Part shown: in pieces, positions 1 to 64,000 of the stretch
Layout: every line of letters begins with the position of its first letter
How positions within the stretch are numbered: the stretch's first letter is position 1
Virus record (IMG/VR): IMGVR_UViG_3300020477_001008
Location: 178,647 to 242,646 of that record
Length of the DNA: 64,000 nt
DNA from: a virus
Strand: one strand, 5' to 3'
Notes under the pieces: model-generated
Seen by the model: only the letters and a program-made list of their open reading frames with translations
Database searches by the model: none
Told to the model about the DNA's origin: nothing
Translations under genes and position numbers: made by a program

Positions 1-2
1 AA

Positions 3-1412
3 ACAGCACCGTCGACACTTATTACACAAAAGATAGAACAGATAGATGAAAGACTAGTTCGTGAAAATGCTAAAGTAGAAAGATTTACATTAGATTTAGA
101 AAGATTAAACACAGGTACTAACGTAAGAATAGATACATTAGTAGATACAGAACAAGGCAAATTAGATTCAATTTATTCACGTATTGATAAAGAGATTGCT
201 GATATTACAGCAATTGCTAATACAAGTATTAATACGCAAAAAGAAAGAATAACTCAAGCTAAAGAAAGAGCTGATAGAGATATTGCACAATTAAATGAAG
301 CTAGAGCAAAAACTTGGGGTAAGAAAAGAATTGATGATGAAATAGCAAAGATTAGAGATAATGAATTAGCTGTGGCGGCCGCGGCACAAAAAGAAATAAT
401 AAAAATACAAGAAAAATTAAATGTTGATATACAAGCTATTAAAGACAAATATCAAGCTAGTATTGATGCTATTACAACCAATGTAACAAAGTTAACAGGC
501 GAAGCTGAAGCTACAACAGGTGAAATAGAAGTCAAAGCAGATGAACTTGAAGGAAAACTTACAGTTGTATATGCTAATATTGATGATTTAAATGAAGAAA
601 AATTTGTACTACAATCACAAATTAAAGAGATAGAAGTTGAAGTAGGACCAATAAAATACATAGCAGAATTTGTATATGGTATGGAAGCAGATGCTGATCT
701 ATTAGAAAAATCAGTTAGATGGGTTATTATTATAATTATATTTGTATTTGATCCACTTGCAGTATTATTATTGATTGCGGCAAACTTCTCTTTAAAAAGA
801 AGATTTGGTAGTGATATGGAAGAAATGGTTGAAGCCAAATTTGGTGGCGGAAAATTAGATGACTATTGGAAAGATAGATATCAAGATATGAAAGAAGATC
901 TTTCAAGATTTAATAAACAAAAAGAACACCAAGATACTACACAAGAAGAACATTCAGTTAGTGCCTCATATAATTTAGGTGAAGTTAATGTTGATAATAC
1001 TGATCAATCAGTTGAAGATTATTTAGATGAAGTACAATATGATATAGATCCTAAAGAATTTGAAGGTGTAGAAGAAAACGATTTAGGTCATCCAAATTAT
1101 GATTTAATTAAAGATGAAGAAACAGGTAAAAAGAAATATTGGGAAGACCAAAATAAAGAAGAACAGCTAGAAAGATTTAAACAGCGAGAAGAAGAAGAAA
1201 AACAAGCACTAGAAGAATATTCACGTAAAGCTAGGGAAGAAGATGGCTTTGATCCAGATGAAGTTGAAGGATATGAAGAATTTAATAAAAATTACGAGAA
1301 TAAAGAAGATGACGAATCAGTTAGTATTGCTGAAGATGAAGTAACGCCAACTATAATTGAAGATGTTAAGATTACAGATCTATCCGATGAGGATGTTAAA
1401 AAAAAGACTTAA
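3..1412 (+). CDS. Coiled-coil membrane protein, 5' end outside the window
   Basis: The reading frame is open from the first base, so the true start lies upstream. The visible part is about 469 codons. The first ~230 residues are rich in Lys, Glu, Asp, Ile and Ala and look like a long coiled coil. One strongly hydrophobic segment (coded around 720-795, core WVIIIIIFVFDPLAVLLLIA) is a transmembrane helix. The tail after it is very acidic and charged. I do not recognise a catalytic domain. A membrane-anchored coiled-coil protein of structural or membrane-remodelling type fits, but this is inference. The 3' end carries a classic slippery heptamer (see the entry at 1400), and an open -1 frame continues to clpX. 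Confidence 0.75.
   Translation, partial: TAPSTLITQKIEQIDERLVRENAKVERFTLDLERLNTGTNVRIDTLVDTEQGKLDSIYSRIDKEIADITAIANTSINTQKERITQAKERADRDIAQLNEARAKTWGKKRIDDEIAKIRDNELAVAAAAQKEIIKIQEKLNVDIQAIKDKYQASIDAITTNVTKLTGEAEATTGEIEVKADELEGKLTVVYANIDDLNEEKFVLQSQIKEIEVEVGPIKYIAEFVYGMEADADLLEKSVRWVIIIIIFVFDPLAVLLLIAANFSLKRRFGSDMEEMVEAKFGGGKLDDYWKDRYQDMKEDLSRFNKQKEHQDTTQEEHSVSASYNLGEVNVDNTDQSVEDYLDEVQYDIDPKEFEGVEENDLGHPNYDLIKDEETGKKKYWEDQNKEEQLERFKQREEEEKQALEEYSRKAREEDGFDPDEVEGYEEFNKNYENKEDDESVSIAEDEVTPTIIEDVKITDLSDEDVKKKT
1400..1406 (+). promoter_or_regulatory. Candidate -1 ribosomal frameshift site (A AAA AAG)
   Basis: In the zero frame of the upstream gene the codons read AAA AAA AAG, giving the heptamer A AAA AAG. 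This is the slippery sequence used in E. coli dnaX. A GAGG Shine-Dalgarno-like element lies at 1389-1392, 7 nt upstream, in the position where a stimulatory internal SD acts in dnaX. The zero frame stops two codons later (1410-1412), while the -1 frame stays open for 70 codons. I see no convincing stimulatory stem-loop downstream. Confidence 0.45.
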
Positions 1413-1618
1413 AAACCAGGAAAGAGAGAATAAAAAAAATTGACATCAACGATGAAATTAGTGTACAATTAAAAGAAGTAAAAAAAACTATTGATATGGA
1501 AGGCATTAATCAAAGAACTCAAAAAACACTGGCACTCAATCACGGAGCAAAAGGTGAGACAGTAATATCCAAGGCTGACAAAGAATGGTTAGATCAGAAA
1601 TCAGATAATAATAAATGA
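1406..1618 (+). CDS. -1 frame extension of the upstream gene, or a separate small ORF
   Basis: From 1406 the -1 frame encodes 70 residues with phage-like composition and ends at 1616-1618, overlapping the clpX start as ATGA. There is no good ATG until 1496, which would give only 40 residues. An ATT at 1439 is preceded by a purine-rich SD-like stretch at 1418-1428 and could be a start, as in bacterial infC. So the segment may be a frameshifted C-terminal tail, an ATT- or ATG-initiated small protein, or the sign of a recent frameshift mutation. No domain is recognised. The overlap with clpX shows it is part of the same operon. Confidence 0.45.
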
Positions 1619-2907
1619 GCGATAAAGAGATTAAAATGAAATGCTCGTTCTGTGAAAAGACTAGAGCCGAATCACATAAATTAATAGCAGGACCTAAAGA
1701 AACATTTATTTGCGATGAATGTGTAAAACTTTGCCACGATATTTTAAAAGAAGGAACAATTGAAAACGAAACAAAAGAGTTTGCTATTCCTGATCCAAAA
1801 AAATTACACGGATATTTAAATGAACACGTAATTGGTCAAGATAGAGCAAAGAAAATTGTTAGTGTAGCAGTTTATAACCATTATAAAAGAATTGTTAATA
1901 ATTTAATTAAAGAAGATGGGCAAGACGAAATTGAAAAATCTAATGTTATGATGTTAGGACCATCAGGTGTTGGAAAAACACTTTTAGCTAAAAAGGTTGC
2001 TGAATACGTAAATGTACCATTTGCTATTGCTGATGCAACAACAATAACAGAATCAGGTTATGTAGGTGATGACGTAGAGAATATTGTAACAAGATTATTG
2101 CAACAAGCAGACTTTAATGTTGAAAAAGCTGAACGTGGAATTATATACATTGATGAAATAGATAAAAAAGCAAAAAAAGGTGAGAACGTATCAATTACTA
2201 GAGATGTATCTGGTGAAGGTGTACAACAAGCTTTATTAAAAATTATTGAAGGAACAACTGTTAGAGTTCCGCCACAAGGTGGAAGAAAACATCCTGGTGC
2301 AGAAATGATTGAAGTTGATACATCAAATATATTGTTTATAGTTGGTGGAGCATTTGTTGGTATAGATAAAGTTATTAATAAAAGGGCTAATAAGTCAGCA
2401 GGTATTGGATTTAATCAACGAGTAGAAACTGTTGATACAGGATTTGATGAATGCGAACCAGATGATTTAATTAAGTATGGATTAATACCTGAACTTGTTG
2501 GAAGGTTACCAGTTATAGTAGGTTGTCATAATTTAGATAAAAAAGATTTAAAAGCAATTATGCTTGATGTAAAAAATTCATTGATTAAACAATCTCAACG
2601 TTTATTTAAAATGGAAAATGTAAATTTAATTATAACTGAAGATGCAGTAGATTATGTAGTAGATGAAGCACACGAAAAGAAATTAGGTGCTAGAGGATTA
2701 AAATCTGTGTTAGAAAAAGGTTTATTAGAAATACAATATGACTTACCAGAATACAGAGATGGTGGAGTTAGTGAAATTACAGTTACAGAAAAAACGCTCA
2801 AAGGAGAAAAACCGATGCTCACTTATGAGTTTGATGCTAAAGATATAAAAGCTAAAGAAACAAAAAAAGGGAAAAAGGAAGATAACGGTACAACAGGAAA
2901 AGAATGA
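1615..2907 (+). CDS. clpX: ClpX, ATP-dependent unfoldase subunit
   Basis: Complete 430-residue ClpX, the usual family length. The N-terminal zinc-binding domain has CxxC pairs at C10/C13 and C33/C36. The AAA+ core shows Walker A (115-122, GPSGVGKT), pore-1 loop GYVG (148-151), Walker B (IIYIDE, 176-181) and RKH loop (224-226). The IGF loop (264-266) that docks on ClpP is intact, so it should be able to pair with a ClpP; a phage clpP is at 18060. In bacteria ClpXP unfolds and degrades tagged or adaptor-delivered proteins in the cytoplasm. The last ~25 residues are Lys/Glu-rich and degenerate. The start overlaps the upstream ORF (ATGA) and the stop overlaps infC. Redirecting proteolysis toward host or phage proteins is inference. 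Confidence 0.96.
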
Positions 2908-3458
2908 AACAAAGATATAGTAATTACGAGTATCAAAAAAAGAAAGCATTAATTAACGAGAATATTAGAAGTAAAGAAGTTCGTTTAATATTAGAATCAT
3001 CACAAGAAATAGTAACTACACAAGAAGCATTAAGATTATCTAGAGAGCAAGATTTAGATCTAGTTTGTGTTAGCACAAAATCAAATCCACCTATATGTAA
3101 AATTATGGATTATGGGAAACATCTATATGAACAAAAAAAGAAACAAAAAATTGCTGATAAAAAACAAAGAGAAGCTATTGTGGATACAAAAGAAATCCAG
3201 TTTAGACCAGCAACTGGAATTGGAGATCTTAAAGTAAAAGCTAAAAAGGTACAAGAGTTTATAGATGATGGAGATAAGGTAAAATTAGTAATGAAATTGC
3301 GTGGCAGGGAAAATGCTATGAAGGATTTTGCTATGGAACAATTCAAAAAATTTGTTGATTTAATTGAGAATTATGACTACGATTATAGGCCAAATATACA
3401 GGGAAATAAAATACTTGCAATTTTAAAGAAAGGTGTTATAATAAAGAACAATGAGTGA
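2904..3458 (+). CDS. infC: Translation initiation factor IF-3
   Basis: 184 residues, full length for IF-3. The N-terminal domain begins with the family pattern ([15 protein letters not shown]) and includes the conserved [11 protein letters not shown]-like segment. A Lys/Gln-rich linker leads into a C-terminal domain with KEIQFRP and a final [10 protein letters not shown]-type strand. IF-3 binds the 30S subunit, prevents 50S joining and polices start-codon choice; it also discriminates against leaderless mRNAs. The ATG overlaps the clpX stop by 4 nt, and the 3' end overlaps the bS21 gene by 8 nt, so all three are translationally coupled. A phage-encoded IF-3 next to bS21 suggests direct modification of initiation (inference). 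Confidence 0.95.
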
Positions 3459-3807
3459 TAAACCAAGGAAAAAATACGACATCAAAAATTTCTCTAATTT
3501 TGGGAAATTTGAGCAAAAGCGAGATCGAAGACCAAGACGTGAGCCAGATCCACCTGGTTTAGCAGTTACAGTTCACGGCGACGATGTAATGAAAGCTTAT
3601 AGAAGGCTTAAAAAGAAACTAATGAAAGATAACCTTATGGATACAATAAGGGATAAAAGATATTACAAAAAGCCAAGTGAAATTAGACAAGAAAAATTAA
3701 AAGTGCAAAGAAGGAATATGCAAAAAGCTCAAAGAGATAGAGCTATGCAATATGGTATAAGATATAAAAACTATGATCCTAGCACAGCCAAAACACGTGG
3801 CTATTAA
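3451..3807 (+). CDS. rpsU: Ribosomal protein bS21 homologue with N-terminal extension
   Basis: 118 residues against about 70 for bacterial bS21. Residues ~45-105 match the family: an acidic VHGDDVMKAYRRLKKK start like the bS21 'ALRRFKR' region, then DKRYYKKPSEIR, equivalent to the bS21 'REFYEKPT..R' motif, then a basic helix. The first ~40 residues are a basic, Pro/Arg-rich extension absent from host bS21. bS21 sits near the anti-Shine-Dalgarno end of 16S rRNA and exchanges readily between ribosomes. Viral bS21 genes are known in aquatic phages. Specialising captured ribosomes for phage mRNAs is the accepted idea but not shown here. Confidence 0.88.
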   Translation: MSDKPRKKYDIKNFSNFGKFEQKRDRRPRREPDPPGLAVTVHGDDVMKAYRRLKKKLMKDNLMDTIRDKRYYKKPSEIRQEKLKVQRRNMQKAQRDRAMQYGIRYKNYDPSTAKTRGY

Positions 3808-4133
3808 TGTTCGACCAAATAAAGTTTCATCAGCACCCCACAGAGAATAAAGGCAAACAAGCTATAATAGATTTTGTAGATTACAAAATGAGTATAGTAT
3901 GCTCACCTACATCTTATGGTGGAGATAAAGGTTTGTTTGAAATTGCAGTATTTGATAAAGCTGGAGAGTTTGTTGATTTAAAAGGTATTAGTGATAAAGA
4001 TGATCAAGTACACGGTTGGTTAAGAGAAGATGAAGTTGTATTAGTAATAGAAAAATTGTGTGAAATAACAGATATGGATGTTAGATTAGTTTTATTGCGT
4101 TCAGCATTTAGGGAGAACAAAAATGATAGATGA
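3807..4133 (+). CDS. Unknown 108-residue phage protein
   Basis: Start overlaps the stop of the bS21 gene by one base, and the stop overlaps the next small gene by 11 bases, so it is part of the same operon. The product looks like a small mixed alpha/beta globular protein (FHQHPTENKGKQAIIDFVDY near the N-terminus) with no signal peptide or membrane segment. I do not recognise a functional domain. Placement between translation genes and tRNAs is the only clue. Confidence 0.75.
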   Translation: MFDQIKFHQHPTENKGKQAIIDFVDYKMSIVCSPTSYGGDKGLFEIAVFDKAGEFVDLKGISDKDDQVHGWLREDEVVLVIEKLCEITDMDVRLVLLRSAFRENKNDR

Positions 4134-4275
4134 ACTTGTAGAACAAATAGCTAGAATGAACAAAGACGAAAGAAATGAATTTGTTGAAACTCTAGTTAAA
4201 AAATGGCCTGATTTATCAGAGTCAATTTATTTTTTATTAAATGTAAATTTAATGGAGAAGGAGAACATTAAATAG
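4123..4275 (+). CDS. Small acidic protein, 50 residues
   Basis: ATG at 4123 with a GGGAGAA ribosome-binding site about 5 nt upstream (4111-4117). Overlaps the preceding gene by 11 nt and ends with TAG at 4273-4275, 13 nt before tRNA-Val. The sequence (MIDELVEQIARMNKDERNEF...) predicts a helix-rich, charged small protein. No function is recognised. Phage-like codon use and tight coupling support it as a real gene. Confidence 0.65.
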   Translation: MIDELVEQIARMNKDERNEFVETLVKKWPDLSESIYFLLNVNLMEKENIK

Positions 4276-4288
4276 ATGTTTAATTCAA

Positions 4289-4364
4289 GGGCGGTTAGCT
4301 CAGTTGGTAGAGCATCTCGTTTACACCGAGGGGGTCAAAGGTTCGAGTCCTTTACTGCCCACCA
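4289..4364 (+). tRNA. tRNA-Val (anticodon UAC)
   Basis: Complete cloverleaf. The acceptor stem GGGCGGT pairs with ACTGCCC (one G-U), the discriminator is A and CCA is encoded. The D arm has AGCTCAGTTGGTAGAGC and the T arm GGTTCGAGTCC. The anticodon stem TCTCG/CGAGG encloses loop TTTACAC, giving anticodon TAC, which reads GTA and related Val codons. It sits directly behind the infC/bS21 operon without an obvious promoter of its own. Confidence 0.95.
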
Positions 4365-4368
4365 TTAC

Positions 4369-4444
4369 GGAGTATTAGTGTAGCGGTTAACACGTCGCCC
4401 TGTCACGGCGAAGACCACGGGTTCGAATCCCGTATACTCCGCCA
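4369..4444 (+). tRNA. tRNA-Asp (anticodon GUC)
   Basis: The acceptor stem GGAGTAT pairs with ATACTCC, with discriminator G and encoded CCA. The anticodon loop CTGTCAC gives GTC (Asp). The T arm GGGTTCGAATCCC is canonical. It lies 4 nt after tRNA-Val, so the two are almost certainly one transcript. Confidence 0.95.
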
Positions 4445-4451
4445 TCAACAA

Positions 4452-4457
4452 TAAATA
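4452..4457 (+). promoter_or_regulatory. T4-type late promoter box before sufS
   Basis: TAAATA followed by exactly 5 nt (TTATT) and the ATG of sufS. T4 late promoters (TATAAATA) start transcription about 6 nt after the box, which would place +1 on the A of the ATG. The same spacing recurs at 14087, 52986, 53540 and 54477. Confidence 0.6.
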
Positions 4458-4462
4458 TTATT

Positions 4463-5668
4463 ATGCACAATATTCGAAAACAATTTCCCATATTTGATAA
4501 AACATTACCTAACGGTAAAAAATTAGTATATTTAGATAGTGCTAATTCTTCACAAAAACCGAAAAGGGTATTAGATAGATTATATGATTTTTATGCACAA
4601 GAATATAGTAGTGTTGGGAGAAGTATACACCAGTTAAGTACAGGTGCAAGTAAATGTTTAAATGATAGTAGAGAAGCAGTTGCAAAATTTTTAAATGCTG
4701 GTTCTGTAGATGAAATTGTTTTTACTAAAAGTGCCACAGAAGCTATTAATACGATTGCAGAAAGTTTTGGCAGAACTCAACGTGATCATTATGAAATAAT
4801 TTGTTCTGAATTAGAACATAATTCAAATTATCTTCCTTGGCATTTGCAAAGAGCTCATAAAAATGCAACAATTAAATTTATTCCTTTAAAAGATGATTAT
4901 ACATTAGATGTAGATAAGCTAGAAAGTTTAATTACTAAAAAAACTAAAATGATAGCAATAACTCATTTATCAAATGTTACTGGAGAAGTAATTAATGTTA
5001 AAAAAATATGTGAGATAGCACACAGTAAAGGAATAGCAGTTTTTGTAGATGGTACACAAGGTGCACCACATATGAAAGTTGATGTACAAGATATTGATTG
5101 TGATTTTTATTGTATTAGTGGTCATAAAATGTACGGACCTTCAGGCGTTGGGGCTTTGTACGCCAAAGAAAAATGGTTAGATGAATTATCGCCTTTTCAA
5201 GGTGGTGGTGGAACGGTACTTGATGCAACGCAAAGTGTTATTCAATATGCAGATGGACCAAAAAAATGGGAAGCTGGAACACACCCAGTTGCTGAAATTG
5301 TAGCATTAAAAGAAGCAATTGATTTTTATTATGATGTTGGATTTGATAATATGTTAAATCACGAAAAACAATTAGTTGAGTATTTGTATGAAAAATTAGC
5401 ATCTGATAATGATATTGAGTTACTATGTGGTAATAAGCCTAATGCTGTTTTATCATTTAATATTAAAGGAATACATCACGAAGATATGTCAATGTTTTTA
5501 GATGAATATGGTATTGCTACAAGACCAGGTCAACATTGTGCTATGTTATTCCATAAAAGGTACAGTTTAACTGGTTCTGTTAGAGTATCATTAGGTGTAT
5601 ATAATACCAAAGAAGAAATGGACTTTTTCTTACAGTCTTTGGGTGAAATTAAGAAGAGATTATCCTAA
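4463..5668 (+). CDS. sufS: Cysteine desulfurase SufS (PLP-dependent)
   Basis: 401 residues, family length. PLP lysine K222 in the SGHK motif, the upstream DGTQGAPH segment that binds PLP, and the catalytic cysteine C359 in RPGQHCA are all present, so the enzyme should be active. SufS takes sulfur from L-cysteine to form a persulfide for Fe-S cluster assembly. Here sufB lies 0.5 kb downstream, and Nfu and DUF59 genes lie at 17.2-18.0 kb. No SufE, SufU, SufC or SufD is visible, so host partners or genes elsewhere would be needed. The ATG has no Shine-Dalgarno and sits 5 nt behind a late promoter box, suggesting a leaderless mRNA. Confidence 0.95.
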   Translation: MHNIRKQFPIFDKTLPNGKKLVYLDSANSSQKPKRVLDRLYDFYAQEYSSVGRSIHQLSTGASKCLNDSREAVAKFLNAGSVDEIVFTKSATEAINTIAESFGRTQRDHYEIICSELEHNSNYLPWHLQRAHKNATIKFIPLKDDYTLDVDKLESLITKKTKMIAITHLSNVTGEVINVKKICEIAHSKGIAVFVDGTQGAPHMKVDVQDIDCDFYCISGHKMYGPSGVGALYAKEKWLDELSPFQGGGGTVLDATQSVIQYADGPKKWEAGTHPVAEIVALKEAIDFYYDVGFDNMLNHEKQLVEYLYEKLASDNDIELLCGNKPNAVLSFNIKGIHHEDMSMFLDEYGIATRPGQHCAMLFHKRYSLTGSVRVSLGVYNTKEEMDFFLQSLGEIKKRLS

Positions 5669-5673
5669 TCCTA

Positions 5674-5702
5674 TTGACTTCCTGATAAGTATTTTATATA
5701 AT
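5674..5702 (+). promoter_or_regulatory. Sigma70-type promoter for rplL
   Basis: TTGACT (5674-5679), 17-nt spacer, perfect TATAAT (5697-5702). A start near 5709 leaves a ~30-nt leader with an AAGGA ribosome-binding site before the ATG at 5740. It is one of the best consensus promoters in the window and suggests expression by unmodified host RNA polymerase. Confidence 0.8.
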
Positions 5703-5739
5703 ACTGATGTACAATTAAATATAATTAATAAGGAAAACT

Positions 5740-6210
5740 ATGTCAGAAGATGAAGTAAAAAAAGCTGAAGAAACAAAGGCAGAAGAAAAGCCAGTAGAAC
5801 CAAAAGCTGAAGAAACATCTAAAACTATTACAAGAAATTTAGATGCTATTGTTGAAGAACTTGGACAATTAACAGTTATGGAAGCGGCCGATCTTGCTAA
5901 AAAATTAGCTAAAGCTTGGGATATTGATTTAGATAATATGGCGGCCGGTGTTGCACCAGCAGGTGGTGGCGCCGCGGGAGCTCCAGCAGACGCAGATGCT
6001 CCTGTAACAGTTATATTAAAAGATTTTAAAGAAGGTACTAAAATTAATGTCTTAAAAGCAATTAAGGCAATTAAAGGTTTAGGACTAATGGAATCTAAAC
6101 AATTTGTAGAAGCATTACCTAAAGAAGTTGATTCAGAAATACCAAGAGATAAAGCAGAAGAAATTAAAAAACAATTGGAAGAAGTTGGCGGTAACGTTGA
6201 AATAAAATAA
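5740..6210 (+). CDS. rplL: Ribosomal protein bL12 (L7/L12)
   Basis: 156 residues against ~120-125 in bacteria. The extra length is an acidic, Lys/Glu/Pro-rich N-terminal extension of ~30 residues. Then follow the dimerisation domain (~32-70, [17 protein letters not shown]), an Ala/Gly hinge (~72-85) and the C-terminal domain (~87-156, including [20 protein letters not shown]) that recruits translation GTPases. It has its own strong promoter and a Shine-Dalgarno. The stop overlaps sufB by one base. bL12 is exchangeable on the ribosomal stalk, so a phage copy could be incorporated into host ribosomes (inference). The GC-rich hinge reflects Ala-Ala pairs written GCGGCC or GCCGCG, part of the GCWGC-avoidance pattern. 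Confidence 0.94.
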
Positions 6211-7634
6211 TGTTAGATGAGCATAAGGTAGGAAAAGATTATAAAGAAGGCTTTACTACGGACATTGAAGCCTATACACTACCCCCTGGTCTAAATGAAG
6301 ACGTTATTAAAAAGATATCAAGTTTTAAAAAAGAACCACAATGGCTTTTAGACTGGAGACTAAAAGCTTATAAGGTTTGGCTGAATATGAAACAGCCTGA
6401 GTGGGCAAAGTTAGATATTAAGCCAATTGACTATCAAGCAATATCATATTATTCAACACCTAATCCTAAATTAAAATCTTTAGATGAATTAGATCCTAAA
6501 ATTTTAGAAACATATAATAAGTTAGGTATTCCATTACACGAACAAAAAGCATTAGCAGGTGTGGCCGTTGATGCAGTATTTGATTCTGTATCTGTAGCTA
6601 CAACGTACAAAGCAGATTTAGAAAAACAAGGTATACTTTTTTGTAGCTTTAGTGAAGCAGTAGAAAAATATCCAGAAATAGTTAAAAAATATTTAGGTAG
6701 TGTAGTACCACAAGGTGATAATTTTTTTGCTTGTTTAAATTCAGCTGTATTTACAGATGGTTCATTTGCTTATATTCCTAAAGGAGTTAGATGTCCTATG
6801 GAACTATCAACTTATTTTAGAATAAATGCGGCCAACACAGGACAATTTGAAAGAACATTAATTATATGTGAAGATGATGCATACGTATCTTATCTAGAAG
6901 GATGTACAGCACCAATGCGTGATGAAAATCAATTACACGCCGCGGTAGTTGAATTAGTAGCAAAAGAAAATGCAGAGATAAAATATTCAACAATACAAAA
7001 TTGGTATCCAGGAGATGAAGATGGAAAAGGTGGTGTATATAATTTTGTAACTAAACGTGGTAAATGTCAAGGACGTAAAAGTAAAATATCTTGGACACAA
7101 TTAGAAACAGGTTCAGCATTAACTTGGAAGTATCCTTCTTGTGTATTAATGGGAGATTATTCAGTAGGAGAGTTTTATTCAGTAGCAGTATCAACAGGTA
7201 AACAACAAGCTGATACAGGAACTAAAATGATACATTTAGGAAAACATACAAAATCAACAGTTATATCAAAAGGTATTTCAGCAAAACAAGGAAAGCAAAC
7301 TTATAGAGGATTAGTATCAATGGGTGGTAATGCTAAAAAATCACAAAACTATACTCAATGTGATTCGTTGCTTCTTGGAGATAAGTGTTCAGCACTTACT
7401 ATACCTTATATTAAAAGTAAAACAAAATCTTCTAAATGCGAACACGAAGCGTCAACATCAAAAGTATCTGATGAACAATTATTTTATTTAAGACAACGTG
7501 GACTTAAAGAAGAAGATGCTGTGAACTTAATTGTAAATGGTTTTGTAAAAGAAGTAACTAAACAGTTACCAATGGAGTTTGCAGTTGAGGCCAATAAACT
7601 TTTATCAGTAACATTAGAAGGATCAGTAGGATAA
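6210..7634 (+). CDS. sufB: SufB, Fe-S cluster assembly scaffold
   Basis: 474 residues, the usual SufB length, with recognisable family segments: an N-terminal ...[18 protein letters not shown] region, [44 protein letters not shown] and the conserved C-terminal beta-helix ([41 protein letters not shown]). In bacteria SufB acts in a SufBC2D complex that receives sulfur via SufE or SufU from SufS. Overlaps rplL by one base and is followed by a one-base overlap with a small gene. SufC and SufD are not in the window. Together with SufS it points to phage support of Fe-S assembly, probably for the radical SAM enzymes (inference). Confidence 0.95.
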
Positions 7635-7855
7635 TGATAGATAAATTAGATTTAAGAACGTTGCAAAAAGAATCAGCAAGAGCATTAATAGTAATGCAAA
7701 ATGCTGACAATTTATCTTTATCTGAAATAAATCAAAAAGTTAGTCACGACTCAACTATATTTTATAAAAAAGTTTTAGAAAAATATGTAGAACTGTTTGG
7801 TGACTTACCAAGTAAAACAACAGAAGGACAAAAAATAAATTTAATAATGGAGTAG
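7634..7855 (+). CDS. Unknown 73-residue protein after sufB
   Basis: Translationally coupled to sufB by a one-base overlap (TAATG). A small, mostly helical, soluble product with no Cys and no recognised domain. Because it sits between sufB and the aldehyde dehydrogenase gene it may belong to either module. Function unknown. Confidence 0.6.
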   Translation: MIDKLDLRTLQKESARALIVMQNADNLSLSEINQKVSHDSTIFYKKVLEKYVELFGDLPSKTTEGQKINLIME

Positions 7856-7859
7856 TTTT

Positions 7860-9230
7860 ATGAAAGTAGACAAATATATTAAAGTAATTGATGAGTCAAT
7901 TGAAGCACAGAAAAAATGGAGAACTGTTCCTGCACCTGTACGTGGTGAGGCAATTAGAAAGTTTGGAAATAAATTAAGAGAAAATTTAGTATCAGTTGGA
8001 AAAGGTGTTACTAGAGAAAGTAAAAAAATATTAGTAGAAGGTATAGGTGAAGTACAAGAAGTAATTGATATGTGTGATTTTGCAGTTGGGCTATCAAGAC
8101 AACTATATGGAAAAACAATGCCTTCTGAAAGACAGGATCATAGACTACAAGAAATTTGGAATCCTATTGGAGTAGTTGGTGTAATTACAGCTTTTAATTT
8201 TCCTGTTGCACCTTGGGGTTGGAATTTTTGTTTAGCAATTGTATGTGGTAATAGTGTTATTTGGAAACCATCTCCAAAAACAATGGAAGTATCTCATTTA
8301 TGTAAAAAGATTTGGGACGAAACTGTAGAAACTGATGATGAACGTAAACTTTTAGAAATTATAGATGGTGATGTAACTGAATCACGTTGGATGGCACAAG
8401 ACAAAAGGATTAATTTATTAAGTGCTACAGGTTCTTGTGAAATGGGTAAAGCATTAGCACCATTAGTATCAGAAAGAATGGGTAAAGGATTATATGAATT
8501 AGGTGGAAATAATGCAATGGTTGTGTCTAAACACGCAAATTTAGATTTGGCAGTAAGAGCTATTGTTTTTAGTGCAGTAGGAACTTGTGGACAAAGATGT
8601 ACAACATTAAGAAGATTAATAGTACACGAGTCTAAATATGATGAATTATTGGAAAGATTAACAAAATCATATGCAAGTTTACCTATAGGAAATCCAATAA
8701 AAAGAGAAAATTTAGTAGGTCCATTAATAAATCAACAAGCATTAGATAAAATGCAAGGTGTATTAAAAGAATGTAAAGAAAAAGGATATACAATACACGG
8801 CGGAGAACCATTAGCAGATCTTGGAGAAGGCTTTGTTAAACCTGCTATTGTTGAAGTACCAGAACAATGCGATATTGTAAGAACAGAAACATTTGCTCCT
8901 ATTTTGTATACTATGAAATATAATGAGCTAGATGAAGCAATAGCAATACAAAATGATGTAGATCAAGGATTAAGTTCTTGTATATTTACAGACAATATTC
9001 AAGAAGCTGAAACATTTATTTCTGCACAAGGTTCAGATTGTGGAATAGTAAATATTAACATAGGACCATCAGGTGCAGAGATTGGTGGAGCATTTGGTGG
9101 AGAAAAAGATACAGGCGGCGGAAGAGAATCAGGCTCTGATGCTTGGAAACAGTATATGAAAAGAACTACTGTTACAACAAACTATGGTAAAGACCTACCA
9201 TTAGCACAAGGAATAACATTCGATGCCTAA
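7860..9230 (+). CDS. Aldehyde dehydrogenase, ALDH7 (antiquitin)-like
   Basis: 456 residues, slightly shorter than the ~500 of ALDH7. Resembles the antiquitin branch: QEIWNPIGVVGVITAFNFPV, then a conserved GWNFCLAIVCGN. The catalytic glutamate lies in LYELGGNN and the catalytic cysteine in GTCGQRCTTLRR. NAD(P)-dependent oxidation of an aldehyde to an acid is the expected reaction; in ALDH7 the substrate is alpha-aminoadipic semialdehyde or betaine aldehyde. The substrate here is unknown. The 3' end overlaps the hydroxylase-like gene by 8 nt, so the two products may act together. Confidence 0.88.
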   Translation: MKVDKYIKVIDESIEAQKKWRTVPAPVRGEAIRKFGNKLRENLVSVGKGVTRESKKILVEGIGEVQEVIDMCDFAVGLSRQLYGKTMPSERQDHRLQEIWNPIGVVGVITAFNFPVAPWGWNFCLAIVCGNSVIWKPSPKTMEVSHLCKKIWDETVETDDERKLLEIIDGDVTESRWMAQDKRINLLSATGSCEMGKALAPLVSERMGKGLYELGGNNAMVVSKHANLDLAVRAIVFSAVGTCGQRCTTLRRLIVHESKYDELLERLTKSYASLPIGNPIKRENLVGPLINQQALDKMQGVLKECKEKGYTIHGGEPLADLGEGFVKPAIVEVPEQCDIVRTETFAPILYTMKYNELDEAIAIQNDVDQGLSSCIFTDNIQEAETFISAQGSDCGIVNINIGPSGAEIGGAFGGEKDTGGGRESGSDAWKQYMKRTTVTTNYGKDLPLAQGITFDA

Positions 9231-9813
9231 AGGCTTTTATAAAGATCCAGACTTAAATTTTGATATTAAGAAAATGCAATCAGCATTAAAAGAAGTTGAT
9301 TCAAGAGTAGCAAGACAATCTCCGTTAGGTGAAAGAGATATTAATGCAATTTGTTTAACACAGGTGCCAGGAGATCCAAATTCAATTACTGGCGGTAATG
9401 TTAGAGGATTGTTTTGGACTAAACCAGATAGTACATACGAAGAAGTTCAAAGAGAAGAACCAATTGATGAAACAAAGTATTCAGAATTTGTAAAACTATT
9501 CGAAGACACTTATTTTAAAGATGTGTATGATAGTATATGTAACAAATATAAAATTGGTAGAATTAGATTGTTATGGAAATTACCTCGTACAACTTTAAGT
9601 TGGCATAGAGATCCTGAACCAAGATTACATATTCCTATAGTTACAAACTATGGTGCTCGTATGTGTATTGATGATGTAGTTCATCATATGCCTGCAGATG
9701 GATCAACTTGGATTACTGATAATACAAAATATCATAATGCATTTAATGGTGGAGAAGAAGATAGAGTACATTTAGTTGCCACTGTTTTAGACTTTGATTT
9801 AGCTAAATTCTAA
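9223..9813 (+). CDS. Aspartyl/asparaginyl beta-hydroxylase-like Fe(II)/2OG protein
   Basis: 196 residues. The C-terminal half shows a double-stranded beta-helix signature: SWHRDPEPRLHIPIV gives the first His and Asp and an Arg-x-His, and KYHNAFNGGEEDRVHLVATV supplies the distal His and the 2-oxoglutarate-binding Arg. This fits the Asp/Asn hydroxylase family, which hydroxylates protein side chains or free amino acids using Fe(II), O2 and 2-oxoglutarate. It overlaps the aldehyde dehydrogenase gene and is followed by a promoter-bearing gap. Substrate unknown. Confidence 0.7.
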   Translation: MPKGFYKDPDLNFDIKKMQSALKEVDSRVARQSPLGERDINAICLTQVPGDPNSITGGNVRGLFWTKPDSTYEEVQREEPIDETKYSEFVKLFEDTYFKDVYDSICNKYKIGRIRLLWKLPRTTLSWHRDPEPRLHIPIVTNYGARMCIDDVVHHMPADGSTWITDNTKYHNAFNGGEEDRVHLVATVLDFDLAKF

Positions 9814-9863
9814 CATTTTTTATTTCATCCTCAACAATAACTTACACAACCTACAATATATGC

Positions 9864-9892
9864 TTGACAAAATACAACTTATACACTATATT
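9864..9892 (+). promoter_or_regulatory. Sigma70-type promoter for the porin gene
   Basis: Perfect TTGACA (9864-9869), 17-nt spacer, TATATT (9887-9892). The ~65-nt leader contains a small hairpin (TGTTCC at 9932-9937 with GGAACA at 9944-9949) and a strong AAGGAGG ribosome-binding site at 9953-9959. The hairpin just before the ribosome-binding site could modulate translation. Confidence 0.8.
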
Positions 9893-9964
9893 GTATCTTG
9901 AGTATGAAAAAAATACATACTCTATTTTTAATGTTCCAATGAAGGAACAATTAAGGAGGAAATG

Positions 9965-10891
9965 ATGAGAAAAATAATAAGCACAGCCTTGGTTGTATTA
10001 TTTGCAGGTTTTCTTTTTTCATTAACAGCTTGTAGTGAAGCTGAAGCAGTAGAAACAAATATCTACGGTTCAATAAACTATAAAGTTAGTAATGATGAAG
10101 ACACAAACGGCAAACACAATTTAAAGGCCGAAAATAACTCATCTTATGTTGGTATAGATGCCAGCGAAGGTATAGGCGAAGGCATAACAGGTTTCGCTAA
10201 ATTAGAAGTTGGCGTTGATACTGACGACAGTAATAACAATCCTTTTGATTCAAAGTTAGCCTATGTAGGTTTAAACTTTGGTGAGATTGGATCTGTATCT
10301 GCTGGGCGACAGTCATCTCCGTTCACTGATAATGTTAGTGGAAACACAGATGTATTTGAAGTTTATGGTTCAGGTGCTGATCAAAGTTTGTTCGTAAGAG
10401 ATACAAACACGATTGCGTACTCGAACGTATTAGGCCCACTTACATTTGATGGCTTGGCCAAAATAGATGGATCTACTGGTAAAAGTGGTGTAGATGTTGG
10501 AGAAGCAACAGTTACATACAATGGCAGTACGTTCACAGTATCAGGCGGTATGTCTAATGATAATGTCAATGACATTGATTATTATGGTGTTGGACTTACA
10601 GCAGATGCTTCATCTATAGGGCTTCCAATAACTGTGGGTTATACTCACACGTTAAAAGATGCCGCAACTGATGTAACAGGCAATGAAATCATTGGATCTT
10701 ATTCTACAGGTAATACAACAATTACAGGTGGATACGGTAAAATCGAAGATTCAACAGCATTTTATACTGCCGGTGCATCATTTGGAATAACTGATTCTTT
10801 ATCTACGTATGTTGAGTATGAACATTCAGATAAAACTGGATCATCTAATGATACAGACAATTATTCCACAGGTCTTAAATTTACTTTCTAA
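9965..10891 (+). CDS. Outer-membrane porin-like beta-barrel protein
   Basis: About 308 residues. An N-terminal Sec signal (hydrophobic ~6-22) is followed by the porin opening ETNIYGSINYKVS. The body is beta-strand-rich with typical Gram-negative porin phrases (ENNSSYVGIDASEGIGEG, GEIGSVSAGRQSSPF) and the protein ends in a strand closing with Phe (STGLKFTF), the signature for barrel insertion. A Cys in LTAC within the signal region gives a weak lipobox alternative. I chose ATG 9965, 5 nt from AAGGAGG, over the overlapping ATG 9962. It is expressed from its own promoter. A phage-encoded porin could alter nutrient uptake or block competing phages; both are inference. Confidence 0.85.
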   Translation: MRKIISTALVVLFAGFLFSLTACSEAEAVETNIYGSINYKVSNDEDTNGKHNLKAENNSSYVGIDASEGIGEGITGFAKLEVGVDTDDSNNNPFDSKLAYVGLNFGEIGSVSAGRQSSPFTDNVSGNTDVFEVYGSGADQSLFVRDTNTIAYSNVLGPLTFDGLAKIDGSTGKSGVDVGEATVTYNGSTFTVSGGMSNDNVNDIDYYGVGLTADASSIGLPITVGYTHTLKDAATDVTGNEIIGSYSTGNTTITGGYGKIEDSTAFYTAGASFGITDSLSTYVEYEHSDKTGSSNDTDNYSTGLKFTF

Positions 10892-10903
10892 TTTAAGGCA
10901 TTT

Positions 10904-10917
10904 TCAAGTTAACTTGA
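10904..10917. repeat. Perfect 14-bp palindrome
   Basis: TCAAGTTAACTTGA reads the same on both strands and lies 13 bp after the porin stop. It could be an operator for a dimeric repressor or part of the 3' end of the porin transcript. No other copy was noticed. Confidence 0.5.
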
Positions 10918-10925
10918 GATAAATT

Positions 10926-10959
10926 GGGGGAAAGTTGGACAAACTTTCCACTTTTCCCC
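10926..10959 (+). terminator. Stem-loop terminator after the porin gene
   Basis: GGGGGAAAG (10926-10934) pairs with CTTTTCCCC (10951-10959) over 9 bp with one G-U. A second nested hairpin can form in the loop (AAAGTT with AACTTT). A T-rich tract (10967-10972) follows shortly after, interleaved with the next promoter. Confidence 0.6.
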
Positions 10960-10961
10960 TC

Positions 10962-10989
10962 TTGACTTTTTTAAATTAATGTTTATATT
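10962..10989 (+). promoter_or_regulatory. Promoter for hsp20
   Basis: TTGACT (10962-10967), 16-nt spacer, TATATT (10984-10989), then a ~65-nt leader with AAGGAGGAG before the ATG at 11063. It immediately follows the porin terminator, so Hsp20 is an independent transcription unit. Confidence 0.65.
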
Positions 10990-11062
10990 AGTATAAATAA
11001 CTTTGTAGATTGCTTTAGATAGGATCTACATTACATAAACTTGCTTAAAAGGAGGAGTTAAA

Positions 11063-11506
11063 ATGACAAAAAATCTATCTATTTTTAATCAATTAAGACC
11101 AATAACAATAGGGTTCGATAATATATTTGACCATTTTGAGAATATGTTTGACGGAAACGTTATGACTATTCCACAAGTAAATTATCCACCATACAATATT
11201 GTAAGAACAGGAGACAACACTTATGATATTGAGTTAGCATTAGCAGGATTCAGCAAAGAAGATATTAATGTTGAATATGAAAATAATGTACTAACAGTAA
11301 AATCAATTAAAAAGGCAGAAGAAACAGAAGAACAAGCTGATGGAGTTATCCATAGAGGTATTTCTAAAAGAATGTTTTCTAAATCTTTTACAGTTGCCGA
11401 TGAAGTTGAGGTTAAAGGTGCAGAACTTAAAGATGGTTTGCTTAAAGTTTCTTTGGAAAGAATTATTCCAGAAGCTAAAAAGCCAAGAACTATCAAAATA
11501 AAATAA
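11063..11506 (+). CDS. Small heat-shock protein (Hsp20/IbpA type)
   Basis: 147 residues. The N-terminal arm (SIFNQLRPITIGFDNIFDHF) resembles IbpA-type proteins. An alpha-crystallin domain runs ~45-140, with YDIELALAGFSKEDINVEYENN and ELKDGLLKVSLER, and the C-terminal tail ends KKPRTIKIK, carrying the I-x-I motif that mediates oligomer assembly. Small heat-shock proteins hold unfolded clients for DnaK refolding. Hsp20 genes are common in T4-like marine phages. Located just before phage dnaK with its own promoter and ribosome-binding site. Confidence 0.93.
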   Translation: MTKNLSIFNQLRPITIGFDNIFDHFENMFDGNVMTIPQVNYPPYNIVRTGDNTYDIELALAGFSKEDINVEYENNVLTVKSIKKAEETEEQADGVIHRGISKRMFSKSFTVADEVEVKGAELKDGLLKVSLERIIPEAKKPRTIKIK

Positions 11507-11521
11507 AGACTTGATTAAGGG

Positions 11522-11541
11522 TAGGGTGTTTAGGCACCCTA
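11522..11541 (+). terminator. Hairpin between hsp20 and dnaK
   Basis: TAGGGTG (11522-11528), loop TTTAGG, CACCCTA (11535-11541): a perfect 7-bp stem. The following sequence (TCTAAAAGG) is not a U-tract, so it may be a weak terminator, an attenuator or a 5' structure of the dnaK leader. Confidence 0.45.
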
Positions 11542-11599
11542 TCTAAAAGGTCGTAAATTAAAAAAACGTGCTTATATATAAAGGCGTAAAGGAGAAAAG

Positions 11600-13492
11600 A
11601 TGAGTAAAATAATTGGAATAGACTTAGGTACTACAAACTCTTGCGTTTCAGTAATGGAGGGTAAAGGTGCTAAAGTAATCGAAAATGCTGAAGGAAATAG
11701 AACAACACCTTCAGTTGTATCATTTGGAGATGAAAGATTAGTAGGTACACCGGCTAAAAGACAAGCGGTAACAAATCCAACTAATACAATTTTTGCAACC
11801 AAAAGATTAATTGGAAGAAAGTTTGATGGAGATTCTGTACAAAAAGATATACAGACATCACCATTTAAAATAGTAAAAGCAGATAACGGAGATGCTTGGG
11901 TAGAAAGTAATGGTGAAAAATACTCACCAAGTCAAATCTCAGCTTTCGTTTTACAAAAAATGAAAGAGACTGCTGAAAAGTATTTGGGACAAGAAGTAAC
12001 TAAAGCAGTTATTACCGTTCCTGCATACTTTAATGATTCACAAAGACAAGCAACTAAAGACGCAGGTAAAATTGCAGGACTTGATGTTGAACGTATAGTA
12101 AATGAACCAACAGCGGCGGCACTTGCTTATGGGCTTGATAAAAAGAAATCAGGTACAGTAGCAGTATACGATTTAGGTGGTGGTACATTTGATATTTCTA
12201 TATTAGAAATTGGCGATGGAGTATTTGAAGTTAAATCAACAAATGGTGATACATCATTAGGTGGTGAAGACTTTGATAATGTTTTAGTCAACTATATTGT
12301 TAGTGAATTTAAAAAAGATTCAGGTGTAGATTTAAAAAATGATAATCTTGCACTTCAACGTGTAAGAGAAGCGGCGGAAAAAGCAAAATGTGAATTATCA
12401 TCTGCAACACAAACAGATATTAGTTTACCATTTATTACCGCTGATAAATCTGGACCAAAACATTTAAATCTTAAACTTACAAGAGCTAAATTTGAAGCAC
12501 TTGTTGATAGTTTAATTGATAAAACACTAGAACCTTGTAAGACTGCCTTAAAAGATGCAGAACTTTCAGCAGGAGATATTAATGAAGTAATACTTGTTGG
12601 TGGTATGACAAGAATGCCAAAAGTTGAACAAGCAGTTAAAAACTTCTTTGGAAAAGATCCACATAAAGGAGTTAATCCAGATGAGGTAGTGGCAATTGGT
12701 GCCGCGATACAAGCCGGTGTGCTTCAAGGAGATGTAAAAGATGTATTGTTGTTAGACGTTACACCTTTATCACTTGGTATTGAAACATTAGGTAGTGTAT
12801 GTACAAAACTGATTGAAAAGAATACAACTATTCCTACAAGAAAAAGCCAAGTATTCTCTACAGCAGAAGATAGCCAACCTGCTGTTTCAATAAGAGTACT
12901 ACAAGGTGAAAGAGAAATGGCCGCTGATAATAAGTTATTAGGTAACTTTGAATTAGTTGGTATTGCACCTGCTCCAAGAGGAGTTCCACAAATCGAAGTA
13001 ACATTTGATATTGATGCAAATGGTATTGTAAATGTATCTGCTAAAGATAAAGGTACAGGCAAAGAACAAAAAATACAAATACAAGCATCAGGTGGATTGT
13101 CAGATGATGAAATTGACAAAATGGTTAAAGACGCAGAAGCAAATAAAGATGCTGATAAAAAGAAAAGAGAAGAAGTAGATACTAAAAACCAAGGAGATAC
13201 TTTAGTTCACTCTGTTGAAAAACAGTTAAAAGAACACGGAGACAAGTTATCTGCTGAAGATAAAAGTAAACTTGAAGAAGATGTTAATGCATTAAAAGAA
13301 GCATTAAAGTCTGACAATAGTGATGCTATTAAAGATAAAGTAAAATCTTTAACAGAGTCAGCAATGAAACTTGGTGAAGCAGTATACAAATCACAACAAT
13401 CAGAACAACCACAGCAAGAACAAAAAACAAAAGACGATAATGTAGTTGATGCTGATTTCGAAGAAGTCAATAAAAAAGACAGCAAACAGTAA
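11600..13492 (+). CDS. dnaK: DnaK (Hsp70) chaperone
   Basis: 630 residues, full length. The ATPase domain begins [15 protein letters not shown] and contains [15 protein letters not shown] and [12 protein letters not shown]. The substrate-binding domain holds [13 protein letters not shown] and [12 protein letters not shown] helical lid and an acidic tail ending near [12 protein letters not shown] match bacterial DnaK. A strong AAAGGAG site precedes the ATG. Hsp70 drives ATP-dependent folding with DnaJ and GrpE; neither is in the window, so host cochaperones are presumably used. Flanked by a hairpin upstream and a clear terminator downstream, so it is a single-gene unit. A complete phage-encoded Hsp70 is unusual. 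Confidence 0.97.
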
Positions 13493-13496
13493 AGTT

Positions 13497-13520
13497 ATTT
13501 CCCCCTTAATTGGGGGAAAT
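13497..13520. terminator. Strong palindromic terminator after dnaK
   Basis: ATTTCCCCC TTAATT GGGGGAAAT: a perfect 9-bp stem with a 6-nt loop, 5 nt after the dnaK stop. A-rich and T-rich flanks on both arms would allow termination in either direction. Confidence 0.8.
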
Positions 13521-13539
13521 TCTAGATAAGTACTACTAT

Positions 13540-13704
13540 ATGAAATTTATGGTATTACTATTTTTTGTGTTAGTAGTTGGTTGTGCAAACAACAAAGTAA
13601 GAATTAACGAATCATACCAAATGGAAAAGCCATATACCTACCCTGAAGAAAGGAATGTATTACAGGCAGTTCCAATTATTCCTGTACACATTGAAAGATT
13701 ATGA
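13540..13704 (+). CDS. Small lipoprotein (54 residues)
   Basis: I chose ATG 13540 (MKFMVLLFFVLVVGCANN); the frame is also open upstream from a TTG at 13510, but that lies inside the terminator. A hydrophobic stretch ends in a lipobox-like VVGC, so a lipidated periplasmic or outer-membrane peptide is predicted. The mature part is short and Pro-rich with no known domain. It overlaps the next gene by 4 nt. A spanin-like or entry-exclusion role is possible but unproven. Confidence 0.65.
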   Translation: MKFMVLLFFVLVVGCANNKVRINESYQMEKPYTYPEERNVLQAVPIIPVHIERL

Positions 13705-14033
13705 TTAAGATTATTATTTTAGCATATATGATGAATACAAACCCAATGGCAACAGCAGAAGAATTCCAAATGGGTAAAACATTTGAAACAATGGAAGCTT
13801 GTAAAAGAGAATTAACTTTGCAATCAAGAGGTATACCTCAAGTTTATGATGTCACTTGGGACTTTGTAGTTCAAGGTGATTTTAAATGGGATTGGGTAAT
13901 TGCGGCCTGTGTAGATGAATCAACCGGAGAAAAATTTAAAGTATTTCCTGCGTATGATAACGGTGTACCAGAAGGCATTGACGAACTTCTTAAAGCAACT
14001 GAAGAAGGATATGTACCAGGATTAGATGCATAA
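13701..14033 (+). CDS. Unknown 110-residue protein, possibly exported
   Basis: Starts inside the stop of the lipoprotein gene. The N-terminus (MIKIIILAYMMNTNPMATAEEF) has a short hydrophobic run resembling a weak signal peptide ending in ATA-EE. The rest is soluble, with two cysteines (MEACKREL and IAACVDES) that could form a disulfide in the periplasm. No domain recognised. Function unknown. Confidence 0.6.
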   Translation: MIKIIILAYMMNTNPMATAEEFQMGKTFETMEACKRELTLQSRGIPQVYDVTWDFVVQGDFKWDWVIAACVDESTGEKFKVFPAYDNGVPEGIDELLKATEEGYVPGLDA

Positions 14034-14086
14034 TTAAACCTGTAACATACTTTTTTCGTTGCATTAGTTAAAATAACACTTTATAC

Positions 14087-14092
14087 TAAATA
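14087..14092 (+). promoter_or_regulatory. Late promoter box before the ExbB-like gene
   Basis: TAAATA with 5 nt (TTATT) to the ATG at 14098, the same arrangement as at sufS. An overlapping sigma70-like set (TTGCAT 14059-14064, 17 nt, TATACT 14082-14087) could also act here, giving a leader of only a few nucleotides. Confidence 0.55.
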
Positions 14093-14097
14093 TTATT

Positions 14098-14700
14098 ATG
14101 AATAGATCCATTTTTTCAAAATACAATATATTTCTAGAGTGGTGGTGGTTTTTCTGCTCACTTATCTTAATTTTCTTTGTACTAGGAACAGTTAACTTAT
14201 ACGAAATAGTATGGAATGCTGACCAAACTAAAATATCTTATATTATTTTAGCATTGTTTGGTGCAGTATCAGTATTTTGTGGACGCGAAGCTTGGAAACT
14301 CTCTAAACTTAAAAGAGATAACTTAGATGCTGAAGTGTCTCTTAAAACAAAATATGAGACTGGTTGGTTTGCAAGTGAGATATGTTTAACATTAGGTTTG
14401 ATTGGAACGGTAAGTGGATTTATCTTAATGTTATATGGAGCATTCTCTGATTTGAACATTTCAGATCCTCATAGTGTTCAAGAAAGTTTAGGTAAAATGA
14501 GTGTAGGGATGAGTACAGCTCTATACACGACATTAGTTGGTTTGATATGTAGTGTATTATTGAAATTACAATTTTTTAGATTAGAAATGCATTTAGACAC
14601 TTACATAAAACATAGAGCAGTTGTATACAAAGCTAGGCTTATGGAAGAAGCACAAAAACTTACGGACCAAACTAATGAATCGAGATCGTTACAAGACTAG
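14098..14700 (+). CDS. MotA/TolQ/ExbB-family proton-channel-like membrane protein
   Basis: 200 residues with about four hydrophobic segments: ~15-36, ~46-65, ~98-118 and ~140-165. The third and fourth carry the family signature: ICLTLGLIGTVSGFILM, then a loop, then KMSVGMSTALYTTLVGLIC. In this superfamily a pentamer surrounds two copies of an ExbD/TolR/MotB-type partner and converts proton flow into rotation or force. The next gene overlaps it by 26 nt and looks like that partner. A late-type promoter box precedes it, suggesting late expression. The work it performs (envelope energisation, exclusion, DNA transport or lysis) is unknown. Confidence 0.75.
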   Translation: MNRSIFSKYNIFLEWWWFFCSLILIFFVLGTVNLYEIVWNADQTKISYIILALFGAVSVFCGREAWKLSKLKRDNLDAEVSLKTKYETGWFASEICLTLGLIGTVSGFILMLYGAFSDLNISDPHSVQESLGKMSVGMSTALYTTLVGLICSVLLKLQFFRLEMHLDTYIKHRAVVYKARLMEEAQKLTDQTNESRSLQD

Positions 14701-15313
14701 TATAGCATTTATTGATTTGCTTTTTAACATAACCATTGGACTGGCTATGTTGTTTATCATTGCATTTCTTTTAATAAATCCAATTGCTAAAAAAGGTGAT
14801 ATCATTGTTAATGCAGAATTTATTATTACTATGTCTTGGCCAAAAGAAAGTAAAGACGATATTGATTTATATGTAATGGATCCAGCTGGAAATATAGTTT
14901 ATTTTAGAGATAAAGATAATGGTTTGATGCACTTAGATAGAGATGATTTAGGTGATAAAAATGATCAGATATCTACTGATGCAGGAATTATTAGTTTTGA
15001 TTTAAATGAAGAACACTTAACAATAAGAGGAATAGTGCCTGGCGAATATATTGTAAATGCACATTGGTATTCAAAAGCAACGTATTCATTTAAAACACAA
15101 GAAGGTAATAAGTATGAACCAAGTGATACGATTCCAGTAACTATTAAGGTAGAAAAATTAAATCCTTATTCTGTAGTTTATGTTGATACTAGAGTATTTT
15201 CTAAAGCTGGTGAAGAACAAACATTTCTTAGATTTTATGTAGATGCAAAAGGTAATGTAACAAAGAAAAACAATTTAGCTAAAGCTTTAGTTATGGGAGG
15301 CGATAGTAATTAA
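14675..15313 (+). CDS. ExbD/TolR-like single-span protein with large extracytoplasmic domain
   Basis: ATG 14675 gives ~212 residues (MNRDRYKTSIAFIDLLF...); the same frame is open farther upstream, but this start places the signature at the N-terminus. One transmembrane helix (~11-32) begins with FIDLLFNITIGL, resembling the ExbD/TolR helix in which the Asp in 'ID' carries protons. Instead of the small TolR domain it has a ~170-residue beta-rich domain with DIDLYVMDPAGNIVYFRDKDN, resembling DUF2135/YfaP-type folds. Overlaps the ExbB-like gene by 26 nt and is followed immediately by a third membrane gene. Most likely the stator-partner of a phage-encoded motor unit (inference). Confidence 0.65.
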   Translation: MNRDRYKTSIAFIDLLFNITIGLAMLFIIAFLLINPIAKKGDIIVNAEFIITMSWPKESKDDIDLYVMDPAGNIVYFRDKDNGLMHLDRDDLGDKNDQISTDAGIISFDLNEEHLTIRGIVPGEYIVNAHWYSKATYSFKTQEGNKYEPSDTIPVTIKVEKLNPYSVVYVDTRVFSKAGEEQTFLRFYVDAKGNVTKKNNLAKALVMGGDSN

Positions 15314-15838
15314 ATGGATATAATCACAGGACATATAGCAGTTATAATCAGTATAGCAATTTTAATTAGTTTTGTTATATTAGCAATCGTTAAAAGACCT
15401 AAAGTAAAACTTTTTGTTAAGATTGCATCTACTACAATGGCAGTTGGAACTGTTATTGCTTTATATTTTGCTTTAGAAACTATGTATGGATGGCCTTGGA
15501 AAACCACTTTCCCAACTGGAAAATATACATATATCAGTCATACCGTTAGTGCAGATGAAGAGGAAATTTACATATGGCTAATTGATAGGAATAAAACTAG
15601 TGACTATGCTTTTTGGCAAAAATGGTTAATTAATGATAGACAACCAAGGAACATTAGTGTATTATATGATGATATGTTACACGAACAGCTACAAAAAATT
15701 CAAGAAATGGCGGCTGGACAACCATATCCGGTTGAACTAAAATCTATGAAATTAAAAGATGTAAAAGAAGGTGAAATAAATCGTTCGGATGAAACTTTAA
15801 ATTATATCTTACCAGATGTCAACATACAGGCAAAATAA
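15314..15838 (+). CDS. Membrane protein, third gene of the ExbB/ExbD-like module
   Basis: 174 residues. Two hydrophobic helices at the N-terminus (~6-27 and ~34-54) and a soluble C-terminal domain that is likely periplasmic (GKYTYISHTVSADEEEIYIWLID). Starts directly after the ExbD-like stop and overlaps clpS by one base. No family recognised. Constant linkage suggests it is an accessory subunit of the motor-like complex. Confidence 0.6.
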   Translation: MDIITGHIAVIISIAILISFVILAIVKRPKVKLFVKIASTTMAVGTVIALYFALETMYGWPWKTTFPTGKYTYISHTVSADEEEIYIWLIDRNKTSDYAFWQKWLINDRQPRNISVLYDDMLHEQLQKIQEMAAGQPYPVELKSMKLKDVKEGEINRSDETLNYILPDVNIQAK

Positions 15839-16140
15839 TGACTGAAGAAAAATCAAATCAGCAAGTACAAACAGATGTAGAAATAAAAGAACCAAGTAGA
15901 TATAATGTTCTGTTTATGAATGATGATTATACACCAATTGATTTTGTTCAACAATTATTAACAGATATATTTTATCATAAGCCTGATGATGCATCAGAAT
16001 TAGCAAAATTAATTCACGAAAAAGGTAAAGCAATTGTAGGAACATATACATATGAGGTTGCTGAACAAAAATCAATAGAATCAACAACGATGGCTAGATC
16101 CGCTGGACATCCTTTACAAGTAACAATAGAACAAGAATAA
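15838..16140 (+). CDS. clpS: ClpS adaptor protein
   Basis: 100 residues with a disordered N-terminal tail and the ClpS core: YNVLFMNDDYTPIDFVQQLL (the NDDYTP motif that binds N-degrons, with downstream VQQLL) and GKAIVGTYTYEVAEQKS, close to the family pattern. ClpS delivers N-end-rule substrates to ClpA in bacteria and to ClpC in plastids. No ClpA is seen here, and phage ClpX is not its usual partner. Hence either host ClpA is redirected or another Clp ATPase is encoded elsewhere. Coupled by one-base overlaps to both neighbours. Confidence 0.93.
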   Translation: MTEEKSNQQVQTDVEIKEPSRYNVLFMNDDYTPIDFVQQLLTDIFYHKPDDASELAKLIHEKGKAIVGTYTYEVAEQKSIESTTMARSAGHPLQVTIEQE

Positions 16141-17108
16141 TGTTTAGATTTTTTACCGCTAGAAAATGGCTATTATGGGCCTGGTTAGGTTCTGCTATTA
16201 TTTTAGGATCACTTTGGGTACAAGTAGAAATTGATGTTAAAATAAATGAATGGTTTGGTGTGTTTTATGATATGATTCAAAAAGCACTTGCAACACCGAA
16301 TGCAATTACAATAGAAGAATACTTTGGAAGTTTATTATCGTTTATAACACTTGCAGGAATATATGTTGGTGTTTATGTTTTAATAAGTTATTTTACAGCA
16401 CACTTTCTTTTTAGATGGCGTACAGCAATGGTAGAATGGTACCATAGTGTTTACGATAAAGCTCGTAAAATTGAAGGTGCGGCACAACGGGTTCAAGAAG
16501 ATACAATTAAATTTAGTCGTATTATGGAAGGACTTGGTACAAGTCTAATTGAAGCTATAATGATTTTAATTCAATTTATTCCAATCTTATTTGGTTTAAG
16601 TATTGGTATACCAATTTTCTTTTTTGGTGATTGGGAATATGGATTAATAGTTGGTGCATTAGTTTGGACAATTGGTGGTACTGTATTCTTGATTGGATTA
16701 GGATGGTTATTACGACTAGTTGGTGTAGAATATGATATACAAAAGAAAGAGGCCGCATATAGAAAAATACTTGTAATAGCAGAAGACGATAATACTGTAA
16801 GACCAAAAACAATTAATGAGTTGTTTGATGATGTCCGACAAATTCACTTTTTAAGTTATCTACGTTATCTATATTTTAATATTGGGCGAATGGCATACTT
16901 ACAAGCCAATGTTTTATCAGCCTATGTATTTTTAGCACCAGCCATAGTTGCTGGAGTAATGACACTTGGAGTTATGCAACAAATTATAAGAGCATTTGGA
17001 AGAGTTGAAGGTTCTATGCAATATTTGTTAAAAGCTTGGCCAACAATCATTGAATTAATGAGTGTTTATAGAAGATTACGAGAATTCGAAGCTAAATTAC
17101 CAAAATAA
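16140..17108 (+). CDS. SbmA/BacA-family peptide transporter
   Basis: 322 residues (host SbmA is ~400). Multi-spanning membrane protein with family signatures: RWRTAMVEWYHSVYDKARKIEGAAQRVQEDTIKFS, written here as RWRTAMVEWYHSVYDK then IEGAAQRVQEDTIKFS, and later RLVGVEYDIQKKEAAYRKIL. SbmA/BacA proteins import proline-rich and other antimicrobial peptides and some modified peptide antibiotics using proton motive force. Coupled to clpS by a one-base overlap. A transporter for modified peptides in the same genome as thirteen radical SAM enzymes is suggestive but no direct link is shown. Confidence 0.85.
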   Translation: MFRFFTARKWLLWAWLGSAIILGSLWVQVEIDVKINEWFGVFYDMIQKALATPNAITIEEYFGSLLSFITLAGIYVGVYVLISYFTAHFLFRWRTAMVEWYHSVYDKARKIEGAAQRVQEDTIKFSRIMEGLGTSLIEAIMILIQFIPILFGLSIGIPIFFFGDWEYGLIVGALVWTIGGTVFLIGLGWLLRLVGVEYDIQKKEAAYRKILVIAEDDNTVRPKTINELFDDVRQIHFLSYLRYLYFNIGRMAYLQANVLSAYVFLAPAIVAGVMTLGVMQQIIRAFGRVEGSMQYLLKAWPTIIELMSVYRRLREFEAKLPK

Positions 17109-17114
17109 TCATAC

Positions 17115-17143
17115 TTTACAAATAGTAAATATTGTAGTACAAT
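17115..17143 (+). promoter_or_regulatory. Promoter for the Nfu/DUF59 genes
   Basis: TTTACA (17115-17120), 17-nt spacer, TACAAT (17138-17143), about 22 nt before the Nfu ATG, with AGGA as a ribosome-binding site in the leader. Confidence 0.6.
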
Positions 17144-17165
17144 AATTAAAAAATAGGAATGAATA

Positions 17166-17726
17166 ATGTTTATACAAACTGAAGCAACACCAAACCCAAA
17201 TGCTTTAATTTTTCAACCAGGTTGTGAAATTATGGGATCAAAGCCTTATAAATCTTATAACAGAAATAATCCTGTTGATGATTCACCATTAGCAGAAATT
17301 TTGTTTAATATTGATGGTATTGAAGATATAATGTTTGGAAAAGACTTTATAACAATAAGCAAAAAAGCTTCAATAGAGTGGGCAGTTTTAAAAGCACCAA
17401 TATTGCATAGTTTAAATGATTACTTGAGCAATAATAATCCAGTTGTAATAAATGATAATCCATCTCCGGCTTGTGAAGATATTAATGAAGATGATAATGA
17501 TGAAGTTATAGAACGAATTAAACAATTATTAGAAACAAAAGTTAGACCAGCAGTTGCAAAAGACGGTGGAGATATTATATTTCACAAATATGAAAAAGGA
17601 GTTGTCTATCTTGAAATGTTTGGTGCTTGTTCTGGTTGCCCAAGTTCAGAGTATACTTTAAAAATGGGTATTGAAAGTATGTTGAAACATTATATACCAG
17701 AAGTAAAAAGGGTTGATGCAATATGA
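17166..17726 (+). CDS. nfuA: Nfu-type Fe-S scaffold/carrier protein
   Basis: 186 residues. Residues ~1-90 match the Nfu N-terminal domain (MFIQTEATPNPNALIFQPG; ILFNIDGIEDIMFGKDFITI) and ~115-186 the NifU C-terminal domain with the cluster-binding CxxC (C155 and C158, GACSGCPSS). Nfu proteins carry [4Fe-4S] clusters to complex client enzymes such as lipoyl synthase, itself a radical SAM enzyme. The stop overlaps the DUF59 gene by 4 nt. With SufS and SufB it completes a partial phage Fe-S pathway. Confidence 0.93.
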   Translation: MFIQTEATPNPNALIFQPGCEIMGSKPYKSYNRNNPVDDSPLAEILFNIDGIEDIMFGKDFITISKKASIEWAVLKAPILHSLNDYLSNNNPVVINDNPSPACEDINEDDNDEVIERIKQLLETKVRPAVAKDGGDIIFHKYEKGVVYLEMFGACSGCPSSEYTLKMGIESMLKHYIPEVKRVDAI

Positions 17727-18028
17727 GTGATAAAGTAAAAGAAGAAATTATTAAAAATTTAAGAACAGTATTTGATCCAGAAATTTCTATTAACATTTAT
17801 GACCTTGGATTAATTTATAATATTGATATGAGTGAGTTACCTAAAGTAACAATTACTCATACATTAACATCAGTATTTTGCCCAGCCGCGGATCAAATTA
17901 TTGAAGATATCCAAATGGCAACTGAATCAGTAGCAGAAGTGGACCAATGTATGATTATTACTACATTTGATCCACCTTTTGGTCCAGAAATGATGAGTGA
18001 AGAAGCAAGATTAATATTAAACATTTGA
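17723..18028 (+). CDS. MIP18/DUF59 (SufT/PaaD-like) Fe-S assembly factor
   Basis: 101 residues, typical for the family: FDPEISINIYDLGLIYNID at the N-terminus, a conserved Cys in SVFCPAADQI, and TTFDPPFGPEMMSEEAR at the C-terminus. DUF59 proteins help mature Fe-S proteins; SufT supports [4Fe-4S] delivery under high demand. Coupled to nfuA by ATGA. The 3' end carries the -35 box of the clpP promoter. Confidence 0.9.
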   Translation: MSDKVKEEIIKNLRTVFDPEISINIYDLGLIYNIDMSELPKVTITHTLTSVFCPAADQIIEDIQMATESVAEVDQCMIITTFDPPFGPEMMSEEARLILNI

Positions 18029-18053
18029 CAAATTTAGGAAAGGGTAGTATTAT
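18025..18053 (+). promoter_or_regulatory. Promoter giving a predicted leaderless clpP mRNA
   Basis: TTGACA (18025-18030), 17 nt, TATTAT (18048-18053). The ATG begins at 18060, exactly 6 nt after the -10 box, so +1 should coincide with the A of the start codon. No room exists for a Shine-Dalgarno in the transcript. Confidence 0.7.
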
Positions 18054-18059
18054 ATACAT

Positions 18060-18647
18060 ATGAGTAATTTAATTCCAATAGTAGTAGATCAAACTTCAAG
18101 AGGTGAAAGAAGTTATGACATCTACTCAAGACTTTTAAAAGAACGAATTGTATTTGTAACAGGTCCAATTGACGATTCAGTTTCAAGTGTAGTTTGTGCC
18201 CAATTATTATTTTTAGAATCACAAGATCCTAAAAAAGATATCTTTATGTACATTAATTCTCCAGGAGGTATTGTAACTTCTGGTTTAGCTATGTACGACA
18301 CAATGCAGTATGTAAAACCAGATATTTCAACTGTATGTATTGGACAGGCCGCTAGTGCTGGATCATTATTATTAATGGCAGGTACAAAAGGCAAAAGAAT
18401 TGCATTACCTCATAGTAAAGTAATGATACACCAACCATCAGGTGGATTTAGAGGACAAGCAACAGATATAGAGATTCACGCAAAAGATATATTAGATACT
18501 AAAGCAAGATTGAATCAACTATACGTTAAGCATACAGGGAAGGATCTTAAAACAATTGAACAAGCTATGGAAAGAGATAATTTTATGACAGCTCAACAAG
18601 CCATAGATTTTGGATTAATTGATAAGATAGAAGAAACCCGTGCTTAA
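18060..18647 (+). CDS. clpP: ClpP serine protease subunit
   Basis: 195 residues, the usual mature-plus-propeptide length. The catalytic triad is complete: S99 (GQAASAGS), H124 (VMIHQPSGG) and D173 (MERDNFM). The handle region ([17 protein letters not shown]) and NSPGG oxyanion segment are conserved. Assembles into tetradecamers that degrade proteins fed by ClpX, whose phage version at 1615 retains the IGF docking loop. The start lies at the predicted +1 of its promoter. Overlaps the next gene by one base. Confidence 0.97.
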
Positions 18648-19345
18648 TGTCATACGATATATTCCATTTAAGTTATAAAGAGCTATACGCAGACGAAACA
18701 TTTAAAAACTTAAAAGAAAAGTTTCCTTGGGCTAGACGAGTACAAGGTGTGAAAGGTATTTTTAATGCTCACAAAAAATGTGCCGAACAAGCCTATACAC
18801 AGATGTTTTATGTTATAGATGCTGATGCTGATTTAGATGATAATTTTGATTTAACTTATAAGCCAAACAAATGGGATTTAGATAAAATTCACGTATGGCG
18901 TTGTCGTAATCCAATTAATGATTTAATATATGGTTATGGTGGCGTTAAGTTATTCCCAACTTATACTTTACGTGATGCTACAGATTGGAAAATTGACTTT
19001 ACTAGTTCTGTAGGTGGTGCAAAAAAGTTTAAACCTATGCCGCCTGTTAGTAATACTACTAGATTCAATACTGATCCTTTTAACACTTGGAAGTCAGCAT
19101 TTAGAGAGTGTACAAAATTATCAAGTAAAATTATTGAAGAACAAAAAGATGATGAAACCAATGCACGATTAGATGTTTGGTGTACAAAAGGTGCTAATGA
19201 ACAGTTTGGAAATTATGCTATTGCAGGAGCAAAAGCAGGACGCCAATGGGGATTAGATAACAAAGATGATTTAGAAAAATTAAATTTAATAAATGACTTT
19301 GATTGGTTAAAGGAAAAATTTGATGAAGATACACGAAATACTTGA
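18647..19345 (+). CDS. Possible glycosyltransferase-like phage protein
   Basis: 232 residues. FYVIDADADLDDNFDL contains D-x-D motifs like the metal site of GT-A glycosyltransferases, and WRCRNPINDLIYGYGGVKLF could form the acceptor side. No signal or membrane helix. Located at the entrance of the radical SAM island and overlapping the next gene, which is methyltransferase-like. The assignment rests on motif resemblance only. Confidence 0.45.
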   Translation: MSYDIFHLSYKELYADETFKNLKEKFPWARRVQGVKGIFNAHKKCAEQAYTQMFYVIDADADLDDNFDLTYKPNKWDLDKIHVWRCRNPINDLIYGYGGVKLFPTYTLRDATDWKIDFTSSVGGAKKFKPMPPVSNTTRFNTDPFNTWKSAFRECTKLSSKIIEEQKDDETNARLDVWCTKGANEQFGNYAIAGAKAGRQWGLDNKDDLEKLNLINDFDWLKEKFDEDTRNT

Positions 19346-20162
19346 TAGGTTTGAAAAGTTATATCCAAATAATTCAATTATTATGGATATGCGTAGAGCT
19401 TATATTGATAAAGATTTAAATAGTATCTTTAGAATAGTAGAAACAGATAATAAAGAAGATCTACGTAAAGTTGTTTGTGAAAGCAATTATCAAAGCTTAT
19501 GGAGATTGCTAGAAAAATATTGTAAAACAAGACTTGCTACATCATTAAAATATTTTTATAATGAAGAAATTACAATAGCAGAAGATTGCTTTAGTCAAGG
19601 TCAAGTACAAAGTAAATCTTGGTTAGTAAAAGAACTATCAAAACTTGATTTAAATTTAGGTACAGTATTTTTGTGTGCTGGATGGTATGGTACACTAGCA
19701 ACTTTAATTTTTGAAAACCATAGAATAAATGTTGATAAAATAAGAAGTTTTGATATTGATGATAGTTGTTGGAAAATTGCTGAAGTGTTTAATAAGCCTT
19801 GGGTAATGGAAGACTGGAAATTTAAAGCGTCAACAAAAGATATTATGGATTTAACTTATGATGTTGATACTTACTACACTACTAAAAAGAATGGCGATGA
19901 ACAAGAGTTAAGAGAATCACCAGATACTATTATTAATACAAGTTGTGAACATATTGCAGACTTTGATACTTGGTATAATAAAATACCAAGCGGAAAAATA
20001 GTTATATTACAATCTAATAACTATATTGGATTACCTGAACACGTAAATTGCTCTAAAACCTTAAAAGATTTTAACAATAAAACACCTATGCAAGAAGTAT
20101 TATTCCAAGGTGAACTTTACCTAGACAAGTATTCTCGCTATATGAGAATCGGCGTTAAATAA
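19323..20162 (+). CDS. Class I SAM methyltransferase-like protein
   Basis: I chose ATG 19323 (a TTG lies just before it); 279 residues, overlapping the upstream gene by 23 nt. The central part has a motif I-like LGTVFLCAGWYGTLATL followed by an acidic strand end (IRSFDIDDSCWKIAE) that would hold the SAM ribose, and INTSCEHIADFDTWY with PSGKIVILQSNNY, as in methyltransferase motifs IV-V. The N-terminal ~90 residues are helical and unassigned. Substrate unknown; its place in the radical SAM island suggests participation in the same modification pathway. Confidence 0.6.
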   Translation: MKIHEILDRFEKLYPNNSIIMDMRRAYIDKDLNSIFRIVETDNKEDLRKVVCESNYQSLWRLLEKYCKTRLATSLKYFYNEEITIAEDCFSQGQVQSKSWLVKELSKLDLNLGTVFLCAGWYGTLATLIFENHRINVDKIRSFDIDDSCWKIAEVFNKPWVMEDWKFKASTKDIMDLTYDVDTYYTTKKNGDEQELRESPDTIINTSCEHIADFDTWYNKIPSGKIVILQSNNYIGLPEHVNCSKTLKDFNNKTPMQEVLFQGELYLDKYSRYMRIGVK

Positions 20163-20168
20163 TGTTAG

Positions 20169-21245
20169 ATGTATACAATAGAACAAATAAAAACAATACA
20201 CTTAGAAATTACCCAAAAGTGTCAAGCCGCTTGTCCAATGTGCGACAGAAATCAAAATGGCGGAGACCTTAATCCACATATAAAATTAGACGAATTAACA
20301 TTACAAGACTGTAAACAAATTTTTACACCTTCATTTATATCACAATTAAAGAAAATGTATATGTGTGGTAATTTAGGTGATCCTGTAATTGCTACTGATA
20401 CTTTAGAAGTATTTGAATACTTTAGACAACACAATCCAAACATATGGTTGAATATGCATACAAACGGTGGTGCTAAAAAACCTGAGTGGTGGAAAGATTT
20501 AGCAAAAGTTATTGGCAAAAATGGAGACGTTACTTTTAGTGTTGATGGGTTAGAAGATACAAATCATTTATACAGGCAAAATGTTAATTGGAAACTTGTA
20601 GACCAATCAATGAAAGCATATATTGAAGGTGGTGGAAAAGTTAGATGGGATTATTTAATATTTGATCACAATCAACATCAAGTAGAAGAAGCAGAACAAT
20701 ATGCCAAGTCAATTGGTGTACATAAATTTCAAGCAAAGAAAACAGGTAGATTTATTACTACTACAAGTCAAGCTAAACAATCACACCAAGCAGTAAATCG
20801 TAAAGGTAAAGAAACTCAAGAATTAAAAAAGCCAGATGATAAGTTTGTAAACAAAGCTCTTAAAAAACAAGACTCTTTACTTGACAAATATGGTTCTATG
20901 GATGCATACTACGATAAAGTACCAATTTGGTGCAAAGTAAAAGATGAAGGTAGTTTATATATTAGTGCAGAAGGACTAGCATTACCTTGTTGTTGGACAG
21001 CAGGTAGAATGTACAAATGGTGGCATAAAGATCCTAAAGTAGAACAAATATGGAATCATATAGATGAAGTAGGTGGAAAACAAATGCTTGATGCTAAAAA
21101 CGGATTAGATAAAGTTTTTAATACTGGAATATTTGATTCAATTGAAAAGAGTTGGAATATTGATGGCTGTAATAACGGCAAATTAAAAGTATGTTCTATG
21201 AAATGTGGTAAAGAATTTGATCCATTTGCAGAACAGTTTAACTAA
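20169..21245 (+). CDS. Radical SAM protein 1 (C-terminal SPASM-like Cys)
   Basis: 358 residues. The [4Fe-4S] ligands of the core are C18, C22 and C25 (KCQAACPMC), very near the N-terminus. FSVDGLEDTNHLYRQNVNW is the strand region typical of this subgroup and recurs in the protein coded at 30389. Toward the C-terminus, YISAEGLALPCCW and CSMKCGKE are SPASM/twitch-like cysteines for an auxiliary cluster. Belongs to the same subgroup as the proteins at 30389, 32100 and 33152. SPASM enzymes commonly act on peptides or proteins. Substrate unknown. Confidence 0.88.
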   Translation: MYTIEQIKTIHLEITQKCQAACPMCDRNQNGGDLNPHIKLDELTLQDCKQIFTPSFISQLKKMYMCGNLGDPVIATDTLEVFEYFRQHNPNIWLNMHTNGGAKKPEWWKDLAKVIGKNGDVTFSVDGLEDTNHLYRQNVNWKLVDQSMKAYIEGGGKVRWDYLIFDHNQHQVEEAEQYAKSIGVHKFQAKKTGRFITTTSQAKQSHQAVNRKGKETQELKKPDDKFVNKALKKQDSLLDKYGSMDAYYDKVPIWCKVKDEGSLYISAEGLALPCCWTAGRMYKWWHKDPKVEQIWNHIDEVGGKQMLDAKNGLDKVFNTGIFDSIEKSWNIDGCNNGKLKVCSMKCGKEFDPFAEQFN

Positions 21246-21257
21246 TTAAATTACCAA

Positions 21258-21263
21258 TAAATA
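21258..21263 (+). promoter_or_regulatory. Late promoter box within the radical SAM array
   Basis: TAAATA (preceded by AA, giving AATAAATA) lies 9 nt before the ATG of the gene at 21273 in the only real gap between the first two radical SAM genes. A start 6 nt after the box leaves about 3 nt of leader. Confidence 0.45.
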
Positions 21264-21272
21264 TAGTAAAAG

Positions 21273-22745
21273 ATGACTGATAAACCTAAACTACCATCGA
21301 AAACGTTTTGTGCTTTACCTTGGATGCACTTGTCAACAAGGCCTGACGGAAATATGCGAGTATGTTGTACAGCAAACGCAAGTTCTGTTGGTGCTACAAA
21401 TGATAAGGAATTTGGAGGACAAGTGGGACTATTACGTAATGAAGATGGTGTACCGGCAAATTTAAACAATGCAGATTTAATGTCTAGTTGGAATAACAGT
21501 TATATGAAAAATGTGCGTAAGCAGATGTTAACTGGAAAAAGACCACCAAGTTGTATTAAATGTTATAAAGAAGAAGATGCAGGACATATGAGTAAGCGTC
21601 AATGGGAAACTGAATATTGGTTAAACAGATATTCAATGGATGAAATAATTGGCGAAACAACTGAAGATGGTGCTATTCCACCTAAGATTAGATATATTGA
21701 TTTACGTATGGGATCTAAATGTAATTTAAAATGTATTATGTGTAGTCCACACGATAGTTCATTGTGGGTAAAAGACTGGCAGGCTGTTTATCCTAAAATT
21801 AAAAATCCTATATTAAAAGAATCAATGAGCTGGCAGAATAAAGGAAAAGTTCACGGAGCAAATTACAATTGGCATAAAGACAATCCTACATTCTGGGATC
21901 AATTATATGAGCAAATACCTCATATGTATCAGTTATATTTTGCTGGAGGCGAATCTACTATTATTGAAGAGCATTATACTTTATTAGAAGAAGTAATTAG
22001 ACGTGGATATGCTCACAAGATAGAATTACGATACAACTCAAATGGTGTCGAAATGCCTGATAGATTATTTGAGATTTGGAGCAAATTTAAGAGAGTAAGA
22101 TTTCATTATAGTGTTGACTCTATAGAAGAGATGAATAGTTATATACGTTTTCCAGCAGACTGGGATAATACAGTTAAGCAGTTTCATCTATTAGATAATA
22201 CAGATGATAAAGTTGAAGTTACAATTGCCTGTGCAGTACAGGCCTTGAATATACATTATATTCCTGACTTTATAAAATGGAAGCTTGAACAGAATTTTAA
22301 AAAGATTAATGTATGGCCATTTGGTGCTGGAATGATTAATTATCATTTTGTATATTGGCCACCTCAATTAAATGTAAAAGTATTACCACAATGGTTTAAA
22401 GAAAGAGTTAAACAGAAGTACGAGGAGTTTTATCCTTGGCTAGAAGAAAATTGGAAATTAAGTGGTGCTCCAAGTAAAGAAGCATTTTTAAACGCAGACT
22501 ACGGTATCAAAAGATTAAAAGGAATGGTTAAATTTATGATGTCAGAAGATTGGTCTGTGAGAATGCCAGAGTTTAGAGAGTACATAACACAATTTGATAT
22601 ACAGAGAAACACAGACTTTAAAAAAGTATTTCCTGATATGGCAGGCCTTTTAGATGAAACACTTGACAATAGTATTGAGACCAAACTAGGTGATAAAGTG
22701 GATGAAAAAACTGAAAAGGAACTTGCAGATGGCGGAACGATCTAA
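21273..22745 (+). CDS. Radical SAM protein 2, N-terminal twitch type
   Basis: 490 residues. An N-terminal Cys module (C13 in FCALPW, C31-C32 in MRVCC, C94/C97 in SCIKC) precedes the radical SAM core (C150, C154, C157 in KCNLKCIMC). LYFAGGES is the glycine-rich SAM-binding strand. This order, auxiliary cysteines before the core, is the N-terminal twitch arrangement, reversed from normal SPASM proteins. The C-terminal ~150 residues lack cysteines and are helical. Preceded by a late-type box. No peptide precursor gene is seen nearby. Substrate unknown. Confidence 0.92.
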   Translation: MTDKPKLPSKTFCALPWMHLSTRPDGNMRVCCTANASSVGATNDKEFGGQVGLLRNEDGVPANLNNADLMSSWNNSYMKNVRKQMLTGKRPPSCIKCYKEEDAGHMSKRQWETEYWLNRYSMDEIIGETTEDGAIPPKIRYIDLRMGSKCNLKCIMCSPHDSSLWVKDWQAVYPKIKNPILKESMSWQNKGKVHGANYNWHKDNPTFWDQLYEQIPHMYQLYFAGGESTIIEEHYTLLEEVIRRGYAHKIELRYNSNGVEMPDRLFEIWSKFKRVRFHYSVDSIEEMNSYIRFPADWDNTVKQFHLLDNTDDKVEVTIACAVQALNIHYIPDFIKWKLEQNFKKINVWPFGAGMINYHFVYWPPQLNVKVLPQWFKERVKQKYEEFYPWLEENWKLSGAPSKEAFLNADYGIKRLKGMVKFMMSEDWSVRMPEFREYITQFDIQRNTDFKKVFPDMAGLLDETLDNSIETKLGDKVDEKTEKELADGGTI

Positions 22746-24003
22746 AACATACTGTCCTTTACCTTTTATTCATTCACACGCAGGGTTAAATGGAAAATAT
22801 AAACCTTGTTGTAATTCAGATACATCAGTTCACGGTTACAAATATCATATAGAAAAATTAGGTTATAAAGATTGGTTTTATCATCCAGAAATGGATAAAC
22901 TAAGAAATGATTTATTAAATGGTGTACAAAATCCAATGTGTGATGTTTGTTGGAAACAAGAAGCATTTAGTTCAGATAGTTATAGAACAGTTTATATAAA
23001 AAAATATCAAGATGATAATATAAATCATAAAGATCCAAAAATAACTTATATTGATATGAAGCTATCAAATGAATGTAATTTAGCTTGTACTCATTGTGAT
23101 TATTCTAACTCATCACAAATTTATAAAGATATGTTATCTATAGAAGAGCAAGGTTTGGAGTTACCACCTCAATGGGAAAGAAGTCCTAATTTTGAAAAAA
23201 GATTAGAAGATAAAGATAGAAAAGATATGTATCATAAGCAACCACAAAACGTTGTTGATGAATTAATTGATTTAATGCCAGACCTTAAACACTTAAAAGT
23301 TACAGGTGGAGAGCCTACTATTACAAAAGAATTTTTTAGATTAGTAGATTATGCAGTTGAAAATAACTATGCAAAAAATCTTAATTTGTATATTACTACT
23401 AATGGAACAAGGTTTACTCCTGACTTTATAAAAAAATTACAACACTTTAAAAATTTACATTTAACAGTTAGTTGTGATGGATATGGAGATACTTACGAAT
23501 ATATTAGATATCCATTTACTTGGAAAATGTTTGAGAAAAGATTAAAAGTTGTTGCAGAACATTTAAAGTCAACTAATCATAATATTAGATCATTAAATTT
23601 TAACTGTGTAGCTCAGATGCAAAACATTGAAAACATACCAAAACTTGAAAATTGGATTTATGATTTATTTCAGCAACAAGCATCTCTTTATGTACAGCCA
23701 CATATTAATCCTGTTGATAGTACAAATCATTCTAAACTATTACCAAAGCATATTTTAGAAAAAGCACTAGAAGATATAAGAATATCAAATGCAAAATCAG
23801 GATATGATTTAAAAATGTATACAGATATGTTAGAATGGTTAATTAAAAACTTTAATAGTGATGAATTAAAAATATATAGATCAGTCAAATATCTAAAAAA
23901 TATGAAAAATGCACTTGTTAATCTTGACAAGATAAGAAAACAAGACTATAGAACTAATCTTGAACCATTAACAAGAGAATGGGTGGAGGGTTTAAATGTC
24001 TAA
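22729..24003 (+). CDS. Radical SAM protein 3, N-terminal twitch type
   Basis: ATG 22729 (MAERSKTYCPLPF) places the conserved first Cys near the N-terminus; 424 residues, overlapping the previous gene by 17 nt. Cys module C9, C27-C28, C71/C74; core C116, C120, C123 (ECNLACTHC); SAM-binding VTGGEPTI. The rest follows the fold of its neighbours. Divergent from the tandem pair at 27431 and 28821, so it is an older paralogue. Substrate unknown. Confidence 0.92.
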   Translation: MAERSKTYCPLPFIHSHAGLNGKYKPCCNSDTSVHGYKYHIEKLGYKDWFYHPEMDKLRNDLLNGVQNPMCDVCWKQEAFSSDSYRTVYIKKYQDDNINHKDPKITYIDMKLSNECNLACTHCDYSNSSQIYKDMLSIEEQGLELPPQWERSPNFEKRLEDKDRKDMYHKQPQNVVDELIDLMPDLKHLKVTGGEPTITKEFFRLVDYAVENNYAKNLNLYITTNGTRFTPDFIKKLQHFKNLHLTVSCDGYGDTYEYIRYPFTWKMFEKRLKVVAEHLKSTNHNIRSLNFNCVAQMQNIENIPKLENWIYDLFQQQASLYVQPHINPVDSTNHSKLLPKHILEKALEDIRISNAKSGYDLKMYTDMLEWLIKNFNSDELKIYRSVKYLKNMKNALVNLDKIRKQDYRTNLEPLTREWVEGLNV

Positions 24004-25246
24004 AACATTTAAGTTTTGTAAGGCACCATTTGGTAGTATATATGTAAGACCAAATGTAAGACCAAATCCACAAGCTGGTAAACAAACTGAGATTAGCTTC
24101 TGCTGTGTGCAGACTGAAAAATATATGTTAAAAGAAAATGAAACAGTTAATGATTTTTGGAAAAGCGACTGGGCAAAAGAACATAGGCAACAGTTTCTTA
24201 ATAAAGAGTGGCCTTCTTCTTGTAGTTATTGTGAATGGAAAGAAAATAACAATATTGAAAGCGATATTGGAACACACCAACAGATTACTATTAAAGAGTA
24301 TAATATTTCTGATGGCAATGAAATGGCTAAACCAAAATATGTTGATTATAGACCAGATAATTTATGCAACCTAATGTGTACAATGTGTGGTCCTAGTAAT
24401 AGTAATTTAATTGAAGATATGTGGCGTGAAATACCTATTAGTCCTGGGTGGCACCACGAAGCAAATGCAGGAATAGATGGTGATGTAACTATTGAAGAAG
24501 AAGAATTAGTAACCAAAGAATTACTTGGTAATCATACAATGCAATTAAAAGTTTTAGGTGGAGAACCTACTATTAATAAAAAAGTTCATTCAGTATTTCA
24601 ATATGCGATTGATAAAGGATATGCACAAAATATAGATTTAAAAATAACAACCAATTTTACTAATGTAAACAAAACTTATGATATGTTTGATAAGTTTAAG
24701 TCTTGCAGGATACAAGCTAGTATTGATGCAACAGGACCAACATATGATTATATTAGAAGACCAGCTAAATGGTCAGCTGTAAAAGAAAAGCTTTTACAAT
24801 TTGCTGATAGATACGAAAATTCTTATCCAAAAATGCAATGGAATTTTAATATTGTTTGGCAATTAGCAAATTGCTTTACTGTTAAAGATTGGTTACCTGA
24901 ATTACTTGATATGTTCTACAATGATCCAAAGCTAAAAAAAATAGCAAAACAAGACGTAGGATTATCATTAATTAATTGTGATGGAACAGGTATAACACTA
25001 GACGCTATACCAGATAGTATGAAACATTATATAATTGATGATTTAGAAGATTTATTAAAAGATTGGAAACATAATCCTTTCGCATTTAAAGATATTGAAA
25101 CATTAATCAAGTATACTGAAAATGCAAAGTTTACCAATTTGCAACATAGAGCATTTAAAAGAAAATTTACATTAATGGATCAATATAAAAAAACAAATAT
25201 GTTTGAATTAAGTCCAAGGTTTAAGGAGTTGTATGACTTTAGATAA
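23996..25246 (+). CDS. Radical SAM protein 4, N-terminal twitch type
   Basis: 416 residues, overlapping the previous gene by 8 nt. Cys module C8, C36-C37, C76/C79; core C124, C128, C131 (LCNLMCTMC); LGGEPTI for SAM binding. The N-terminal loop between first Cys and CC is longer than in neighbours. It overlaps the PLP-enzyme-like gene by 14 nt, so the two are co-translated and perhaps act on the same molecule (inference). Confidence 0.92.
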   Translation: MSKTFKFCKAPFGSIYVRPNVRPNPQAGKQTEISFCCVQTEKYMLKENETVNDFWKSDWAKEHRQQFLNKEWPSSCSYCEWKENNNIESDIGTHQQITIKEYNISDGNEMAKPKYVDYRPDNLCNLMCTMCGPSNSNLIEDMWREIPISPGWHHEANAGIDGDVTIEEEELVTKELLGNHTMQLKVLGGEPTINKKVHSVFQYAIDKGYAQNIDLKITTNFTNVNKTYDMFDKFKSCRIQASIDATGPTYDYIRRPAKWSAVKEKLLQFADRYENSYPKMQWNFNIVWQLANCFTVKDWLPELLDMFYNDPKLKKIAKQDVGLSLINCDGTGITLDAIPDSMKHYIIDDLEDLLKDWKHNPFAFKDIETLIKYTENAKFTNLQHRAFKRKFTLMDQYKKTNMFELSPRFKELYDFR

Positions 25247-26153
25247 AAAATTGTTTTTAACAAAACACGCCGCTATCTATGATCCTGAATTTCAAGATAG
25301 ATTGTGGAATGCACCTTGGCAAGATTGGTTAAGTAAATCAGGTTATTTTAATGTTAAAGATGAATATATAGAAACTATTGATAAATGGATTTATAATTCT
25401 AATGAAATTAAATTTAATGGGTTAGACAGATTTAAGTATAAAGATTTAATTCACGGAACAACTCAAGCTTTTGATGAAGCATATTACAGATATAAAGAAC
25501 GTAGGTTACGAACTTATAGAGGAGAGTATGCTTATCATAAAAGAGTGCAAGGAGTAAAGAATTTTATTGATACTAAAGAAGGTGATTATATACCAATTGA
25601 AGAAAATGATTGGGTAGTAATAAGTTTACCATTTTGTGGTAATGGTGCTGAGCCACCATTTTTAGAAAAAGTTTTAAATGATTGTGCAAATTTAAATGTA
25701 CCAGTATTAATTGATTGTGCTTGGTTTGGAACACACTATTGGAAAAAAACATTTACTTTAGATAATCCTTGTATTAAAGAAGTATGTTTTAGTATTTCAA
25801 AAGGAATAGGAATGGGTAATATGAGAACTGGTATTCGATATTCTAATTACGATGATCATTTACCTATTAGACAACATAATAATTATAACCATTTGCCTTT
25901 AGGATTATCACAAATTGGTATATGGCAAATGCAAAAGTTTAGTTCTGATTTTATTGGTAACAAGTATAATGAAATGGTAAAAACAGTTTGCGAACAAAAT
26001 AATATTATAATGACTCCAGTTATGCATATTGGGTTACTTGAAAAAGGACATCCTGATTATGAATATTTTTTAACTGATGATGTTTATAGTAAAGTTGGAA
26101 TACGTGAAGCTGTAAAAAAGTATAGAAAGGAATTGCGAAATGAAGAAAGATAA
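25233..26153 (+). CDS. PLP-dependent aminotransferase-like protein (fold type I)
   Basis: 306 residues, short for class I/II aminotransferases (350-400). LIHGTTQAFDEAYYRY, then NVPVLIDCAWFGTHYW with the Asp that would contact the PLP pyridine N, then CFSISKGIGMGNMRTGI with the candidate Schiff-base Lys and downstream Arg, follow the order of aminotransferase motifs. The C-terminal domain appears truncated. Overlaps radical SAM genes on both sides (14 nt each), so it is an integral member of the island. Could be a transaminase, an aldolase-type PLP enzyme or a degenerate homologue. Confidence 0.55.
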   Translation: MTLDKKLFLTKHAAIYDPEFQDRLWNAPWQDWLSKSGYFNVKDEYIETIDKWIYNSNEIKFNGLDRFKYKDLIHGTTQAFDEAYYRYKERRLRTYRGEYAYHKRVQGVKNFIDTKEGDYIPIEENDWVVISLPFCGNGAEPPFLEKVLNDCANLNVPVLIDCAWFGTHYWKKTFTLDNPCIKEVCFSISKGIGMGNMRTGIRYSNYDDHLPIRQHNNYNHLPLGLSQIGIWQMQKFSSDFIGNKYNEMVKTVCEQNNIIMTPVMHIGLLEKGHPDYEYFLTDDVYSKVGIREAVKKYRKELRNEER

Positions 26154-27444
26154 TTTTTGCATATTACCTTTTATACATTTAAGTACTAGGACTAACGGTG
26201 CTATGCAATTATGCTGTCACGCAAATAGTAGTACTACAAAAAATTATCGACAGCCAGGACTTAATAGAAAATCAAATGGCGAGTTTGTATATGTGTATAA
26301 AGACAAACCTTCTGATTATTGGAATACTGATTATATGAAAGCTGTTCGTAAAAAACTAATAAATGGCCAAATGCCAAAAGAATGTATGGTATGCTATAAA
26401 GAAGAAGCATCAGGATATAGATCAAAAAGACAATGGGAAAATGATGAGTGGTCTGAAAAAGTAAATTTTGATGATGTATTAGCAAAAGTAAAAGATGATG
26501 GCGAAGCACCTTTTGATATACGTTATGTAGATATGAAATTAGGTAATAAATGTGACCTGGCTTGTTTAATGTGTAATCCAGCAGATAGTTCTTTATGGAT
26601 ACCTGATTATAATAAATTAATTGATTCTAATATATCTGAAAAAGCTAAAGAAGAATTGTTATGGAAAAAAGGCGAAGGAAAATTAAATTGGTATAAAGTA
26701 GATGCAGTTTTTTGGAAAGATATAGAAAGCAAATTAGACAGTATTGAAAATCTATATATAATTGGTGGAGAACCAACAATCAATCCAGAGTTTAAAACTT
26801 TCTTGGAAATGTGCGTAGAATCAGGGCATTCCAGCCGGATAAACCTGCGTTTTAATACGAACGGGTATACTACTACAAAAGAGCTTGATCGCCTTTATAC
26901 GTGCTTTAAAACGTGTTTAATCCACCTTTCTTTAGACGGGTTTGGTGATTATCATAATCTTATACGTTATCCAAGTAATTGGGAAACAATGTTGGAAAAA
27001 TTAGATTATTGGGATAATACAGCAGACAATATACAAGTTACAATTGACTTAACAGCTTCAATATTAAACATTATGCATATACCAGATTTTATTAAGTGGA
27101 AAGTATCACAGAACTTTAAAAAAATTAATACAGATATAAATCAAGGATTTATAGGAATTCATTATTTGCATTCTCCTAATTTTTTAAAAGTAACATCATT
27201 GCCAAAACATATTAAAGAACAAGTAGTAAAACAGTATGAAGATTTATACCAATGGATAAGTGAAAACATTGAAGGTGGAGATAAAAAATTAAAAAAATAT
27301 CAAAAGTTCAAAGCACTTATAGATTTAATGAATGGTAAAGATGAAAGTCATATGTGGCCAACAGTAATAGAGTATTTAGATAAGATGGATAGTATACGAG
27401 GAACAAATTGGAGAAAGGTGTTAAAAGAATATGAAGAAAACTAG
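26140..27444 (+). CDS. Radical SAM protein 5, N-terminal twitch type
   Basis: 434 residues. Cys module C7, C25-C26, C82/C85; core C138, C142, C145 (KCDLACLMC); IIGGEPTI. Closest in layout to radical SAM protein 2. A ~130-bp stretch at 26811-26943 inside the core uses atypical codons (see that entry), but the protein sequence there still fits the family (RINLRFNTNGY, IHLSLDGFGDY), so the gene is intact. Overlaps both neighbours by 14 nt. Confidence 0.92.
   Translation: MKKDNFCILPFIHLSTRTNGAMQLCCHANSSTTKNYRQPGLNRKSNGEFVYVYKDKPSDYWNTDYMKAVRKKLINGQMPKECMVCYKEEASGYRSKRQWENDEWSEKVNFDDVLAKVKDDGEAPFDIRYVDMKLGNKCDLACLMCNPADSSLWIPDYNKLIDSNISEKAKEELLWKKGEGKLNWYKVDAVFWKDIESKLDSIENLYIIGGEPTINPEFKTFLEMCVESGHSSRINLRFNTNGYTTTKELDRLYTCFKTCLIHLSLDGFGDYHNLIRYPSNWETMLEKLDYWDNTADNIQVTIDLTASILNIMHIPDFIKWKVSQNFKKINTDINQGFIGIHYLHSPNFLKVTSLPKHIKEQVVKQYEDLYQWISENIEGGDKKLKKYQKFKALIDLMNGKDESHMWPTVIEYLDKMDSIRGTNWRKVLKEYEEN
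26811..26943 (+). other. Island of atypical codon usage inside radical SAM protein 5
   Basis: Codons such as CGG, CTG, CGT, CGC, ACG, GGG, TGC, ATC and CAC cluster here, while the surrounding tens of kilobases use AGA, GGA/GGT, ACA and AAT. Of the 120 bases from 26821, 51 are G or C by my count (about 43%), against roughly 30% around it. The reading frame is continuous. It suggests a small recombination tract from a relative with different base composition, or a chimeric assembly. Confidence 0.6.
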
Positions 27445-28831
27445 ACCTAGTGATTTATATTATAAACATCTTACAAAGAATAATAATTCTTGGTGCCCAG
27501 TACCGTGGACTCAGATAGCAGTCCATAACTCAGGAGAATATAGAAGTTGTATACAAGCCAGAACTTGTAAAAAAACAAAAGGTATTTTAAAAGACGAAAA
27601 TAATAAAATTATGAGAGCAGATACACACTCTATTGAAGATGTAAGAAATGCACCTTTATTAAAAGAAGTAAGAAAAGATATGCTAGACAGTAAACGCCAT
27701 AGTATGTGTATTAGATGTAATGAAGAAGATGATGCAAAAATGAATTCAAGACGTAGATATGCAATTAGAGAATACTATAACAAGTATGAATATGATTTTT
27801 GGAATGCTGAATCAAGTACAAAACCTGATGGGACTTTAGTTATAGAAAAGTCACCTATAATAGAGTGGGATATTAGATTAGGCAATTTATGTAATTTAAA
27901 ATGTAGAATGTGTGATCCAAGTGAAAGTACACAGTGGTACGACGAATGGTTTGATACAATGTTTAAAGGATTTAAAACTGATTTTACTGAAGTAGAGTTA
28001 GTTAAAGATAAAAATAGAGCTAAAGTAAAAAATGACATTTATAGTTGGTATGATGAAGTAAACTTTTATGACCAATTTGATACTAATGCAAGTGGAACAA
28101 GAAAAATACATTTCTCAGGTGGAGAACCTACTTTAGTAGAGAATATGTATGATATGTTACAAAAGTTAATTGATAGTGGTATAGCAAAAGAAATGGACCT
28201 TGATTATAATATTAATTTAACTAATATTCCAAAAAGAGCAATTAATTTATGGCACGAGTTTAAAAGTGTACAAATAGGTGGAAGTGTTGATGGTGTTGGA
28301 AAAATTAATGAATATATAAGATACCCTTCAAAATGGAGTAAAGTTGAAGAAAATATTAAATGGTTAGATGCTAATACCCAGCCTAACATTTCTTTATTCA
28401 ATACATTTACTTGGCAAATATTAAATGCTGTAGAAGTATTTGATTTAGTAAAATATCAAATTGAAAATGATTTTGTTAAGTTTAATGCAGAAGTTAATAG
28501 TGTTTTCTTTAGTATGCATTTTTTACATTCACCAGATTATTTAAATGTAAAAGCTCTACCTAAGGAATTAAAAGAATATGTACAACAAGAATTTGATAAA
28601 TTTGATAATGAATTTTTTAAATTGTGGGAAACTGATGACATAAGTTTAAAAGAAAGATTTAGAGATAAAATGCAATCAATGTTAGATTTTATGTGGAGTG
28701 AAGACAAATCAGACCATTTTATTGAGTTTGTTAAAAGAACTAAAATACAAGACAAATATAGGAATCAAAATTTTGCTGAATTATATCCAGTAATAAGCAA
28801 TTATATAAAGAGAAACTACAATGAGTTTTAA
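27431..28831 (+). CDS. Radical SAM protein 6, N-terminal twitch type (tandem copy A)
   Basis: 466 residues. C22 (WCPVPW), then C40 and C46 (YRSCIQARTC) in place of the usual CC pair, C93/C96 (CIRC); core C154, C158, C161 (LCNLKCRMC); FSGGEPTL. Nearly identical in long stretches to the next gene, so the two arose by recent tandem duplication. Separating the CC pair by five residues may change auxiliary cluster binding. Overlaps both neighbours. Confidence 0.92.
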   Translation: MKKTRPSDLYYKHLTKNNNSWCPVPWTQIAVHNSGEYRSCIQARTCKKTKGILKDENNKIMRADTHSIEDVRNAPLLKEVRKDMLDSKRHSMCIRCNEEDDAKMNSRRRYAIREYYNKYEYDFWNAESSTKPDGTLVIEKSPIIEWDIRLGNLCNLKCRMCDPSESTQWYDEWFDTMFKGFKTDFTEVELVKDKNRAKVKNDIYSWYDEVNFYDQFDTNASGTRKIHFSGGEPTLVENMYDMLQKLIDSGIAKEMDLDYNINLTNIPKRAINLWHEFKSVQIGGSVDGVGKINEYIRYPSKWSKVEENIKWLDANTQPNISLFNTFTWQILNAVEVFDLVKYQIENDFVKFNAEVNSVFFSMHFLHSPDYLNVKALPKELKEYVQQEFDKFDNEFFKLWETDDISLKERFRDKMQSMLDFMWSEDKSDHFIEFVKRTKIQDKYRNQNFAELYPVISNYIKRNYNEF

Positions 28832-30392
28832 AGATAGACATAATTATCGTCCTGTTGATTTATATTATCAACATATTAACAAGAGTAATAACTCTTGGTG
28901 TCCGTTGCCTTGGGCTCAAGTGGCAGTTCATAATTCTGGTGAATATAGAAGTTGTATACAAGCAAGATCTTGTAAAAAAACAAAAGGTATTTTAAAAGAC
29001 GAAAATAATAAAATTATGAGAGCAGAAGTTAATACTATTGATGAAGTTAGAAATGCACCGTTACTAAAAGATGTACGTAAAGATATGTTAGATGGAAAAC
29101 GCCATAGTATGTGTATTAGATGTAATGAAGAAGATGATGCAAAAATGAATTCAAGACGTAGAAATGCAATCAGAGAATATTATTTAAAATACAGTTATGA
29201 TATGTTTGATGCAGAATCAAGTACTAATTCTGATGGAACATTAATTACAGATAAAGCACCAATATTAGAATGGGATATTAGATTAGGTAATTTGTGTAAT
29301 TTAAGATGTCGTATGTGTAACCCAAGTGAAAGTACACAGTGGTATGATGAATGGTTTGATACTATGTTTTCAGGTTTTAAAACAGATTTCACAAGAGTTG
29401 AATTAATAAAAGATAGAGGAAAGGCCCAACCTAAAGATGACATATATGGTTGGTATGCAAAAGCTAATTTCTTTGATCAGTTTGATAATAGTTCAATTGG
29501 TACAAAGAAAATATATTTCTCAGGTGGAGAGCCAACGTTAGTAGAAAATATGTATGATATGTTACAAAAATTAATTGATAGCGGTATAGCAAAAGATATG
29601 GAATTAGAATATAATATTAATTTAACTAATATTCCAAGGAGAGCAATTAACTTATGGCACGAATTTAAAAAAGTACAGTTAGGATGTAGTATAGACGGTG
29701 TTGGAAAAATTAATGATTATATAAGATATCCAAGTAAGTGGAATAAGATAGATGAAAATATTAAATGGCTAGATACTAATACTAAATCAAATATTGTTTT
29801 ATTCAATACATTTACTTGGCAGATTTTAAATGCAGTTGAAGTATTAGATCTAGTTAAGTATCAAATAGAAAATAACTTTACTAAATTTAATTTTGCTGTC
29901 AATAGTGTATTTTTTAGTATGCATTTTTTACACTCTCCTGACTATTTAAATGTAAAAGCTTTACCTAGAGAGCTAAAAGAATATGTACAGCACGAGTTTG
30001 ATAAATTTGATAATGAATTTTTTAAACCTTGGGTAGATAATTTGCCAGATGATGCAAAAATATTAGGTCATAGATTTAAACAAAAAGATGATGATATAGA
30101 ACCTGAAATACCAATATTTCAAGAGATGCTTCCTTTACCTAAAAAATATCTTACTAAAGATAAGTTTAATGAACAAAATGAAAGTTATGATTGGTATGGA
30201 ACTAAAAGAAAGTTTTATTATAAATGGAAAGATAAAATGCAATCAATGTTAGACTTTATGTGGAGTGAAGACAAATCAGAACATTTTGACGAATTTGTTG
30301 AAAGAATGAAAATACAAGACAAATACAGAAATGAAAAATTAGAGGACTTATATCCACAAATAAGTAACTATATAAGGAAAAAATATCAATGA
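28821..30392 (+). CDS. Radical SAM protein 7, N-terminal twitch type (tandem copy B, with insertion)
   Basis: 523 residues. Same Cys layout as its neighbour shifted by five residues: C27, C45 and C51, and core C159, C163, C166. It carries an extra ~60-residue charged segment (coded near 30029-30220, including PDDAKILGHRFKQKDDD) just before the shared C-terminal KWKDKMQSMLDFMWSEDKS motif. The insertion explains the length difference from copy A. Duplicate plus insertion suggests functional divergence. Overlaps copy A by 11 nt and the next gene by 4 nt. Confidence 0.92.
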   Translation: MSFKDRHNYRPVDLYYQHINKSNNSWCPLPWAQVAVHNSGEYRSCIQARSCKKTKGILKDENNKIMRAEVNTIDEVRNAPLLKDVRKDMLDGKRHSMCIRCNEEDDAKMNSRRRNAIREYYLKYSYDMFDAESSTNSDGTLITDKAPILEWDIRLGNLCNLRCRMCNPSESTQWYDEWFDTMFSGFKTDFTRVELIKDRGKAQPKDDIYGWYAKANFFDQFDNSSIGTKKIYFSGGEPTLVENMYDMLQKLIDSGIAKDMELEYNINLTNIPRRAINLWHEFKKVQLGCSIDGVGKINDYIRYPSKWNKIDENIKWLDTNTKSNIVLFNTFTWQILNAVEVLDLVKYQIENNFTKFNFAVNSVFFSMHFLHSPDYLNVKALPRELKEYVQHEFDKFDNEFFKPWVDNLPDDAKILGHRFKQKDDDIEPEIPIFQEMLPLPKKYLTKDKFNEQNESYDWYGTKRKFYYKWKDKMQSMLDFMWSEDKSEHFDEFVERMKIQDKYRNEKLEDLYPQISNYIRKKYQ

Positions 30393-32116
30393 GTGTAGAG
30401 AACTTTGAACAGAGACATAAGCATTATGATGTAGTTCCTGAGATAGGATCTAGGACAGATAAAGTACAACCTTTATGGCGTGATGATGACGGCAGAACAA
30501 TGTTTCAATATGAACGTGTTGATAGATTAGAGCTAGAATTTAATAATACCTGTTTCTTATATTGTGGTGGTTGTGGTAGAACATTTAATAGTAAAATTGA
30601 ACAAGCAGGTAAAAAAATTATTACATTAGAAAATATTAAAAGGTTTTTTCCACCTGAGTTTTGTAAACAACTTCGTTGGTTTTTAAGTTGCGGTAATTAT
30701 GGGGAACCAGCGGCACACCCTGAAATGTTAGATATTCTAAGATGGTTTAGAAATAATGGAACTAGAAATGTTTCAATTGGAACAAACGGTAGTTCTAGAG
30801 ATCCTGAGTTTTGGAAAGAAGTTGCAGGAATTATAAATGGCCCTGGTGGCTCAAGAGGCGATATTAAAAATTTCGGTGGTGGTAGAGTTACTTTTAGTAT
30901 TGACGGTTTAGAAGATACTAATCACTTGTATCGTATTGGTGCACGATGGGATAAGTTAATGGCTAACACAGAAGCATTTATAAATGCTGGCGGTAGAGCT
31001 AGATGGCAGTTTATTACATTTAATCATAATTCACATCAGTTACAAAAAGCTAGAGATATGGCTAAAGAACTTGGGTTTAGTGAATTTGTTGAAAAAATGA
31101 GTTTTAGATTTATTCCAGTACGTTTATCAAAACGTCACGCAGAACAGTTAGCGGATGAAGCCGAGTGGAAAATGGTTCAAGAAAAAGAAGCAACTGAAAG
31201 AGCTAGAAGAAAAAATACAAAAGATGATGGTAATAATGCTTTGACTCCTGAATCAGGTCGTCTACAGCCATCAAAAGATTTATTAGAAGGAAAATCAAAA
31301 AGAGCTGATAAAGTAGGAGGTATAATTGAACACCCTATTAACATTTCAGAAAAGCAAGAGTTTAGACATCCAGATAGAGAGATGTTAGCAAAACAAAGAC
31401 AAAAAGGTACTAAAGCTGTTAAAGGAAAAGATCACTATTCACAAAAACATAAAATTATTTGTCAAAATAGAACTGAACCAAGAATTTATGTTGATGCTAC
31501 TGGTAAAATATGGCCTTGTAATTGGTTAGGTGGAATTGAGTTTTATGAAACTGATAGTAATCCGTATAAACAACATTGGCCAATACCAAGTCAATTACAT
31601 CACGGTGTACCTATTGAATTCAACAATTTACACAATGAAGAATATAAAGATGATCCTAATCCAGTAAGAACTATTTTAGAAAGTCCGTGGTATTCACATT
31701 TATTAGAAGAAGATTGGACTAGAGAAGATGACCCAGAAGGAGTTTTACAACCAGCAAAATGTAAACAAATGTGTCATACAGAATTAGGTACAGGTATATT
31801 TGAAAAAATGCGTAGGAATGAACAAAACCTTGTTACAGGTGAATATAAAGATGTAAATGAAATTCACGGATTAACACCACCACAAGGTGGATCAGGTTGG
31901 GGTAAAGGATCTGCTATACAAATTGATGAGAAAAATACTACCAAAGTAGAAGATGTAGCAGGTATACATAAAGATTCTGCAACTGACGTAAAAATTATTG
32001 ATGAAGATGATATAAGACTTTACAAATCTTATAAGCAAATGGATGATGGTACTATTAAAACAAGAGTCACTGATGATGAAAGAAAGATATCTAAAAAAGA
32101 TGACAAAGGTGAATAA
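30389..32116 (+). CDS. Radical SAM protein 8, large C-terminal-SPASM-like type
   Basis: 575 residues, the longest of the array. Core ligands C55, C59, C62 (TCFLYCGGC). SCGNYGEPAAHPEML supplies the glycine-rich SAM strand and FSIDGLEDTNHLYRIG matches radical SAM protein 1. A ~120-residue charged linker follows. C-terminal cysteines in IWPCNWLGG and KCKQMCH suggest an auxiliary cluster. The final ~90 residues are acidic and low in hydrophobics. Same subgroup as proteins 1, 9 and 10. Substrate unknown. Confidence 0.85.
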   Translation: MSVENFEQRHKHYDVVPEIGSRTDKVQPLWRDDDGRTMFQYERVDRLELEFNNTCFLYCGGCGRTFNSKIEQAGKKIITLENIKRFFPPEFCKQLRWFLSCGNYGEPAAHPEMLDILRWFRNNGTRNVSIGTNGSSRDPEFWKEVAGIINGPGGSRGDIKNFGGGRVTFSIDGLEDTNHLYRIGARWDKLMANTEAFINAGGRARWQFITFNHNSHQLQKARDMAKELGFSEFVEKMSFRFIPVRLSKRHAEQLADEAEWKMVQEKEATERARRKNTKDDGNNALTPESGRLQPSKDLLEGKSKRADKVGGIIEHPINISEKQEFRHPDREMLAKQRQKGTKAVKGKDHYSQKHKIICQNRTEPRIYVDATGKIWPCNWLGGIEFYETDSNPYKQHWPIPSQLHHGVPIEFNNLHNEEYKDDPNPVRTILESPWYSHLLEEDWTREDDPEGVLQPAKCKQMCHTELGTGIFEKMRRNEQNLVTGEYKDVNEIHGLTPPQGGSGWGKGSAIQIDEKNTTKVEDVAGIHKDSATDVKIIDEDDIRLYKSYKQMDDGTIKTRVTDDERKISKKDDKGE

Positions 32117-33152
32117 GAAAATATATCCAAAATGTTTGTTTACTACAAAAGCAAAAGCAACTTATATTAGTCACGATGGCTATGTAAGACCTTGTTGCTT
32201 TGTTCATAGGCATAATAAAACTGAAAGAGATGAACCGTGGATGGTTGATTTTAAACATAATATTGGTTCTGGTAAAAGTTTAGAAGAAATGTTTAGTACT
32301 CCTGAGTATACAGATTTTTTTAATAGGTTAAAGACTGGAAAAGATATACCTGAAAGATGTTATGAAGTCTGTGGAAAAGTTCAAACAAATGTTGGAACAG
32401 ATCATAGAAAAGAAAAAACAACAAATGAAGTACCAAGATGGACTAAAGCAGTTGAGCAGTCATATGAAGAAACATATAAAGTACAAAAGAAATTACAAGT
32501 AGATGTAACTCACAGATGCAGTTTAGGTTGTCCTAAATGTATGAGGTTTGAAGCAAATTGGACAGATCCAGTAACTAAAAAGAAATATGCCCTAGCTCAT
32601 CAAGTTTTAAAAAAAGTAGAATTACAAGTAGATGATTTTAAAAAGTTATTTAAAGAAAATCCGCAGATGTGTAAAGGTGATGTTGATTTTTGTGGTACTT
32701 GGAGTGATGCAATTTATCATCCTGAATTTTTAGAAATTTGTAGAGTAATTAAAAACAATGGTGCTAATATTAATATTGCAACAAATGGATCTCGTAAAAA
32801 ACCAGAATGGTGGGATGAATTATATAGTATGATGGATCCTGCTTGGGATTCAATTGTATTTGGAATGGACGGTTTAAAAGATACAGCAGACAAATATAGA
32901 AAATATATTATATACGATGATGTTATTACAGCAATGAAAAAAGGTGCTGATGCTGGATTTGTTAAAAATAAATGGTCCTTTATTGTTTTTAATTTTAATC
33001 AACATCAAGTTTATGAAGCAGAACAATTAGCAAAAGATATTGGAATAAAATTTGAAATAGTAAAATCACATAGATGGGATGGACCAAATGATCCATACAT
33101 ACCTACTAAAGAATGGTTACCACAATCAACAATCAAGGAGTACAATTTATAA
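32100..33152 (+). CDS. Radical SAM protein 9 with N-terminal Cys module
   Basis: ATG 32100 (MTKVNKKIYPKC) gives 350 residues and a 17-nt overlap with the previous gene; the open frame begins earlier but inside that gene. It combines an N-terminal module (C12, C32-C33 in VRPCCF, C87 and C91) with a core more like proteins 1 and 8 (C140, C144, C147 in RCSLGCPKC; GMDGLKDTADKYRKY). It is therefore intermediate between the two subgroups. It ends soon after the core, without a C-terminal Cys module. Confidence 0.88.
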   Translation: MTKVNKKIYPKCLFTTKAKATYISHDGYVRPCCFVHRHNKTERDEPWMVDFKHNIGSGKSLEEMFSTPEYTDFFNRLKTGKDIPERCYEVCGKVQTNVGTDHRKEKTTNEVPRWTKAVEQSYEETYKVQKKLQVDVTHRCSLGCPKCMRFEANWTDPVTKKKYALAHQVLKKVELQVDDFKKLFKENPQMCKGDVDFCGTWSDAIYHPEFLEICRVIKNNGANINIATNGSRKKPEWWDELYSMMDPAWDSIVFGMDGLKDTADKYRKYIIYDDVITAMKKGADAGFVKNKWSFIVFNFNQHQVYEAEQLAKDIGIKFEIVKSHRWDGPNDPYIPTKEWLPQSTIKEYNL

Positions 33153-34363
33153 TGCATAGGGCAAATGAATTAAAAGAAGTACAACTTGAAATATCAAGTA
33201 ATTGTCAAGCAGGCTGTATGGAATGCAGTAGATGGAAAATGTTAGATGGAAAACAAATACCTAATCCAAATGTAAAATTTGGTGCCGCAGGTAATATGAG
33301 TATTGATTTAATTAAAGAAACGTTTGATAGAAAAATATTACCTGTGTTTGAATTTATAGCACTTGATGGTAATTATGGAGATAGTTTAATACATCCACAA
33401 AGTCTTGAAATTATAGAACACTTGCTTTTAACATTTGGAGATAGAAAAAATCCTGCACTTAAAACTAATGTTCCAGTACATATTGAAATAAATTCAAATG
33501 GTGGTTATCATAATAAAGATTATTGGTATGAATTAGGAAAGCTGTTTGCTAAACATAGAGAATTAAATGGAGATAGAGAAAGTTCAGTTTGTTTTGGAAT
33601 AGATGGAACTGATAATGAAACACACGACAAATATAGAAGAAATGTTGTATATGATAAAGTTATTGAACACGCAGAACAATTTATAAAAGGTGGTGGCAGA
33701 GCTGAATGGAAATATTTGGAGTTTGATCATAATGTACATCAAACAGATGAAGCTAGGAAGATAGCTAAAGAAATGGGATTTAAAAAATTTTTTGTAAAAA
33801 GATCTAGATGGGTTGATGCCGCATTACGTGAAATTGTAGAACAAAAGCAAACAGGCGACTCGTCAGGAACAACTATACAAGGTGCAAAATTAGGTAAAAA
33901 AGCTGGAGCGACATATAGCAGGATACCAAAAGCAAAAAAAGATTTTGTTAAAAAAGTAGAACAGCAAGTTAGCAAGTATAAAGATTATTTTAATGAAGTA
34001 CCAATAAGTTGTTATTGGAGGAATCAAAAAAGAATACAAATAGAGTATGATGGTGCTGTATGGCAATGTTGTCATTTTCCACCAGTTTATAGTGTTGATA
34101 TGAGACCAGATAATCAAAGAGGAAAATGGGAATTAGAAAAAGCTAAAGAATATGATTATTATCGTGCAACATATGGCAATGATTGGAATAATTTAAACAA
34201 GCATAATTTAGTTAATATATTAGAACACCCTTATTTTGATTCTATTGAGAGAAGTTGGAGCCATACAACTAAAGATAAAATAGAACCAAGATTGTCGCGA
34301 TGTGTTGAAAAATGTGCTATAACTACTAAAGCATTAACAAAAGATAAAAGGGAAAGATTATAA
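33152..34363 (+). CDS. Radical SAM protein 10 (C-terminal SPASM-like Cys)
   Basis: ATG 33152 follows an AAGGAG site and overlaps the previous stop by one base; 403 residues. Core C18, C22, C25 (NCQAGCMEC), then GIDGTDNETHDKYRRN equivalent to the 'DGLEDTN' strand of protein 1. C-terminal cysteines in ISCYWR, VWQCCHF and RCVEKC look like a SPASM-type auxiliary module. One-base overlap with the next gene. Substrate unknown. Confidence 0.88.
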   Translation: MHRANELKEVQLEISSNCQAGCMECSRWKMLDGKQIPNPNVKFGAAGNMSIDLIKETFDRKILPVFEFIALDGNYGDSLIHPQSLEIIEHLLLTFGDRKNPALKTNVPVHIEINSNGGYHNKDYWYELGKLFAKHRELNGDRESSVCFGIDGTDNETHDKYRRNVVYDKVIEHAEQFIKGGGRAEWKYLEFDHNVHQTDEARKIAKEMGFKKFFVKRSRWVDAALREIVEQKQTGDSSGTTIQGAKLGKKAGATYSRIPKAKKDFVKKVEQQVSKYKDYFNEVPISCYWRNQKRIQIEYDGAVWQCCHFPPVYSVDMRPDNQRGKWELEKAKEYDYYRATYGNDWNNLNKHNLVNILEHPYFDSIERSWSHTTKDKIEPRLSRCVEKCAITTKALTKDKRERL

Positions 34364-35742
34364 TGTCAGCAAAAGATGTATATTGTCCAATACCGTGGAT
34401 GTTCCAAGCAGTCAGGAACAATGGTGATGTGAGAATATGCTGTCAAGCCAATGTTACTAAAAATCAAGGAGTAGTAAGAAAAGAAGATGGATCATCATAT
34501 AATGCTGGAAAAGATGATATGGATGAAGCCAGAAATGCTGAGCTAATGAAAATTGTTAGAAAAAATATGCTTGAAGGACGTTGGAGTCACGAATGTGGTA
34601 GATGTAAAAAAGAAGAAGAAGCTGGTTTACGAAGTAGAAGACAATATGAACAGGAATGGGGATTTAAATTAGAAGACGCAATACGAATTACTAATGAAGA
34701 TGGTACTATTAAAACTGATGATACACCTTTAGTATATTATGATTTACGTTTTGGTAACTTATGTAATTTAAAATGTAGAATGTGCGGACCAACAGATAGT
34801 CACAGTTGGTATGAAGACTGGCTTGCCTTACACGGAGGTGATGGGTTTCAAGATACTCACGGATATGTAAAATTAAACAAAAATAATAAAGGCAGATTGG
34901 AAACAAACGATTATGATTGGCACAGTAGTGAAAGTTTCTGGAATAATATAGAAAAAAATATTCCTAATATGCAACACGTTTATATGGCAGGTGGAGAACC
35001 TTTAATGATAGAAAGACATTATGACTTTTTACAAAAATGTGTTGATATGGGTCAAGCAGAAAAAATGATAATTGAATATAATACTAATATGACTAATTTG
35101 CAACCTCGTGTTTTAAAATTATGGGAAAAATTTAAAACAGTAAGAGTTGGAGCGTCGATCGATGGAATAGGTAAAGTATTAGAGTATCAAAGGTATCCAG
35201 CTAAATGGAAATCAGTTTTAAAAAATTTACAAGCAGTTGATAACCTAGGACCAAATGTTCAAGGTTGGTTAGCTTGTACAGTTACAACGGTAAATGTATT
35301 TCATATACCAGAATTTATAAAATGGAAAATTATGGAGAGTGGATTTAAAAAGTTTAATACTGGAAAAAAATTACCAGTGTTAACTATACACGTAGCACAC
35401 TCACCAGGCCACGCCTGTATTAAAACTCTACCTCCTGAGTTAAAACAAATAGTTAGAGAAAAGTATGATAATTTTAAAGATTGGCTAATCAATGCAGATT
35501 TAGATGAAAAATATGTACACGCATCTATGAAAATTATTAATAGTATAGTTGACTATATGATGAGTGGCGACAATGGTGGTAAAGGTTGGGGCTGGTTTAA
35601 AATGTATACAAGAACATTAGATTTACGTAGAAAACAAAATATATTAGATATAGCACCTGAGTATGAACCATATTTTAGAGATTTAGATCATATTGATCAG
35701 AACATAAGAGAGAGTGAAAATGCAAGAGTCGGACAAACCTAA
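34363..35742 (+). CDS. Radical SAM protein 11, N-terminal twitch type
   Basis: 459 residues. C8 (YCPIPW), C26-C27 (VRICC), C78/C81 (CGRC); core C134, C138, C141 (LCNLKCRMC); MAGGEPLM as the SAM-binding strand. Best preserved example of the N-terminal twitch layout. Overlaps neighbours at both ends. Substrate unknown. Confidence 0.92.
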   Translation: MSAKDVYCPIPWMFQAVRNNGDVRICCQANVTKNQGVVRKEDGSSYNAGKDDMDEARNAELMKIVRKNMLEGRWSHECGRCKKEEEAGLRSRRQYEQEWGFKLEDAIRITNEDGTIKTDDTPLVYYDLRFGNLCNLKCRMCGPTDSHSWYEDWLALHGGDGFQDTHGYVKLNKNNKGRLETNDYDWHSSESFWNNIEKNIPNMQHVYMAGGEPLMIERHYDFLQKCVDMGQAEKMIIEYNTNMTNLQPRVLKLWEKFKTVRVGASIDGIGKVLEYQRYPAKWKSVLKNLQAVDNLGPNVQGWLACTVTTVNVFHIPEFIKWKIMESGFKKFNTGKKLPVLTIHVAHSPGHACIKTLPPELKQIVREKYDNFKDWLINADLDEKYVHASMKIINSIVDYMMSGDNGGKGWGWFKMYTRTLDLRRKQNILDIAPEYEPYFRDLDHIDQNIRESENARVGQT

Positions 35743-36973
35743 AACTTTTTGCGTTGCCCCATTTTCTCATATGTGGTATCGTAATTCTGGAAACTATTAT
35801 GTCTTTAAACCTTGTTGTGAGGTAAGAGATAATGATGTTTATTATATTGATAAAAATAAAAATCATAAAGATAATGTAATTGCTGAATATTGGAATAGTG
35901 AATGGATTAAAGATATTCGAAAAACTATGTTGGAAAATAAACCGCATAAGATTTGTACAGATTGTTATAAAGTTGAAAAAACAACTGGACGTAAGCACAG
36001 AGATGATTATGCTGGATATTTAAAAGATAATACTATAGAGTTTAATGTTGATACTGGAAATAAATGGAATACACCATTAACACTTGATTATAGACCAAGT
36101 AACTTATGTAATTTAAAATGTAGAATGTGTGGCCCTGGTAGTAGTACTGAGTGGGCTAAAGAAATTGAAAGATATAAAAATTCACATTATCAAAATTTAG
36201 ATAAAATGGAAGATGGCACAGAAGTTATAATGATGTCAACGGACAATGCATTTATGTTTGATAGGGAAACAAATGCAGATGACCAATATAAAAATTTACC
36301 TTTAGACAACATAAGAAGAGCCGCTTTCTTAGGTGGAGAACCTTTATTAAATGAAGAAGTTTTTAATATAATGTCTAATTGGATAAAATTAGGAAAAGAT
36401 AATATTAAGATACAAATAACTACAAATGGTACAAGTTTTACAGATAGATGGTTAAAGTTATTTTCTAAATTCAAAAGAATAAAACTTGTAATTAGTTTAG
36501 ATGGTGTAGGTAATACTTTTGATTATATTAGAACAAATGCAAACTGGGATAAAGTTTTAGAAAATTGTAAAAATTTATCTAAATTAGATCATATTACAAT
36601 ATGTTTTAGTTATTGTATACAGATGTATAATGTTTTTGGTTTAGTTGAGATACTTGAATTTTTAAAGACTTGGAAACAACCAAAAGATGATACTCATATT
36701 TTTGAAGTAGTATTCCAAAATTTTCTTTCAACATCAATGTTAGATACAGAAGATTATAATAAAGTTATTTCAGAGTTACAAGATTATAGAAATAAAAATT
36801 TAGATAGAACTATTGAAGTGGATGAAATATTAGGTATTCTAAAGTATGATAGGAATAGAGTTGTATCAGATGCAGAGAAAAAGTATTTTATAAGTTATAC
36901 AAATAAACTAGACGAAGCTAGGAAAACTAGCCTTATTGATTTAAATCAGGATTTTAAAAAATACTTGATTTAA
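35720..36973 (+). CDS. Radical SAM protein 12, N-terminal twitch type
   Basis: ATG 35720 chosen, with GAGAG upstream; a GTG two codons earlier is the alternative. 417 residues: C11, C32-C33 (FKPCCE), C79/C82 (CTDC); core C130, C134, C137 (LCNLKCRMC); LGGEPLL. Last of the uninterrupted array; a tRNA-Glu promoter overlaps its 3' end. Substrate unknown. Confidence 0.92.
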   Translation: MQESDKPKTFCVAPFSHMWYRNSGNYYVFKPCCEVRDNDVYYIDKNKNHKDNVIAEYWNSEWIKDIRKTMLENKPHKICTDCYKVEKTTGRKHRDDYAGYLKDNTIEFNVDTGNKWNTPLTLDYRPSNLCNLKCRMCGPGSSTEWAKEIERYKNSHYQNLDKMEDGTEVIMMSTDNAFMFDRETNADDQYKNLPLDNIRRAAFLGGEPLLNEEVFNIMSNWIKLGKDNIKIQITTNGTSFTDRWLKLFSKFKRIKLVISLDGVGNTFDYIRTNANWDKVLENCKNLSKLDHITICFSYCIQMYNVFGLVEILEFLKTWKQPKDDTHIFEVVFQNFLSTSMLDTEDYNKVISELQDYRNKNLDRTIEVDEILGILKYDRNRVVSDAEKKYFISYTNKLDEARKTSLIDLNQDFKKYLI

Positions 36974-36993
36974 TGGGAAAGTTATTATATAAT
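36965..36993 (+). promoter_or_regulatory. Promoter for tRNA-Glu
   Basis: TTGATT (36965-36970), 17 nt, perfect TATAAT (36988-36993). Predicted start about 37000, 4 nt before the mature tRNA. It overlaps the end of radical SAM gene 12. Confidence 0.7.
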
Positions 36994-37003
36994 ATAGGTG
37001 CGT

Positions 37004-37078
37004 GGTCCCTTCGTCTATCGGTTAGGACAGCGGTTTTTCATACCGCAAAGAGGAGTTCGATTCTCCTAGGGACTACCA
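37004..37078 (+). tRNA. tRNA-Glu (anticodon UUC)
   Basis: GGTCCCT pairs with AGGGACT (terminal G-U), discriminator A, encoded CCA. The anticodon stem GCGGT/ACCGC encloses loop TTTTCAT, giving TTC. D arm TCGTCTATCGGTTAGGACAG resembles bacterial tRNA-Glu. It separates the radical SAM array from the ferredoxin reductase gene. Confidence 0.94.
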
Positions 37079-37096
37079 GAATAAAAAGGAATTAAA

Positions 37097-37864
37097 ATGG
37101 CGTTAGTAAAAGAAAAAGTAACAGAAGTTAAACATTGGTCTGATAAGACCTTCACATTTAAAACAACACGTAGTCCGGGCTTTAGATTTAACAATGGTGA
37201 ATTTGTAATGATGGGCTTAGAGCACGAAGGTAAAAAAATTGTTAGGGCTTATAGTGTAGCTTCAGCAAATTATGAAGATTATTTAGAATGGGTATCAATA
37301 AAAATTCAAGATGGACCGTTAACATCTAAATTACAACATATAAAAGTTGGTGATGAAGTTATTATGATGGATAAAGCAACAGGTACACTTGTAATTGATT
37401 ATTTGAAGCCAGGCCGTAATTTATATCTAGTTTCAACAGGTACAGGACTAGCACCATTTTTAGGTATTATAAAAGATTTAGAAACTTATAATAGATTTGA
37501 AAATGTTATTTTAACTCATACAGTACAATATGAAGAAGAATTAGTTTATAGGGAATATTTAGAATCTTTTAATAAGGAAAAAGAATTTATTACACAAGGA
37601 AATTTTCAATACTTTAATACTTTAACAAAAGGTCCTTGGTTAAGACAAGGTAGAATTACAACTTGGATTAAAGGAAACATATTAACATTATGGAAAGCTG
37701 TTGATAAACCAGAGTTTGATCCAACAAAAGATAGAATGATGATATGTGGATCAATGGGCCTGAATGAAGATTTAATGGAATGGTTAAACGGTACAGGCGC
37801 AAAAGAAGGTAACACGTCAACACCAGGGGACTATGTTGTAGAAAAAGCTTTCGTACAAAAATAA
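37097..37864 (+). CDS. fpr: Ferredoxin/flavodoxin-NADP+ reductase
   Basis: 255 residues, bacterial Fpr length. The FAD-binding RAYSVAS motif (RxYS), the STGTGLAPFLGII nucleotide-binding motif, MICGSMGLNEDL and C-terminal DYVVEKAFV are all recognisable. It transfers electrons from NADPH to ferredoxin or flavodoxin. Reduced ferredoxin or flavodoxin is needed to reduce the [4Fe-4S] cluster of radical SAM enzymes. A [2Fe-2S] ferredoxin is encoded at 58927. Position directly behind the radical SAM array supports that role (inference). AAGGA ribosome-binding site. Confidence 0.93.
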   Translation: MALVKEKVTEVKHWSDKTFTFKTTRSPGFRFNNGEFVMMGLEHEGKKIVRAYSVASANYEDYLEWVSIKIQDGPLTSKLQHIKVGDEVIMMDKATGTLVIDYLKPGRNLYLVSTGTGLAPFLGIIKDLETYNRFENVILTHTVQYEEELVYREYLESFNKEKEFITQGNFQYFNTLTKGPWLRQGRITTWIKGNILTLWKAVDKPEFDPTKDRMMICGSMGLNEDLMEWLNGTGAKEGNTSTPGDYVVEKAFVQK

Positions 37865-37867
37865 TAA

Positions 37868-38653
37868 ATGAAATATTGGCAAAAAAACGTAGATCAAAAA
37901 CCAAATTGGCATATTTGGGGTACTGGACAATCTTTCTGGCCTAAAAATTATTCTAATCAAGTACTGAATTGGTGTGACTCAGACAATAAATCTCGTTTTA
38001 ATTTTAATATGAAAACACATAAAAGTAAATTAGAGAAACTAGGATGGACTAATTCAAACATCACGTATTCTTTTAATAAAGAGAGTTTTCGTAGTGATAG
38101 TTTTAGAAAAAAATGTAGTATACTTTTTAATGGATGTTCACAAACAATGGGGACAGGATTACCTTTAGAAAAAACTTGGACAAATCAAGTTGCTAATTAT
38201 TATAAAGTAAATTATCACAATCTTGCAATAGCTGGTTCTGATTGGAATGCTATAGCACAGAGATCAGTATTTTGGTTGCCTAGACTTAAACCAAAAGTAC
38301 ATATTATCAAAGCACCACCTTCACAAAGATTTACTTGGTGGAAGGACCGAGTACTTATAGGGTCTTCTGATATGTCACGGCAAGAATTATTAAAAAATAA
38401 AGCAGTAGTTGATATAATTGATGATGGTGCAAACTATGAATGGATGAGATATTCAGCTATGAAAGTAATAGAAACTATCTGTAAAGATTTAGATATTAAA
38501 TTACTATATGTTCCTATGGGTAGGATCAGTAAATCTAACTCCGGTGATTTAGCTAGAGATTTAGTGCATTGGGGTTGTATTGAAAATGATAAACTAGCAG
38601 ACTGGGTTATTAAAAAAATGAAAGAGAAAAAATATGAAAATTTTATTAACTGA
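37868..38653 (+). CDS. SGNH/GDSL hydrolase-like protein
   Basis: 261 residues. LFNGCSQTMGTGLPLEKTW resembles the first SGNH block (G-x-S-x-T-x-G), with NLAIAGSDWNAIA as a possible second block. No signal peptide. SGNH enzymes remove acyl groups from sugars or lipids. The C-terminal His/Asp block is not obvious, so activity is uncertain. Overlaps the HAD gene by 20 nt. Confidence 0.5.
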   Translation: MKYWQKNVDQKPNWHIWGTGQSFWPKNYSNQVLNWCDSDNKSRFNFNMKTHKSKLEKLGWTNSNITYSFNKESFRSDSFRKKCSILFNGCSQTMGTGLPLEKTWTNQVANYYKVNYHNLAIAGSDWNAIAQRSVFWLPRLKPKVHIIKAPPSQRFTWWKDRVLIGSSDMSRQELLKNKAVVDIIDDGANYEWMRYSAMKVIETICKDLDIKLLYVPMGRISKSNSGDLARDLVHWGCIENDKLADWVIKKMKEKKYENFIN

Positions 38654-39236
38654 TATAGACGGTGTAGTATTAGATTGGGTAAAACATTTTGAAGCTTATC
38701 TAGACAAGTACTATCCAGATAATAAATTAGCAAATCCAAAAGAATTTGATTTGACTTTAAGATATACGGATTTAAAACCAATGTCAGAATCAATGGGTAA
38801 AGATAAAGACTTTATGAGAAATGTAGTTAAAAATTTTAACACTACAGCCTGGATTGGATTTTTAGAACCTTTTAGAGATGCAAAAGAAGTATTACCAAAG
38901 TTTAAAGATGCAGGCTACAAAATAATTGCTTGTACGTCAATGGGCACTGATCCTTACTCAAATGCTTTAAGAAAAATGAATTTAGAACAACATTTTCCTG
39001 GAGTATTTGATCAAGTAGATATTATTCCATTTGCTGAACCTAAAGGAAATTGGTTAAAGCAATATAGAGATTCTGGAGCATATTGGATAGAAGACAAATG
39101 GACTAATGCAGTTGCAGGAGCAGATGTGGGGTTAAATACACTTATAATGAAGCACGAATATAATGCTTTTATGAAGGATAGTAGAATAAGACACGTTGAT
39201 AACTGGCAACAAATATATTCTATAATAAAAAAATAA
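38634..39236 (+). CDS. HAD-superfamily phosphatase
   Basis: 200 residues. Motif I DIDGVVLDW (D7 nucleophile, D9), motif II Thr/Ser in IIACTSMGT, and a distal acidic motif IEDKWTNA, which together fit a HAD phosphatase such as a 5'-nucleotidase-like enzyme. Ends with TAA one base before the next ATG. A second HAD domain of similar type is fused in the protein coded at 48635. Substrate unknown. Confidence 0.75.
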   Translation: MKILLTDIDGVVLDWVKHFEAYLDKYYPDNKLANPKEFDLTLRYTDLKPMSESMGKDKDFMRNVVKNFNTTAWIGFLEPFRDAKEVLPKFKDAGYKIIACTSMGTDPYSNALRKMNLEQHFPGVFDQVDIIPFAEPKGNWLKQYRDSGAYWIEDKWTNAVAGADVGLNTLIMKHEYNAFMKDSRIRHVDNWQQIYSIIKK

Positions 39237-40220
39237 ATGTACGGACAACAAAAACTATTAAGAATTAAAAATATTATTGATATCTATAAGAATGATGCTT
39301 GTAGTAAATGTGGTACTGCGATAGCATCAGATCAAAAAGAGCAGATTCTTCTTTATTCAAGAAATGATGTATCTCCTATTAGAGATTACTATAAAAAGAT
39401 TAATTTCTTATCAGTTAAAATGTTTGTTGGAAATACAAAAGTTTCTCAAGTGAACTTTTTAGATAATAAAGTAAAAATATTACATTCTGAATACTTTAGA
39501 GATAAAGAGTTTCATTTTGATGATACTATATATTTGTTACCATTTTTAAAAGCACTTCATATATATTCAAGAAATAACTTACCTACTACATTAAGAAAAT
39601 TATTAATTGATGATTATAATCAATTTTTAATTAAAGCTGTTCAATCAAATAGTGATTCAGATAATGCAACGTATGGAAAACATATTTCTAATTATAGTCC
39701 ATCAGAGAAGTTAGTAAAAATGTTTCAGAGTGCTAAACCAATTATAGTAGACCAAGAAATAAAAGGATTTGTTTCTCAAAAGTTTTATGAAAAATATGAA
39801 GGACAAGAACTATTCCTTATTATTAATGAAAATTCTCAAGAAAATTTTTTAAATCAATATACAACATCAGATAAAGATAATCATCTTGTTTGGTTAATGA
39901 TAGATGATTTTACTAAATGGTATATTAAAAATAGTGACAATTATAAATTTTTATGTAGTATATGTTTAGGAAAAGCTGAATTCAAAAGATCTAGAAGACT
40001 TTTACCAATATTAGATGAGACGTTTGAAAATAAAGAAATAGTAGATTTAAGACAAGAGTTTAGAGATAAAGTAATTGCTCGAGTTAAACGCGATCAAGAA
40101 GAAACAAAGCGAATGTATAAAGAGTTTAGACCTAAGGCGTATGAAGCCCAATACGGAACTACAGAAACAATTATTAAAGACGGTAAAAAAACTACTATCA
40201 CAAATATCAAAAAAAAATAA
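39237..40220 (+). CDS. Unknown 327-residue protein with CxxC
   Basis: Starts directly after the HAD gene. Contains CSKC near residues 22-25 and CSIC (~240), which could form a zinc site, and a basic, Arg/Lys/Glu-rich C-terminal helix. No radical SAM motif. No family recognised. Located between the HAD gene and the last radical SAM gene. Confidence 0.65.
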   Translation: MYGQQKLLRIKNIIDIYKNDACSKCGTAIASDQKEQILLYSRNDVSPIRDYYKKINFLSVKMFVGNTKVSQVNFLDNKVKILHSEYFRDKEFHFDDTIYLLPFLKALHIYSRNNLPTTLRKLLIDDYNQFLIKAVQSNSDSDNATYGKHISNYSPSEKLVKMFQSAKPIIVDQEIKGFVSQKFYEKYEGQELFLIINENSQENFLNQYTTSDKDNHLVWLMIDDFTKWYIKNSDNYKFLCSICLGKAEFKRSRRLLPILDETFENKEIVDLRQEFRDKVIARVKRDQEETKRMYKEFRPKAYEAQYGTTETIIKDGKKTTITNIKKK

Positions 40221-40224
40221 CAAG

Positions 40225-40230
40225 TAAATA
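40225..40230 (+). promoter_or_regulatory. Late promoter box before radical SAM gene 13
   Basis: TAAATA followed by 8 nt (TACTTGTT) and ATG 40239. One of four cases with 8-nt spacing (also 44821, 48621, 53961), in which +1 would fall about 3 nt before the ATG. Confidence 0.55.
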
Positions 40231-40238
40231 TACTTGTT

Positions 40239-41408
40239 ATGGAAATTAATCTTAAAGACAATAAAACCTTTTGTGCTTTTGGCTTTAAAGGAGCAATGAT
40301 TGAAGTTGATGGCAGAGTAAGGCCGTGCTGTCGTTTTAAGATTAAAAAATCACAAAGATTAAAAGTAAATGAAGATAGATCTATTACTGATATTTTTAAT
40401 TCAGAACTTTATAAAGATATAAGAAAAAAAATGTTAGCTGGCGAAAAAGTAGATGGTTGCCAGAGATGTTATAGAGAAGAAGAAGCAGGATATCTTAGTA
40501 TGCGTTTATCTGATATTATCCAATCAACTAATACTGATGTAGAGTTACAATATCTTGAGTTTGAATCAGGAAGACATTGTAATTTAAAATGTAGAAGTTG
40601 CTCAGCTGATGTGTCAACTAAATGGAATGAAGATATAAAAAGACTTCCATCATTACAAGATCCAGATTTTGATTATGAAGCACATTATTATAATGAAGCA
40701 TTAGAAAAATTATCTAAAGATGAGTGTTCTAAATTAAGGTCTATAAAAGTTACAGGTGGTGAGCCATTTTTAAGTAAAACATTTTTAACTTTTATGAATA
40801 ATATGGTTGAATGGGATTATGCAAAAAATGTAACTTTGAAAGTTTATACAAATACTTCTTTTTTACCAAAAAAAAAGTTTCTTGATCAATTATTAAAATT
40901 TCGAAATTTATATTTGTATATGAGTATTGATGATATTAAAGAAAGAAATGATTATTTAAGATCAGGTAGTGAGTGGAAACTAGTAGAACTTGTAGCTCGT
41001 TATTGGATGGAGTTAGCATCAAAAGAGAAAAAAGTACATTTAGTTGTTAGTAATACAGTGAGTATTTTTAATCTGTTAACTTTAAATGAATTTGATGAAT
41101 GGCTAAAACAAAAAGAAAAAGAATATAATATTTTTATAGAATGCAATTATCAGCCTTTGCATTATCCAACAGAATTAGCATACTACAATTGGCCAAGACA
41201 TATTAAAAATCAAATGAAAGAATCTTTAGCTAGATACAAAAACCCATCTAATAAAATTAAAAGGCTTTATGATTTATTAGATTCACATAAGGTGACTACA
41301 ATTAGTGTTAAAAAGCAATTCTTATCCACTACAAATAGTATCGATTATGTTAGAAATGAGAGTTGGAAACAAGTATTTCCTGAACTTTTCAAGCTATTAA
41401 ATGGTTGA
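40239..41408 (+). CDS. Radical SAM protein 13, N-terminal twitch type
   Basis: 389 residues. C12 (FCAFGF), C30-C31 (VRPCC), C74/C77 (CQRC); core C114, C118, C121 (HCNLKCRSC); VTGGEPFL. Separated from the main array by tRNA-Glu, fpr and three other genes, with its own late-type promoter box and no Shine-Dalgarno. It is the ninth member of the N-terminal twitch subgroup. Substrate unknown. Confidence 0.92.
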   Translation: MEINLKDNKTFCAFGFKGAMIEVDGRVRPCCRFKIKKSQRLKVNEDRSITDIFNSELYKDIRKKMLAGEKVDGCQRCYREEEAGYLSMRLSDIIQSTNTDVELQYLEFESGRHCNLKCRSCSADVSTKWNEDIKRLPSLQDPDFDYEAHYYNEALEKLSKDECSKLRSIKVTGGEPFLSKTFLTFMNNMVEWDYAKNVTLKVYTNTSFLPKKKFLDQLLKFRNLYLYMSIDDIKERNDYLRSGSEWKLVELVARYWMELASKEKKVHLVVSNTVSIFNLLTLNEFDEWLKQKEKEYNIFIECNYQPLHYPTELAYYNWPRHIKNQMKESLARYKNPSNKIKRLYDLLDSHKVTTISVKKQFLSTTNSIDYVRNESWKQVFPELFKLLNG

Positions 41409-41432
41409 CAGATCTGGATTCTATGTTATATT
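41405..41432 (+). promoter_or_regulatory. Promoter giving a predicted leaderless mRNA (gene at 41439)
   Basis: TTGACA (41405-41410), 16 nt, TATATT (41427-41432). The ATG lies at 41439, exactly 6 nt after the -10 box. It overlaps the stop of radical SAM gene 13. Confidence 0.65.
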
Positions 41433-41438
41433 AATAAT

Positions 41439-42086
41439 ATGGAACAGAAACAATACAATTTAAAAACAGCACTTTCTATAGCTTGTGACATTTTTGATAA
41501 GCAAGGCTATGTAAAAGAAATACAACCAGGTAAAGACGTTGATACTAATAAATCCGTTTTATCTAAAAGGTTGGACAAAGAACCTAATTTTGTCCATTCT
41601 AATATAAAAGACATATTAAACTTTAAGCAAGAATTGGTTTTTAAAAAATTGAGTGGTAAATTATCTGACTATGAACATTTAGTTATTAAAATTTTAGAAA
41701 AAGAAAAAATGGATTTAAGAGAAATGGGCATAGTAGCAAGTGTACCATTAATGTATAGTAATGCTATGAAGAAAAGAGCAAAACAAGAAAAATACGAGAG
41801 TTTTCAACAAACAAGTCAGTTTCGTGGAGTACTTGGACAAAAATATTATGCACCAGTTGTATTATTAGACAAGATGTATCATAATAGAGGATTTTGGATT
41901 TACACATTTGTTGAAGATGGTAAGCATATTTTAAAATGGTTAACTGGAAAAGATTATGAAGAGTTTACTAAAGGATCTAAGATTAAATTAAGTGGTGTAG
42001 TTAAATTACATAATACTACAGGATACTATGGTGATGAAACTACATTAAGAAGTTGTAAACTAATAAGGGATATTGAAAATGCATAA
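41439..42086 (+). CDS. Unknown 215-residue protein upstream of DNA ligase
   Basis: The N-terminal two thirds is helical and charged. The C-terminus (KIKLSGVVKLHNTTGYYGDETTLRSCKLI) resembles a beta-strand series of an OB-fold, as in nucleic acid-binding proteins, but no family is recognised. Overlaps the ligase start by 8 nt, suggesting a DNA metabolism role (inference). Predicted leaderless start. Confidence 0.65.
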   Translation: MEQKQYNLKTALSIACDIFDKQGYVKEIQPGKDVDTNKSVLSKRLDKEPNFVHSNIKDILNFKQELVFKKLSGKLSDYEHLVIKILEKEKMDLREMGIVASVPLMYSNAMKKRAKQEKYESFQQTSQFRGVLGQKYYAPVVLLDKMYHNRGFWIYTFVEDGKHILKWLTGKDYEEFTKGSKIKLSGVVKLHNTTGYYGDETTLRSCKLIRDIENA

Positions 42087-43368
42087 ACCTTGGAAAATTA
42101 TACAAGAGCTAGAAGCTGATAATAGTAGATTAAAAAAAGAATCAATTATTAAACGAGAAAGTGATGCAGACAACATTAGATTTTTTGATGGTGTGTGTAT
42201 GGCGTTAGATGGATTTAGAACGTTTGGTGTACAAAAGGTTCCAGTAGCTACAAAAGATGGTCCAGGCATACCAGAAGCAGAATTTTTAGATACTATTCAA
42301 AAATTAGAAGATAGAACTCTTACAGGTAATGATATGAGAGATAAGATTGAAGATTTATGTAATAGATCTAATATGGAAGAATGGAACGATTGGTATAGAA
42401 GAATTTTAATTAAAGATTTAAGATGTGGTGTAACACATAAGACAGTTAATAAGTTTTCTACTTACAAAGTGCCTGTGTTTGAATGTATGTTGGCAACAGA
42501 TTCAGCAAAACACGAAAAGAAAATGGTAGGAGATGTTATTGTAGAACCAAAATTAGATGGAGTTAGAGTTGTAGTTATTTGTGATGTAGATAAAGATGAA
42601 GTAAAACTTTTTAGTAGAAACGGTAAAGAGCTTACAAACTTTCCACACATAAACGAGCAATTTGATGATATGTTAGACCAGATGGGCGAGTCAATGGTGT
42701 TTGATGGAGAAGTAATGAGTGATGACTTCCAAACATTAATGAGAGAGATACACAGAAAACAAGGTGCTAAAACAAAAGATGCAATACTTAATTTATTTGA
42801 TTGTATACCATTAGAAGATTTTAAGCAAGGCGAATGTGGATTATCAATAACAAAAAGAAAACAATTATTAGAAGATTTTAAATATGGACCAAATATTAAT
42901 TTAGTAGAGTATGTTAAAATTAATTTAAGTGACGATGATGGCCAAAAACAATTTGCTGATTACAATAAAATTTGCATTGATAAAGGATATGAAGGAATAA
43001 TGGTTAAACCAATTGGCGGTTTATATGAATGTAAGAGATCTACATTGTGGTTAAAAGTAAAACCATTTATAGAAGTATCATTAACAGTTAAAGCAACAGA
43101 AGAAGGTACAGGACGTAATATAGGTAAACTAGGTGCTCTTATTGTTGAAGGCGAAGATGATAGTAAATTTATTAAAACAAATGTTGGCTCAGGTTTAACT
43201 GATAATAATAGAGAAGAATTTTGGAAAGCAAAAGAAAAGTTAATTGGGCAAGTTGTTGAAATTAGAGCTGATGCTATTACACAAAATCAAGATGCTAAAG
43301 ATGAATACAGTTTAAGATTTCCAAGATTTTTAAGATTTAGAGGTTTTGAAGTTGGGGAGAAAATGTAA
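42079..43368 (+). CDS. ATP-dependent DNA ligase
   Basis: ATG 42079 (MHKPWKIIQELE); a TTG two codons upstream is less likely. 429 residues, similar to T4 gp30-type ligases. The adenylation lysine is K158 in VEPKLDGVRVV. Further motifs include FSRNGKELTNFPHI (motif Ia/III region), FDGEVMSDD, GYEGIMVKP and STLWLKVKPF. Seals nicks during replication and repair. Overlaps the upstream gene by 8 nt and the downstream gene by one base. Confidence 0.94.
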   Translation: MHKPWKIIQELEADNSRLKKESIIKRESDADNIRFFDGVCMALDGFRTFGVQKVPVATKDGPGIPEAEFLDTIQKLEDRTLTGNDMRDKIEDLCNRSNMEEWNDWYRRILIKDLRCGVTHKTVNKFSTYKVPVFECMLATDSAKHEKKMVGDVIVEPKLDGVRVVVICDVDKDEVKLFSRNGKELTNFPHINEQFDDMLDQMGESMVFDGEVMSDDFQTLMREIHRKQGAKTKDAILNLFDCIPLEDFKQGECGLSITKRKQLLEDFKYGPNINLVEYVKINLSDDDGQKQFADYNKICIDKGYEGIMVKPIGGLYECKRSTLWLKVKPFIEVSLTVKATEEGTGRNIGKLGALIVEGEDDSKFIKTNVGSGLTDNNREEFWKAKEKLIGQVVEIRADAITQNQDAKDEYSLRFPRFLRFRGFEVGEKM

Positions 43369-43559
43369 TGAAAGTAAATTATCAAATTTGGTATATACCA
43401 AGAATACAAGACGAATTAGCAGTAGCAAATTTTAATACTTTAGACGATGCAGTAGAACAAATGAATCAACTAAAAGAAAAAAGACCAAAAGCATTTCCAC
43501 ATCATTATATATGGGACGTTACTAAAAAGCAAAAGGTCAACTATGACAAAGAAATTTAA
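43368..43559 (+). CDS. Unknown 63-residue protein
   Basis: One-base overlap with the ligase stop and 17-nt overlap with the next gene. A small soluble protein (YQIWYIPRIQDELAVANFNT), mixed alpha/beta. No function recognised; a conserved-looking phage operon gene. Confidence 0.65.
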   Translation: MKVNYQIWYIPRIQDELAVANFNTLDDAVEQMNQLKEKRPKAFPHHYIWDVTKKQKVNYDKEI

Positions 43560-43767
43560 AATACTTGATAAAAAGAAAGTAATAAAGGAAATACAAATTG
43601 AGGAACCAAAATTTACATATCAGCAGGCAGTTAACCATTTGAGTTCAATTGGTTCGGTATATTTAGATAAACACGGAAAATCAATGCATAAAACAGATAG
43701 ACAAATGCTAGAAGAATCAATTAAAATAGTAGATGGATATTATGATTATATAAAATGGCCGAAATAA
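43543..43767 (+). CDS. Unknown 74-residue basic protein
   Basis: Lys-rich N-terminus (MTKKFKILDKKKVIKEIQ) and a mainly helical body with His residues. Overlaps neighbours at both ends. No domain recognised. Confidence 0.65.
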   Translation: MTKKFKILDKKKVIKEIQIEEPKFTYQQAVNHLSSIGSVYLDKHGKSMHKTDRQMLEESIKIVDGYYDYIKWPK

Positions 43768-44054
43768 TAAATTTAAAAAAATATAGAAACGTAAAAATTA
43801 AAAAAACTGAAAAGCAGTTAAATGAAATTTGGAGACAAATTATGGAAAATGCTTTAGGTAAATTAATGGCAAGTGGAGTTAAGTTTGATGAAAGAACGGA
43901 ATTAGCAGTAGTACCAGCTTTTAAAATTTTACAAAGTATATTATTTAAAGCACACGGTCTTAAACATAATTTAGATAAACCTTTAGATCAATTTATAAAA
44001 CAATATTATGGCAAAGACATACATTCACGTAAACCAACACAAGATAAGGAGTAA
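43755..44054 (+). CDS. Unknown 99-residue protein
   Basis: Helix-rich, with a basic start (INLKKYRNVKIKKTEKQ) and a hydrophobic centre (ELAVVPAFKILQSILFKA) that is probably a buried helix rather than a membrane span. Overlaps the following gene by 47 nt in another frame. Confidence 0.6.
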   Translation: MAEIINLKKYRNVKIKKTEKQLNEIWRQIMENALGKLMASGVKFDERTELAVVPAFKILQSILFKAHGLKHNLDKPLDQFIKQYYGKDIHSRKPTQDKE

Positions 44055-44238
44055 TAAAAAGAATGGTACTAACGAACCTGTTATTACGATCAAAAGAGGT
44101 ACTAAAAATACTTACTGTCACGAAGTTAAAATTCTTGGCCCGTCATCCGTTGTTTATGGCGGTAATGATAAACCTTTGCTTTCTTGTGGCGCTAGGGTGG
44201 TCGTATTAACTGAAGCAGAAGTTGAGGTTGTAAAATAA
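44008..44238 (+). CDS. Conserved small protein of T4-like marine phages (76 residues)
   Basis: Begins with TYIHVNQHKIRSNKKNG and ends with PLLSCGARVVVLTEAEVEV, a pattern I associate with a conserved protein of cyanophages and related T4-like marine phages. Likely all-beta. Function unknown. The ATG is inside the preceding gene; the stop overlaps the oxygenase gene by one base. Confidence 0.7.
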   Translation: MAKTYIHVNQHKIRSNKKNGTNEPVITIKRGTKNTYCHEVKILGPSSVVYGGNDKPLLSCGARVVVLTEAEVEVVK

Positions 44239-44798
44239 TGTTCGAAGTTCCATTTGTCCATAAGAACATTGAAGAAACTTTAGATATCAACAAAGTCGTT
44301 AATGAAATTAGAGAACATTGTAAAACATTAAAACTTCCAAATCCCTGGGCAAAGCAATCTCACGTGATAACATCAATTGCCGCTGGTGGCGAAGATTCTT
44401 GGCAAAGTGAAGATGTTTTAAAAGCCTGTATGCCTATAATAAAAGAGTATGTTGATAAAGCAATAGGACTTAATATAAAGTTAAATTGCCATATGTGGTA
44501 CAATATCTATAATGAAGGATTTAACCAAGAACAACATAATCATATTACAGTTGGTAATGTAGCAAGTGGAGTAGTATACCTATCAGTTCCAGAAAAATCC
44601 ACAGGTACAACCTTTATAAATCCAAATACACTATTTCTTAATTCTACTGAATATAAAGAAGAATTTAAGTATTATACACCTAAAGTAAAGAAGGGTGATG
44701 TTATAATTTTTCCACCTTGGGTAGAACATAGAGTTGATAAGCAGTTTGATATAGAAAATACCAGAATAACAGTAGCATTTAATATTTCCAACAGTTAA
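44238..44798 (+). CDS. 2OG-Fe(II) oxygenase-like protein
   Basis: 186 residues. QHNHITVGNVASGVVYLSVP supplies the first metal His and following strands; FINPN, then VKKGDVIIFPPWVEHRVDKQ gives the distal His, and NTRITVAFNI the 2-oxoglutarate Arg. This is the oxygenase type (2OG-FeII_Oxy_5-like) common in marine T4-like phages. The first-site second ligand (expected Asp or Glu) is not certain. Substrate unknown. Confidence 0.75.
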   Translation: MFEVPFVHKNIEETLDINKVVNEIREHCKTLKLPNPWAKQSHVITSIAAGGEDSWQSEDVLKACMPIIKEYVDKAIGLNIKLNCHMWYNIYNEGFNQEQHNHITVGNVASGVVYLSVPEKSTGTTFINPNTLFLNSTEYKEEFKYYTPKVKKGDVIIFPPWVEHRVDKQFDIENTRITVAFNISNS

Positions 44799-44818
44799 AA
44801 CAGATTAACCATAGTTTT

Positions 44819-44826
44819 TATAAATA
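44819..44826 (+). promoter_or_regulatory. Perfect T4-type late promoter TATAAATA
   Basis: Exact TATAAATA, then 8 nt (TATATGTT) and ATG 44835. The best match to the T4 late consensus in the window and the anchor for the other TAAATA calls. Confidence 0.7.
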
Positions 44827-44834
44827 TATATGTT

Positions 44835-45077
44835 ATGAAAACTATTTGTCCTGTAATTGATATTACATATCTTATCGAGCAACGTAAGATTAAAAGAGCT
44901 ATACGTGAGCAGTTAAAGAAGCTAGAAATAGCTGATATGTTTGTTGAAGAATGTATAGTTAACTTTAAGAACGGAAAAGCAGAATATACTGGATATGTTT
45001 GGTGCAGAGAATCAGGCGAAAAAGTTCAGCTAGGTAAAACTTACGATGTAACAGAAGCATTGGCTTGGCTAGGATAA
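44835..45077 (+). CDS. Unknown 80-residue protein
   Basis: Small soluble protein (MKTICPVIDITYLIEQRKIKR...) with three cysteines. No Shine-Dalgarno; lies behind a perfect late promoter at the 8-nt spacing. No domain recognised. Confidence 0.65.
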   Translation: MKTICPVIDITYLIEQRKIKRAIREQLKKLEIADMFVEECIVNFKNGKAEYTGYVWCRESGEKVQLGKTYDVTEALAWLG

Positions 45078-45102
45078 TATACCCATATTACCTTTTTGTT
45101 CA

Positions 45103-45108
45103 TAAATA
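45103..45108 (+). promoter_or_regulatory. Late promoter box with a conventional leader
   Basis: CATAAATA ending at 45108, about 70 nt before ATG 45178. The leader includes a hairpin candidate (CTAGAATAATTTTCTAG near 45136-45152) and a GTGAGGAAAAATG start region with a Shine-Dalgarno. It contrasts with the leaderless late genes. Confidence 0.5.
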
Positions 45109-45177
45109 GATAAAGTAATACATAATTACAAGACTAGAATAATTTTCTAGACTGTGGAAACAGACTTGTGAGGAAAA

Positions 45178-45891
45178 ATGGCAGTAACATATAATATAAA
45201 AGGAACTACAAATAGTTCATTTAAAGTTGGGAAAAGTGGAACCGGAACGGTTTACCTTAATACTTTATCTGCCGACGATCTTTCAGCAACAGGTAATTTA
45301 ACAATATCAGGAAATCTTGTAGTATCAGGAACAACGACAACAGTAAATTCAACTACTATAGAAGTTAAAGATAGATTTATTTTTGAAGGTGCAACAACAG
45401 ATGCACACGAAACAACATTGATTGTTGAAGACCCAACAGCAGATAGAACAGTTACTATACCAAATGCTACAACAACATTAGTAGGTAGAGATACAACAGA
45501 TACGTTAACAAATAAAACATTAACAAGTCCTGTGATTACAGGTTTAAATATTTCTGATAATATTGTTTTTGAAGGTGCAACAGCAGATGCTCACGAACTG
45601 ACACTAGCAGTTGCAGATCCAACAACAGATAGAACAGTTACTATACCAGATGAAACAGGAATATTAATAGTAAAAAATACTGTAACAGGAATGATACAGT
45701 TACCTGTAGGTACAACGGCGGAAAGACCGACACCATCAGCAGGTATGCTAAGATTTAATTCAACAACAAAACGTTTTGAAGGCTATAATGGAATTAACTG
45801 GACACCATTATCATCTTCACCAAATGACTTGTCATCACGTGATGGTACAGAAGTTGATGTACACGCAAGTGACTTTGGTAACATAACGTAA
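45178..45891 (+). CDS. Phage structural protein with beta-repeats (tail fibre or tail-associated)
   Basis: 237 residues, Thr/Ser/Gly-rich. ATGNLTISGNLVVSGTTTTV is a phrase typical of marine phage tail-fibre-like proteins. Two imperfect ~45-residue repeats follow (FEGATTDAHETTLIVEDPT and FEGATADAHELTLAVADPT, each continuing with DRTVTIP). C-terminal GMIQLPVGTTAERPTPSAG, then LRFNSTTKRFEGYNGINW, resembles domains that attach to tail fibres. Late promoter and Shine-Dalgarno upstream. A structural role at the tail is likely. Confidence 0.75.
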   Translation: MAVTYNIKGTTNSSFKVGKSGTGTVYLNTLSADDLSATGNLTISGNLVVSGTTTTVNSTTIEVKDRFIFEGATTDAHETTLIVEDPTADRTVTIPNATTTLVGRDTTDTLTNKTLTSPVITGLNISDNIVFEGATADAHELTLAVADPTTDRTVTIPDETGILIVKNTVTGMIQLPVGTTAERPTPSAGMLRFNSTTKRFEGYNGINWTPLSSSPNDLSSRDGTEVDVHASDFGNIT

Positions 45892-45912
45892 ATACACTAG
45901 GAGAATAATAAT

Positions 45913-46176
45913 ATGTGGAATATGATAAAATATGAAATACCTGAAATGTTAGACAATTGGAGAGTAATTCCAAGATTGTTAATATTTTTATATGCGGTGG
46001 TATTTTATCAAACAATGAATTGGTTTATGTTATTAGAAAATCCAAACAATGCACAGGCAGGTTTTGTATCAGTGATAGTTGGTGCAGGTGCGGCCTGGTT
46101 TGGTTTATATGTAAATTCAGGTTCAGGTAAAAAAGTAAGATTTGAAACTACAAGAACAGGAAGTAAAAGTAGCTAA
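45913..46176 (+). CDS. Holin-like membrane protein
   Basis: 87 residues with two transmembrane helices (~22-42 and ~52-70, including FVSVIVGAGAAWFGLY) and a basic C-terminal tail (KKVRFETTRTGSKSS). Size, topology and position after a tail protein fit a class II holin; no endolysin gene is adjacent. AGGAGAATAATA ribosome-binding site. Confidence 0.6.
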   Translation: MWNMIKYEIPEMLDNWRVIPRLLIFLYAVVFYQTMNWFMLLENPNNAQAGFVSVIVGAGAAWFGLYVNSGSGKKVRFETTRTGSKSS

Positions 46177-46610
46177 TGACACCGGATCTTAACTCATTGT
46201 CAATGGATTTAACAGGTATGCTATTACCTTGGATTGCAGTATTAATATCTTTAGTAGTAGCAATTTGGTTTAAAGACTTTGCAACAGGATTAGCAAAAGG
46301 ACTAAAGTTCAAATATGATCCTGCGTTCAAAGAAGGTGACGAAGTTATCTTAGATGGACAAACAGCAATGATAGTTAAGATTGGTGTAAGCCAAACAGTA
46401 TTTGGAATATATTCAGAAAAAGGTTATACTTGGAGATATGTTCCAAATGAAAGAATACCATATTTAAAACTTGAAAAAGTTGTTAAGAAAGATTTACACC
46501 TTGACTCTGAAGAAGAAAAAGCAGAGAAATTAAAATCAATGATTGATAAAATACAAGACCAACAAATTGCTAAAAATCAAGAAGCAATAGAGAAAATGAA
46601 AAATGAATAA
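46176..46610 (+). CDS. MscS-like mini membrane protein
   Basis: 144 residues. One N-terminal helix (~12-32), then FATGLAKGLKFKYDPAFKEG, with DEVILDGQTAMIVKIG and YVPNERI, which resembles the pore-lining end and beta domain of MscS mechanosensitive channels. A charged coiled tail follows. Too short for a full MscS. Overlaps the holin-like gene by one base, so it may modulate lysis or membrane tension (inference). Confidence 0.55.
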   Translation: MTPDLNSLSMDLTGMLLPWIAVLISLVVAIWFKDFATGLAKGLKFKYDPAFKEGDEVILDGQTAMIVKIGVSQTVFGIYSEKGYTWRYVPNERIPYLKLEKVVKKDLHLDSEEEKAEKLKSMIDKIQDQQIAKNQEAIEKMKNE

Positions 46611-46962
46611 AATAATGTTAAAATTTGAATCTGAGTTGAATACTGAATCTTTGGAATCATTATTTGATACAGTTGCAACTGTTTTATCAGAAGAACTATA
46701 TGCAGAACAAAATGTTATAGGTGGAGATGGAATTGAATCCAACTATAATTTAATACATCACGAAACACACGGCTATCATTGTTATGATATGCCAATAGCC
46801 AGACCTCTTTCTATTTCAGAAAGTAAAGCACTTTACCAAGTTTTGGATAAAGCTATAACTGGAGATTATATGTTGGAAATATCAGCAGATTCTACAGAGC
46901 TACAAAACAGGTATAAATTTAATAGTTTTGAAGGTGCTATCCAAGAAGGCGATTTAGACTAG
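46603..46962 (+). CDS. Unknown 119-residue acidic protein
   Basis: Overlaps the MscS-like gene by 8 nt. Acidic, soluble, with HHETHGYHCYDMPIARPL in the middle. No known domain. The -35 box of the exonuclease promoter overlaps its stop. Confidence 0.6.
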   Translation: MNKIMLKFESELNTESLESLFDTVATVLSEELYAEQNVIGGDGIESNYNLIHHETHGYHCYDMPIARPLSISESKALYQVLDKAITGDYMLEISADSTELQNRYKFNSFEGAIQEGDLD

Positions 46963-46987
46963 ACATAATTTTTATTTGTGTTATACT
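46960..46987 (+). promoter_or_regulatory. Promoter giving a predicted leaderless exonuclease mRNA
   Basis: TAGACA (46960-46965), 16 nt, TATACT (46982-46987), then exactly 6 nt to ATG 46994. Same geometry as at 18025, 41405 and 59966. Confidence 0.6.
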
Positions 46988-46993
46988 AGTAGT

Positions 46994-47542
46994 ATGACAC
47001 AGCACATTATGATCGATCTGGAGACGTTAGCCACAACTATAGATGCCAATATTCTAACAATAGGTGCTATAAAGTTTGACCCCAATGAAGATTATAGTAA
47101 CTGGAAGTGGGGAGAGTATCCTAAGACGCAGGTTTTCTATAGAAGAATTGATCCTGAATCTGGATCCAAAATTGGATTGAAAAATGATGATGAAACTATT
47201 GCTTGGTGGAGTCAGCAATCAGATGAAGTTAAAGCTGAAGCATTCGCTGAAGAAGAAAGATATCCAATTGACCAAGTAATGAAAGAGTTTTATAAATTTT
47301 GTTTGCCTGGAAAATATTTTTGGGCTCAAGGTGTAGCTTTTGATACTGTAATATGTGAACAAGTATTTAAAAAATTAAAACGTGGTGCTCCTTGGATGTT
47401 TTATAATTTACGTGATACTAGAACATTATTTGATTTAAAAGATCCAAATATGCCAAGTGCTAGACACCATCACGCATTATTTGATTGTTGGAGACAAATT
47501 GTAGGGGTACAAAATGTTTATAGACAAATCTACAAAAATTAA
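46994..47542 (+). CDS. DEDD 3'-5' exonuclease (DexA/RNase T-like)
   Basis: ATG 46994 chosen because it sits at the predicted +1; an upstream in-frame ATG lies inside the promoter. 182 residues. Exo I: HIMIDLETLAT (D and E); Exo II: AQGVAFDTVI; Exo III: SARHHHALFDC (H and D). The pattern is closest to T4 DexA, a DNA exonuclease. Overlaps the UV endonuclease gene by 29 nt. A role in host DNA breakdown or repair is likely. Confidence 0.8.
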   Translation: MTQHIMIDLETLATTIDANILTIGAIKFDPNEDYSNWKWGEYPKTQVFYRRIDPESGSKIGLKNDDETIAWWSQQSDEVKAEAFAEEERYPIDQVMKEFYKFCLPGKYFWAQGVAFDTVICEQVFKKLKRGAPWMFYNLRDTRTLFDLKDPNMPSARHHHALFDCWRQIVGVQNVYRQIYKN

Positions 47543-48602
47543 AAGAATAGGTTTTTGTTGTAAATGGTTAAACGATCCTAGTGAAACTAGGGGTATGAAA
47601 ATCAATGCTAAAGATAGAGATCTAAATGGTAGAGCAACTACTATGCGTTGGTTACGAGAACATCCAGAAGAAGCAGAACAAAGACAATGGGACATTATGA
47701 ATCATAATGCCACAGCCGCTCGTAAAATGATTGAACGTGTAGCAACATTACCTTTAGAACGTAGAATGGTTAGATTAGGTAGTGAAATGTTACAAGGTTA
47801 CACAGAACCTAATTGGATTGATTGGTGGCAACAAAAAAATGTCCAAGATCATTTAGAAAAAATATTTGCACCTGTTGGTGATGCTTCAAGAAAACATAAT
47901 GTTAAGATAAGTTTTCATCCTGGGCAATTTTGTGTACTTGCAAGTGCCACACCTGATATTGTAGAACGTAGTATATTAGAATTTGAATATCACGCAGATA
48001 TGGCTCGTTGGATGGGTTTTGGCAAAAGCTTTCAAGATGGTTGCAAACTAAATGTACATATTTCAGGTAAGCAAGGTCCAGAAGGCATTATTAAAGTATT
48101 ACCCAAATTATCATCAGAAGCAAGAAATCTTATTACTATTGAAAATGATGAAATGGGTTGGGGCCTAGATGCTAGTTTACAATTAGAAAATCATTTAGCA
48201 TTAGTATTAGATATACATCATCATTGGATACGTGATGAAGAATATATACGACCTACAGATGATAGGGTTAAAAGAGTTATTGATAGTTGGCGTGGTCAAC
48301 GTCCTACTTTACATTATTCATATAGTAGAGATGAAGCACTTGCTCCTGCAAATTTAGGAAACAAAATGCATACAGAAATGCACAATATAAAAGATTTAAT
48401 AGCCAAAGGCTGTAAAAAACAAAAATTAAGAGCTCATAGCGACTTTTATCCTAATAAAAAAGCAAATGATTGGGCTTTAAGTTTTAATGAAGAATTTGAC
48501 ATACAGGCAGAGTCCAAGGGTAAAAATTTAGCTTCGCAGATGCTTTATGAACAGTCTATTGGTGTAAAACAGTTAAATGAAGAGTGGCAAGCCGTTTGTT
48601 AA
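47514..48602 (+). CDS. UV damage endonuclease (UVDE/UvsE family)
   Basis: 362 residues, a TIM-barrel repair nuclease. Family motifs: RIGFCCKWLN at the start, VKISFHPGQFCVL, NLITIENDEMGWG, ALVLDIHHHWIRDEEY and PTLHYSYSRDEAL, which supply the metal-binding His, Glu and Asp residues. UVDE nicks DNA 5' to cyclobutane dimers and 6-4 photoproducts. Useful to a phage of sunlit water. Coupled to the exonuclease gene. Confidence 0.9.
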   Translation: MFIDKSTKIKRIGFCCKWLNDPSETRGMKINAKDRDLNGRATTMRWLREHPEEAEQRQWDIMNHNATAARKMIERVATLPLERRMVRLGSEMLQGYTEPNWIDWWQQKNVQDHLEKIFAPVGDASRKHNVKISFHPGQFCVLASATPDIVERSILEFEYHADMARWMGFGKSFQDGCKLNVHISGKQGPEGIIKVLPKLSSEARNLITIENDEMGWGLDASLQLENHLALVLDIHHHWIRDEEYIRPTDDRVKRVIDSWRGQRPTLHYSYSRDEALAPANLGNKMHTEMHNIKDLIAKGCKKQKLRAHSDFYPNKKANDWALSFNEEFDIQAESKGKNLASQMLYEQSIGVKQLNEEWQAVC

Positions 48603-48620
48603 CACAGAGCTAGGTACAGA

Positions 48621-48626
48621 TAAATA
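48621..48626 (+). promoter_or_regulatory. Late promoter box before the nucleotidyltransferase-HAD gene
   Basis: GATAAATA ending at 48626, 8 nt (TTTGTGTT), then ATG 48635. No Shine-Dalgarno. Confidence 0.55.
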
Positions 48627-48634
48627 TTTGTGTT

Positions 48635-50209
48635 ATGAGAGCAACGCATTTAAATACGGCAGTTTTTGCATTTGGAAGGTTTAATCCACCTACAATTGGT
48701 CACGGTAGATTGGTAGAAGTTGTTAAAAAACAGCCAGGAACACCTTTCTTATTTTTAACTCATACGCAAAAACCAAAAACAGATCCATTAACATTTGAGC
48801 AAAAAGTAAAGTATGCTAAAGCTAGTTTTACTAATATTAAAATTGGTGATAGTTCTGTAAGAACATTAATACAAGCTTTACAAAAACTAGAGTCTTTAGG
48901 ATTCTTAAATGTAATAATGGTTGCTGGAGATGATAGACTACAACAGTTTACAGACTTTTTACCAAAGTACAATGGTAAAGATTATAGTTTTGAAAGTGTT
49001 AAAGTTGTTAGTGCTGGAGAAAGAGATCCAGATTCAGATGGTGCTATAGGTATGTCAGCAAGTAAAATGAAAGCTATGGCAGTTGCCGGTGACTTTAAAG
49101 GATTTCAAAAAGGAACTATTAATCCTGATATAGCAAAAAGTATGTATGATGATGTAAGAGCAGGTATGGGAATTACCGAAATTAAAGAAGCACAATATCC
49201 AATGCCAAAAGTTTATGTTGATATGGATGGTGTGTTAGCAGACTTCTTTACAGCTTTAGCAAAATTTAGAGGAGTTGACCATTGGAAAGATGGCGGCCAC
49301 GATAGTGTACAAGATTCAATTGAAGCAATTCAAGGAACAGATTTCTTTTCAACATTACCAGTATTCAATACCGCACCAAATATTATTAATAGTGTAAAAG
49401 CATTTACTGGTGGCGAATGGTATATTAATTCATCTCCATTAAGAGGAGATCACGAAAATTCTACAAAGCATAAATTAGATTGGCTTAAGAAGAATAATTT
49501 TGATCCAACAGATGTTGTTATAACAGGAAGAAAAGAATCGTATGCAATTAATAAACAAACAAATCAACCAAACATATTAATTGATGATAAGCCATCTAAT
49601 TTAGAAAGATGGACATCTAAAGGTGGTATTGGAATTAGATATCAAGCAACACAAGATAATCCAATGAGAGTACAAAAAGGTTTAGAAGTAATTAAAAATT
49701 ATTTAGAAAAAAATAATGGATTAATAGATCCTAAAGATGTTGCTGAATTAAATAAAGCAATTGATACAGGACAACTAATGGAGAATGGTGGAAAAATTAT
49801 TCCAGGTGTTAATACTACTCACGATGTTGGTCCTAATGAAATAAAAATACAAGCAAAGAAAATGGGATTTACAGTTAGTAAAGATGGAGTACCACCAATT
49901 ATGAAACCAAAAAATTTAAGAGAATATATTAAACTTATTGAAGAAAGAGATACAAGAGAATTGAAATTTCAAAATAGAGATGGAAAATATTCTATGTTGA
50001 GTTTACCAGGAACACAAAAATGGCAAAAAGATAAAAAGACTGCAGAACCAGGAACAGACAAATGGTTTAAAACTTGGAAAACATTACCATATTTAACTAA
50101 AGGTAGAAAGAATCATTATATGCTACCTATAAAAGAAAAGTTAAATGAGTTAGAAAATTTATTAAAAGAATACGGAGTTATTAAAAATGAAAATAAAAGA
50201 GATAGCTAA
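48635..50209 (+). CDS. Fusion: nucleotidyltransferase (NMNAT-like) + HAD phosphatase
   Basis: 524 residues. N-terminal ~1-170: FAFGRFNPPTIGHGRLVEV with the T-x-G-H motif and IGMSASKMKAMA, as in adenylyl/cytidylyl transferases such as NMN adenylyltransferase. Residues ~190-365: YVDMDGVLADFF, WYINSSPL and NILIDDKPSNLERW, a HAD domain like 5'(3')-deoxyribonucleotidases. The last ~150 residues are basic with RDTRELKFQNRDGKYSMLSL and unassigned. The combination suggests nucleotide or NAD metabolism. Predicted leaderless or near-leaderless late gene. Confidence 0.8.
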   Translation: MRATHLNTAVFAFGRFNPPTIGHGRLVEVVKKQPGTPFLFLTHTQKPKTDPLTFEQKVKYAKASFTNIKIGDSSVRTLIQALQKLESLGFLNVIMVAGDDRLQQFTDFLPKYNGKDYSFESVKVVSAGERDPDSDGAIGMSASKMKAMAVAGDFKGFQKGTINPDIAKSMYDDVRAGMGITEIKEAQYPMPKVYVDMDGVLADFFTALAKFRGVDHWKDGGHDSVQDSIEAIQGTDFFSTLPVFNTAPNIINSVKAFTGGEWYINSSPLRGDHENSTKHKLDWLKKNNFDPTDVVITGRKESYAINKQTNQPNILIDDKPSNLERWTSKGGIGIRYQATQDNPMRVQKGLEVIKNYLEKNNGLIDPKDVAELNKAIDTGQLMENGGKIIPGVNTTHDVGPNEIKIQAKKMGFTVSKDGVPPIMKPKNLREYIKLIEERDTRELKFQNRDGKYSMLSLPGTQKWQKDKKTAEPGTDKWFKTWKTLPYLTKGRKNHYMLPIKEKLNELENLLKEYGVIKNENKRDS

Positions 50210-50651
50210 AGATCCTTGTTGGAGCGGTTATAAACAAATTGGAATGAAAAAGAAAAATGGTAAACAAGTACCAAACTGTGTACCAAACGAATCAATTGAA
50301 GTTACATTAGATGATAATCAAGACTTTCACGAAGAATATGGATATCTAGGTTATAGTATTGATGAAAATGATTTATTTGAAGCTGAGTATCAAGGTAGAA
50401 CAGTTAAATTAAACAAACCAACACGTGGTGATGTTAAAAAGTTTAAAGTGTATGTCAAAGATCCAAAAACAGGAAACGTTAAAAAAGTTAATTTTGGACA
50501 CGGCGGTACAAGTGCTAAAAAAGCCGGACAGAAAACTATGAAAATTAAAAAGTCAAATCCTGAAAGAAGAAGATCTTTTAGAGCAAGACATAATTGTAAA
50601 AATCCAGGACCTAAAACAAAAGCAAGGTATTGGAGTTGTAAGGCTTGGTAA
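50187..50651 (+). CDS. Basic Cys-containing phage protein with possible capsid-targeting leader
   Basis: 154 residues, starting MKIKEIAKDP, then CWSGYKQIGMKKKNGKQVPN, a phrase seen in marine phage proteins of unknown function. The C-terminus is strongly basic (RRRSFRARHNCKNPGPKTKA), suited to binding DNA. Contains DLFEAEYQ, with an L-F-E site of the kind cut by T4 prohead protease. Overlaps the upstream gene by 23 nt. Packaged DNA-binding protein is an inference. Confidence 0.7.
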   Translation: MKIKEIAKDPCWSGYKQIGMKKKNGKQVPNCVPNESIEVTLDDNQDFHEEYGYLGYSIDENDLFEAEYQGRTVKLNKPTRGDVKKFKVYVKDPKTGNVKKVNFGHGGTSAKKAGQKTMKIKKSNPERRRSFRARHNCKNPGPKTKARYWSCKAW

Positions 50652-50652
50652 T

Positions 50653-50856
50653 ATGAGATTATACGAGATAGTTGAAGCTAGTTGGTATCAAGATGTAAGG
50701 TTACAGCCAAAGAGACTTACGACTAAAAAGCCTCGTAAACTTTTACCAAAACCTATAAGAAAAATAATTGTTAAAAGACCAAAAAGAATTAAAAGTCATA
50801 TGAAAACTGACTTTACTAGAAGAGCTGATAAATCATCTTGGTTAGCAGGAAAGTAA
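50653..50856 (+). CDS. Small basic protein with capsid-targeting-like leader
   Basis: 67 residues. Starts MRLYEIVEASWY, with I-V-E before Ala, and is then extremely Lys/Arg-rich (KPRKLLPKPIRKIIVKRPKR). Resembles T4 internal proteins in plan: short leader, cleavage-type motif, then a basic DNA-compatible body. Lies between two genes with similar leaders. Confidence 0.65.
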   Translation: MRLYEIVEASWYQDVRLQPKRLTTKKPRKLLPKPIRKIIVKRPKRIKSHMKTDFTRRADKSSWLAGK

Positions 50857-50857
50857 A

Positions 50858-51556
50858 ATGAAACTTGCAGAATTTTTTTTAAAAGAAAACTTTGATTTAA
50901 CCGATTTGGTTTATTATGATGAAGTCCAACTTAAAAAGTCAGAGAAAAAAGTAGAAGAATATGAAGCACATCATTTAAAAGATGGTTGGCAAGATATTAA
51001 ATTAGAATCACCACCTGATAATAATAGTGATGAAACTAAAAATGAATTAGTTACTATTACTAACATACAAGAAAAAAGAACTGAAGAAGATGAAAATTCT
51101 ATTCACGTTTCTGATATGATGGACGCATTTCATTTTAGAGAATTTTTAAATGCAAAGAAAATAGATTATAGATCTAGCGAAATATCAGCTATTATTGATG
51201 ATGTATGGAAAGTAGTTAGAACATATAAAAATATGTATAATAGACCTAGGCCATATCAAATTGCTGAAGCATATAATATGGAGTTTGATACAATGTACGG
51301 TCAGAGTAACAAAACACCTGCTTATCCTAGTGGTCACAGTTGTGGTGCTAGAGTAGTTGCTGAATACCTATCAAAAAAATATCCTGAGCATAAAGAAAAA
51401 TTTTTAGAGATAGCTGAAAAAATTGGCATAGGAAGAATACAAGCTGGTTTTCATTATCCATCAGATCACGTAGCAGGAATAGATCTTGCATTAAAAGTTT
51501 TTCCTTATTTAGAAATATCAGAACAACATTTGGACGATTATAAAAATGAAAATTAA
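50858..51556 (+). CDS. PAP2-family acid phosphatase
   Basis: 232 residues. The C-terminal half carries the three PAP2 motifs: YNRPRPYQ (motif 1), AYPSGHSCG near 155-163 (motif 2) and GRIQAGFHYPSDHVAG near 194-209 (motif 3), so all catalytic residues appear present. N-terminus MKLAEFFLKENFDL looks like the capsid-targeting leaders of the neighbours, with L-K-E before Asn. PAP2 enzymes remove phosphate from lipids, sugars or small molecules. No signal peptide or membrane spans. A phosphatase delivered with the phage DNA would be novel (inference). Confidence 0.82.
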   Translation: MKLAEFFLKENFDLTDLVYYDEVQLKKSEKKVEEYEAHHLKDGWQDIKLESPPDNNSDETKNELVTITNIQEKRTEEDENSIHVSDMMDAFHFREFLNAKKIDYRSSEISAIIDDVWKVVRTYKNMYNRPRPYQIAEAYNMEFDTMYGQSNKTPAYPSGHSCGARVVAEYLSKKYPEHKEKFLEIAEKIGIGRIQAGFHYPSDHVAGIDLALKVFPYLEISEQHLDDYKNEN

Positions 51557-52016
51557 AGATATTACAAATGAATGGATTCCAATATATAGCACAATGAAAG
51601 CTTATGGTATGAAACGTGCTAAACATCCAGACGGTTCAAGATATTTTAAATTAGCTGAACAAGAAATTACAGATCAAGATTTACAGCAATTAGAAACGTA
51701 TGCTGATAGATTATTTGCATCATTAGGAATTGATGTTGCATTTTCAAAACATTTTAAAGACAGATTAAATGATCCAAGAAATAAAAAACCAATAACAATG
51801 GGAGAACTTACTAGGTTATTTAGACAGGTCTATAAACAACACGGTAAGCCAATTGCACAATTAGGTCCAGACGCAGAAGCAGTAATGAAAGATATGAAAA
51901 CTGATGTAAATGTTCCATTTGCTTTACAATGGGATGGCAACGAATTAGATTTAGTTGCAAAAACAGTTATGCGTAAACAAAACTTTGCAACGCCTAATCC
52001 TGAATTTAGAATTTAA
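51546..52016 (+). CDS. Unknown 156-residue protein with leader motif
   Basis: Starts MKIKDITNEWIPIYSTMKAY, sharing the M-K/R-I/L-x-D/E-I opening. The remainder (DVAFSKHFKDRLNDPRNKKPI and later MKDMKTDVNVPFALQWDGN) resembles a toxin-like or RelE-like small domain only vaguely; I make no assignment. Overlaps the phosphatase gene by 11 nt. Confidence 0.6.
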   Translation: MKIKDITNEWIPIYSTMKAYGMKRAKHPDGSRYFKLAEQEITDQDLQQLETYADRLFASLGIDVAFSKHFKDRLNDPRNKKPITMGELTRLFRQVYKQHGKPIAQLGPDAEAVMKDMKTDVNVPFALQWDGNELDLVAKTVMRKQNFATPNPEFRI

Positions 52017-52026
52017 GAGAGTTTTT

Positions 52027-52230
52027 ATGAAATGGGCGTTGGTGATTTTATATTTTGTAGTGGGACCTGAAGGTGGTTGGTATGAAAGTGAACGTAAATT
52101 TTTTAAAACAGAAACAGAATGTAAAGAGCATATGGAGTTCTTTAATTCTATGCCAAAGCCAGGAACAATGACATCAAGATGTATTACTAGTACAGATGAA
52201 GGTTGGTGGAATAAAAAGGATAGTATATAA
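52027..52230 (+). CDS. Small exported or membrane protein (67 residues)
   Basis: ATG 52027 chosen (MKWALVILYFVV), which places a hydrophobic signal at the N-terminus; the frame is open upstream inside the previous gene. The mature part has two cysteines (ETECKEHM, SRCITS), fitting a periplasmic disulfide. Resembles the exported protein at 13701 in its short signal and paired cysteines. Function unknown. Confidence 0.6.
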   Translation: MKWALVILYFVVGPEGGWYESERKFFKTETECKEHMEFFNSMPKPGTMTSRCITSTDEGWWNKKDSI

Positions 52231-52556
52231 TGGAATTATTACTTAAAGCAATTATTGGTGGTATAGTAATTGCAACAGTTAGTACAGTTGGACAACGTTA
52301 TCCCACTATAGGAGCCTTTGTGTTAGGTGTACCATTAGCAACATTTGTGTCATTTATTTTTATGCATTATGCTGGAGTAGATGTACAAACATTTAAAACT
52401 ATTAGTATACAAACTGTATACTTTGTGTTAATTAGTTTATTATTCTTTCCTGTATTTGTTTTTATGTTACCGCAATATGGATTTTTAATGTCAATGCTTT
52501 CTGGAGTTGTAATTTCAGGTTCATTGATGCTATTATTATTAAAGTATGTCAGCTAA
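52230..52556 (+). CDS. DUF3147-like integral membrane protein
   Basis: 108 residues, four hydrophobic helices (~5-20, ~28-46, ~62-80, ~86-105) with TVGQRYPTIGAFVLGVPLAT in the first loop, as in DUF3147 proteins. One-base overlap upstream, 11-nt overlap downstream. Function of the family is unknown. Confidence 0.6.
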   Translation: MELLLKAIIGGIVIATVSTVGQRYPTIGAFVLGVPLATFVSFIFMHYAGVDVQTFKTISIQTVYFVLISLLFFPVFVFMLPQYGFLMSMLSGVVISGSLMLLLLKYVS

Positions 52557-52761
52557 TTTTGATAAAACACATAATCAGTTTTGTAAAGTTTACGTGGCTA
52601 ATGAGAAAAAGACTGATACATTTCATTGGGGATACTTTACTAAACGTATGGTTGATAAAGAGTTTAAAGAATTAGTTAAGTCAGACGAATGGGATGTTAT
52701 AGTAGTTGATGATATTACTAAAGAAGAATTTGATAAAATAATGGAACCATATACAGGATGA
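52546..52761 (+). CDS. Unknown 71-residue protein
   Basis: Soluble, charged, beginning SANFDKTHNQFCKVYVANEK. Overlaps neighbours by 11 and 4 nt. No domain recognised. Confidence 0.6.
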   Translation: MSANFDKTHNQFCKVYVANEKKTDTFHWGYFTKRMVDKEFKELVKSDEWDVIVVDDITKEEFDKIMEPYTG

Positions 52762-52988
52762 TTGATTGGGATAGACATAAAAGACCACAGTATGAACCAC
52801 CAAGTTGGATTGAGTGGCAACCAACTAATCCTATGAAATATTTGTTTATGCTTTGTCTTGTTCTTTGGATACTTCCAGTTTTATTTGGATTAATTTTAAC
52901 ACCCTTAGGTGCAATAGTTAATATTTTATTTGTTGATTGGGTTATGTATAAAAGAGATACTTCTTTTTTAAACCGTGATCGTGATTAA
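52758..52988 (+). CDS. Small membrane protein (76 residues)
   Basis: A hydrophilic N-terminus rich in Trp and Pro (YEPPSWIEWQPTNP) is followed by two membrane helices (KYLFMLCLVLWILPVLFGLI and LGAIVNILFVDWVM) and an Asp/Arg tail. ATGA overlap with the previous gene. Its stop overlaps a late promoter box. Function unknown. Confidence 0.6.
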   Translation: MIDWDRHKRPQYEPPSWIEWQPTNPMKYLFMLCLVLWILPVLFGLILTPLGAIVNILFVDWVMYKRDTSFLNRDRD

Positions 52989-52991
52989 ATA
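52986..52991 (+). promoter_or_regulatory. Late promoter box, 5-nt spacing
   Basis: TAAATA, TTATT, ATG 52997. The downstream 11 bases are identical to the sufS and 14098 boxes (TAAATATTATTATG). Confidence 0.6.
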
Positions 52992-52996
52992 TTATT

Positions 52997-53542
52997 ATGC
53001 ACAAAGAATATTTTTTTCATATACCTAAACTAGATTTAAATGATGAACAAAGGTCTATATTACATAAAAAATATCTAGTTTCTAAAATTACACATAAAGG
53101 TTATAATAAAAATACGCATCAATATCTTAAAACATTTCATACTGAAATTGATGTTTTAAAAGACATTTATTCAAGTAAAATAATTAAGCAAATAGAAGAT
53201 TTATGTGAAGGATTACCTATAGATAAATTTAATAGACACACGTCATACGAATTTTTAAAAACAGAAGGTAAAGTTGAAATACATAGAGATCCTGTACGTT
53301 TAGCAGTTTTAGTTATTCCTTTGTTTAGTAAAGAAAACAATAAATTAGAATTTTGGAATGAAGAAGAAACAAAAATTGTTAATGAATTAGATTATGGTAC
53401 TAAAACCTATATAATGAGAACTCGTGTGCCTCATAGTGTATCAACTAGTAAAAAACCAAGGGTTTTTTGGCAGGGAAGTATTTTTACAAGAGATTTTGAT
53501 GAAGTGTTAAAAGATTATCGTCAAGGACGACTTTTTAAATAA
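52997..53542 (+). CDS. Putative 2OG-Fe(II) oxygenase
   Basis: 181 residues. TEGKVEIHRDPVRLAVLVIP gives an H-x-D metal pair and the following strands; KLEFWNEEET, then TYIMRTRVPHSVSTSKKPR gives a distal His and a basic 2-oxoglutarate anchor. Similar in plan to the gene at 9223. Predicted leaderless start. Substrate unknown. Confidence 0.6.
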   Translation: MHKEYFFHIPKLDLNDEQRSILHKKYLVSKITHKGYNKNTHQYLKTFHTEIDVLKDIYSSKIIKQIEDLCEGLPIDKFNRHTSYEFLKTEGKVEIHRDPVRLAVLVIPLFSKENNKLEFWNEEETKIVNELDYGTKTYIMRTRVPHSVSTSKKPRVFWQGSIFTRDFDEVLKDYRQGRLFK

Positions 53543-53545
53543 ATA
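53540..53545 (+). promoter_or_regulatory. Late promoter box, 5-nt spacing
   Basis: TAAATA, TTGTT, ATG 53551. Overlaps the stop codon of the oxygenase gene. Confidence 0.6.
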
Positions 53546-53550
53546 TTGTT

Positions 53551-53754
53551 ATGATAGAATGGATAAAAAAATTGTTCGCATCGCAGACTTACGAACTAAT
53601 TATAGAGCATTTAGGAACAGTAAAAAATTATACAGTTACTAAGGTTTATACATTAAATGATCGTACTGCTCATTTTAAAGCAATAGATGGCGAAAAATAT
53701 ACATTAAGAAGTGCTGATAAAATGAGTTGGTCTTTAAGAAAGATTACAAAATGA
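53551..53754 (+). CDS. Unknown 67-residue protein
   Basis: Begins MIEWIKKLFASQTYELII; mostly beta with basic residues. Overlaps the next gene by 4 nt (ATGA). No domain recognised. Predicted leaderless. Confidence 0.6.
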   Translation: MIEWIKKLFASQTYELIIEHLGTVKNYTVTKVYTLNDRTAHFKAIDGEKYTLRSADKMSWSLRKITK

Positions 53755-53951
53755 GTAAATTTAGAGTAATTGAAAAATCAAATAAAACGTTTATTCTTAA
53801 ACAAGAGAACGTAATTGAAGCTATTGCTAACTTTCTTGCTGATGCTGGTATGCTAGAAGAAGACGAAACTGAAGGTAAAATGACTTATAAAATGAACAAA
53901 GATGCTTCAATAACAGTTGAATTGCACTTTGCAAAAACCACTGTAAACTAA
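53751..53951 (+). CDS. Unknown 66-residue protein
   Basis: ATG 53751 (MSKFRVIEKSNKTFILKQEN) overlaps the preceding stop; an upstream in-frame ATG at 53727 is inside the previous gene. Small soluble alpha/beta protein. Function unknown. Confidence 0.6.
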   Translation: MSKFRVIEKSNKTFILKQENVIEAIANFLADAGMLEEDETEGKMTYKMNKDASITVELHFAKTTVN

Positions 53952-53960
53952 AATAAACAC

Positions 53961-53966
53961 TAAATA
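53961..53966 (+). promoter_or_regulatory. Late promoter box, 8-nt spacing
   Basis: TAAATA, CAGCTATT, ATG 53975. Confidence 0.5.
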
Positions 53967-53974
53967 CAGCTATT

Positions 53975-54475
53975 ATGCGTTATTCGGAAATAATTAATGA
54001 GTCAATGAGCTTTTCAGCAGGACATTCTGAGAAAAGAGAAGACGGAAACTACTGGATAAGCGACACAGATTCAGGTGATAGATATGCTCCAGAATTTTAT
54101 AAGAATATGGACAAGTATTCTAAAGATCTTGATTTAGAGCCACCTGAAAACCCAGATTATAAAGAAGAATTAGATTTATCATTATCAAACGCAAGTATGC
54201 GTGAAGTATTTCACGAATTAGGATATCCTACAGATTTAGAGGACAGAGCACCTTTTCCAATAGATGAATTTATTGGTAGAACTACACAATGGTTACAAAA
54301 AGCAATTGGCAAGCCATCTCCAGAGCAAAAACCAGAAATAGTTAAACAACCATATGGGGCTACAATGATTAGTGGTGGCAAACCAGAAGGATATTTTAAT
54401 AGAGTTATCAAAAGAATGAATGAGATTGCTAGAGCTGGGAAACAAAATGGTGCAACTCACGTGTGGGCAAGTTAG
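53975..54475 (+). CDS. Unknown 166-residue protein with capsid-targeting-like leader
   Basis: N-terminus MRYSEIINESMSF: the leader pattern with I-N-E before Ser. The body is acidic with Pro-rich linkers (GKPSPEQKPEIVKQPYGATM) and a C-terminal helix. No catalytic motif seen. Predicted near-leaderless late gene. Confidence 0.65.
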   Translation: MRYSEIINESMSFSAGHSEKREDGNYWISDTDSGDRYAPEFYKNMDKYSKDLDLEPPENPDYKEELDLSLSNASMREVFHELGYPTDLEDRAPFPIDEFIGRTTQWLQKAIGKPSPEQKPEIVKQPYGATMISGGKPEGYFNRVIKRMNEIARAGKQNGATHVWAS

Positions 54476-54476
54476 G

Positions 54477-54482
54477 TAAATA
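54477..54482 (+). promoter_or_regulatory. Late promoter box, 5-nt spacing
   Basis: TAAATA, TTACT, ATG 54488, directly after the preceding stop codon. Confidence 0.6.
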
Positions 54483-54487
54483 TTACT

Positions 54488-56500
54488 ATGAGACTTACAA
54501 AACTTTTTGAAGCATTAGATAAACAAGCTAAAAAGCCAAATCCAATGGCTAAAGCATTATCAGATCCTAAATTTAAGCCAAAAACAGAAACAGATAAAAA
54601 GAAAGAAGCTAAAAAAGGTTATCAAAAGCATAAAGGTAAGATAGATGAAGCAGGCTACGAAGGACAAGTAGAGCCAACACACCACGATTTTAAAAATGTA
54701 AATTTAGATTCAATTAAAAAAATTATAGCTGATAGAGATTTATCAGCAGATGCTGAAGAAGTAGATGGTGCTATTAGAGTACACACATATGATACTGATA
54801 GAAAATCAGTAGCAAAATCATTAGGAATCAATGAAGAACTTTATATTAATGGTATGAAAGATGTTGAAGATGTTATTAATATGATTAAAGACACACTTGA
54901 TGATGGTCAAATTGATAGTGCTAAAGATTATTTAGAACAGTTTAAAGAATATCTACACTCAAAAGGAATTACAGATTCAGTTGATCCTATTAGACACGAT
55001 CAAGATGCTAAAGAAGAACTTGCAAAAGAAATTTATGCTAACAATGAATATTACCAAAGTGAGTATGAAGATTGGGAAGCATTTATGAATTCAGATGATT
55101 TTGAAGAAGAAAATATGAGACTATGGAGTAAGTTTGGTGAATCAAAAATTAAACCATATGTGTCTATGTATAATGATAAAGACACAGGTAAGATGACGTA
55201 TGACGTATTAGATAGCGATGGAAAATCAGCATTTAAAACTAAAGACAAGAAAGCGGCTATGGGTTTCTTTAATAAAAACTTTGATGCTTTAAGAAAAGGT
55301 TTTGATTCATTAAAAGATGAAAATGTTTCAGCTATAGCTAAAGCAATAAATTCAGCTTATGATCCAACTTTTGGAGATACTGATAATAGATTTATGAAAA
55401 CTGTAAAAAAATTAAATCCTTTTAAAAGTGATGAATATAAAAAATTGCAAATGGCAAAACAAGCTGAAAGAGATAATCCAAATTGGAAAGGTGAGCCTGG
55501 CGACCAAGCTGGTGAAACTTTACCAAATGGAAGAAGAGCATATTACAGAAATGTAAATGGACAGAAGCAAAGAGTAGATATTTACAAAGACATATATCCA
55601 AGTGAAGCAGTTGCAGAATTTGATGGTCCAGATGAAACTAAAGATAATGCAGACTTTACAGATAAAGAAATTAAAATGGCGTTTGGTGTTTTAAATGATC
55701 CAAGATTTAAAGGTGGTAATTACAGTGGTGCTGTTAATGTTATTAATAAAATTGCACCAGGTTTAGCAGATCACCCATCAGTAGCAAATGCTTTAAAAAG
55801 AACAAATGAAAATTTAACTGAAGATCAAATGACAGATGAAGTTAAAGCAATATTAGACAAACACGGTATTAAAAGTACAGACGATATTGAATATGGTGGA
55901 GAAGCTTTTAGTGATTTATTTGATTATTTCTCAAGTGATCCTGATGAAATGCCATATGGTGTTCAAAAAGCAAGAACAGGAATGCCAGATGAATGGATTG
56001 CAAATAGAATTTTAGATTTAGGTTTACTTAAAGAAGTAGAGCCACAAATGAATCCAGAACCTAATAGACCACAACCTACTACTCCACAAAGAGGACCAGA
56101 TGATACAAGATTAAAAACAAATGTTTCTTTACAACAAATTGCTAACTTATTTCCTGGAATAGAAGATAAGCAAACATTTTTACAATCATTGTTAAGATTA
56201 AAGCAAGGGCAAAAAATTTCAATGCAACACGCATATACTTTAGCTAATGCATTTAAAGAATTAATTTCAAAAGATCCACAAGACACACAAAGAGCAATGA
56301 TACAATTAAAAAAAATCGGAGCTCAAGAGTCAATAAACGAAACTAAAGAAGATGATGCACCTGGTTATCCACACCAATATAAAACTATGAATCAAGGTAA
56401 GACGCCAGAAGAAGCATTACAAGATGAAAGAATTGAAGATAGTAAAGAATTAGAACGAATTCAAATGTTAGCAGGGTTATTTCATAGCGAGAAGGAATAA
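54488..56500 (+). CDS. Large multidomain protein with capsid-targeting-like leader
   Basis: 670 residues. N-terminus MRLTKLFEALDKQ has the leader pattern with L-F-E before Ala. Lys-rich region follows (KPKTETDKKKEAKKGYQKHK), then several charged alpha-helical segments, among them a metal-free 'DRDLSADAEEVDGAIRV' stretch and a Pro-rich region (MNPEPNRPQPTTPQRGPDD). No catalytic motif recognised. Size and position suggest a major internal or scaffold-associated protein (inference). Confidence 0.7.
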   Translation: MRLTKLFEALDKQAKKPNPMAKALSDPKFKPKTETDKKKEAKKGYQKHKGKIDEAGYEGQVEPTHHDFKNVNLDSIKKIIADRDLSADAEEVDGAIRVHTYDTDRKSVAKSLGINEELYINGMKDVEDVINMIKDTLDDGQIDSAKDYLEQFKEYLHSKGITDSVDPIRHDQDAKEELAKEIYANNEYYQSEYEDWEAFMNSDDFEEENMRLWSKFGESKIKPYVSMYNDKDTGKMTYDVLDSDGKSAFKTKDKKAAMGFFNKNFDALRKGFDSLKDENVSAIAKAINSAYDPTFGDTDNRFMKTVKKLNPFKSDEYKKLQMAKQAERDNPNWKGEPGDQAGETLPNGRRAYYRNVNGQKQRVDIYKDIYPSEAVAEFDGPDETKDNADFTDKEIKMAFGVLNDPRFKGGNYSGAVNVINKIAPGLADHPSVANALKRTNENLTEDQMTDEVKAILDKHGIKSTDDIEYGGEAFSDLFDYFSSDPDEMPYGVQKARTGMPDEWIANRILDLGLLKEVEPQMNPEPNRPQPTTPQRGPDDTRLKTNVSLQQIANLFPGIEDKQTFLQSLLRLKQGQKISMQHAYTLANAFKELISKDPQDTQRAMIQLKKIGAQESINETKEDDAPGYPHQYKTMNQGKTPEEALQDERIEDSKELERIQMLAGLFHSEKE

Positions 56501-56503
56501 GCT

Positions 56504-57142
56504 ATGGACCTTGAATATCTAAAAAAATTAGCAGGGATAGGTGAGCAGAATCAAATGAAAAGTTTGGCTCAAGAAATGGCCGAACGTAGAAGAGACATTA
56601 TGAAAAATGTAATGAAAGAACAAAAAGAAGAACAATTGGAATTACAAGCACTTCCTTACAAAATTACAGATTTAGCACCAGTACTATCAAAAGAAAATGT
56701 TGATTATCATTATGATATATTAAGTAGAGGATACGTAAACAGATATAATAATAATGAAGGCGATTCAGACTTTAATTATGGTGGTGCAAAACTACACAAT
56801 TTATGGTGGCAACAATTTAAACCAGCAAAAGAAACATCAAATTACAGCGGTCCTATAAAGCAAACTATAGATGCTAATTATGGTGATTTAAAAGGTTTAG
56901 AAGAAAAATTAGTTGAAGCCGCAATGACTATACAAGGATCAGGATGGGTTTATCTAACTAAAACTGGAACAATTAAAACAACACCAAATCAAAGTTACAA
57001 ACCAGATGTGTTTATGCCTATAGATATGTGGGAACACAGCTTCACGGACTATGTACCAGCCAAAGACGCAAAGGTTAAATACATTAAAGCAGTTCTTAAA
57101 TTAATAGATTGGAATGCGATTAATAGAAGGTTAGAAGGATGA
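56504..57142 (+). CDS. Unknown 212-residue protein
   Basis: N-terminus MDLEYLKKLAGIGEQNQMKS; I-G-E before Gln would be a prohead-protease-type site. Mixed alpha/beta body with SRGYVNRYNNNEGDSDFNYG and a Trp-rich centre (LWWQQFKPAKETSNY). No family recognised. Four nt after the previous gene; overlaps the next by 4 nt. Confidence 0.65.
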   Translation: MDLEYLKKLAGIGEQNQMKSLAQEMAERRRDIMKNVMKEQKEEQLELQALPYKITDLAPVLSKENVDYHYDILSRGYVNRYNNNEGDSDFNYGGAKLHNLWWQQFKPAKETSNYSGPIKQTIDANYGDLKGLEEKLVEAAMTIQGSGWVYLTKTGTIKTTPNQSYKPDVFMPIDMWEHSFTDYVPAKDAKVKYIKAVLKLIDWNAINRRLEG

Positions 57143-57957
57143 ATTTAAAAGATTTTACTAAAGAAGATATTACACCTGCAGATTTAAAAAGGCTAGGTGC
57201 TTCTGAGCCTCAAATTTATATGCACAAAGATGGCAAAACAATAATGGTGCCTAAATCTAAAGAACAAGAATATGCAAAACAAGGTTATCAAAAGTCTTCA
57301 TTAAGAGCTGAAACAAAAGTAAATGAAAGAATGCCTGCGTCAGTTATCAAGCATAAAGAAAGATTAGCACATATGACGGATCAAGAACTTGCTGATAGAC
57401 ACGGTGATACTGATGAAGAAAGATTAAGACAAATGGCTTGGAGACACGGCTATGGTAAAATGAGTTCACATTATGTTGACAGAATTCGTAGAGCTAAAGA
57501 AAAAGTTGAAGGCTTACAAGAAGACTATGCAAAAATGACAAAAGATTTAATTATTAAATTAGTTAAAAAAGGTAAAACAGATGATGAAATTCAACAAGCA
57601 ACAGGGGAAACTGGTTTGCGAATTAGACTTATTAGAAAAAGTGTCGACTACGATAAAAAAGAAGAAGCAATTAAAATAGCAGAAGAAAACGCAAGAAGAG
57701 ATTTTATGAAAAAAGCGGCCGCTGGAATGGGTGCAGTAGCATTGGGAACAATGGCACCATCAGTAGCTTGGCCAGATGAACCACCTGAAAATTTTGATTT
57801 TATGGATCAGTTCTTTAGTGATAAAATTTTAAATGATCCAAAATATAAAGAGTTTAAATTAAAAGGAAATGATTTTTTAAATATGATGAAAGATTTAGAA
57901 AAGAAATGGGAAAAAGATAAACAAAAAAATAAAGATGATGGTTCAGTAGAGGTATAA
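57139..57957 (+). CDS. Unknown protein with internal Tat-signal-like segment
   Basis: 272 residues. Leader MNLKDFTKEDITPADLKRLG. A helical region ~65-125 contains MTDQELADRHGDTDEERLRQ. Residues ~184-213 read NARRDFMKKAAAGMGAVALG followed by TMAPSVAWPDE: twin Arg (R186, R187), the F-x-K continuation and a hydrophobic stretch with an A-x-A-like end, that is, a twin-arginine (Tat) signal in an internal position. The mature-like tail is acidic then Lys-rich. Internal placement is odd; processing or internal initiation could expose it. Confidence 0.6.
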   Translation: MNLKDFTKEDITPADLKRLGASEPQIYMHKDGKTIMVPKSKEQEYAKQGYQKSSLRAETKVNERMPASVIKHKERLAHMTDQELADRHGDTDEERLRQMAWRHGYGKMSSHYVDRIRRAKEKVEGLQEDYAKMTKDLIIKLVKKGKTDDEIQQATGETGLRIRLIRKSVDYDKKEEAIKIAEENARRDFMKKAAAGMGAVALGTMAPSVAWPDEPPENFDFMDQFFSDKILNDPKYKEFKLKGNDFLNMMKDLEKKWEKDKQKNKDDGSVEV

Positions 57958-57958
57958 T

Positions 57959-58210
57959 ATGTTAATATCAGAAATTTGCAATAAAAAATTAAAAGAAGAT
58001 GCCACAGCAGGAGCAACTACTTCAGGTGTAGTAGCTTCAGTTAATATGCCGATGTTTACAGGTAAAAGAGGTGGCGATCATTATGCAACAGCCAGAAAGG
58101 CTATTGATCCAATGGGTAAAATCTTTAAGAAAAAGAATTTAAGAAAAGCACCACACAAATTAAAAGATAGTGTTGACAAATTAGTATATACAAAGGAAAT
58201 CACTAAATAA
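57959..58210 (+). CDS. Small basic protein with leader motif (83 residues)
   Basis: N-terminus MLISEICNKKLKEDATAGAT, a leader-like opening with L-K-E before Asp. The body has GKRGGDHYATARKAIDPMGK and a basic C-terminus. No domain recognised. Confidence 0.6.
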   Translation: MLISEICNKKLKEDATAGATTSGVVASVNMPMFTGKRGGDHYATARKAIDPMGKIFKKKNLRKAPHKLKDSVDKLVYTKEITK

Positions 58211-58239
58211 CAAAGCAGAGATAGGTGAGCGGAATTATT

Positions 58240-58725
58240 ATGAAAAACAATATAAGAAAATGGAAACAATTAATTGAAAGCTGTGGTGAAATAAACCACA
58301 CTGATTCTGGCGAACACGACCACGAAGCTTCAATGGCACGTGGACAATTATATCATATAGCCAAAGATGCAATTAACTTAATCAAATTTATTGAAAAAGG
58401 TGAAAACCTAGAAGGTTGGGTTGCATCTAAAATTACTAAAGCAAAAGAAAATATATCAGTAGTTGCAGACTATATTGAGTCAGAAAAAACTGTTAACAAT
58501 AACGATTCACCTGAAGAATATACAAAAGTACCTGAAGAAATGCCTACAGAAGAAGATAGCAAATATACAAGTATGAACAAATACGGTATCTATACTACAA
58601 AAAGTAAAGATGGTGATTTTCAAGTTTGGCAACACGACAAACATTTAGGCTCTTTTAAAACTATTCAAGATGTAGATAAGTTCTTAACTACACATCTAAA
58701 CAAAGAATCCGTTGACAATCAATAA
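58240..58725 (+). CDS. Unknown 161-residue protein with leader motif
   Basis: ATG 58240 (MKNNIRKWKQLIESCGEI) fits an AGGTGAG site at 58221-58227; a GTG at 58225 is the alternative. L-I-E before Ser is a prohead-protease-type site. The body has EHDHEASMARGQLYHIAKDA, a helical pattern seen in some phage internal proteins, and a C-terminal beta segment YGIYTTKSKDGDFQVWQHDK. Last of the leader-bearing set. Confidence 0.65.
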   Translation: MKNNIRKWKQLIESCGEINHTDSGEHDHEASMARGQLYHIAKDAINLIKFIEKGENLEGWVASKITKAKENISVVADYIESEKTVNNNDSPEEYTKVPEEMPTEEDSKYTSMNKYGIYTTKSKDGDFQVWQHDKHLGSFKTIQDVDKFLTTHLNKESVDNQ

Positions 58726-58740
58726 TTAATATTGTATTCT
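58712..58740 (+). promoter_or_regulatory. Promoter for tRNA-Thr and tRNA-Asn
   Basis: TTGACA (58712-58717), 17 nt, TATTCT (58735-58740). Start expected near 58747, 4 nt before tRNA-Thr. It probably also serves ferredoxin. Confidence 0.7.
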
Positions 58741-58750
58741 ATTAACTTAT

Positions 58751-58826
58751 GCCGCTTTAGCTCAGTTGGTAGAGCAACTGATTTGTAATCAGTAGGTCCG
58801 CGGTTCGAGTCCGTGAAGCGGCACCA
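58751..58826 (+). tRNA. tRNA-Thr (anticodon UGU)
   Basis: GCCGCTT pairs with AAGCGGC, discriminator A, encoded CCA. Anticodon loop TTTGTAA in stem ACTGA/TCAGT gives TGT (reads ACA, the dominant Thr codon here). Confidence 0.95.
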
Positions 58827-58837
58827 GGCTACCACAT

Positions 58838-58913
58838 TCCTCGGTAGCTCAGTTGGTAGAGCAGTTGACTGTTAATCAATTGGTCGCAGGTTCGAGTCCT
58901 GCCCGAGGAGCCA
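58838..58913 (+). tRNA. tRNA-Asn (anticodon GUU)
   Basis: TCCTCGG pairs with CCGAGGA, discriminator G, encoded CCA. The anticodon loop CTGTTAA gives GTT (Asn). T arm CAGGTTCGAGTCCTG. 11 nt after tRNA-Thr. Confidence 0.95.
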
Positions 58914-58926
58914 AAAAGGATTAACA

Positions 58927-59232
58927 ATGACACTGACTATTAATGTTATAGATAGAGACGGAAATAATCATAAAATTGAAACATTTGAAGGCCAATCTAT
59001 AGCTCAAGCAATTGTTCAACATATAAAACCAAGTGAATTTATGATATGTGGAGGTTGTTGTGCTTGTGGTACGTGTGCTGTTGATATTGATAAAAAAGGC
59101 GAACTACCTGAAATGGATGTTGATGAAGATGCATTATTAGATACAGTAGATGATAGAAATCCTAATAGTAGATTAAGTTGCCAAGTACCAATGACTAAAG
59201 AGCTTGATGGAGTTACAGTAAAGATAATATGA
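58927..59232 (+). CDS. [2Fe-2S] ferredoxin, adrenodoxin/ISC type
   Basis: 101 residues. Cluster ligands C41, C47, C50 and C85 in the spacing C-x5-C-x2-C-x34-C, with two extra cysteines (C44, C45) in the loop (CGGCCACGTC). The acidic helix (EMDVDEDALLDTVDDR) that docks reductases and partners is present. Such ferredoxins pass electrons to Fe-S assembly and P450- or radical-SAM-type enzymes. With the reductase at 37097 it forms a plausible phage electron chain for the radical SAM set (inference). Overlaps the next gene by 4 nt. Confidence 0.92.
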   Translation: MTLTINVIDRDGNNHKIETFEGQSIAQAIVQHIKPSEFMICGGCCACGTCAVDIDKKGELPEMDVDEDALLDTVDDRNPNSRLSCQVPMTKELDGVTVKII

Positions 59233-59969
59233 TAAAATCATTTACGGTATTTGCACCACAACGTTCCGGAACCAATTACACAGAACATCTTATAACTCAA
59301 AATTTTAAAAATATACATTGTCATTTACCTATGAATGAGTATGCGTGGAAGCACGAACCTAGTGCAAAAAGAATTTATGGAAATTATAAAGAGCATAGAA
59401 AAGAATTAAGACAACATTTACATTTACTTGTAACAAAATATGTTTATAAATGGATTGAAAGTATACAACGGAATGCAGTTGATATTGTTATAAGAAGACC
59501 TGAACTATTAGATATTTCATATTGTAGTTCACACGAAAAATTAAAAACAGAAAACAATATGCAAGTACCAATATCTTGGGTAGTTGGTGAAATAAATTTA
59601 ATTGAACTTGTAAAATTATGGAATGAATTTTATAATAATTGGTTAGAAATGGGACCAAAGTTTAAGCATTGGGGAATAGTAAAGTATGAAAGTCTATTAG
59701 TAAGAGAGTTAAGGCAAAATTTTTTACAAGCTATGCAAAAAACTTATGGATTAGAAAAAGTTAACTTAACTGGCTGGAATTTACCAGTAGCAGTACCAAT
59801 GTCTCCAAGATGGAATAAATCTTTAGCAATAGTTAAGAGCAGAGATTATTCAGATTTAAGTAGATGTTATAAATTAACACAAAATCAAATAGATATTATA
59901 GATACGTTAGTAGACAAAGATTTGCTAGACAAATTAGGATACCCTACAGAAAAACCTATATCCAATTGA
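59229..59969 (+). CDS. Sulfotransferase-like protein
   Basis: 246 residues. FAPQRSGTNYTEHLI near the N-terminus matches the PAPS-binding loop of sulfotransferases (P-x-R-S-G-T). A conserved KYESLL segment, as in the 3'-phosphate-binding part of such enzymes, follows near residue 155. Could be a sulfotransferase of glycans or proteins, or a related P-loop phosphotransferase. Coupled to ferredoxin by ATGA. The downstream promoter overlaps its stop. Confidence 0.65.
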   Translation: MIKSFTVFAPQRSGTNYTEHLITQNFKNIHCHLPMNEYAWKHEPSAKRIYGNYKEHRKELRQHLHLLVTKYVYKWIESIQRNAVDIVIRRPELLDISYCSSHEKLKTENNMQVPISWVVGEINLIELVKLWNEFYNNWLEMGPKFKHWGIVKYESLLVRELRQNFLQAMQKTYGLEKVNLTGWNLPVAVPMSPRWNKSLAIVKSRDYSDLSRCYKLTQNQIDIIDTLVDKDLLDKLGYPTEKPISN

Positions 59970-59994
59970 CACATTATACTTTATAGTATATAAT
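59966..59994 (+). promoter_or_regulatory. Consensus promoter giving a predicted leaderless mRNA
   Basis: Perfect TTGACA (59966-59971), 17 nt, perfect TATAAT (59989-59994), then exactly 6 nt to ATG 60001. The strongest evidence for the leaderless pattern in this window. Probably also transcribes tRNA-Ala. Confidence 0.8.
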
Positions 59995-60000
59995 CTTAAT

Positions 60001-60231
60001 ATGACAGAATTTACTAATGGAATATTTAAAGTAGTTGCCGGTACTAGTATAGGCCGTGCGTTAATTTATACACTTGGTCATATTATAATTGCAATGACAG
60101 TTGTAAGTTTAGTTACGGGTGCTAGTTTATGGGAAGCGGGGTTAGTTGCTTTAATAGAGCCTACTATAAATGGTTGTTGGTATTATTGTCTTGATAAATT
60201 ATGTACAAAGTACATAAGACAAAGTACATAA
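60001..60231 (+). CDS. DUF2061-like small membrane protein
   Basis: 76 residues with two membrane helices; KVVAGTSIGRALIYTLGHII and LVALIEPTINGCWYYCLDKL match the DUF2061 layout (two hairpin helices with a conserved E near the second). Function of the family is unknown. It starts at the predicted +1 of a consensus promoter. Confidence 0.7.
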   Translation: MTEFTNGIFKVVAGTSIGRALIYTLGHIIIAMTVVSLVTGASLWEAGLVALIEPTINGCWYYCLDKLCTKYIRQST

Positions 60232-60240
60232 GATCTTAAT

Positions 60241-60316
60241 GGGGGATTAGCTCATCTGGGAGAGCGCCTGATTTGCATTCAGGAGGTGGCTGGTTCGAGT
60301 CCAGTATCCTCCACCA
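60241..60316 (+). tRNA. tRNA-Ala (anticodon UGC)
   Basis: GGGGGAT pairs with ATCCTCC (one G-U), discriminator A, encoded CCA. Anticodon loop TTTGCAT in stem CCTGA/TCAGG gives TGC. 9 nt after the DUF2061 gene, so probably the same transcript. Confidence 0.95.
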
Positions 60317-60365
60317 AATTCATTAATAATTATAATAGCATATTTTAAATCATTAACTCATCATT

Positions 60366-60371
60366 TAAATA
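60366..60371 (+). promoter_or_regulatory. Late promoter box for the secreted-protein operon
   Basis: TTTAAATA, ending at 60371, ~38 nt before ATG 60410. The leader ends in GAGAGAG, a Shine-Dalgarno-like element, so this gene uses a conventional leader. Confidence 0.4.
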
Positions 60372-60409
60372 CAGTTATACGGTATAGGAATAACTAAAAA
60401 GAGAGAGCG

Positions 60410-61390
60410 ATGAGTTTAAAACAAATTATTGAAACAGTTGGTATAGTTGGAATGGCGGCATTATTTTGCTGGTTCCTATTAATGAGTGCTACAAGTATGA
60501 ATAGAGCATACGCAGATGTAACAAACTCAGGTGCAACTACAAATACGCAAACAAATACTTCAGGTTCAAACACTACTATCTCAGGTGGTTATGCGGCTGA
60601 AACAACAAACACATATCAGGATGGCTCATCAAACAATACTACTACTAATAACGATACTACTAATACAACAAATAACAAATCAACTATTCCAGTACCAAGT
60701 GCAGGTGCTCCAAGTATGAGTGCTTACTCTCAAGATGTTTGTGCTGTTGGTAGATCAGGTGGTTTACAATTACCAGGTGTTGGTTTATCAGGTGGTAGTA
60801 CAGCAAGAGATATGAATTGTGAACGTATGAAGCTTTCTAAATTATTAAATGATTATGGTATGAAGGTTGCCGCGGTGGCAATACTCTGCCAAGACGAAAG
60901 AGTGTTTGAAGCAATGGAACAAGCAGGTACTCCTTGTCCGTTTGAAGGTCGAATTGGTAAAGATGCAAAAGCACAATGGGAAAAATACGATATTGAAAGA
61001 CCAGATTACGACAAGTATGTTGAGAAAATGGATGAACGTTTAGAAATAGATGAACGTATTATGAAAGAAGAAGGTGTACTTGAAGAAAACGAAACTTTAA
61101 AAGTAAACATAAAACAAATTGCAAAAGATAATAAAAAATTACAAAAAGAAATACAAAAGTTACAAAAAATGCAGGCAGAATTACTAGCGGCGGCTGAGGA
61201 AGAAGCATCTAAAACAGAAAAGATGATATTACCAAAGAAAAAGCCAGTAGTAGAAACAGTGAATCCAGAAGTGCATACTGATAATAATGATGAGCAGGCT
61301 TGGAATGAGCTTGATGATGAAGCTGTAGAAGATCCATCTGAAGTAATTGAGCCAGTAGCAGAGACAGAATACAATTCAGCAGGGAAGTAA
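60410..61390 (+). CDS. Secreted Asn/Thr-rich and coiled-coil protein
   Basis: 326 residues. Sec signal with hydrophobic core ~9-27 and cleavage site after RAYA (~35). Then an Asn/Thr/Ser-rich low-complexity stretch (TNTTNNKSTIPVPSAG), a Cys-containing globular middle (QDVCAVGRSG, LCQDERVFE, GTPCPFEG), a coiled coil (~215-265) and an acidic tail. The first of a three-gene operon. Looks like a surface or periplasmic structural protein, function unknown. Confidence 0.7.
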   Translation: MSLKQIIETVGIVGMAALFCWFLLMSATSMNRAYADVTNSGATTNTQTNTSGSNTTISGGYAAETTNTYQDGSSNNTTTNNDTTNTTNNKSTIPVPSAGAPSMSAYSQDVCAVGRSGGLQLPGVGLSGGSTARDMNCERMKLSKLLNDYGMKVAAVAILCQDERVFEAMEQAGTPCPFEGRIGKDAKAQWEKYDIERPDYDKYVEKMDERLEIDERIMKEEGVLEENETLKVNIKQIAKDNKKLQKEIQKLQKMQAELLAAAEEEASKTEKMILPKKKPVVETVNPEVHTDNNDEQAWNELDDEAVEDPSEVIEPVAETEYNSAGK

Positions 61391-61393
61391 TAG

Positions 61394-63247
61394 ATGAGAG
61401 TGTTTCTTTCAACACTCGTTATAACACTAGGACTGGTGTTATTTTCTACAAACGTGGGCGGTGAAACAGCAACGTCATCAAACTTGTTACCTCAAGGTTC
61501 AGGTTGTAGTCAAACTTATGATGATAATAGTGTAAGTGTACCAGGAGTAGGTTGTTCGGGTAGTGGAAAAAATTTATCAACAGGGGATACAACTAATCAA
61601 GGTTTTGATGTAAGATCAGGTACAGGATACGAATTTGGTACAAGTGGAACTCAAGATTTAGAATCAAATGGTAACATAACAATAGGCTCATCAGGTTCAC
61701 TAGAAAATCTTAATATCATAACAGAGAACGCCACAAGTCATACAACTACAACAGATAGTTTAGATGGTGGTGTTACACTAAAGTCAACCACAGAAACGCA
61801 GAACTGTGAATGGACAGGATCAAGTTATCAATGTGGACAAGCACGTTCAGGCAGAGACACATTCACAGTCAGAGTACAGATCAAAGATGCTAGTGGTAAC
61901 GTGTTGGCCACAGTAGAACAACAAAGGAACACAGATGCTGGTTATTATGGTAACTCAGCTGTACACGATGATACAGTAACTTATACAGGAGAAGGCTCAA
62001 GAAGCTGGGACTGGCAATGGACAGGTACAGATGGTAACAATCCAAATGCTACCAGCAGTAGGCAAGGACCAAACTTGTTAGGTGCGGCACTATATTTGAC
62101 ACTAGCAGACGTTAACTATACGCCAACGCCACCTATATCAGAAGAAACACAAGAAGAAATTAATGAAGCAAATGAAGCCATAGAAGAAGTAGAGGAAATT
62201 ATTGAAAATATTCCAATAGAAGAAATAGTAGAAGGTGTTGAAGAAGTTGCTATAGAAGAACCAACTGTTGAAGTAGCGGAACCTACAATAGAAGAACCAA
62301 CAGTAGAGATTGAACAACAAGCATTCCAAGAATCATTTGAAGAAAACTTTACAGCAATAATTGAAGAAGAAGGTTTAACAGAAACATTTGAACAAGCATT
62401 AGAAGAAGAAGGTATTACAGAAGAACAATTTTTTGAATCAGTAACAGAAATGGTTACAGAAGAATTTGCAACGCCTACAGAATCAGAACCTACTGTAGAA
62501 GAACCTACTGTAGAAGAAGAACCAGTAGTGGAAGAAAGTCCAGTAGTAGAAGAAACACCTACAGAAGAAGAAACAGTAAATACTAACGAAGAGTCAGTAG
62601 AAACAGAAACTGAGCCAACTACAGAAACAGAAGCGGAAACAACTGAAAGTGAGCCTAGTACTGAAACATCATCAGAACCTGAAACGTCAGAAACTGAAAC
62701 GGAAAGCACAGAGAGTGAGACCGAGTCTACAGAATCAGAAGAAGCTGAGACAACTGAACAAGAAGAGTCCACTGGTAATGAGGAAGAGTCAGTGGAAGAA
62801 GGTAACGAGGAAGCATCCACTGATGAACAAGATGGTGCAGATGGAAGTGTTGATACCGATAGTGTAGAATCAGCAGTTAGTGAAATTCAAGCTAAAGTAG
62901 AAAAAGTACTTAAAAAATTAGAATCAAAATTAAAAACAATTGATCAAAAATTAAAAGTTATATCAATTGTAACTTTACAAGGTATGGTTGAAGATCAACC
63001 TGATATGACAGAATATACTCAAACGCAATTTTATGATACAAGAAAAATGTCTGATAATCCAGATTGGTATGCAGAAGATCAATTATTAAATGCTTACAGT
63101 AGATCAATATATCAAAATATTACGTTAGCAGAGTATCAAACTAGCGATCCTGTGTTCCAACATACAGAATCGGTAAATAGAGTAAACGAAACAATAGGCC
63201 GATTAGAGGCTGAACTAGAGGTATTAAGAAATGAACTTAATGAATAA
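61394..63247 (+). CDS. Large secreted Glu/Thr-rich repetitive protein
   Basis: 617 residues. Sec signal (~1-23), then a Gly/Ser/Thr/Asn-rich beta domain (~25-245) with paired cysteines (GSGCSQTY, VGCSGSG, ETQNCEW, SYQCGQ). A ~260-residue acidic low-complexity segment follows, made of degenerate repeats such as EEPTVE and ETETE. A Lys-rich coiled coil (VEKVLKKLESKLKTIDQKL) and a final ~110-residue domain end the protein. The design resembles a secreted stalk linking two domains. Overlaps the next gene by 17 nt. Possible adhesin or envelope-spanning factor. Confidence 0.7.
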   Translation: MRVFLSTLVITLGLVLFSTNVGGETATSSNLLPQGSGCSQTYDDNSVSVPGVGCSGSGKNLSTGDTTNQGFDVRSGTGYEFGTSGTQDLESNGNITIGSSGSLENLNIITENATSHTTTTDSLDGGVTLKSTTETQNCEWTGSSYQCGQARSGRDTFTVRVQIKDASGNVLATVEQQRNTDAGYYGNSAVHDDTVTYTGEGSRSWDWQWTGTDGNNPNATSSRQGPNLLGAALYLTLADVNYTPTPPISEETQEEINEANEAIEEVEEIIENIPIEEIVEGVEEVAIEEPTVEVAEPTIEEPTVEIEQQAFQESFEENFTAIIEEEGLTETFEQALEEEGITEEQFFESVTEMVTEEFATPTESEPTVEEPTVEEEPVVEESPVVEETPTEEETVNTNEESVETETEPTTETEAETTESEPSTETSSEPETSETETESTESETESTESEEAETTEQEESTGNEEESVEEGNEEASTDEQDGADGSVDTDSVESAVSEIQAKVEKVLKKLESKLKTIDQKLKVISIVTLQGMVEDQPDMTEYTQTQFYDTRKMSDNPDWYAEDQLLNAYSRSIYQNITLAEYQTSDPVFQHTESVNRVNETIGRLEAELEVLRNELNE

Positions 63248-63584
63248 ATTAACTCAATGGGGATCTTTGATCGGAGTCATTTGTGCTATCGGTGGTGGAT
63301 TTTATGCTTGGGGTGAATTTAATACAAGATTATCATCAATTGAAAATAGCGGTAACGTTAACGAATTAAGAGTAGATATGGTTGACAGAATTACAGCTAT
63401 TGAAGATAAACTTGAAGCACAATCAGAATCAGATTTAGGATCTATCCAATCTGACATTAGTGCTATTAAAGAAGATTTATCTAAAGCATTAAAAGAAATC
63501 GAAATTGGCAAAAAAGTGGACGAACTTCAAGATACTAAAATTGAAGCAGTAAGATTAAAAGCAACAAATCCACTCGCAAACTAA
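63231..63584 (+). CDS. Single-span membrane protein with coiled coil
   Basis: 117 residues, one N-terminal helix (~9-27, WGSLIGVICAIGGGFYAWGE) then a coiled coil (RLSSIENSGNVNELRVDMVD...). Overlaps the previous gene by 17 nt; a second ATG at 63240 is possible. Likely part of the same envelope-associated structure as the two secreted proteins. Confidence 0.65.
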   Translation: MNLMNKLTQWGSLIGVICAIGGGFYAWGEFNTRLSSIENSGNVNELRVDMVDRITAIEDKLEAQSESDLGSIQSDISAIKEDLSKALKEIEIGKKVDELQDTKIEAVRLKATNPLAN

Positions 63585-63588
63585 ACTA

Positions 63589-63617
63589 TTGACAAAAACC
63601 AATTTGTACAATAGTAT
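63589..63617 (+). promoter_or_regulatory. Promoter for tRNA-Gly
   Basis: TTGACA (63589-63594), 17 nt, weak -10 TAGTAT (63612-63617), about 11 nt before tRNA-Gly at 63628. The -10 match is imperfect. Confidence 0.5.
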
Positions 63618-63627
63618 AGAAGTATAG

Positions 63628-63702
63628 GCGGGTGTAGCTCAGTGGTAGAGCGTCTCGTTGCCAACGAGAAGGTCAAGGGTTCGAACCCCTTTACCCGCTC
63701 CA
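63628..63702 (+). tRNA. tRNA-Gly (anticodon GCC)
   Basis: GCGGGTG pairs with TACCCGC (one G-U), discriminator T, encoded CCA. Anticodon loop TTGCCAA in stem TCTCG/CGAGA gives GCC, reading GGC and GGT. Confidence 0.95.
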
Positions 63703-63716
63703 GACAAAGGATTGAA

Positions 63717-64000
63717 ATGCAAGAAGAAAAATTTAAAAAATTCACTGGAATGGTCCAGCAAGAAATATACAGTGAGCCAGACTCAGAATTACATCAAAAA
63801 TTAATTGATGAAATATTTCCTGCTTTAGCACAAAGGCCAGATGGTCCAAAAAAGGATGAAAAAATTCTTGATATTGGTTGTGGACCAGGTTTAGTTATGG
63901 ACAAGTTAGTTGAACTAGGTTATAAAAAAGAAAATTTAGTTGGGCTTACAAAAGGTAAATCAGATATTCAAAGAGTAACAGAAAAAGGTTATCGTGTTGT
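63717..64000 (+). CDS. Class I SAM-dependent methyltransferase, 3' end outside the window
   Basis: Starts at ATG 63717 (MQEEKFKKFTGMVQQEIYSE) after an AAAGGA site; the frame runs open to the window end (94 codons seen). Contains motif I KILDIGCGPGLVMDKLVELG. The acceptor substrate cannot be told from this part. Follows tRNA-Gly closely and may share its promoter. Confidence 0.75.
   Translation, partial: MQEEKFKKFTGMVQQEIYSEPDSELHQKLIDEIFPALAQRPDGPKKDEKILDIGCGPGLVMDKLVELGYKKENLVGLTKGKSDIQRVTEKGYRV

Follow-up and report, generated by a model that had tools for sequence, protein, structure and literature searches.

Marine T4-like viruses rich in radical SAM (rSAM) genes have been described before. 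One genome was found to carry 12 rSAM genes together with an A-type carrier (Nishimura 2017, PMC5332604), and the genomes of that study resemble the present virus in being T4-like and marine, with many rSAM and Fe-S assembly genes; their assembly genes, however, are of the ATC/IscU kind and no array or function was given, whereas the virus examined here encodes Suf proteins and 24 rSAM genes, with a core of fixed order that recurs in bacteria. Variable rSAM cassettes of T4-like marine phages are also mentioned in passing for the host recognition cluster of pelagimyophages, a hypervariable region that also holds tail fibres and LPS glycosyltransferases, but no core or partner set was defined there (PMC7029224, 2020). 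At the protein level, NF033640 (N_Twi_rSAM) describes the arrangement seen here, an N-terminal cysteine module followed by the rSAM core, as a family without an assigned reaction rather than as a pathway. The sole isolated phages found with several N-twitch-like rSAM genes, Vibrio phages K566/K567, share about 22% identity, and our searches did not find the core glycosyltransferase or methyltransferase in their cluster.

Radical SAM enzymes carry out chemistry beyond the reach of other enzymes. In aminoglycoside and aminocyclitol pathways (BtrN, HygY, StrB1), twitch rSAM enzymes, aminotransferases and amidinotransferases act on sugars or cyclitols; the StrB1 match comes from our comparison. 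These pathways contain at most a few rSAM enzymes, as opposed to 13 to 24 here, and their twitch is C-terminal, not N-terminal; we know of no characterised pathway with anything near that number. The initial annotation had put the set forward as a leading candidate for an undescribed system; given the 2017 and 2020 reports of rSAM-rich marine T4-like viruses and cassettes (PMC5332604, PMC7029224), it is not wholly so, and the apparent novelty lies in the fixed order of the core, in its occurrence in bacteria and in the Suf set linked to it.

The window, a 64,000-nucleotide stretch of a 242.6-kb virus record, contains 13 rSAM genes at 20169-41408, and Pfam places 11 further rSAM genes elsewhere in the same genome. 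The record is assigned to the T4-like viruses by PHROGs for portal, major head, tail sheath, terminase, UvsX and baseplate wedge. Neither the 11 additional genes nor the FNR-type reductase adjoining the array (37097) had been noted in the initial annotation. The relevant features are as follows.

4463..5668 (+): SufS-type cysteine desulfurase (Aminotran_5 3e-123; called SufS from its neighbours and on inspection by eye)
6210..7634 (+): SufB (SUFBD_core 1e-80)
7634..7855 (+): 74-aa family c4 protein, which may be an accessory, a carrier or a substrate; usual position in related genomes: from core gene 2 to an rSAM gene, lying between the two
17166..17726 (+): Nfu scaffold (Nfu_N and NifU)
17723..18028 (+): SufT/DUF59-like (by eye; conserved near ClpP in L062 and L071)
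18647..19345 (+): core gene 1, GT-A-fold glycosyltransferase-like (AlphaFold2 fold)
19320..20162 (+): core gene 2, class I (Rossmann) methyltransferase fold with N-terminal helical part; start probably 19323
20169..21245 (+): core gene 3, rSAM with C-terminal SPASM-like cysteines (PF04055 over cut-off; cysteines)
21273..22745 (+): core gene 4, N-twitch rSAM (NF033640 430 bits; tree)
22690..24003 (+): accessory N-twitch rSAM (NF033640 271 bits; one reciprocal best hit at >=38% among contigs)
23996..25246 (+): accessory N-twitch rSAM (NF033640 227 bits)
25233..26153 (+): PLP-dependent aminotransferase-like, accessory family c5 (homologues)
26140..27444 (+): N-twitch rSAM, second module (NF033640 370 bits; reciprocal best hit in 8 contigs)
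27431..28831 (+): N-twitch rSAM, split-C variant, near-duplicate of 28821 (alignment, motif)
28821..30392 (+): N-twitch rSAM, split-C variant (alignment, motif)
30389..32116 (+): 575-aa rSAM, SPASM-like cysteines at the C-terminus (motif; L011 orthologue 60% identical)
32043..33152 (+): rSAM whose SPASM module is N-terminal; start probably at 32100 (PF04055 and PF13186 both exceed the cut-off)
33113..34363 (+): rSAM with C-terminal SPASM-like cysteines (weak PF04055; core intact)
34363..35742 (+): core gene 5, N-twitch rSAM (viral and bacterial orthologues)
35714..36973 (+): accessory N-twitch rSAM (PF04055 6.5e-15)
37097..37864 (+): FNR-type flavin reductase (PF00970 and PF00175)
gene 37868: SGNH-like (by eye only)
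38634..39236 (+): HAD/NT5C-like hydrolase, array-linked (PF06941; orthologues adjoin arrays in L012 and L014)
40239..41408 (+): thirteenth rSAM, N-twitch (NF033640 292 bits)
58927..59232 (+): 2Fe-2S ferredoxin (Fer2)
gene 59229: sulfotransferase-like (by eye only)

All 13 rSAM genes are open reading frames on the + strand at these coordinates and each encodes the CxxxCxxC motif, as first reported from inspection of the sequence. Pfam Radical_SAM matched 12 of them, some under the curated cut-off; the exception, 30389, matched N_Twi_rSAM (4.5e-13) and PHROG radical SAM families. Alignment and motif analysis likewise reproduced the reported division into nine proteins with an N-terminal C / CC / CxxC module (21273, 22690, 23996, 26140, 27431, 28821, 34363, 35714 and 40239; in split C..C form in 27431 and 28821) and three with C-terminal SPASM-like cysteines (20169, 30389 and 33113). 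NF033640 (twitch domain-containing rSAM; cut-off 170 bits) scored 227-430 bits in the five N-twitch proteins scanned (21273, 22690, 23996, 26140, 40239), with which 27431, 28821, 34363 and 35714 were placed by common alignment, and its cut-off was not reached by the C-terminal SPASM-like proteins or by 32043. The mixed features attributed to the latter were recovered as PF13186 at its N-terminus and a core similar to those of 20169, 30389 and 33113. The extra cysteines fit auxiliary Fe-S clusters, with predicted binding at the N-terminus in the nine proteins and 32043, and at the C-terminus in the other three. PDB profile searches with the array proteins returned broad rSAM relatives only, and gave no firm match for 18647, 19320 or 25233.

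Five genes (18647, 19320, 20169, 21273 and 34363) constitute a core whose order and strand in the window are kept in 34 of the 47 viral contigs with at least three core genes. The two most widespread, 21273 and 20169, were found in 51 (median identity 62%) and 45 viral contigs, respectively, and reciprocal best hits were obtained for 34363 in 37, 18647 in 31 and 19320 in 22. The best PDB folds for the AlphaFold2 model of 18647 (pLDDT 91.6) are GT-A glycosyltransferases, with probability 1.00 but TM scores of just 0.3-0.47, and 19320 (pLDDT 92.4) has 637 PDB matches at E<=0.001, mostly SAM methyltransferases and their relatives. These folds, and the Pfam match of 38634, bear out the methyltransferase-, glycosyltransferase- and HAD-like flanking genes of the initial annotation, its SGNH- and sulfotransferase-like genes (37868, 59229) being recognised by eye only. 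Order in relatives, on which it had made its case depend, is thus conserved for the core, but the surrounding rSAM genes differ between relatives and much of the array beyond the core is variable. Neither megablast with the array nor tblastn with five cassette proteins turned up an isolated phage that has the core.

The concern that the copies might be inactive did not hold up: CxxxCxxC is kept in 412 of 412 full-length rSAM relatives examined, and a dN/dS of about 0.1-0.25 (dS being saturated) indicates purifying selection on the copies. Intact copies, purifying selection and conserved core order rule out a random or decaying accumulation, and the cassette is a conserved system rather than a random pile. 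This upholds the earlier proposal of a biosynthetic pathway over a scattered accumulation.

The core is also chromosomal in bacteria: at least ten genomes carry it, all from a single class, which is Bdellovibrionota in the named cases. Bacterial orthologues are 60-68% identical for 21273, 38-49% for 20169 and 41-49% for 34363, and 18647 has a chromosomal homologue at 34% identity. Three loci from metagenome-assembled genomes (L094, L097 and L105) were left out of the bacterial set because all fall inside the phage clade of the tree; L094 also has the same extent and range as the viral locus L039. By eye, bacterial N-twitch genes lie within evident O-antigen/capsule clusters (L124, L126) or adjoin an acyltransferase, an epimerase and a GT2 gene (L175). 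Of 26 N-twitch clusters in six genomes, 4 have a GT2 gene no more than 5 kb away, where 1.0 would be expected (P about 0.02), and the remaining 22 have none at that distance. A Pfam tally over a mixed bacterial sample, comparing neighbours of N-twitch genes with genes further off, showed GT2 to be mildly commoner near them (7/147 vs 2/124); this excess is weak and we therefore do not claim the glycan link as general.

A single gene, 25233, interrupts the array. Its reported PLP-enzyme character is supported by the Aminotran_1_2 match of a member of its family, c5 (L064:12577-13494). As a lone query it had no match in viral contigs; the family occurs in 19 viral loci and in bacterial arrays, and the homologue from the L011 array is 52% identical. 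Other recurring partners are a nitroreductase (c8), a QueC-like PP-loop protein (c3), Asp/Asn beta-hydroxylase family members, an amidinotransferase whose best PDB match is the inosamine-phosphate amidinotransferase of streptomycin synthesis and, by eye, an upstream carbamoyltransferase-like protein (c9) and a GT8-like protein (c17). Most of these families are represented in this phage's genome, as is a second c1 gene adjoining two GT8-like genes. By Pfam, the phage also encodes SufS, SufB, SufC (an ABC ATPase adjoining the SufD-like gene), a short SufD-like protein (198 aa), SufE, Nfu and ferredoxins. Orthologues of the FNR reductase directly follow the array in L012 (70%), L014 (67%) and L157 (69%). 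37097 would belong to an electron-donor chain for the rSAM enzymes, and the Suf and FNR genes would serve the array.

The cassette very probably builds a modified molecule, perhaps a surface sugar. Our preferred reading, tentative and somewhat short of an even chance, is a modular pathway expressed by the phage in its host. The core would make a common scaffold, most likely sugar-containing, which the variable rSAM enzymes, together with aminotransferase, amidinotransferase, Asp/Asn-hydroxylase-like, nitroreductase, SDR and PP-loop enzymes, would tailor by radical C-H chemistry into a variant particular to each phage lineage. Fe-S clusters would come from the phage Suf proteins, Nfu and Grx, and electrons from FNR and ferredoxins; such an rSAM load could explain the Fe-S assembly genes of some marine phages as feeding their own enzymes. 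The product would most likely reside on the infected-cell envelope and alter receptors for rival phages. The action on sugars, the surface location, the exclusion role and the use of Suf and FNR by these enzymes are inferred; the reading as a whole is supported by the conserved core order, the bacterial core copies, the GT-A and methyltransferase folds, the partner families, the N-twitch genes in O-antigen/capsule clusters, the GT2 proximity, the LPS-glycosyltransferase region of pelagimyophages, the Suf set and the FNR genes adjoining arrays. The surface-glycan feature of a glycosyltransferase in the operon is represented by 18647, through likeness of fold only, and no gene for nucleotide-sugar synthesis, flippase, polymerase or export was recognised in the window or among array neighbours; the host could supply these functions. 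Counting against a sugar are the low TM of 18647 to known glycosyltransferases, the merely mild GT2 excess of the mixed bacterial sample, the 22 of 26 clusters free of nearby GT2, the L149 enzyme set described below and the peptide substrates of many characterised SPASM/twitch enzymes. A core common to marine phages and bacterial chromosomes turns the statement that phages carry many rSAM auxiliary metabolic genes into a concrete, testable five-gene pathway, and a surface-glycan product would make radical-modified sugars a candidate weapon between competing phages. Bdellovibrionota include predators of other bacteria, and a bolder, distinctly improbable extension is that they share with T4-like marine phages an uncharacterised rSAM pathway, its five core genes fixed and its rSAM modules exchangeable, to a new glycoconjugate class, by which bacterial parasites re-mark or seal an occupied host against competitors.

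It is possible, if rather unlikely, that the rSAM enzymes instead act on a phage structural protein or on c4, crosslinking or epimerising its side chains in RiPP-like fashion, with hydroxylases and the methyltransferase tailoring further. SPASM/twitch cysteines are frequent in peptide-modifying rSAM enzymes, Asp/Asn beta-hydroxylases recur in the arrays and a peptide transporter of the BacA/SbmA type is encoded 3 kb upstream. The c4 family bears on this reading in both directions: in most of its loci the gene has c0 on one side and an rSAM gene on the other, and here it directly follows sufB; but it is found in only about 20 loci, lacks a hypervariable core, is the sole small ORF conserved in array gaps and in this phage is 12 kb from the array. 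The earlier statement that no precursor peptide is present thus stands inside the array, with c4 (7634-7855) as a conserved candidate outside it, whose relatives as a rule immediately precede an rSAM gene. Among the genes annotated here, none was recognised as a leader peptidase or a recognition element. A soluble, aminocyclitol-like or amino-acid-derived metabolite of phages and Bdellovibrionota, secreted or intracellular and with no envelope link, is unlikely. It would suit the aminotransferase, StrB1-like amidinotransferase, carbamoyltransferase-like and hydroxylase partners, the chromosomal cluster L148-L149, where in L149 aminotransferase, amidinotransferase and hydroxylase genes accompany rSAM genes and no classical glycosyltransferase was recognised, and a Paenibacillus N-twitch gene in a PKS/FAS-type cluster (L117); the GT-A-like and methyltransferase-like genes, however, belong to the core, and no export or resistance gene was found.

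Two further explanations fare worse than the modular pathway we favour. Phage DNA hypermodification pathways are known to include rSAM, PLP, glycosyltransferase, carbamoyltransferase and QueC-like genes, but such a role is very improbable here, as the core and its partners occur at ordinary bacterial chromosomal loci, with one N-twitch array lying between ATP-synthase and NADH-dehydrogenase genes. We give scarcely any weight to a general Fe-S/redox burden that sequesters or recycles clusters with no dedicated pathway. This genome does combine Suf genes and ferredoxins with numerous Fe-S proteins, and coordinated Fe-S cluster supply and recycling has been proposed (PMC5332604); yet gene order is conserved, the rSAM families are distinct and non-redundant, the partner enzymes include non-Fe-S proteins, and SufB/D is found in only 2 of the 16 other array-bearing records, mostly fragments.

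The thirteen radical SAM (rSAM) genes that the initial annotation had placed at 20169-41408 are real and share the same direction, most overlapping by a few bases, and the intact CxxxCxxC motif ascribed to them is present in 13/13. The whole virus record (242,646 bp), of which the window is the final 64 kb and the remaining 179 kb was also read, carries 24 rSAM genes: 23 Pfam Radical_SAM matches and 30389 (genes are named by their start in the window), which Pfam missed. PHROG matches to portal, major head protein, tail sheath, terminase, UvsX, ribonucleotide reductase and baseplate wedge identify the record as a T4-like phage. Its portal is nearest, at ~48-51%, to the portals of PA5oct, Sinorhizobium phage Phosso and other jumbo phages.

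A viral scan with a four-sequence alignment as query returned at least 547 relatives. Only the best 80 loci of these were retained, so contig counts do not represent prevalence; reciprocal best hits were obtained in 31 contigs for 18647, 22 for 19320, 45 for 20169, 51 for 21273 and 37 for 34363, and in 0 to 8 contigs for each remaining rSAM gene of the window. Conserved gene order in other phages, a check proposed with the initial annotation, was recovered for these five core genes: 34 of the 47 contigs with at least three of them match the window in order and strand, and all five are present in 21. A second module (26140, 25233, 27431/28821, 30389, 33113) is shared in part between the window and loci L012, L014, L011 and L019. 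Locus L062 has the flanks of the window (ClpS, BacA, Nfu, SufT-like and ClpP upstream, a ligase-like gene downstream), enclosing a shorter array that includes an amidinotransferase. Together, the recurring core, the partly common second module and L062 mark the array locus as a hotspot whose head is conserved while its contents can be exchanged.

Most longer loci among these best 80 of at least 547 carry 4 to 14 rSAM genes of the scanned kind within ~20 kb, and the 16 array-bearing records, many in fragments, present 4 to 22 Pfam rSAM matches each. CxxxCxxC is kept in 412/412 full-length rSAM proteins of the retained viral loci, and dN/dS between orthologue pairs is about 0.1-0.25 at saturated dS. 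The accumulation of these genes thus exceeds what chance would give. Nishimura et al. described a T4-like viral genome of 183 kb that carries 12 rSAM genes plus an A-type carrier, and proposed coordinated Fe-S supply (PMC5332604), and rSAM cassettes are mentioned in the hypervariable host recognition cluster of pelagimyophages (PMC7029224). A literature search, with most subscription journals outside its reach, found no description of the core, of Bdellovibrionota arrays of rSAM genes with an N-terminal cysteine module before CxxxCxxC (N-twitch), or of a Suf set in phages of this kind.

The record encodes a SufS-type desulfurase, SufB, SufE, Nfu, glutaredoxin, and 7Fe-type and 2Fe-2S ferredoxins. 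A SufC-like ATPase gene adjoins a short SufD-like gene, and an FNR-type reductase gene (37097) adjoins the array. Suf and Fe-S genes, including a SufT-like gene, are scattered over the genome:

Suf/Fe-S genes of the phage record (L001, L005 and L010, other stretches of the record)
window 4463-7634
window 17166-18028
L005:12866-14129, minus strand
L010:2164-2568
L010:3646-4005
L001:5851-6249, minus strand

G011 and G015, the two closest relatives, likewise encode SufB and SufD-like proteins, and a further 14 array-bearing records, which are mostly fragments, lack these genes, indicating that the Suf genes support the system and do not define it. Near the SufC-like and SufD-like genes lies another long rSAM protein (L005:14887-16683, minus strand; 598 aa; PF04055, 1.6e-9). 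The Microcystis phage MaAM05 record (L174, MW495066.1:262798-273876) holds sufB-sufC-sufD-sufS-iscU, plus panB and panC, and may contain cellular sequence.

Scanning of a genome collection revealed N-twitch arrays in Bdellovibrionota metagenome-assembled genomes (MAGs). In the class of genome G001 the family is present in 46/144 genomes, several with at least 10 copies. All ten best-hit bacterial loci harbor a 21273 orthologue (60-68% identity) beside an orthologue of at least one of 20169, 19320 or 18647, as confirmed on larger stretches, and genome G005 holds homologues of 34363, 20169, 21273, 18647 and 19320 inside ~7 kb. Several bacterial arrays sit amid housekeeping genes: by eye, the seven N-twitch genes of L186 (G067:C7) are flanked by atpD/atpC and nuo genes, and one end of the L104 array lies near rpoD and dnaG. 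On the 21273 tree (63 rows), phage sequences form one group (93/100), with bacterial sequences outside it except for three MAG contigs of viral appearance. Even larger N-twitch arrays on Bdellovibrionota-class chromosomes include L186 and L148-L149 (G001:C1:738000-776900), with ~17 rSAM genes in 30 kb in G001. Contig L094 (46,940 bp), assigned to a Rickettsiales MAG, is identical in length and range to IMG/VR contig L039, revealing viral contigs within bacterial MAGs.

Pfam returned no match for 18647 or 19320. The confidently predicted fold of 18647 (pLDDT 91.6) best matches GT-A glycosyltransferases in the PDB (probability 1.00, TM 0.3-0.47), and that of 19320 (pLDDT 92.4) matches class I methyltransferases. 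The PLP-like 25233 family matches Aminotran_1_2 via a homologue. Other array partners comprise a QueC-like PP-loop protein, an Asp/Asn hydroxylase, a nitroreductase, an SDR and, assigned by eye, carbamoyltransferase-like and GT8-like proteins; the amidinotransferase is nearest in sequence to the inosamine-phosphate amidinotransferase of streptomycin. Members of most partner families also occur in the phage's own genome outside the array. A B12-binding rSAM family, c55, is a recurrent member of other arrays, and L093:20245-21192 encodes an MbnB/TglH/ChrH-type RiPP iron oxygenase (PF05114) ~7 kb away from one of the rSAM genes in the L093 N-twitch cluster. Directly after sufB (window 7634-7855) lies a 74-aa protein whose family (c4) is usually found just ahead of rSAM genes in relatives.

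Judging from its composition, the core would build a scaffold by glycosyl transfer and methylation, which its three conserved rSAM enzymes would modify and further rSAM enzymes would elaborate with lineage-specific changes. A sugar in this scaffold is suggested by the GT-A fold, the partner enzymes, the presence of N-twitch genes within O-antigen-type clusters (L124, L126, L175) and a mild but significant closeness of GT2 to N-twitch clusters (4/26 vs 1.0 expected, P ~0.02); a weak Pfam tally of genes near N-twitch genes and the absence here of a complete sugar pathway weaken this reading. The rSAM enzymes may instead form a peptide or protein modification system, an alternative we retain for two main reasons, the frequency of peptides among the substrates of SPASM/twitch enzymes and the existence of the 74-aa c4 protein. 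Under the sugar-scaffold reading, the product might be displayed on the envelope and act in superinfection exclusion, by analogy with a proposal for pelagimyophage glycosyltransferases (PMC7029224).

Among other window neighbours, a BacA/SbmA-type transporter (16140-17108; PF05992, 9.5e-136) is 88-91% identical in L062 and L071, a conservation far above that of adjacent genes. Proteostasis and translation genes (ClpX, IF-3, bS21, bL12, Hsp20, DnaK, ClpS and ClpP) were recognized by eye at 1615-5740, 11063-13492, 15838 and 18060.
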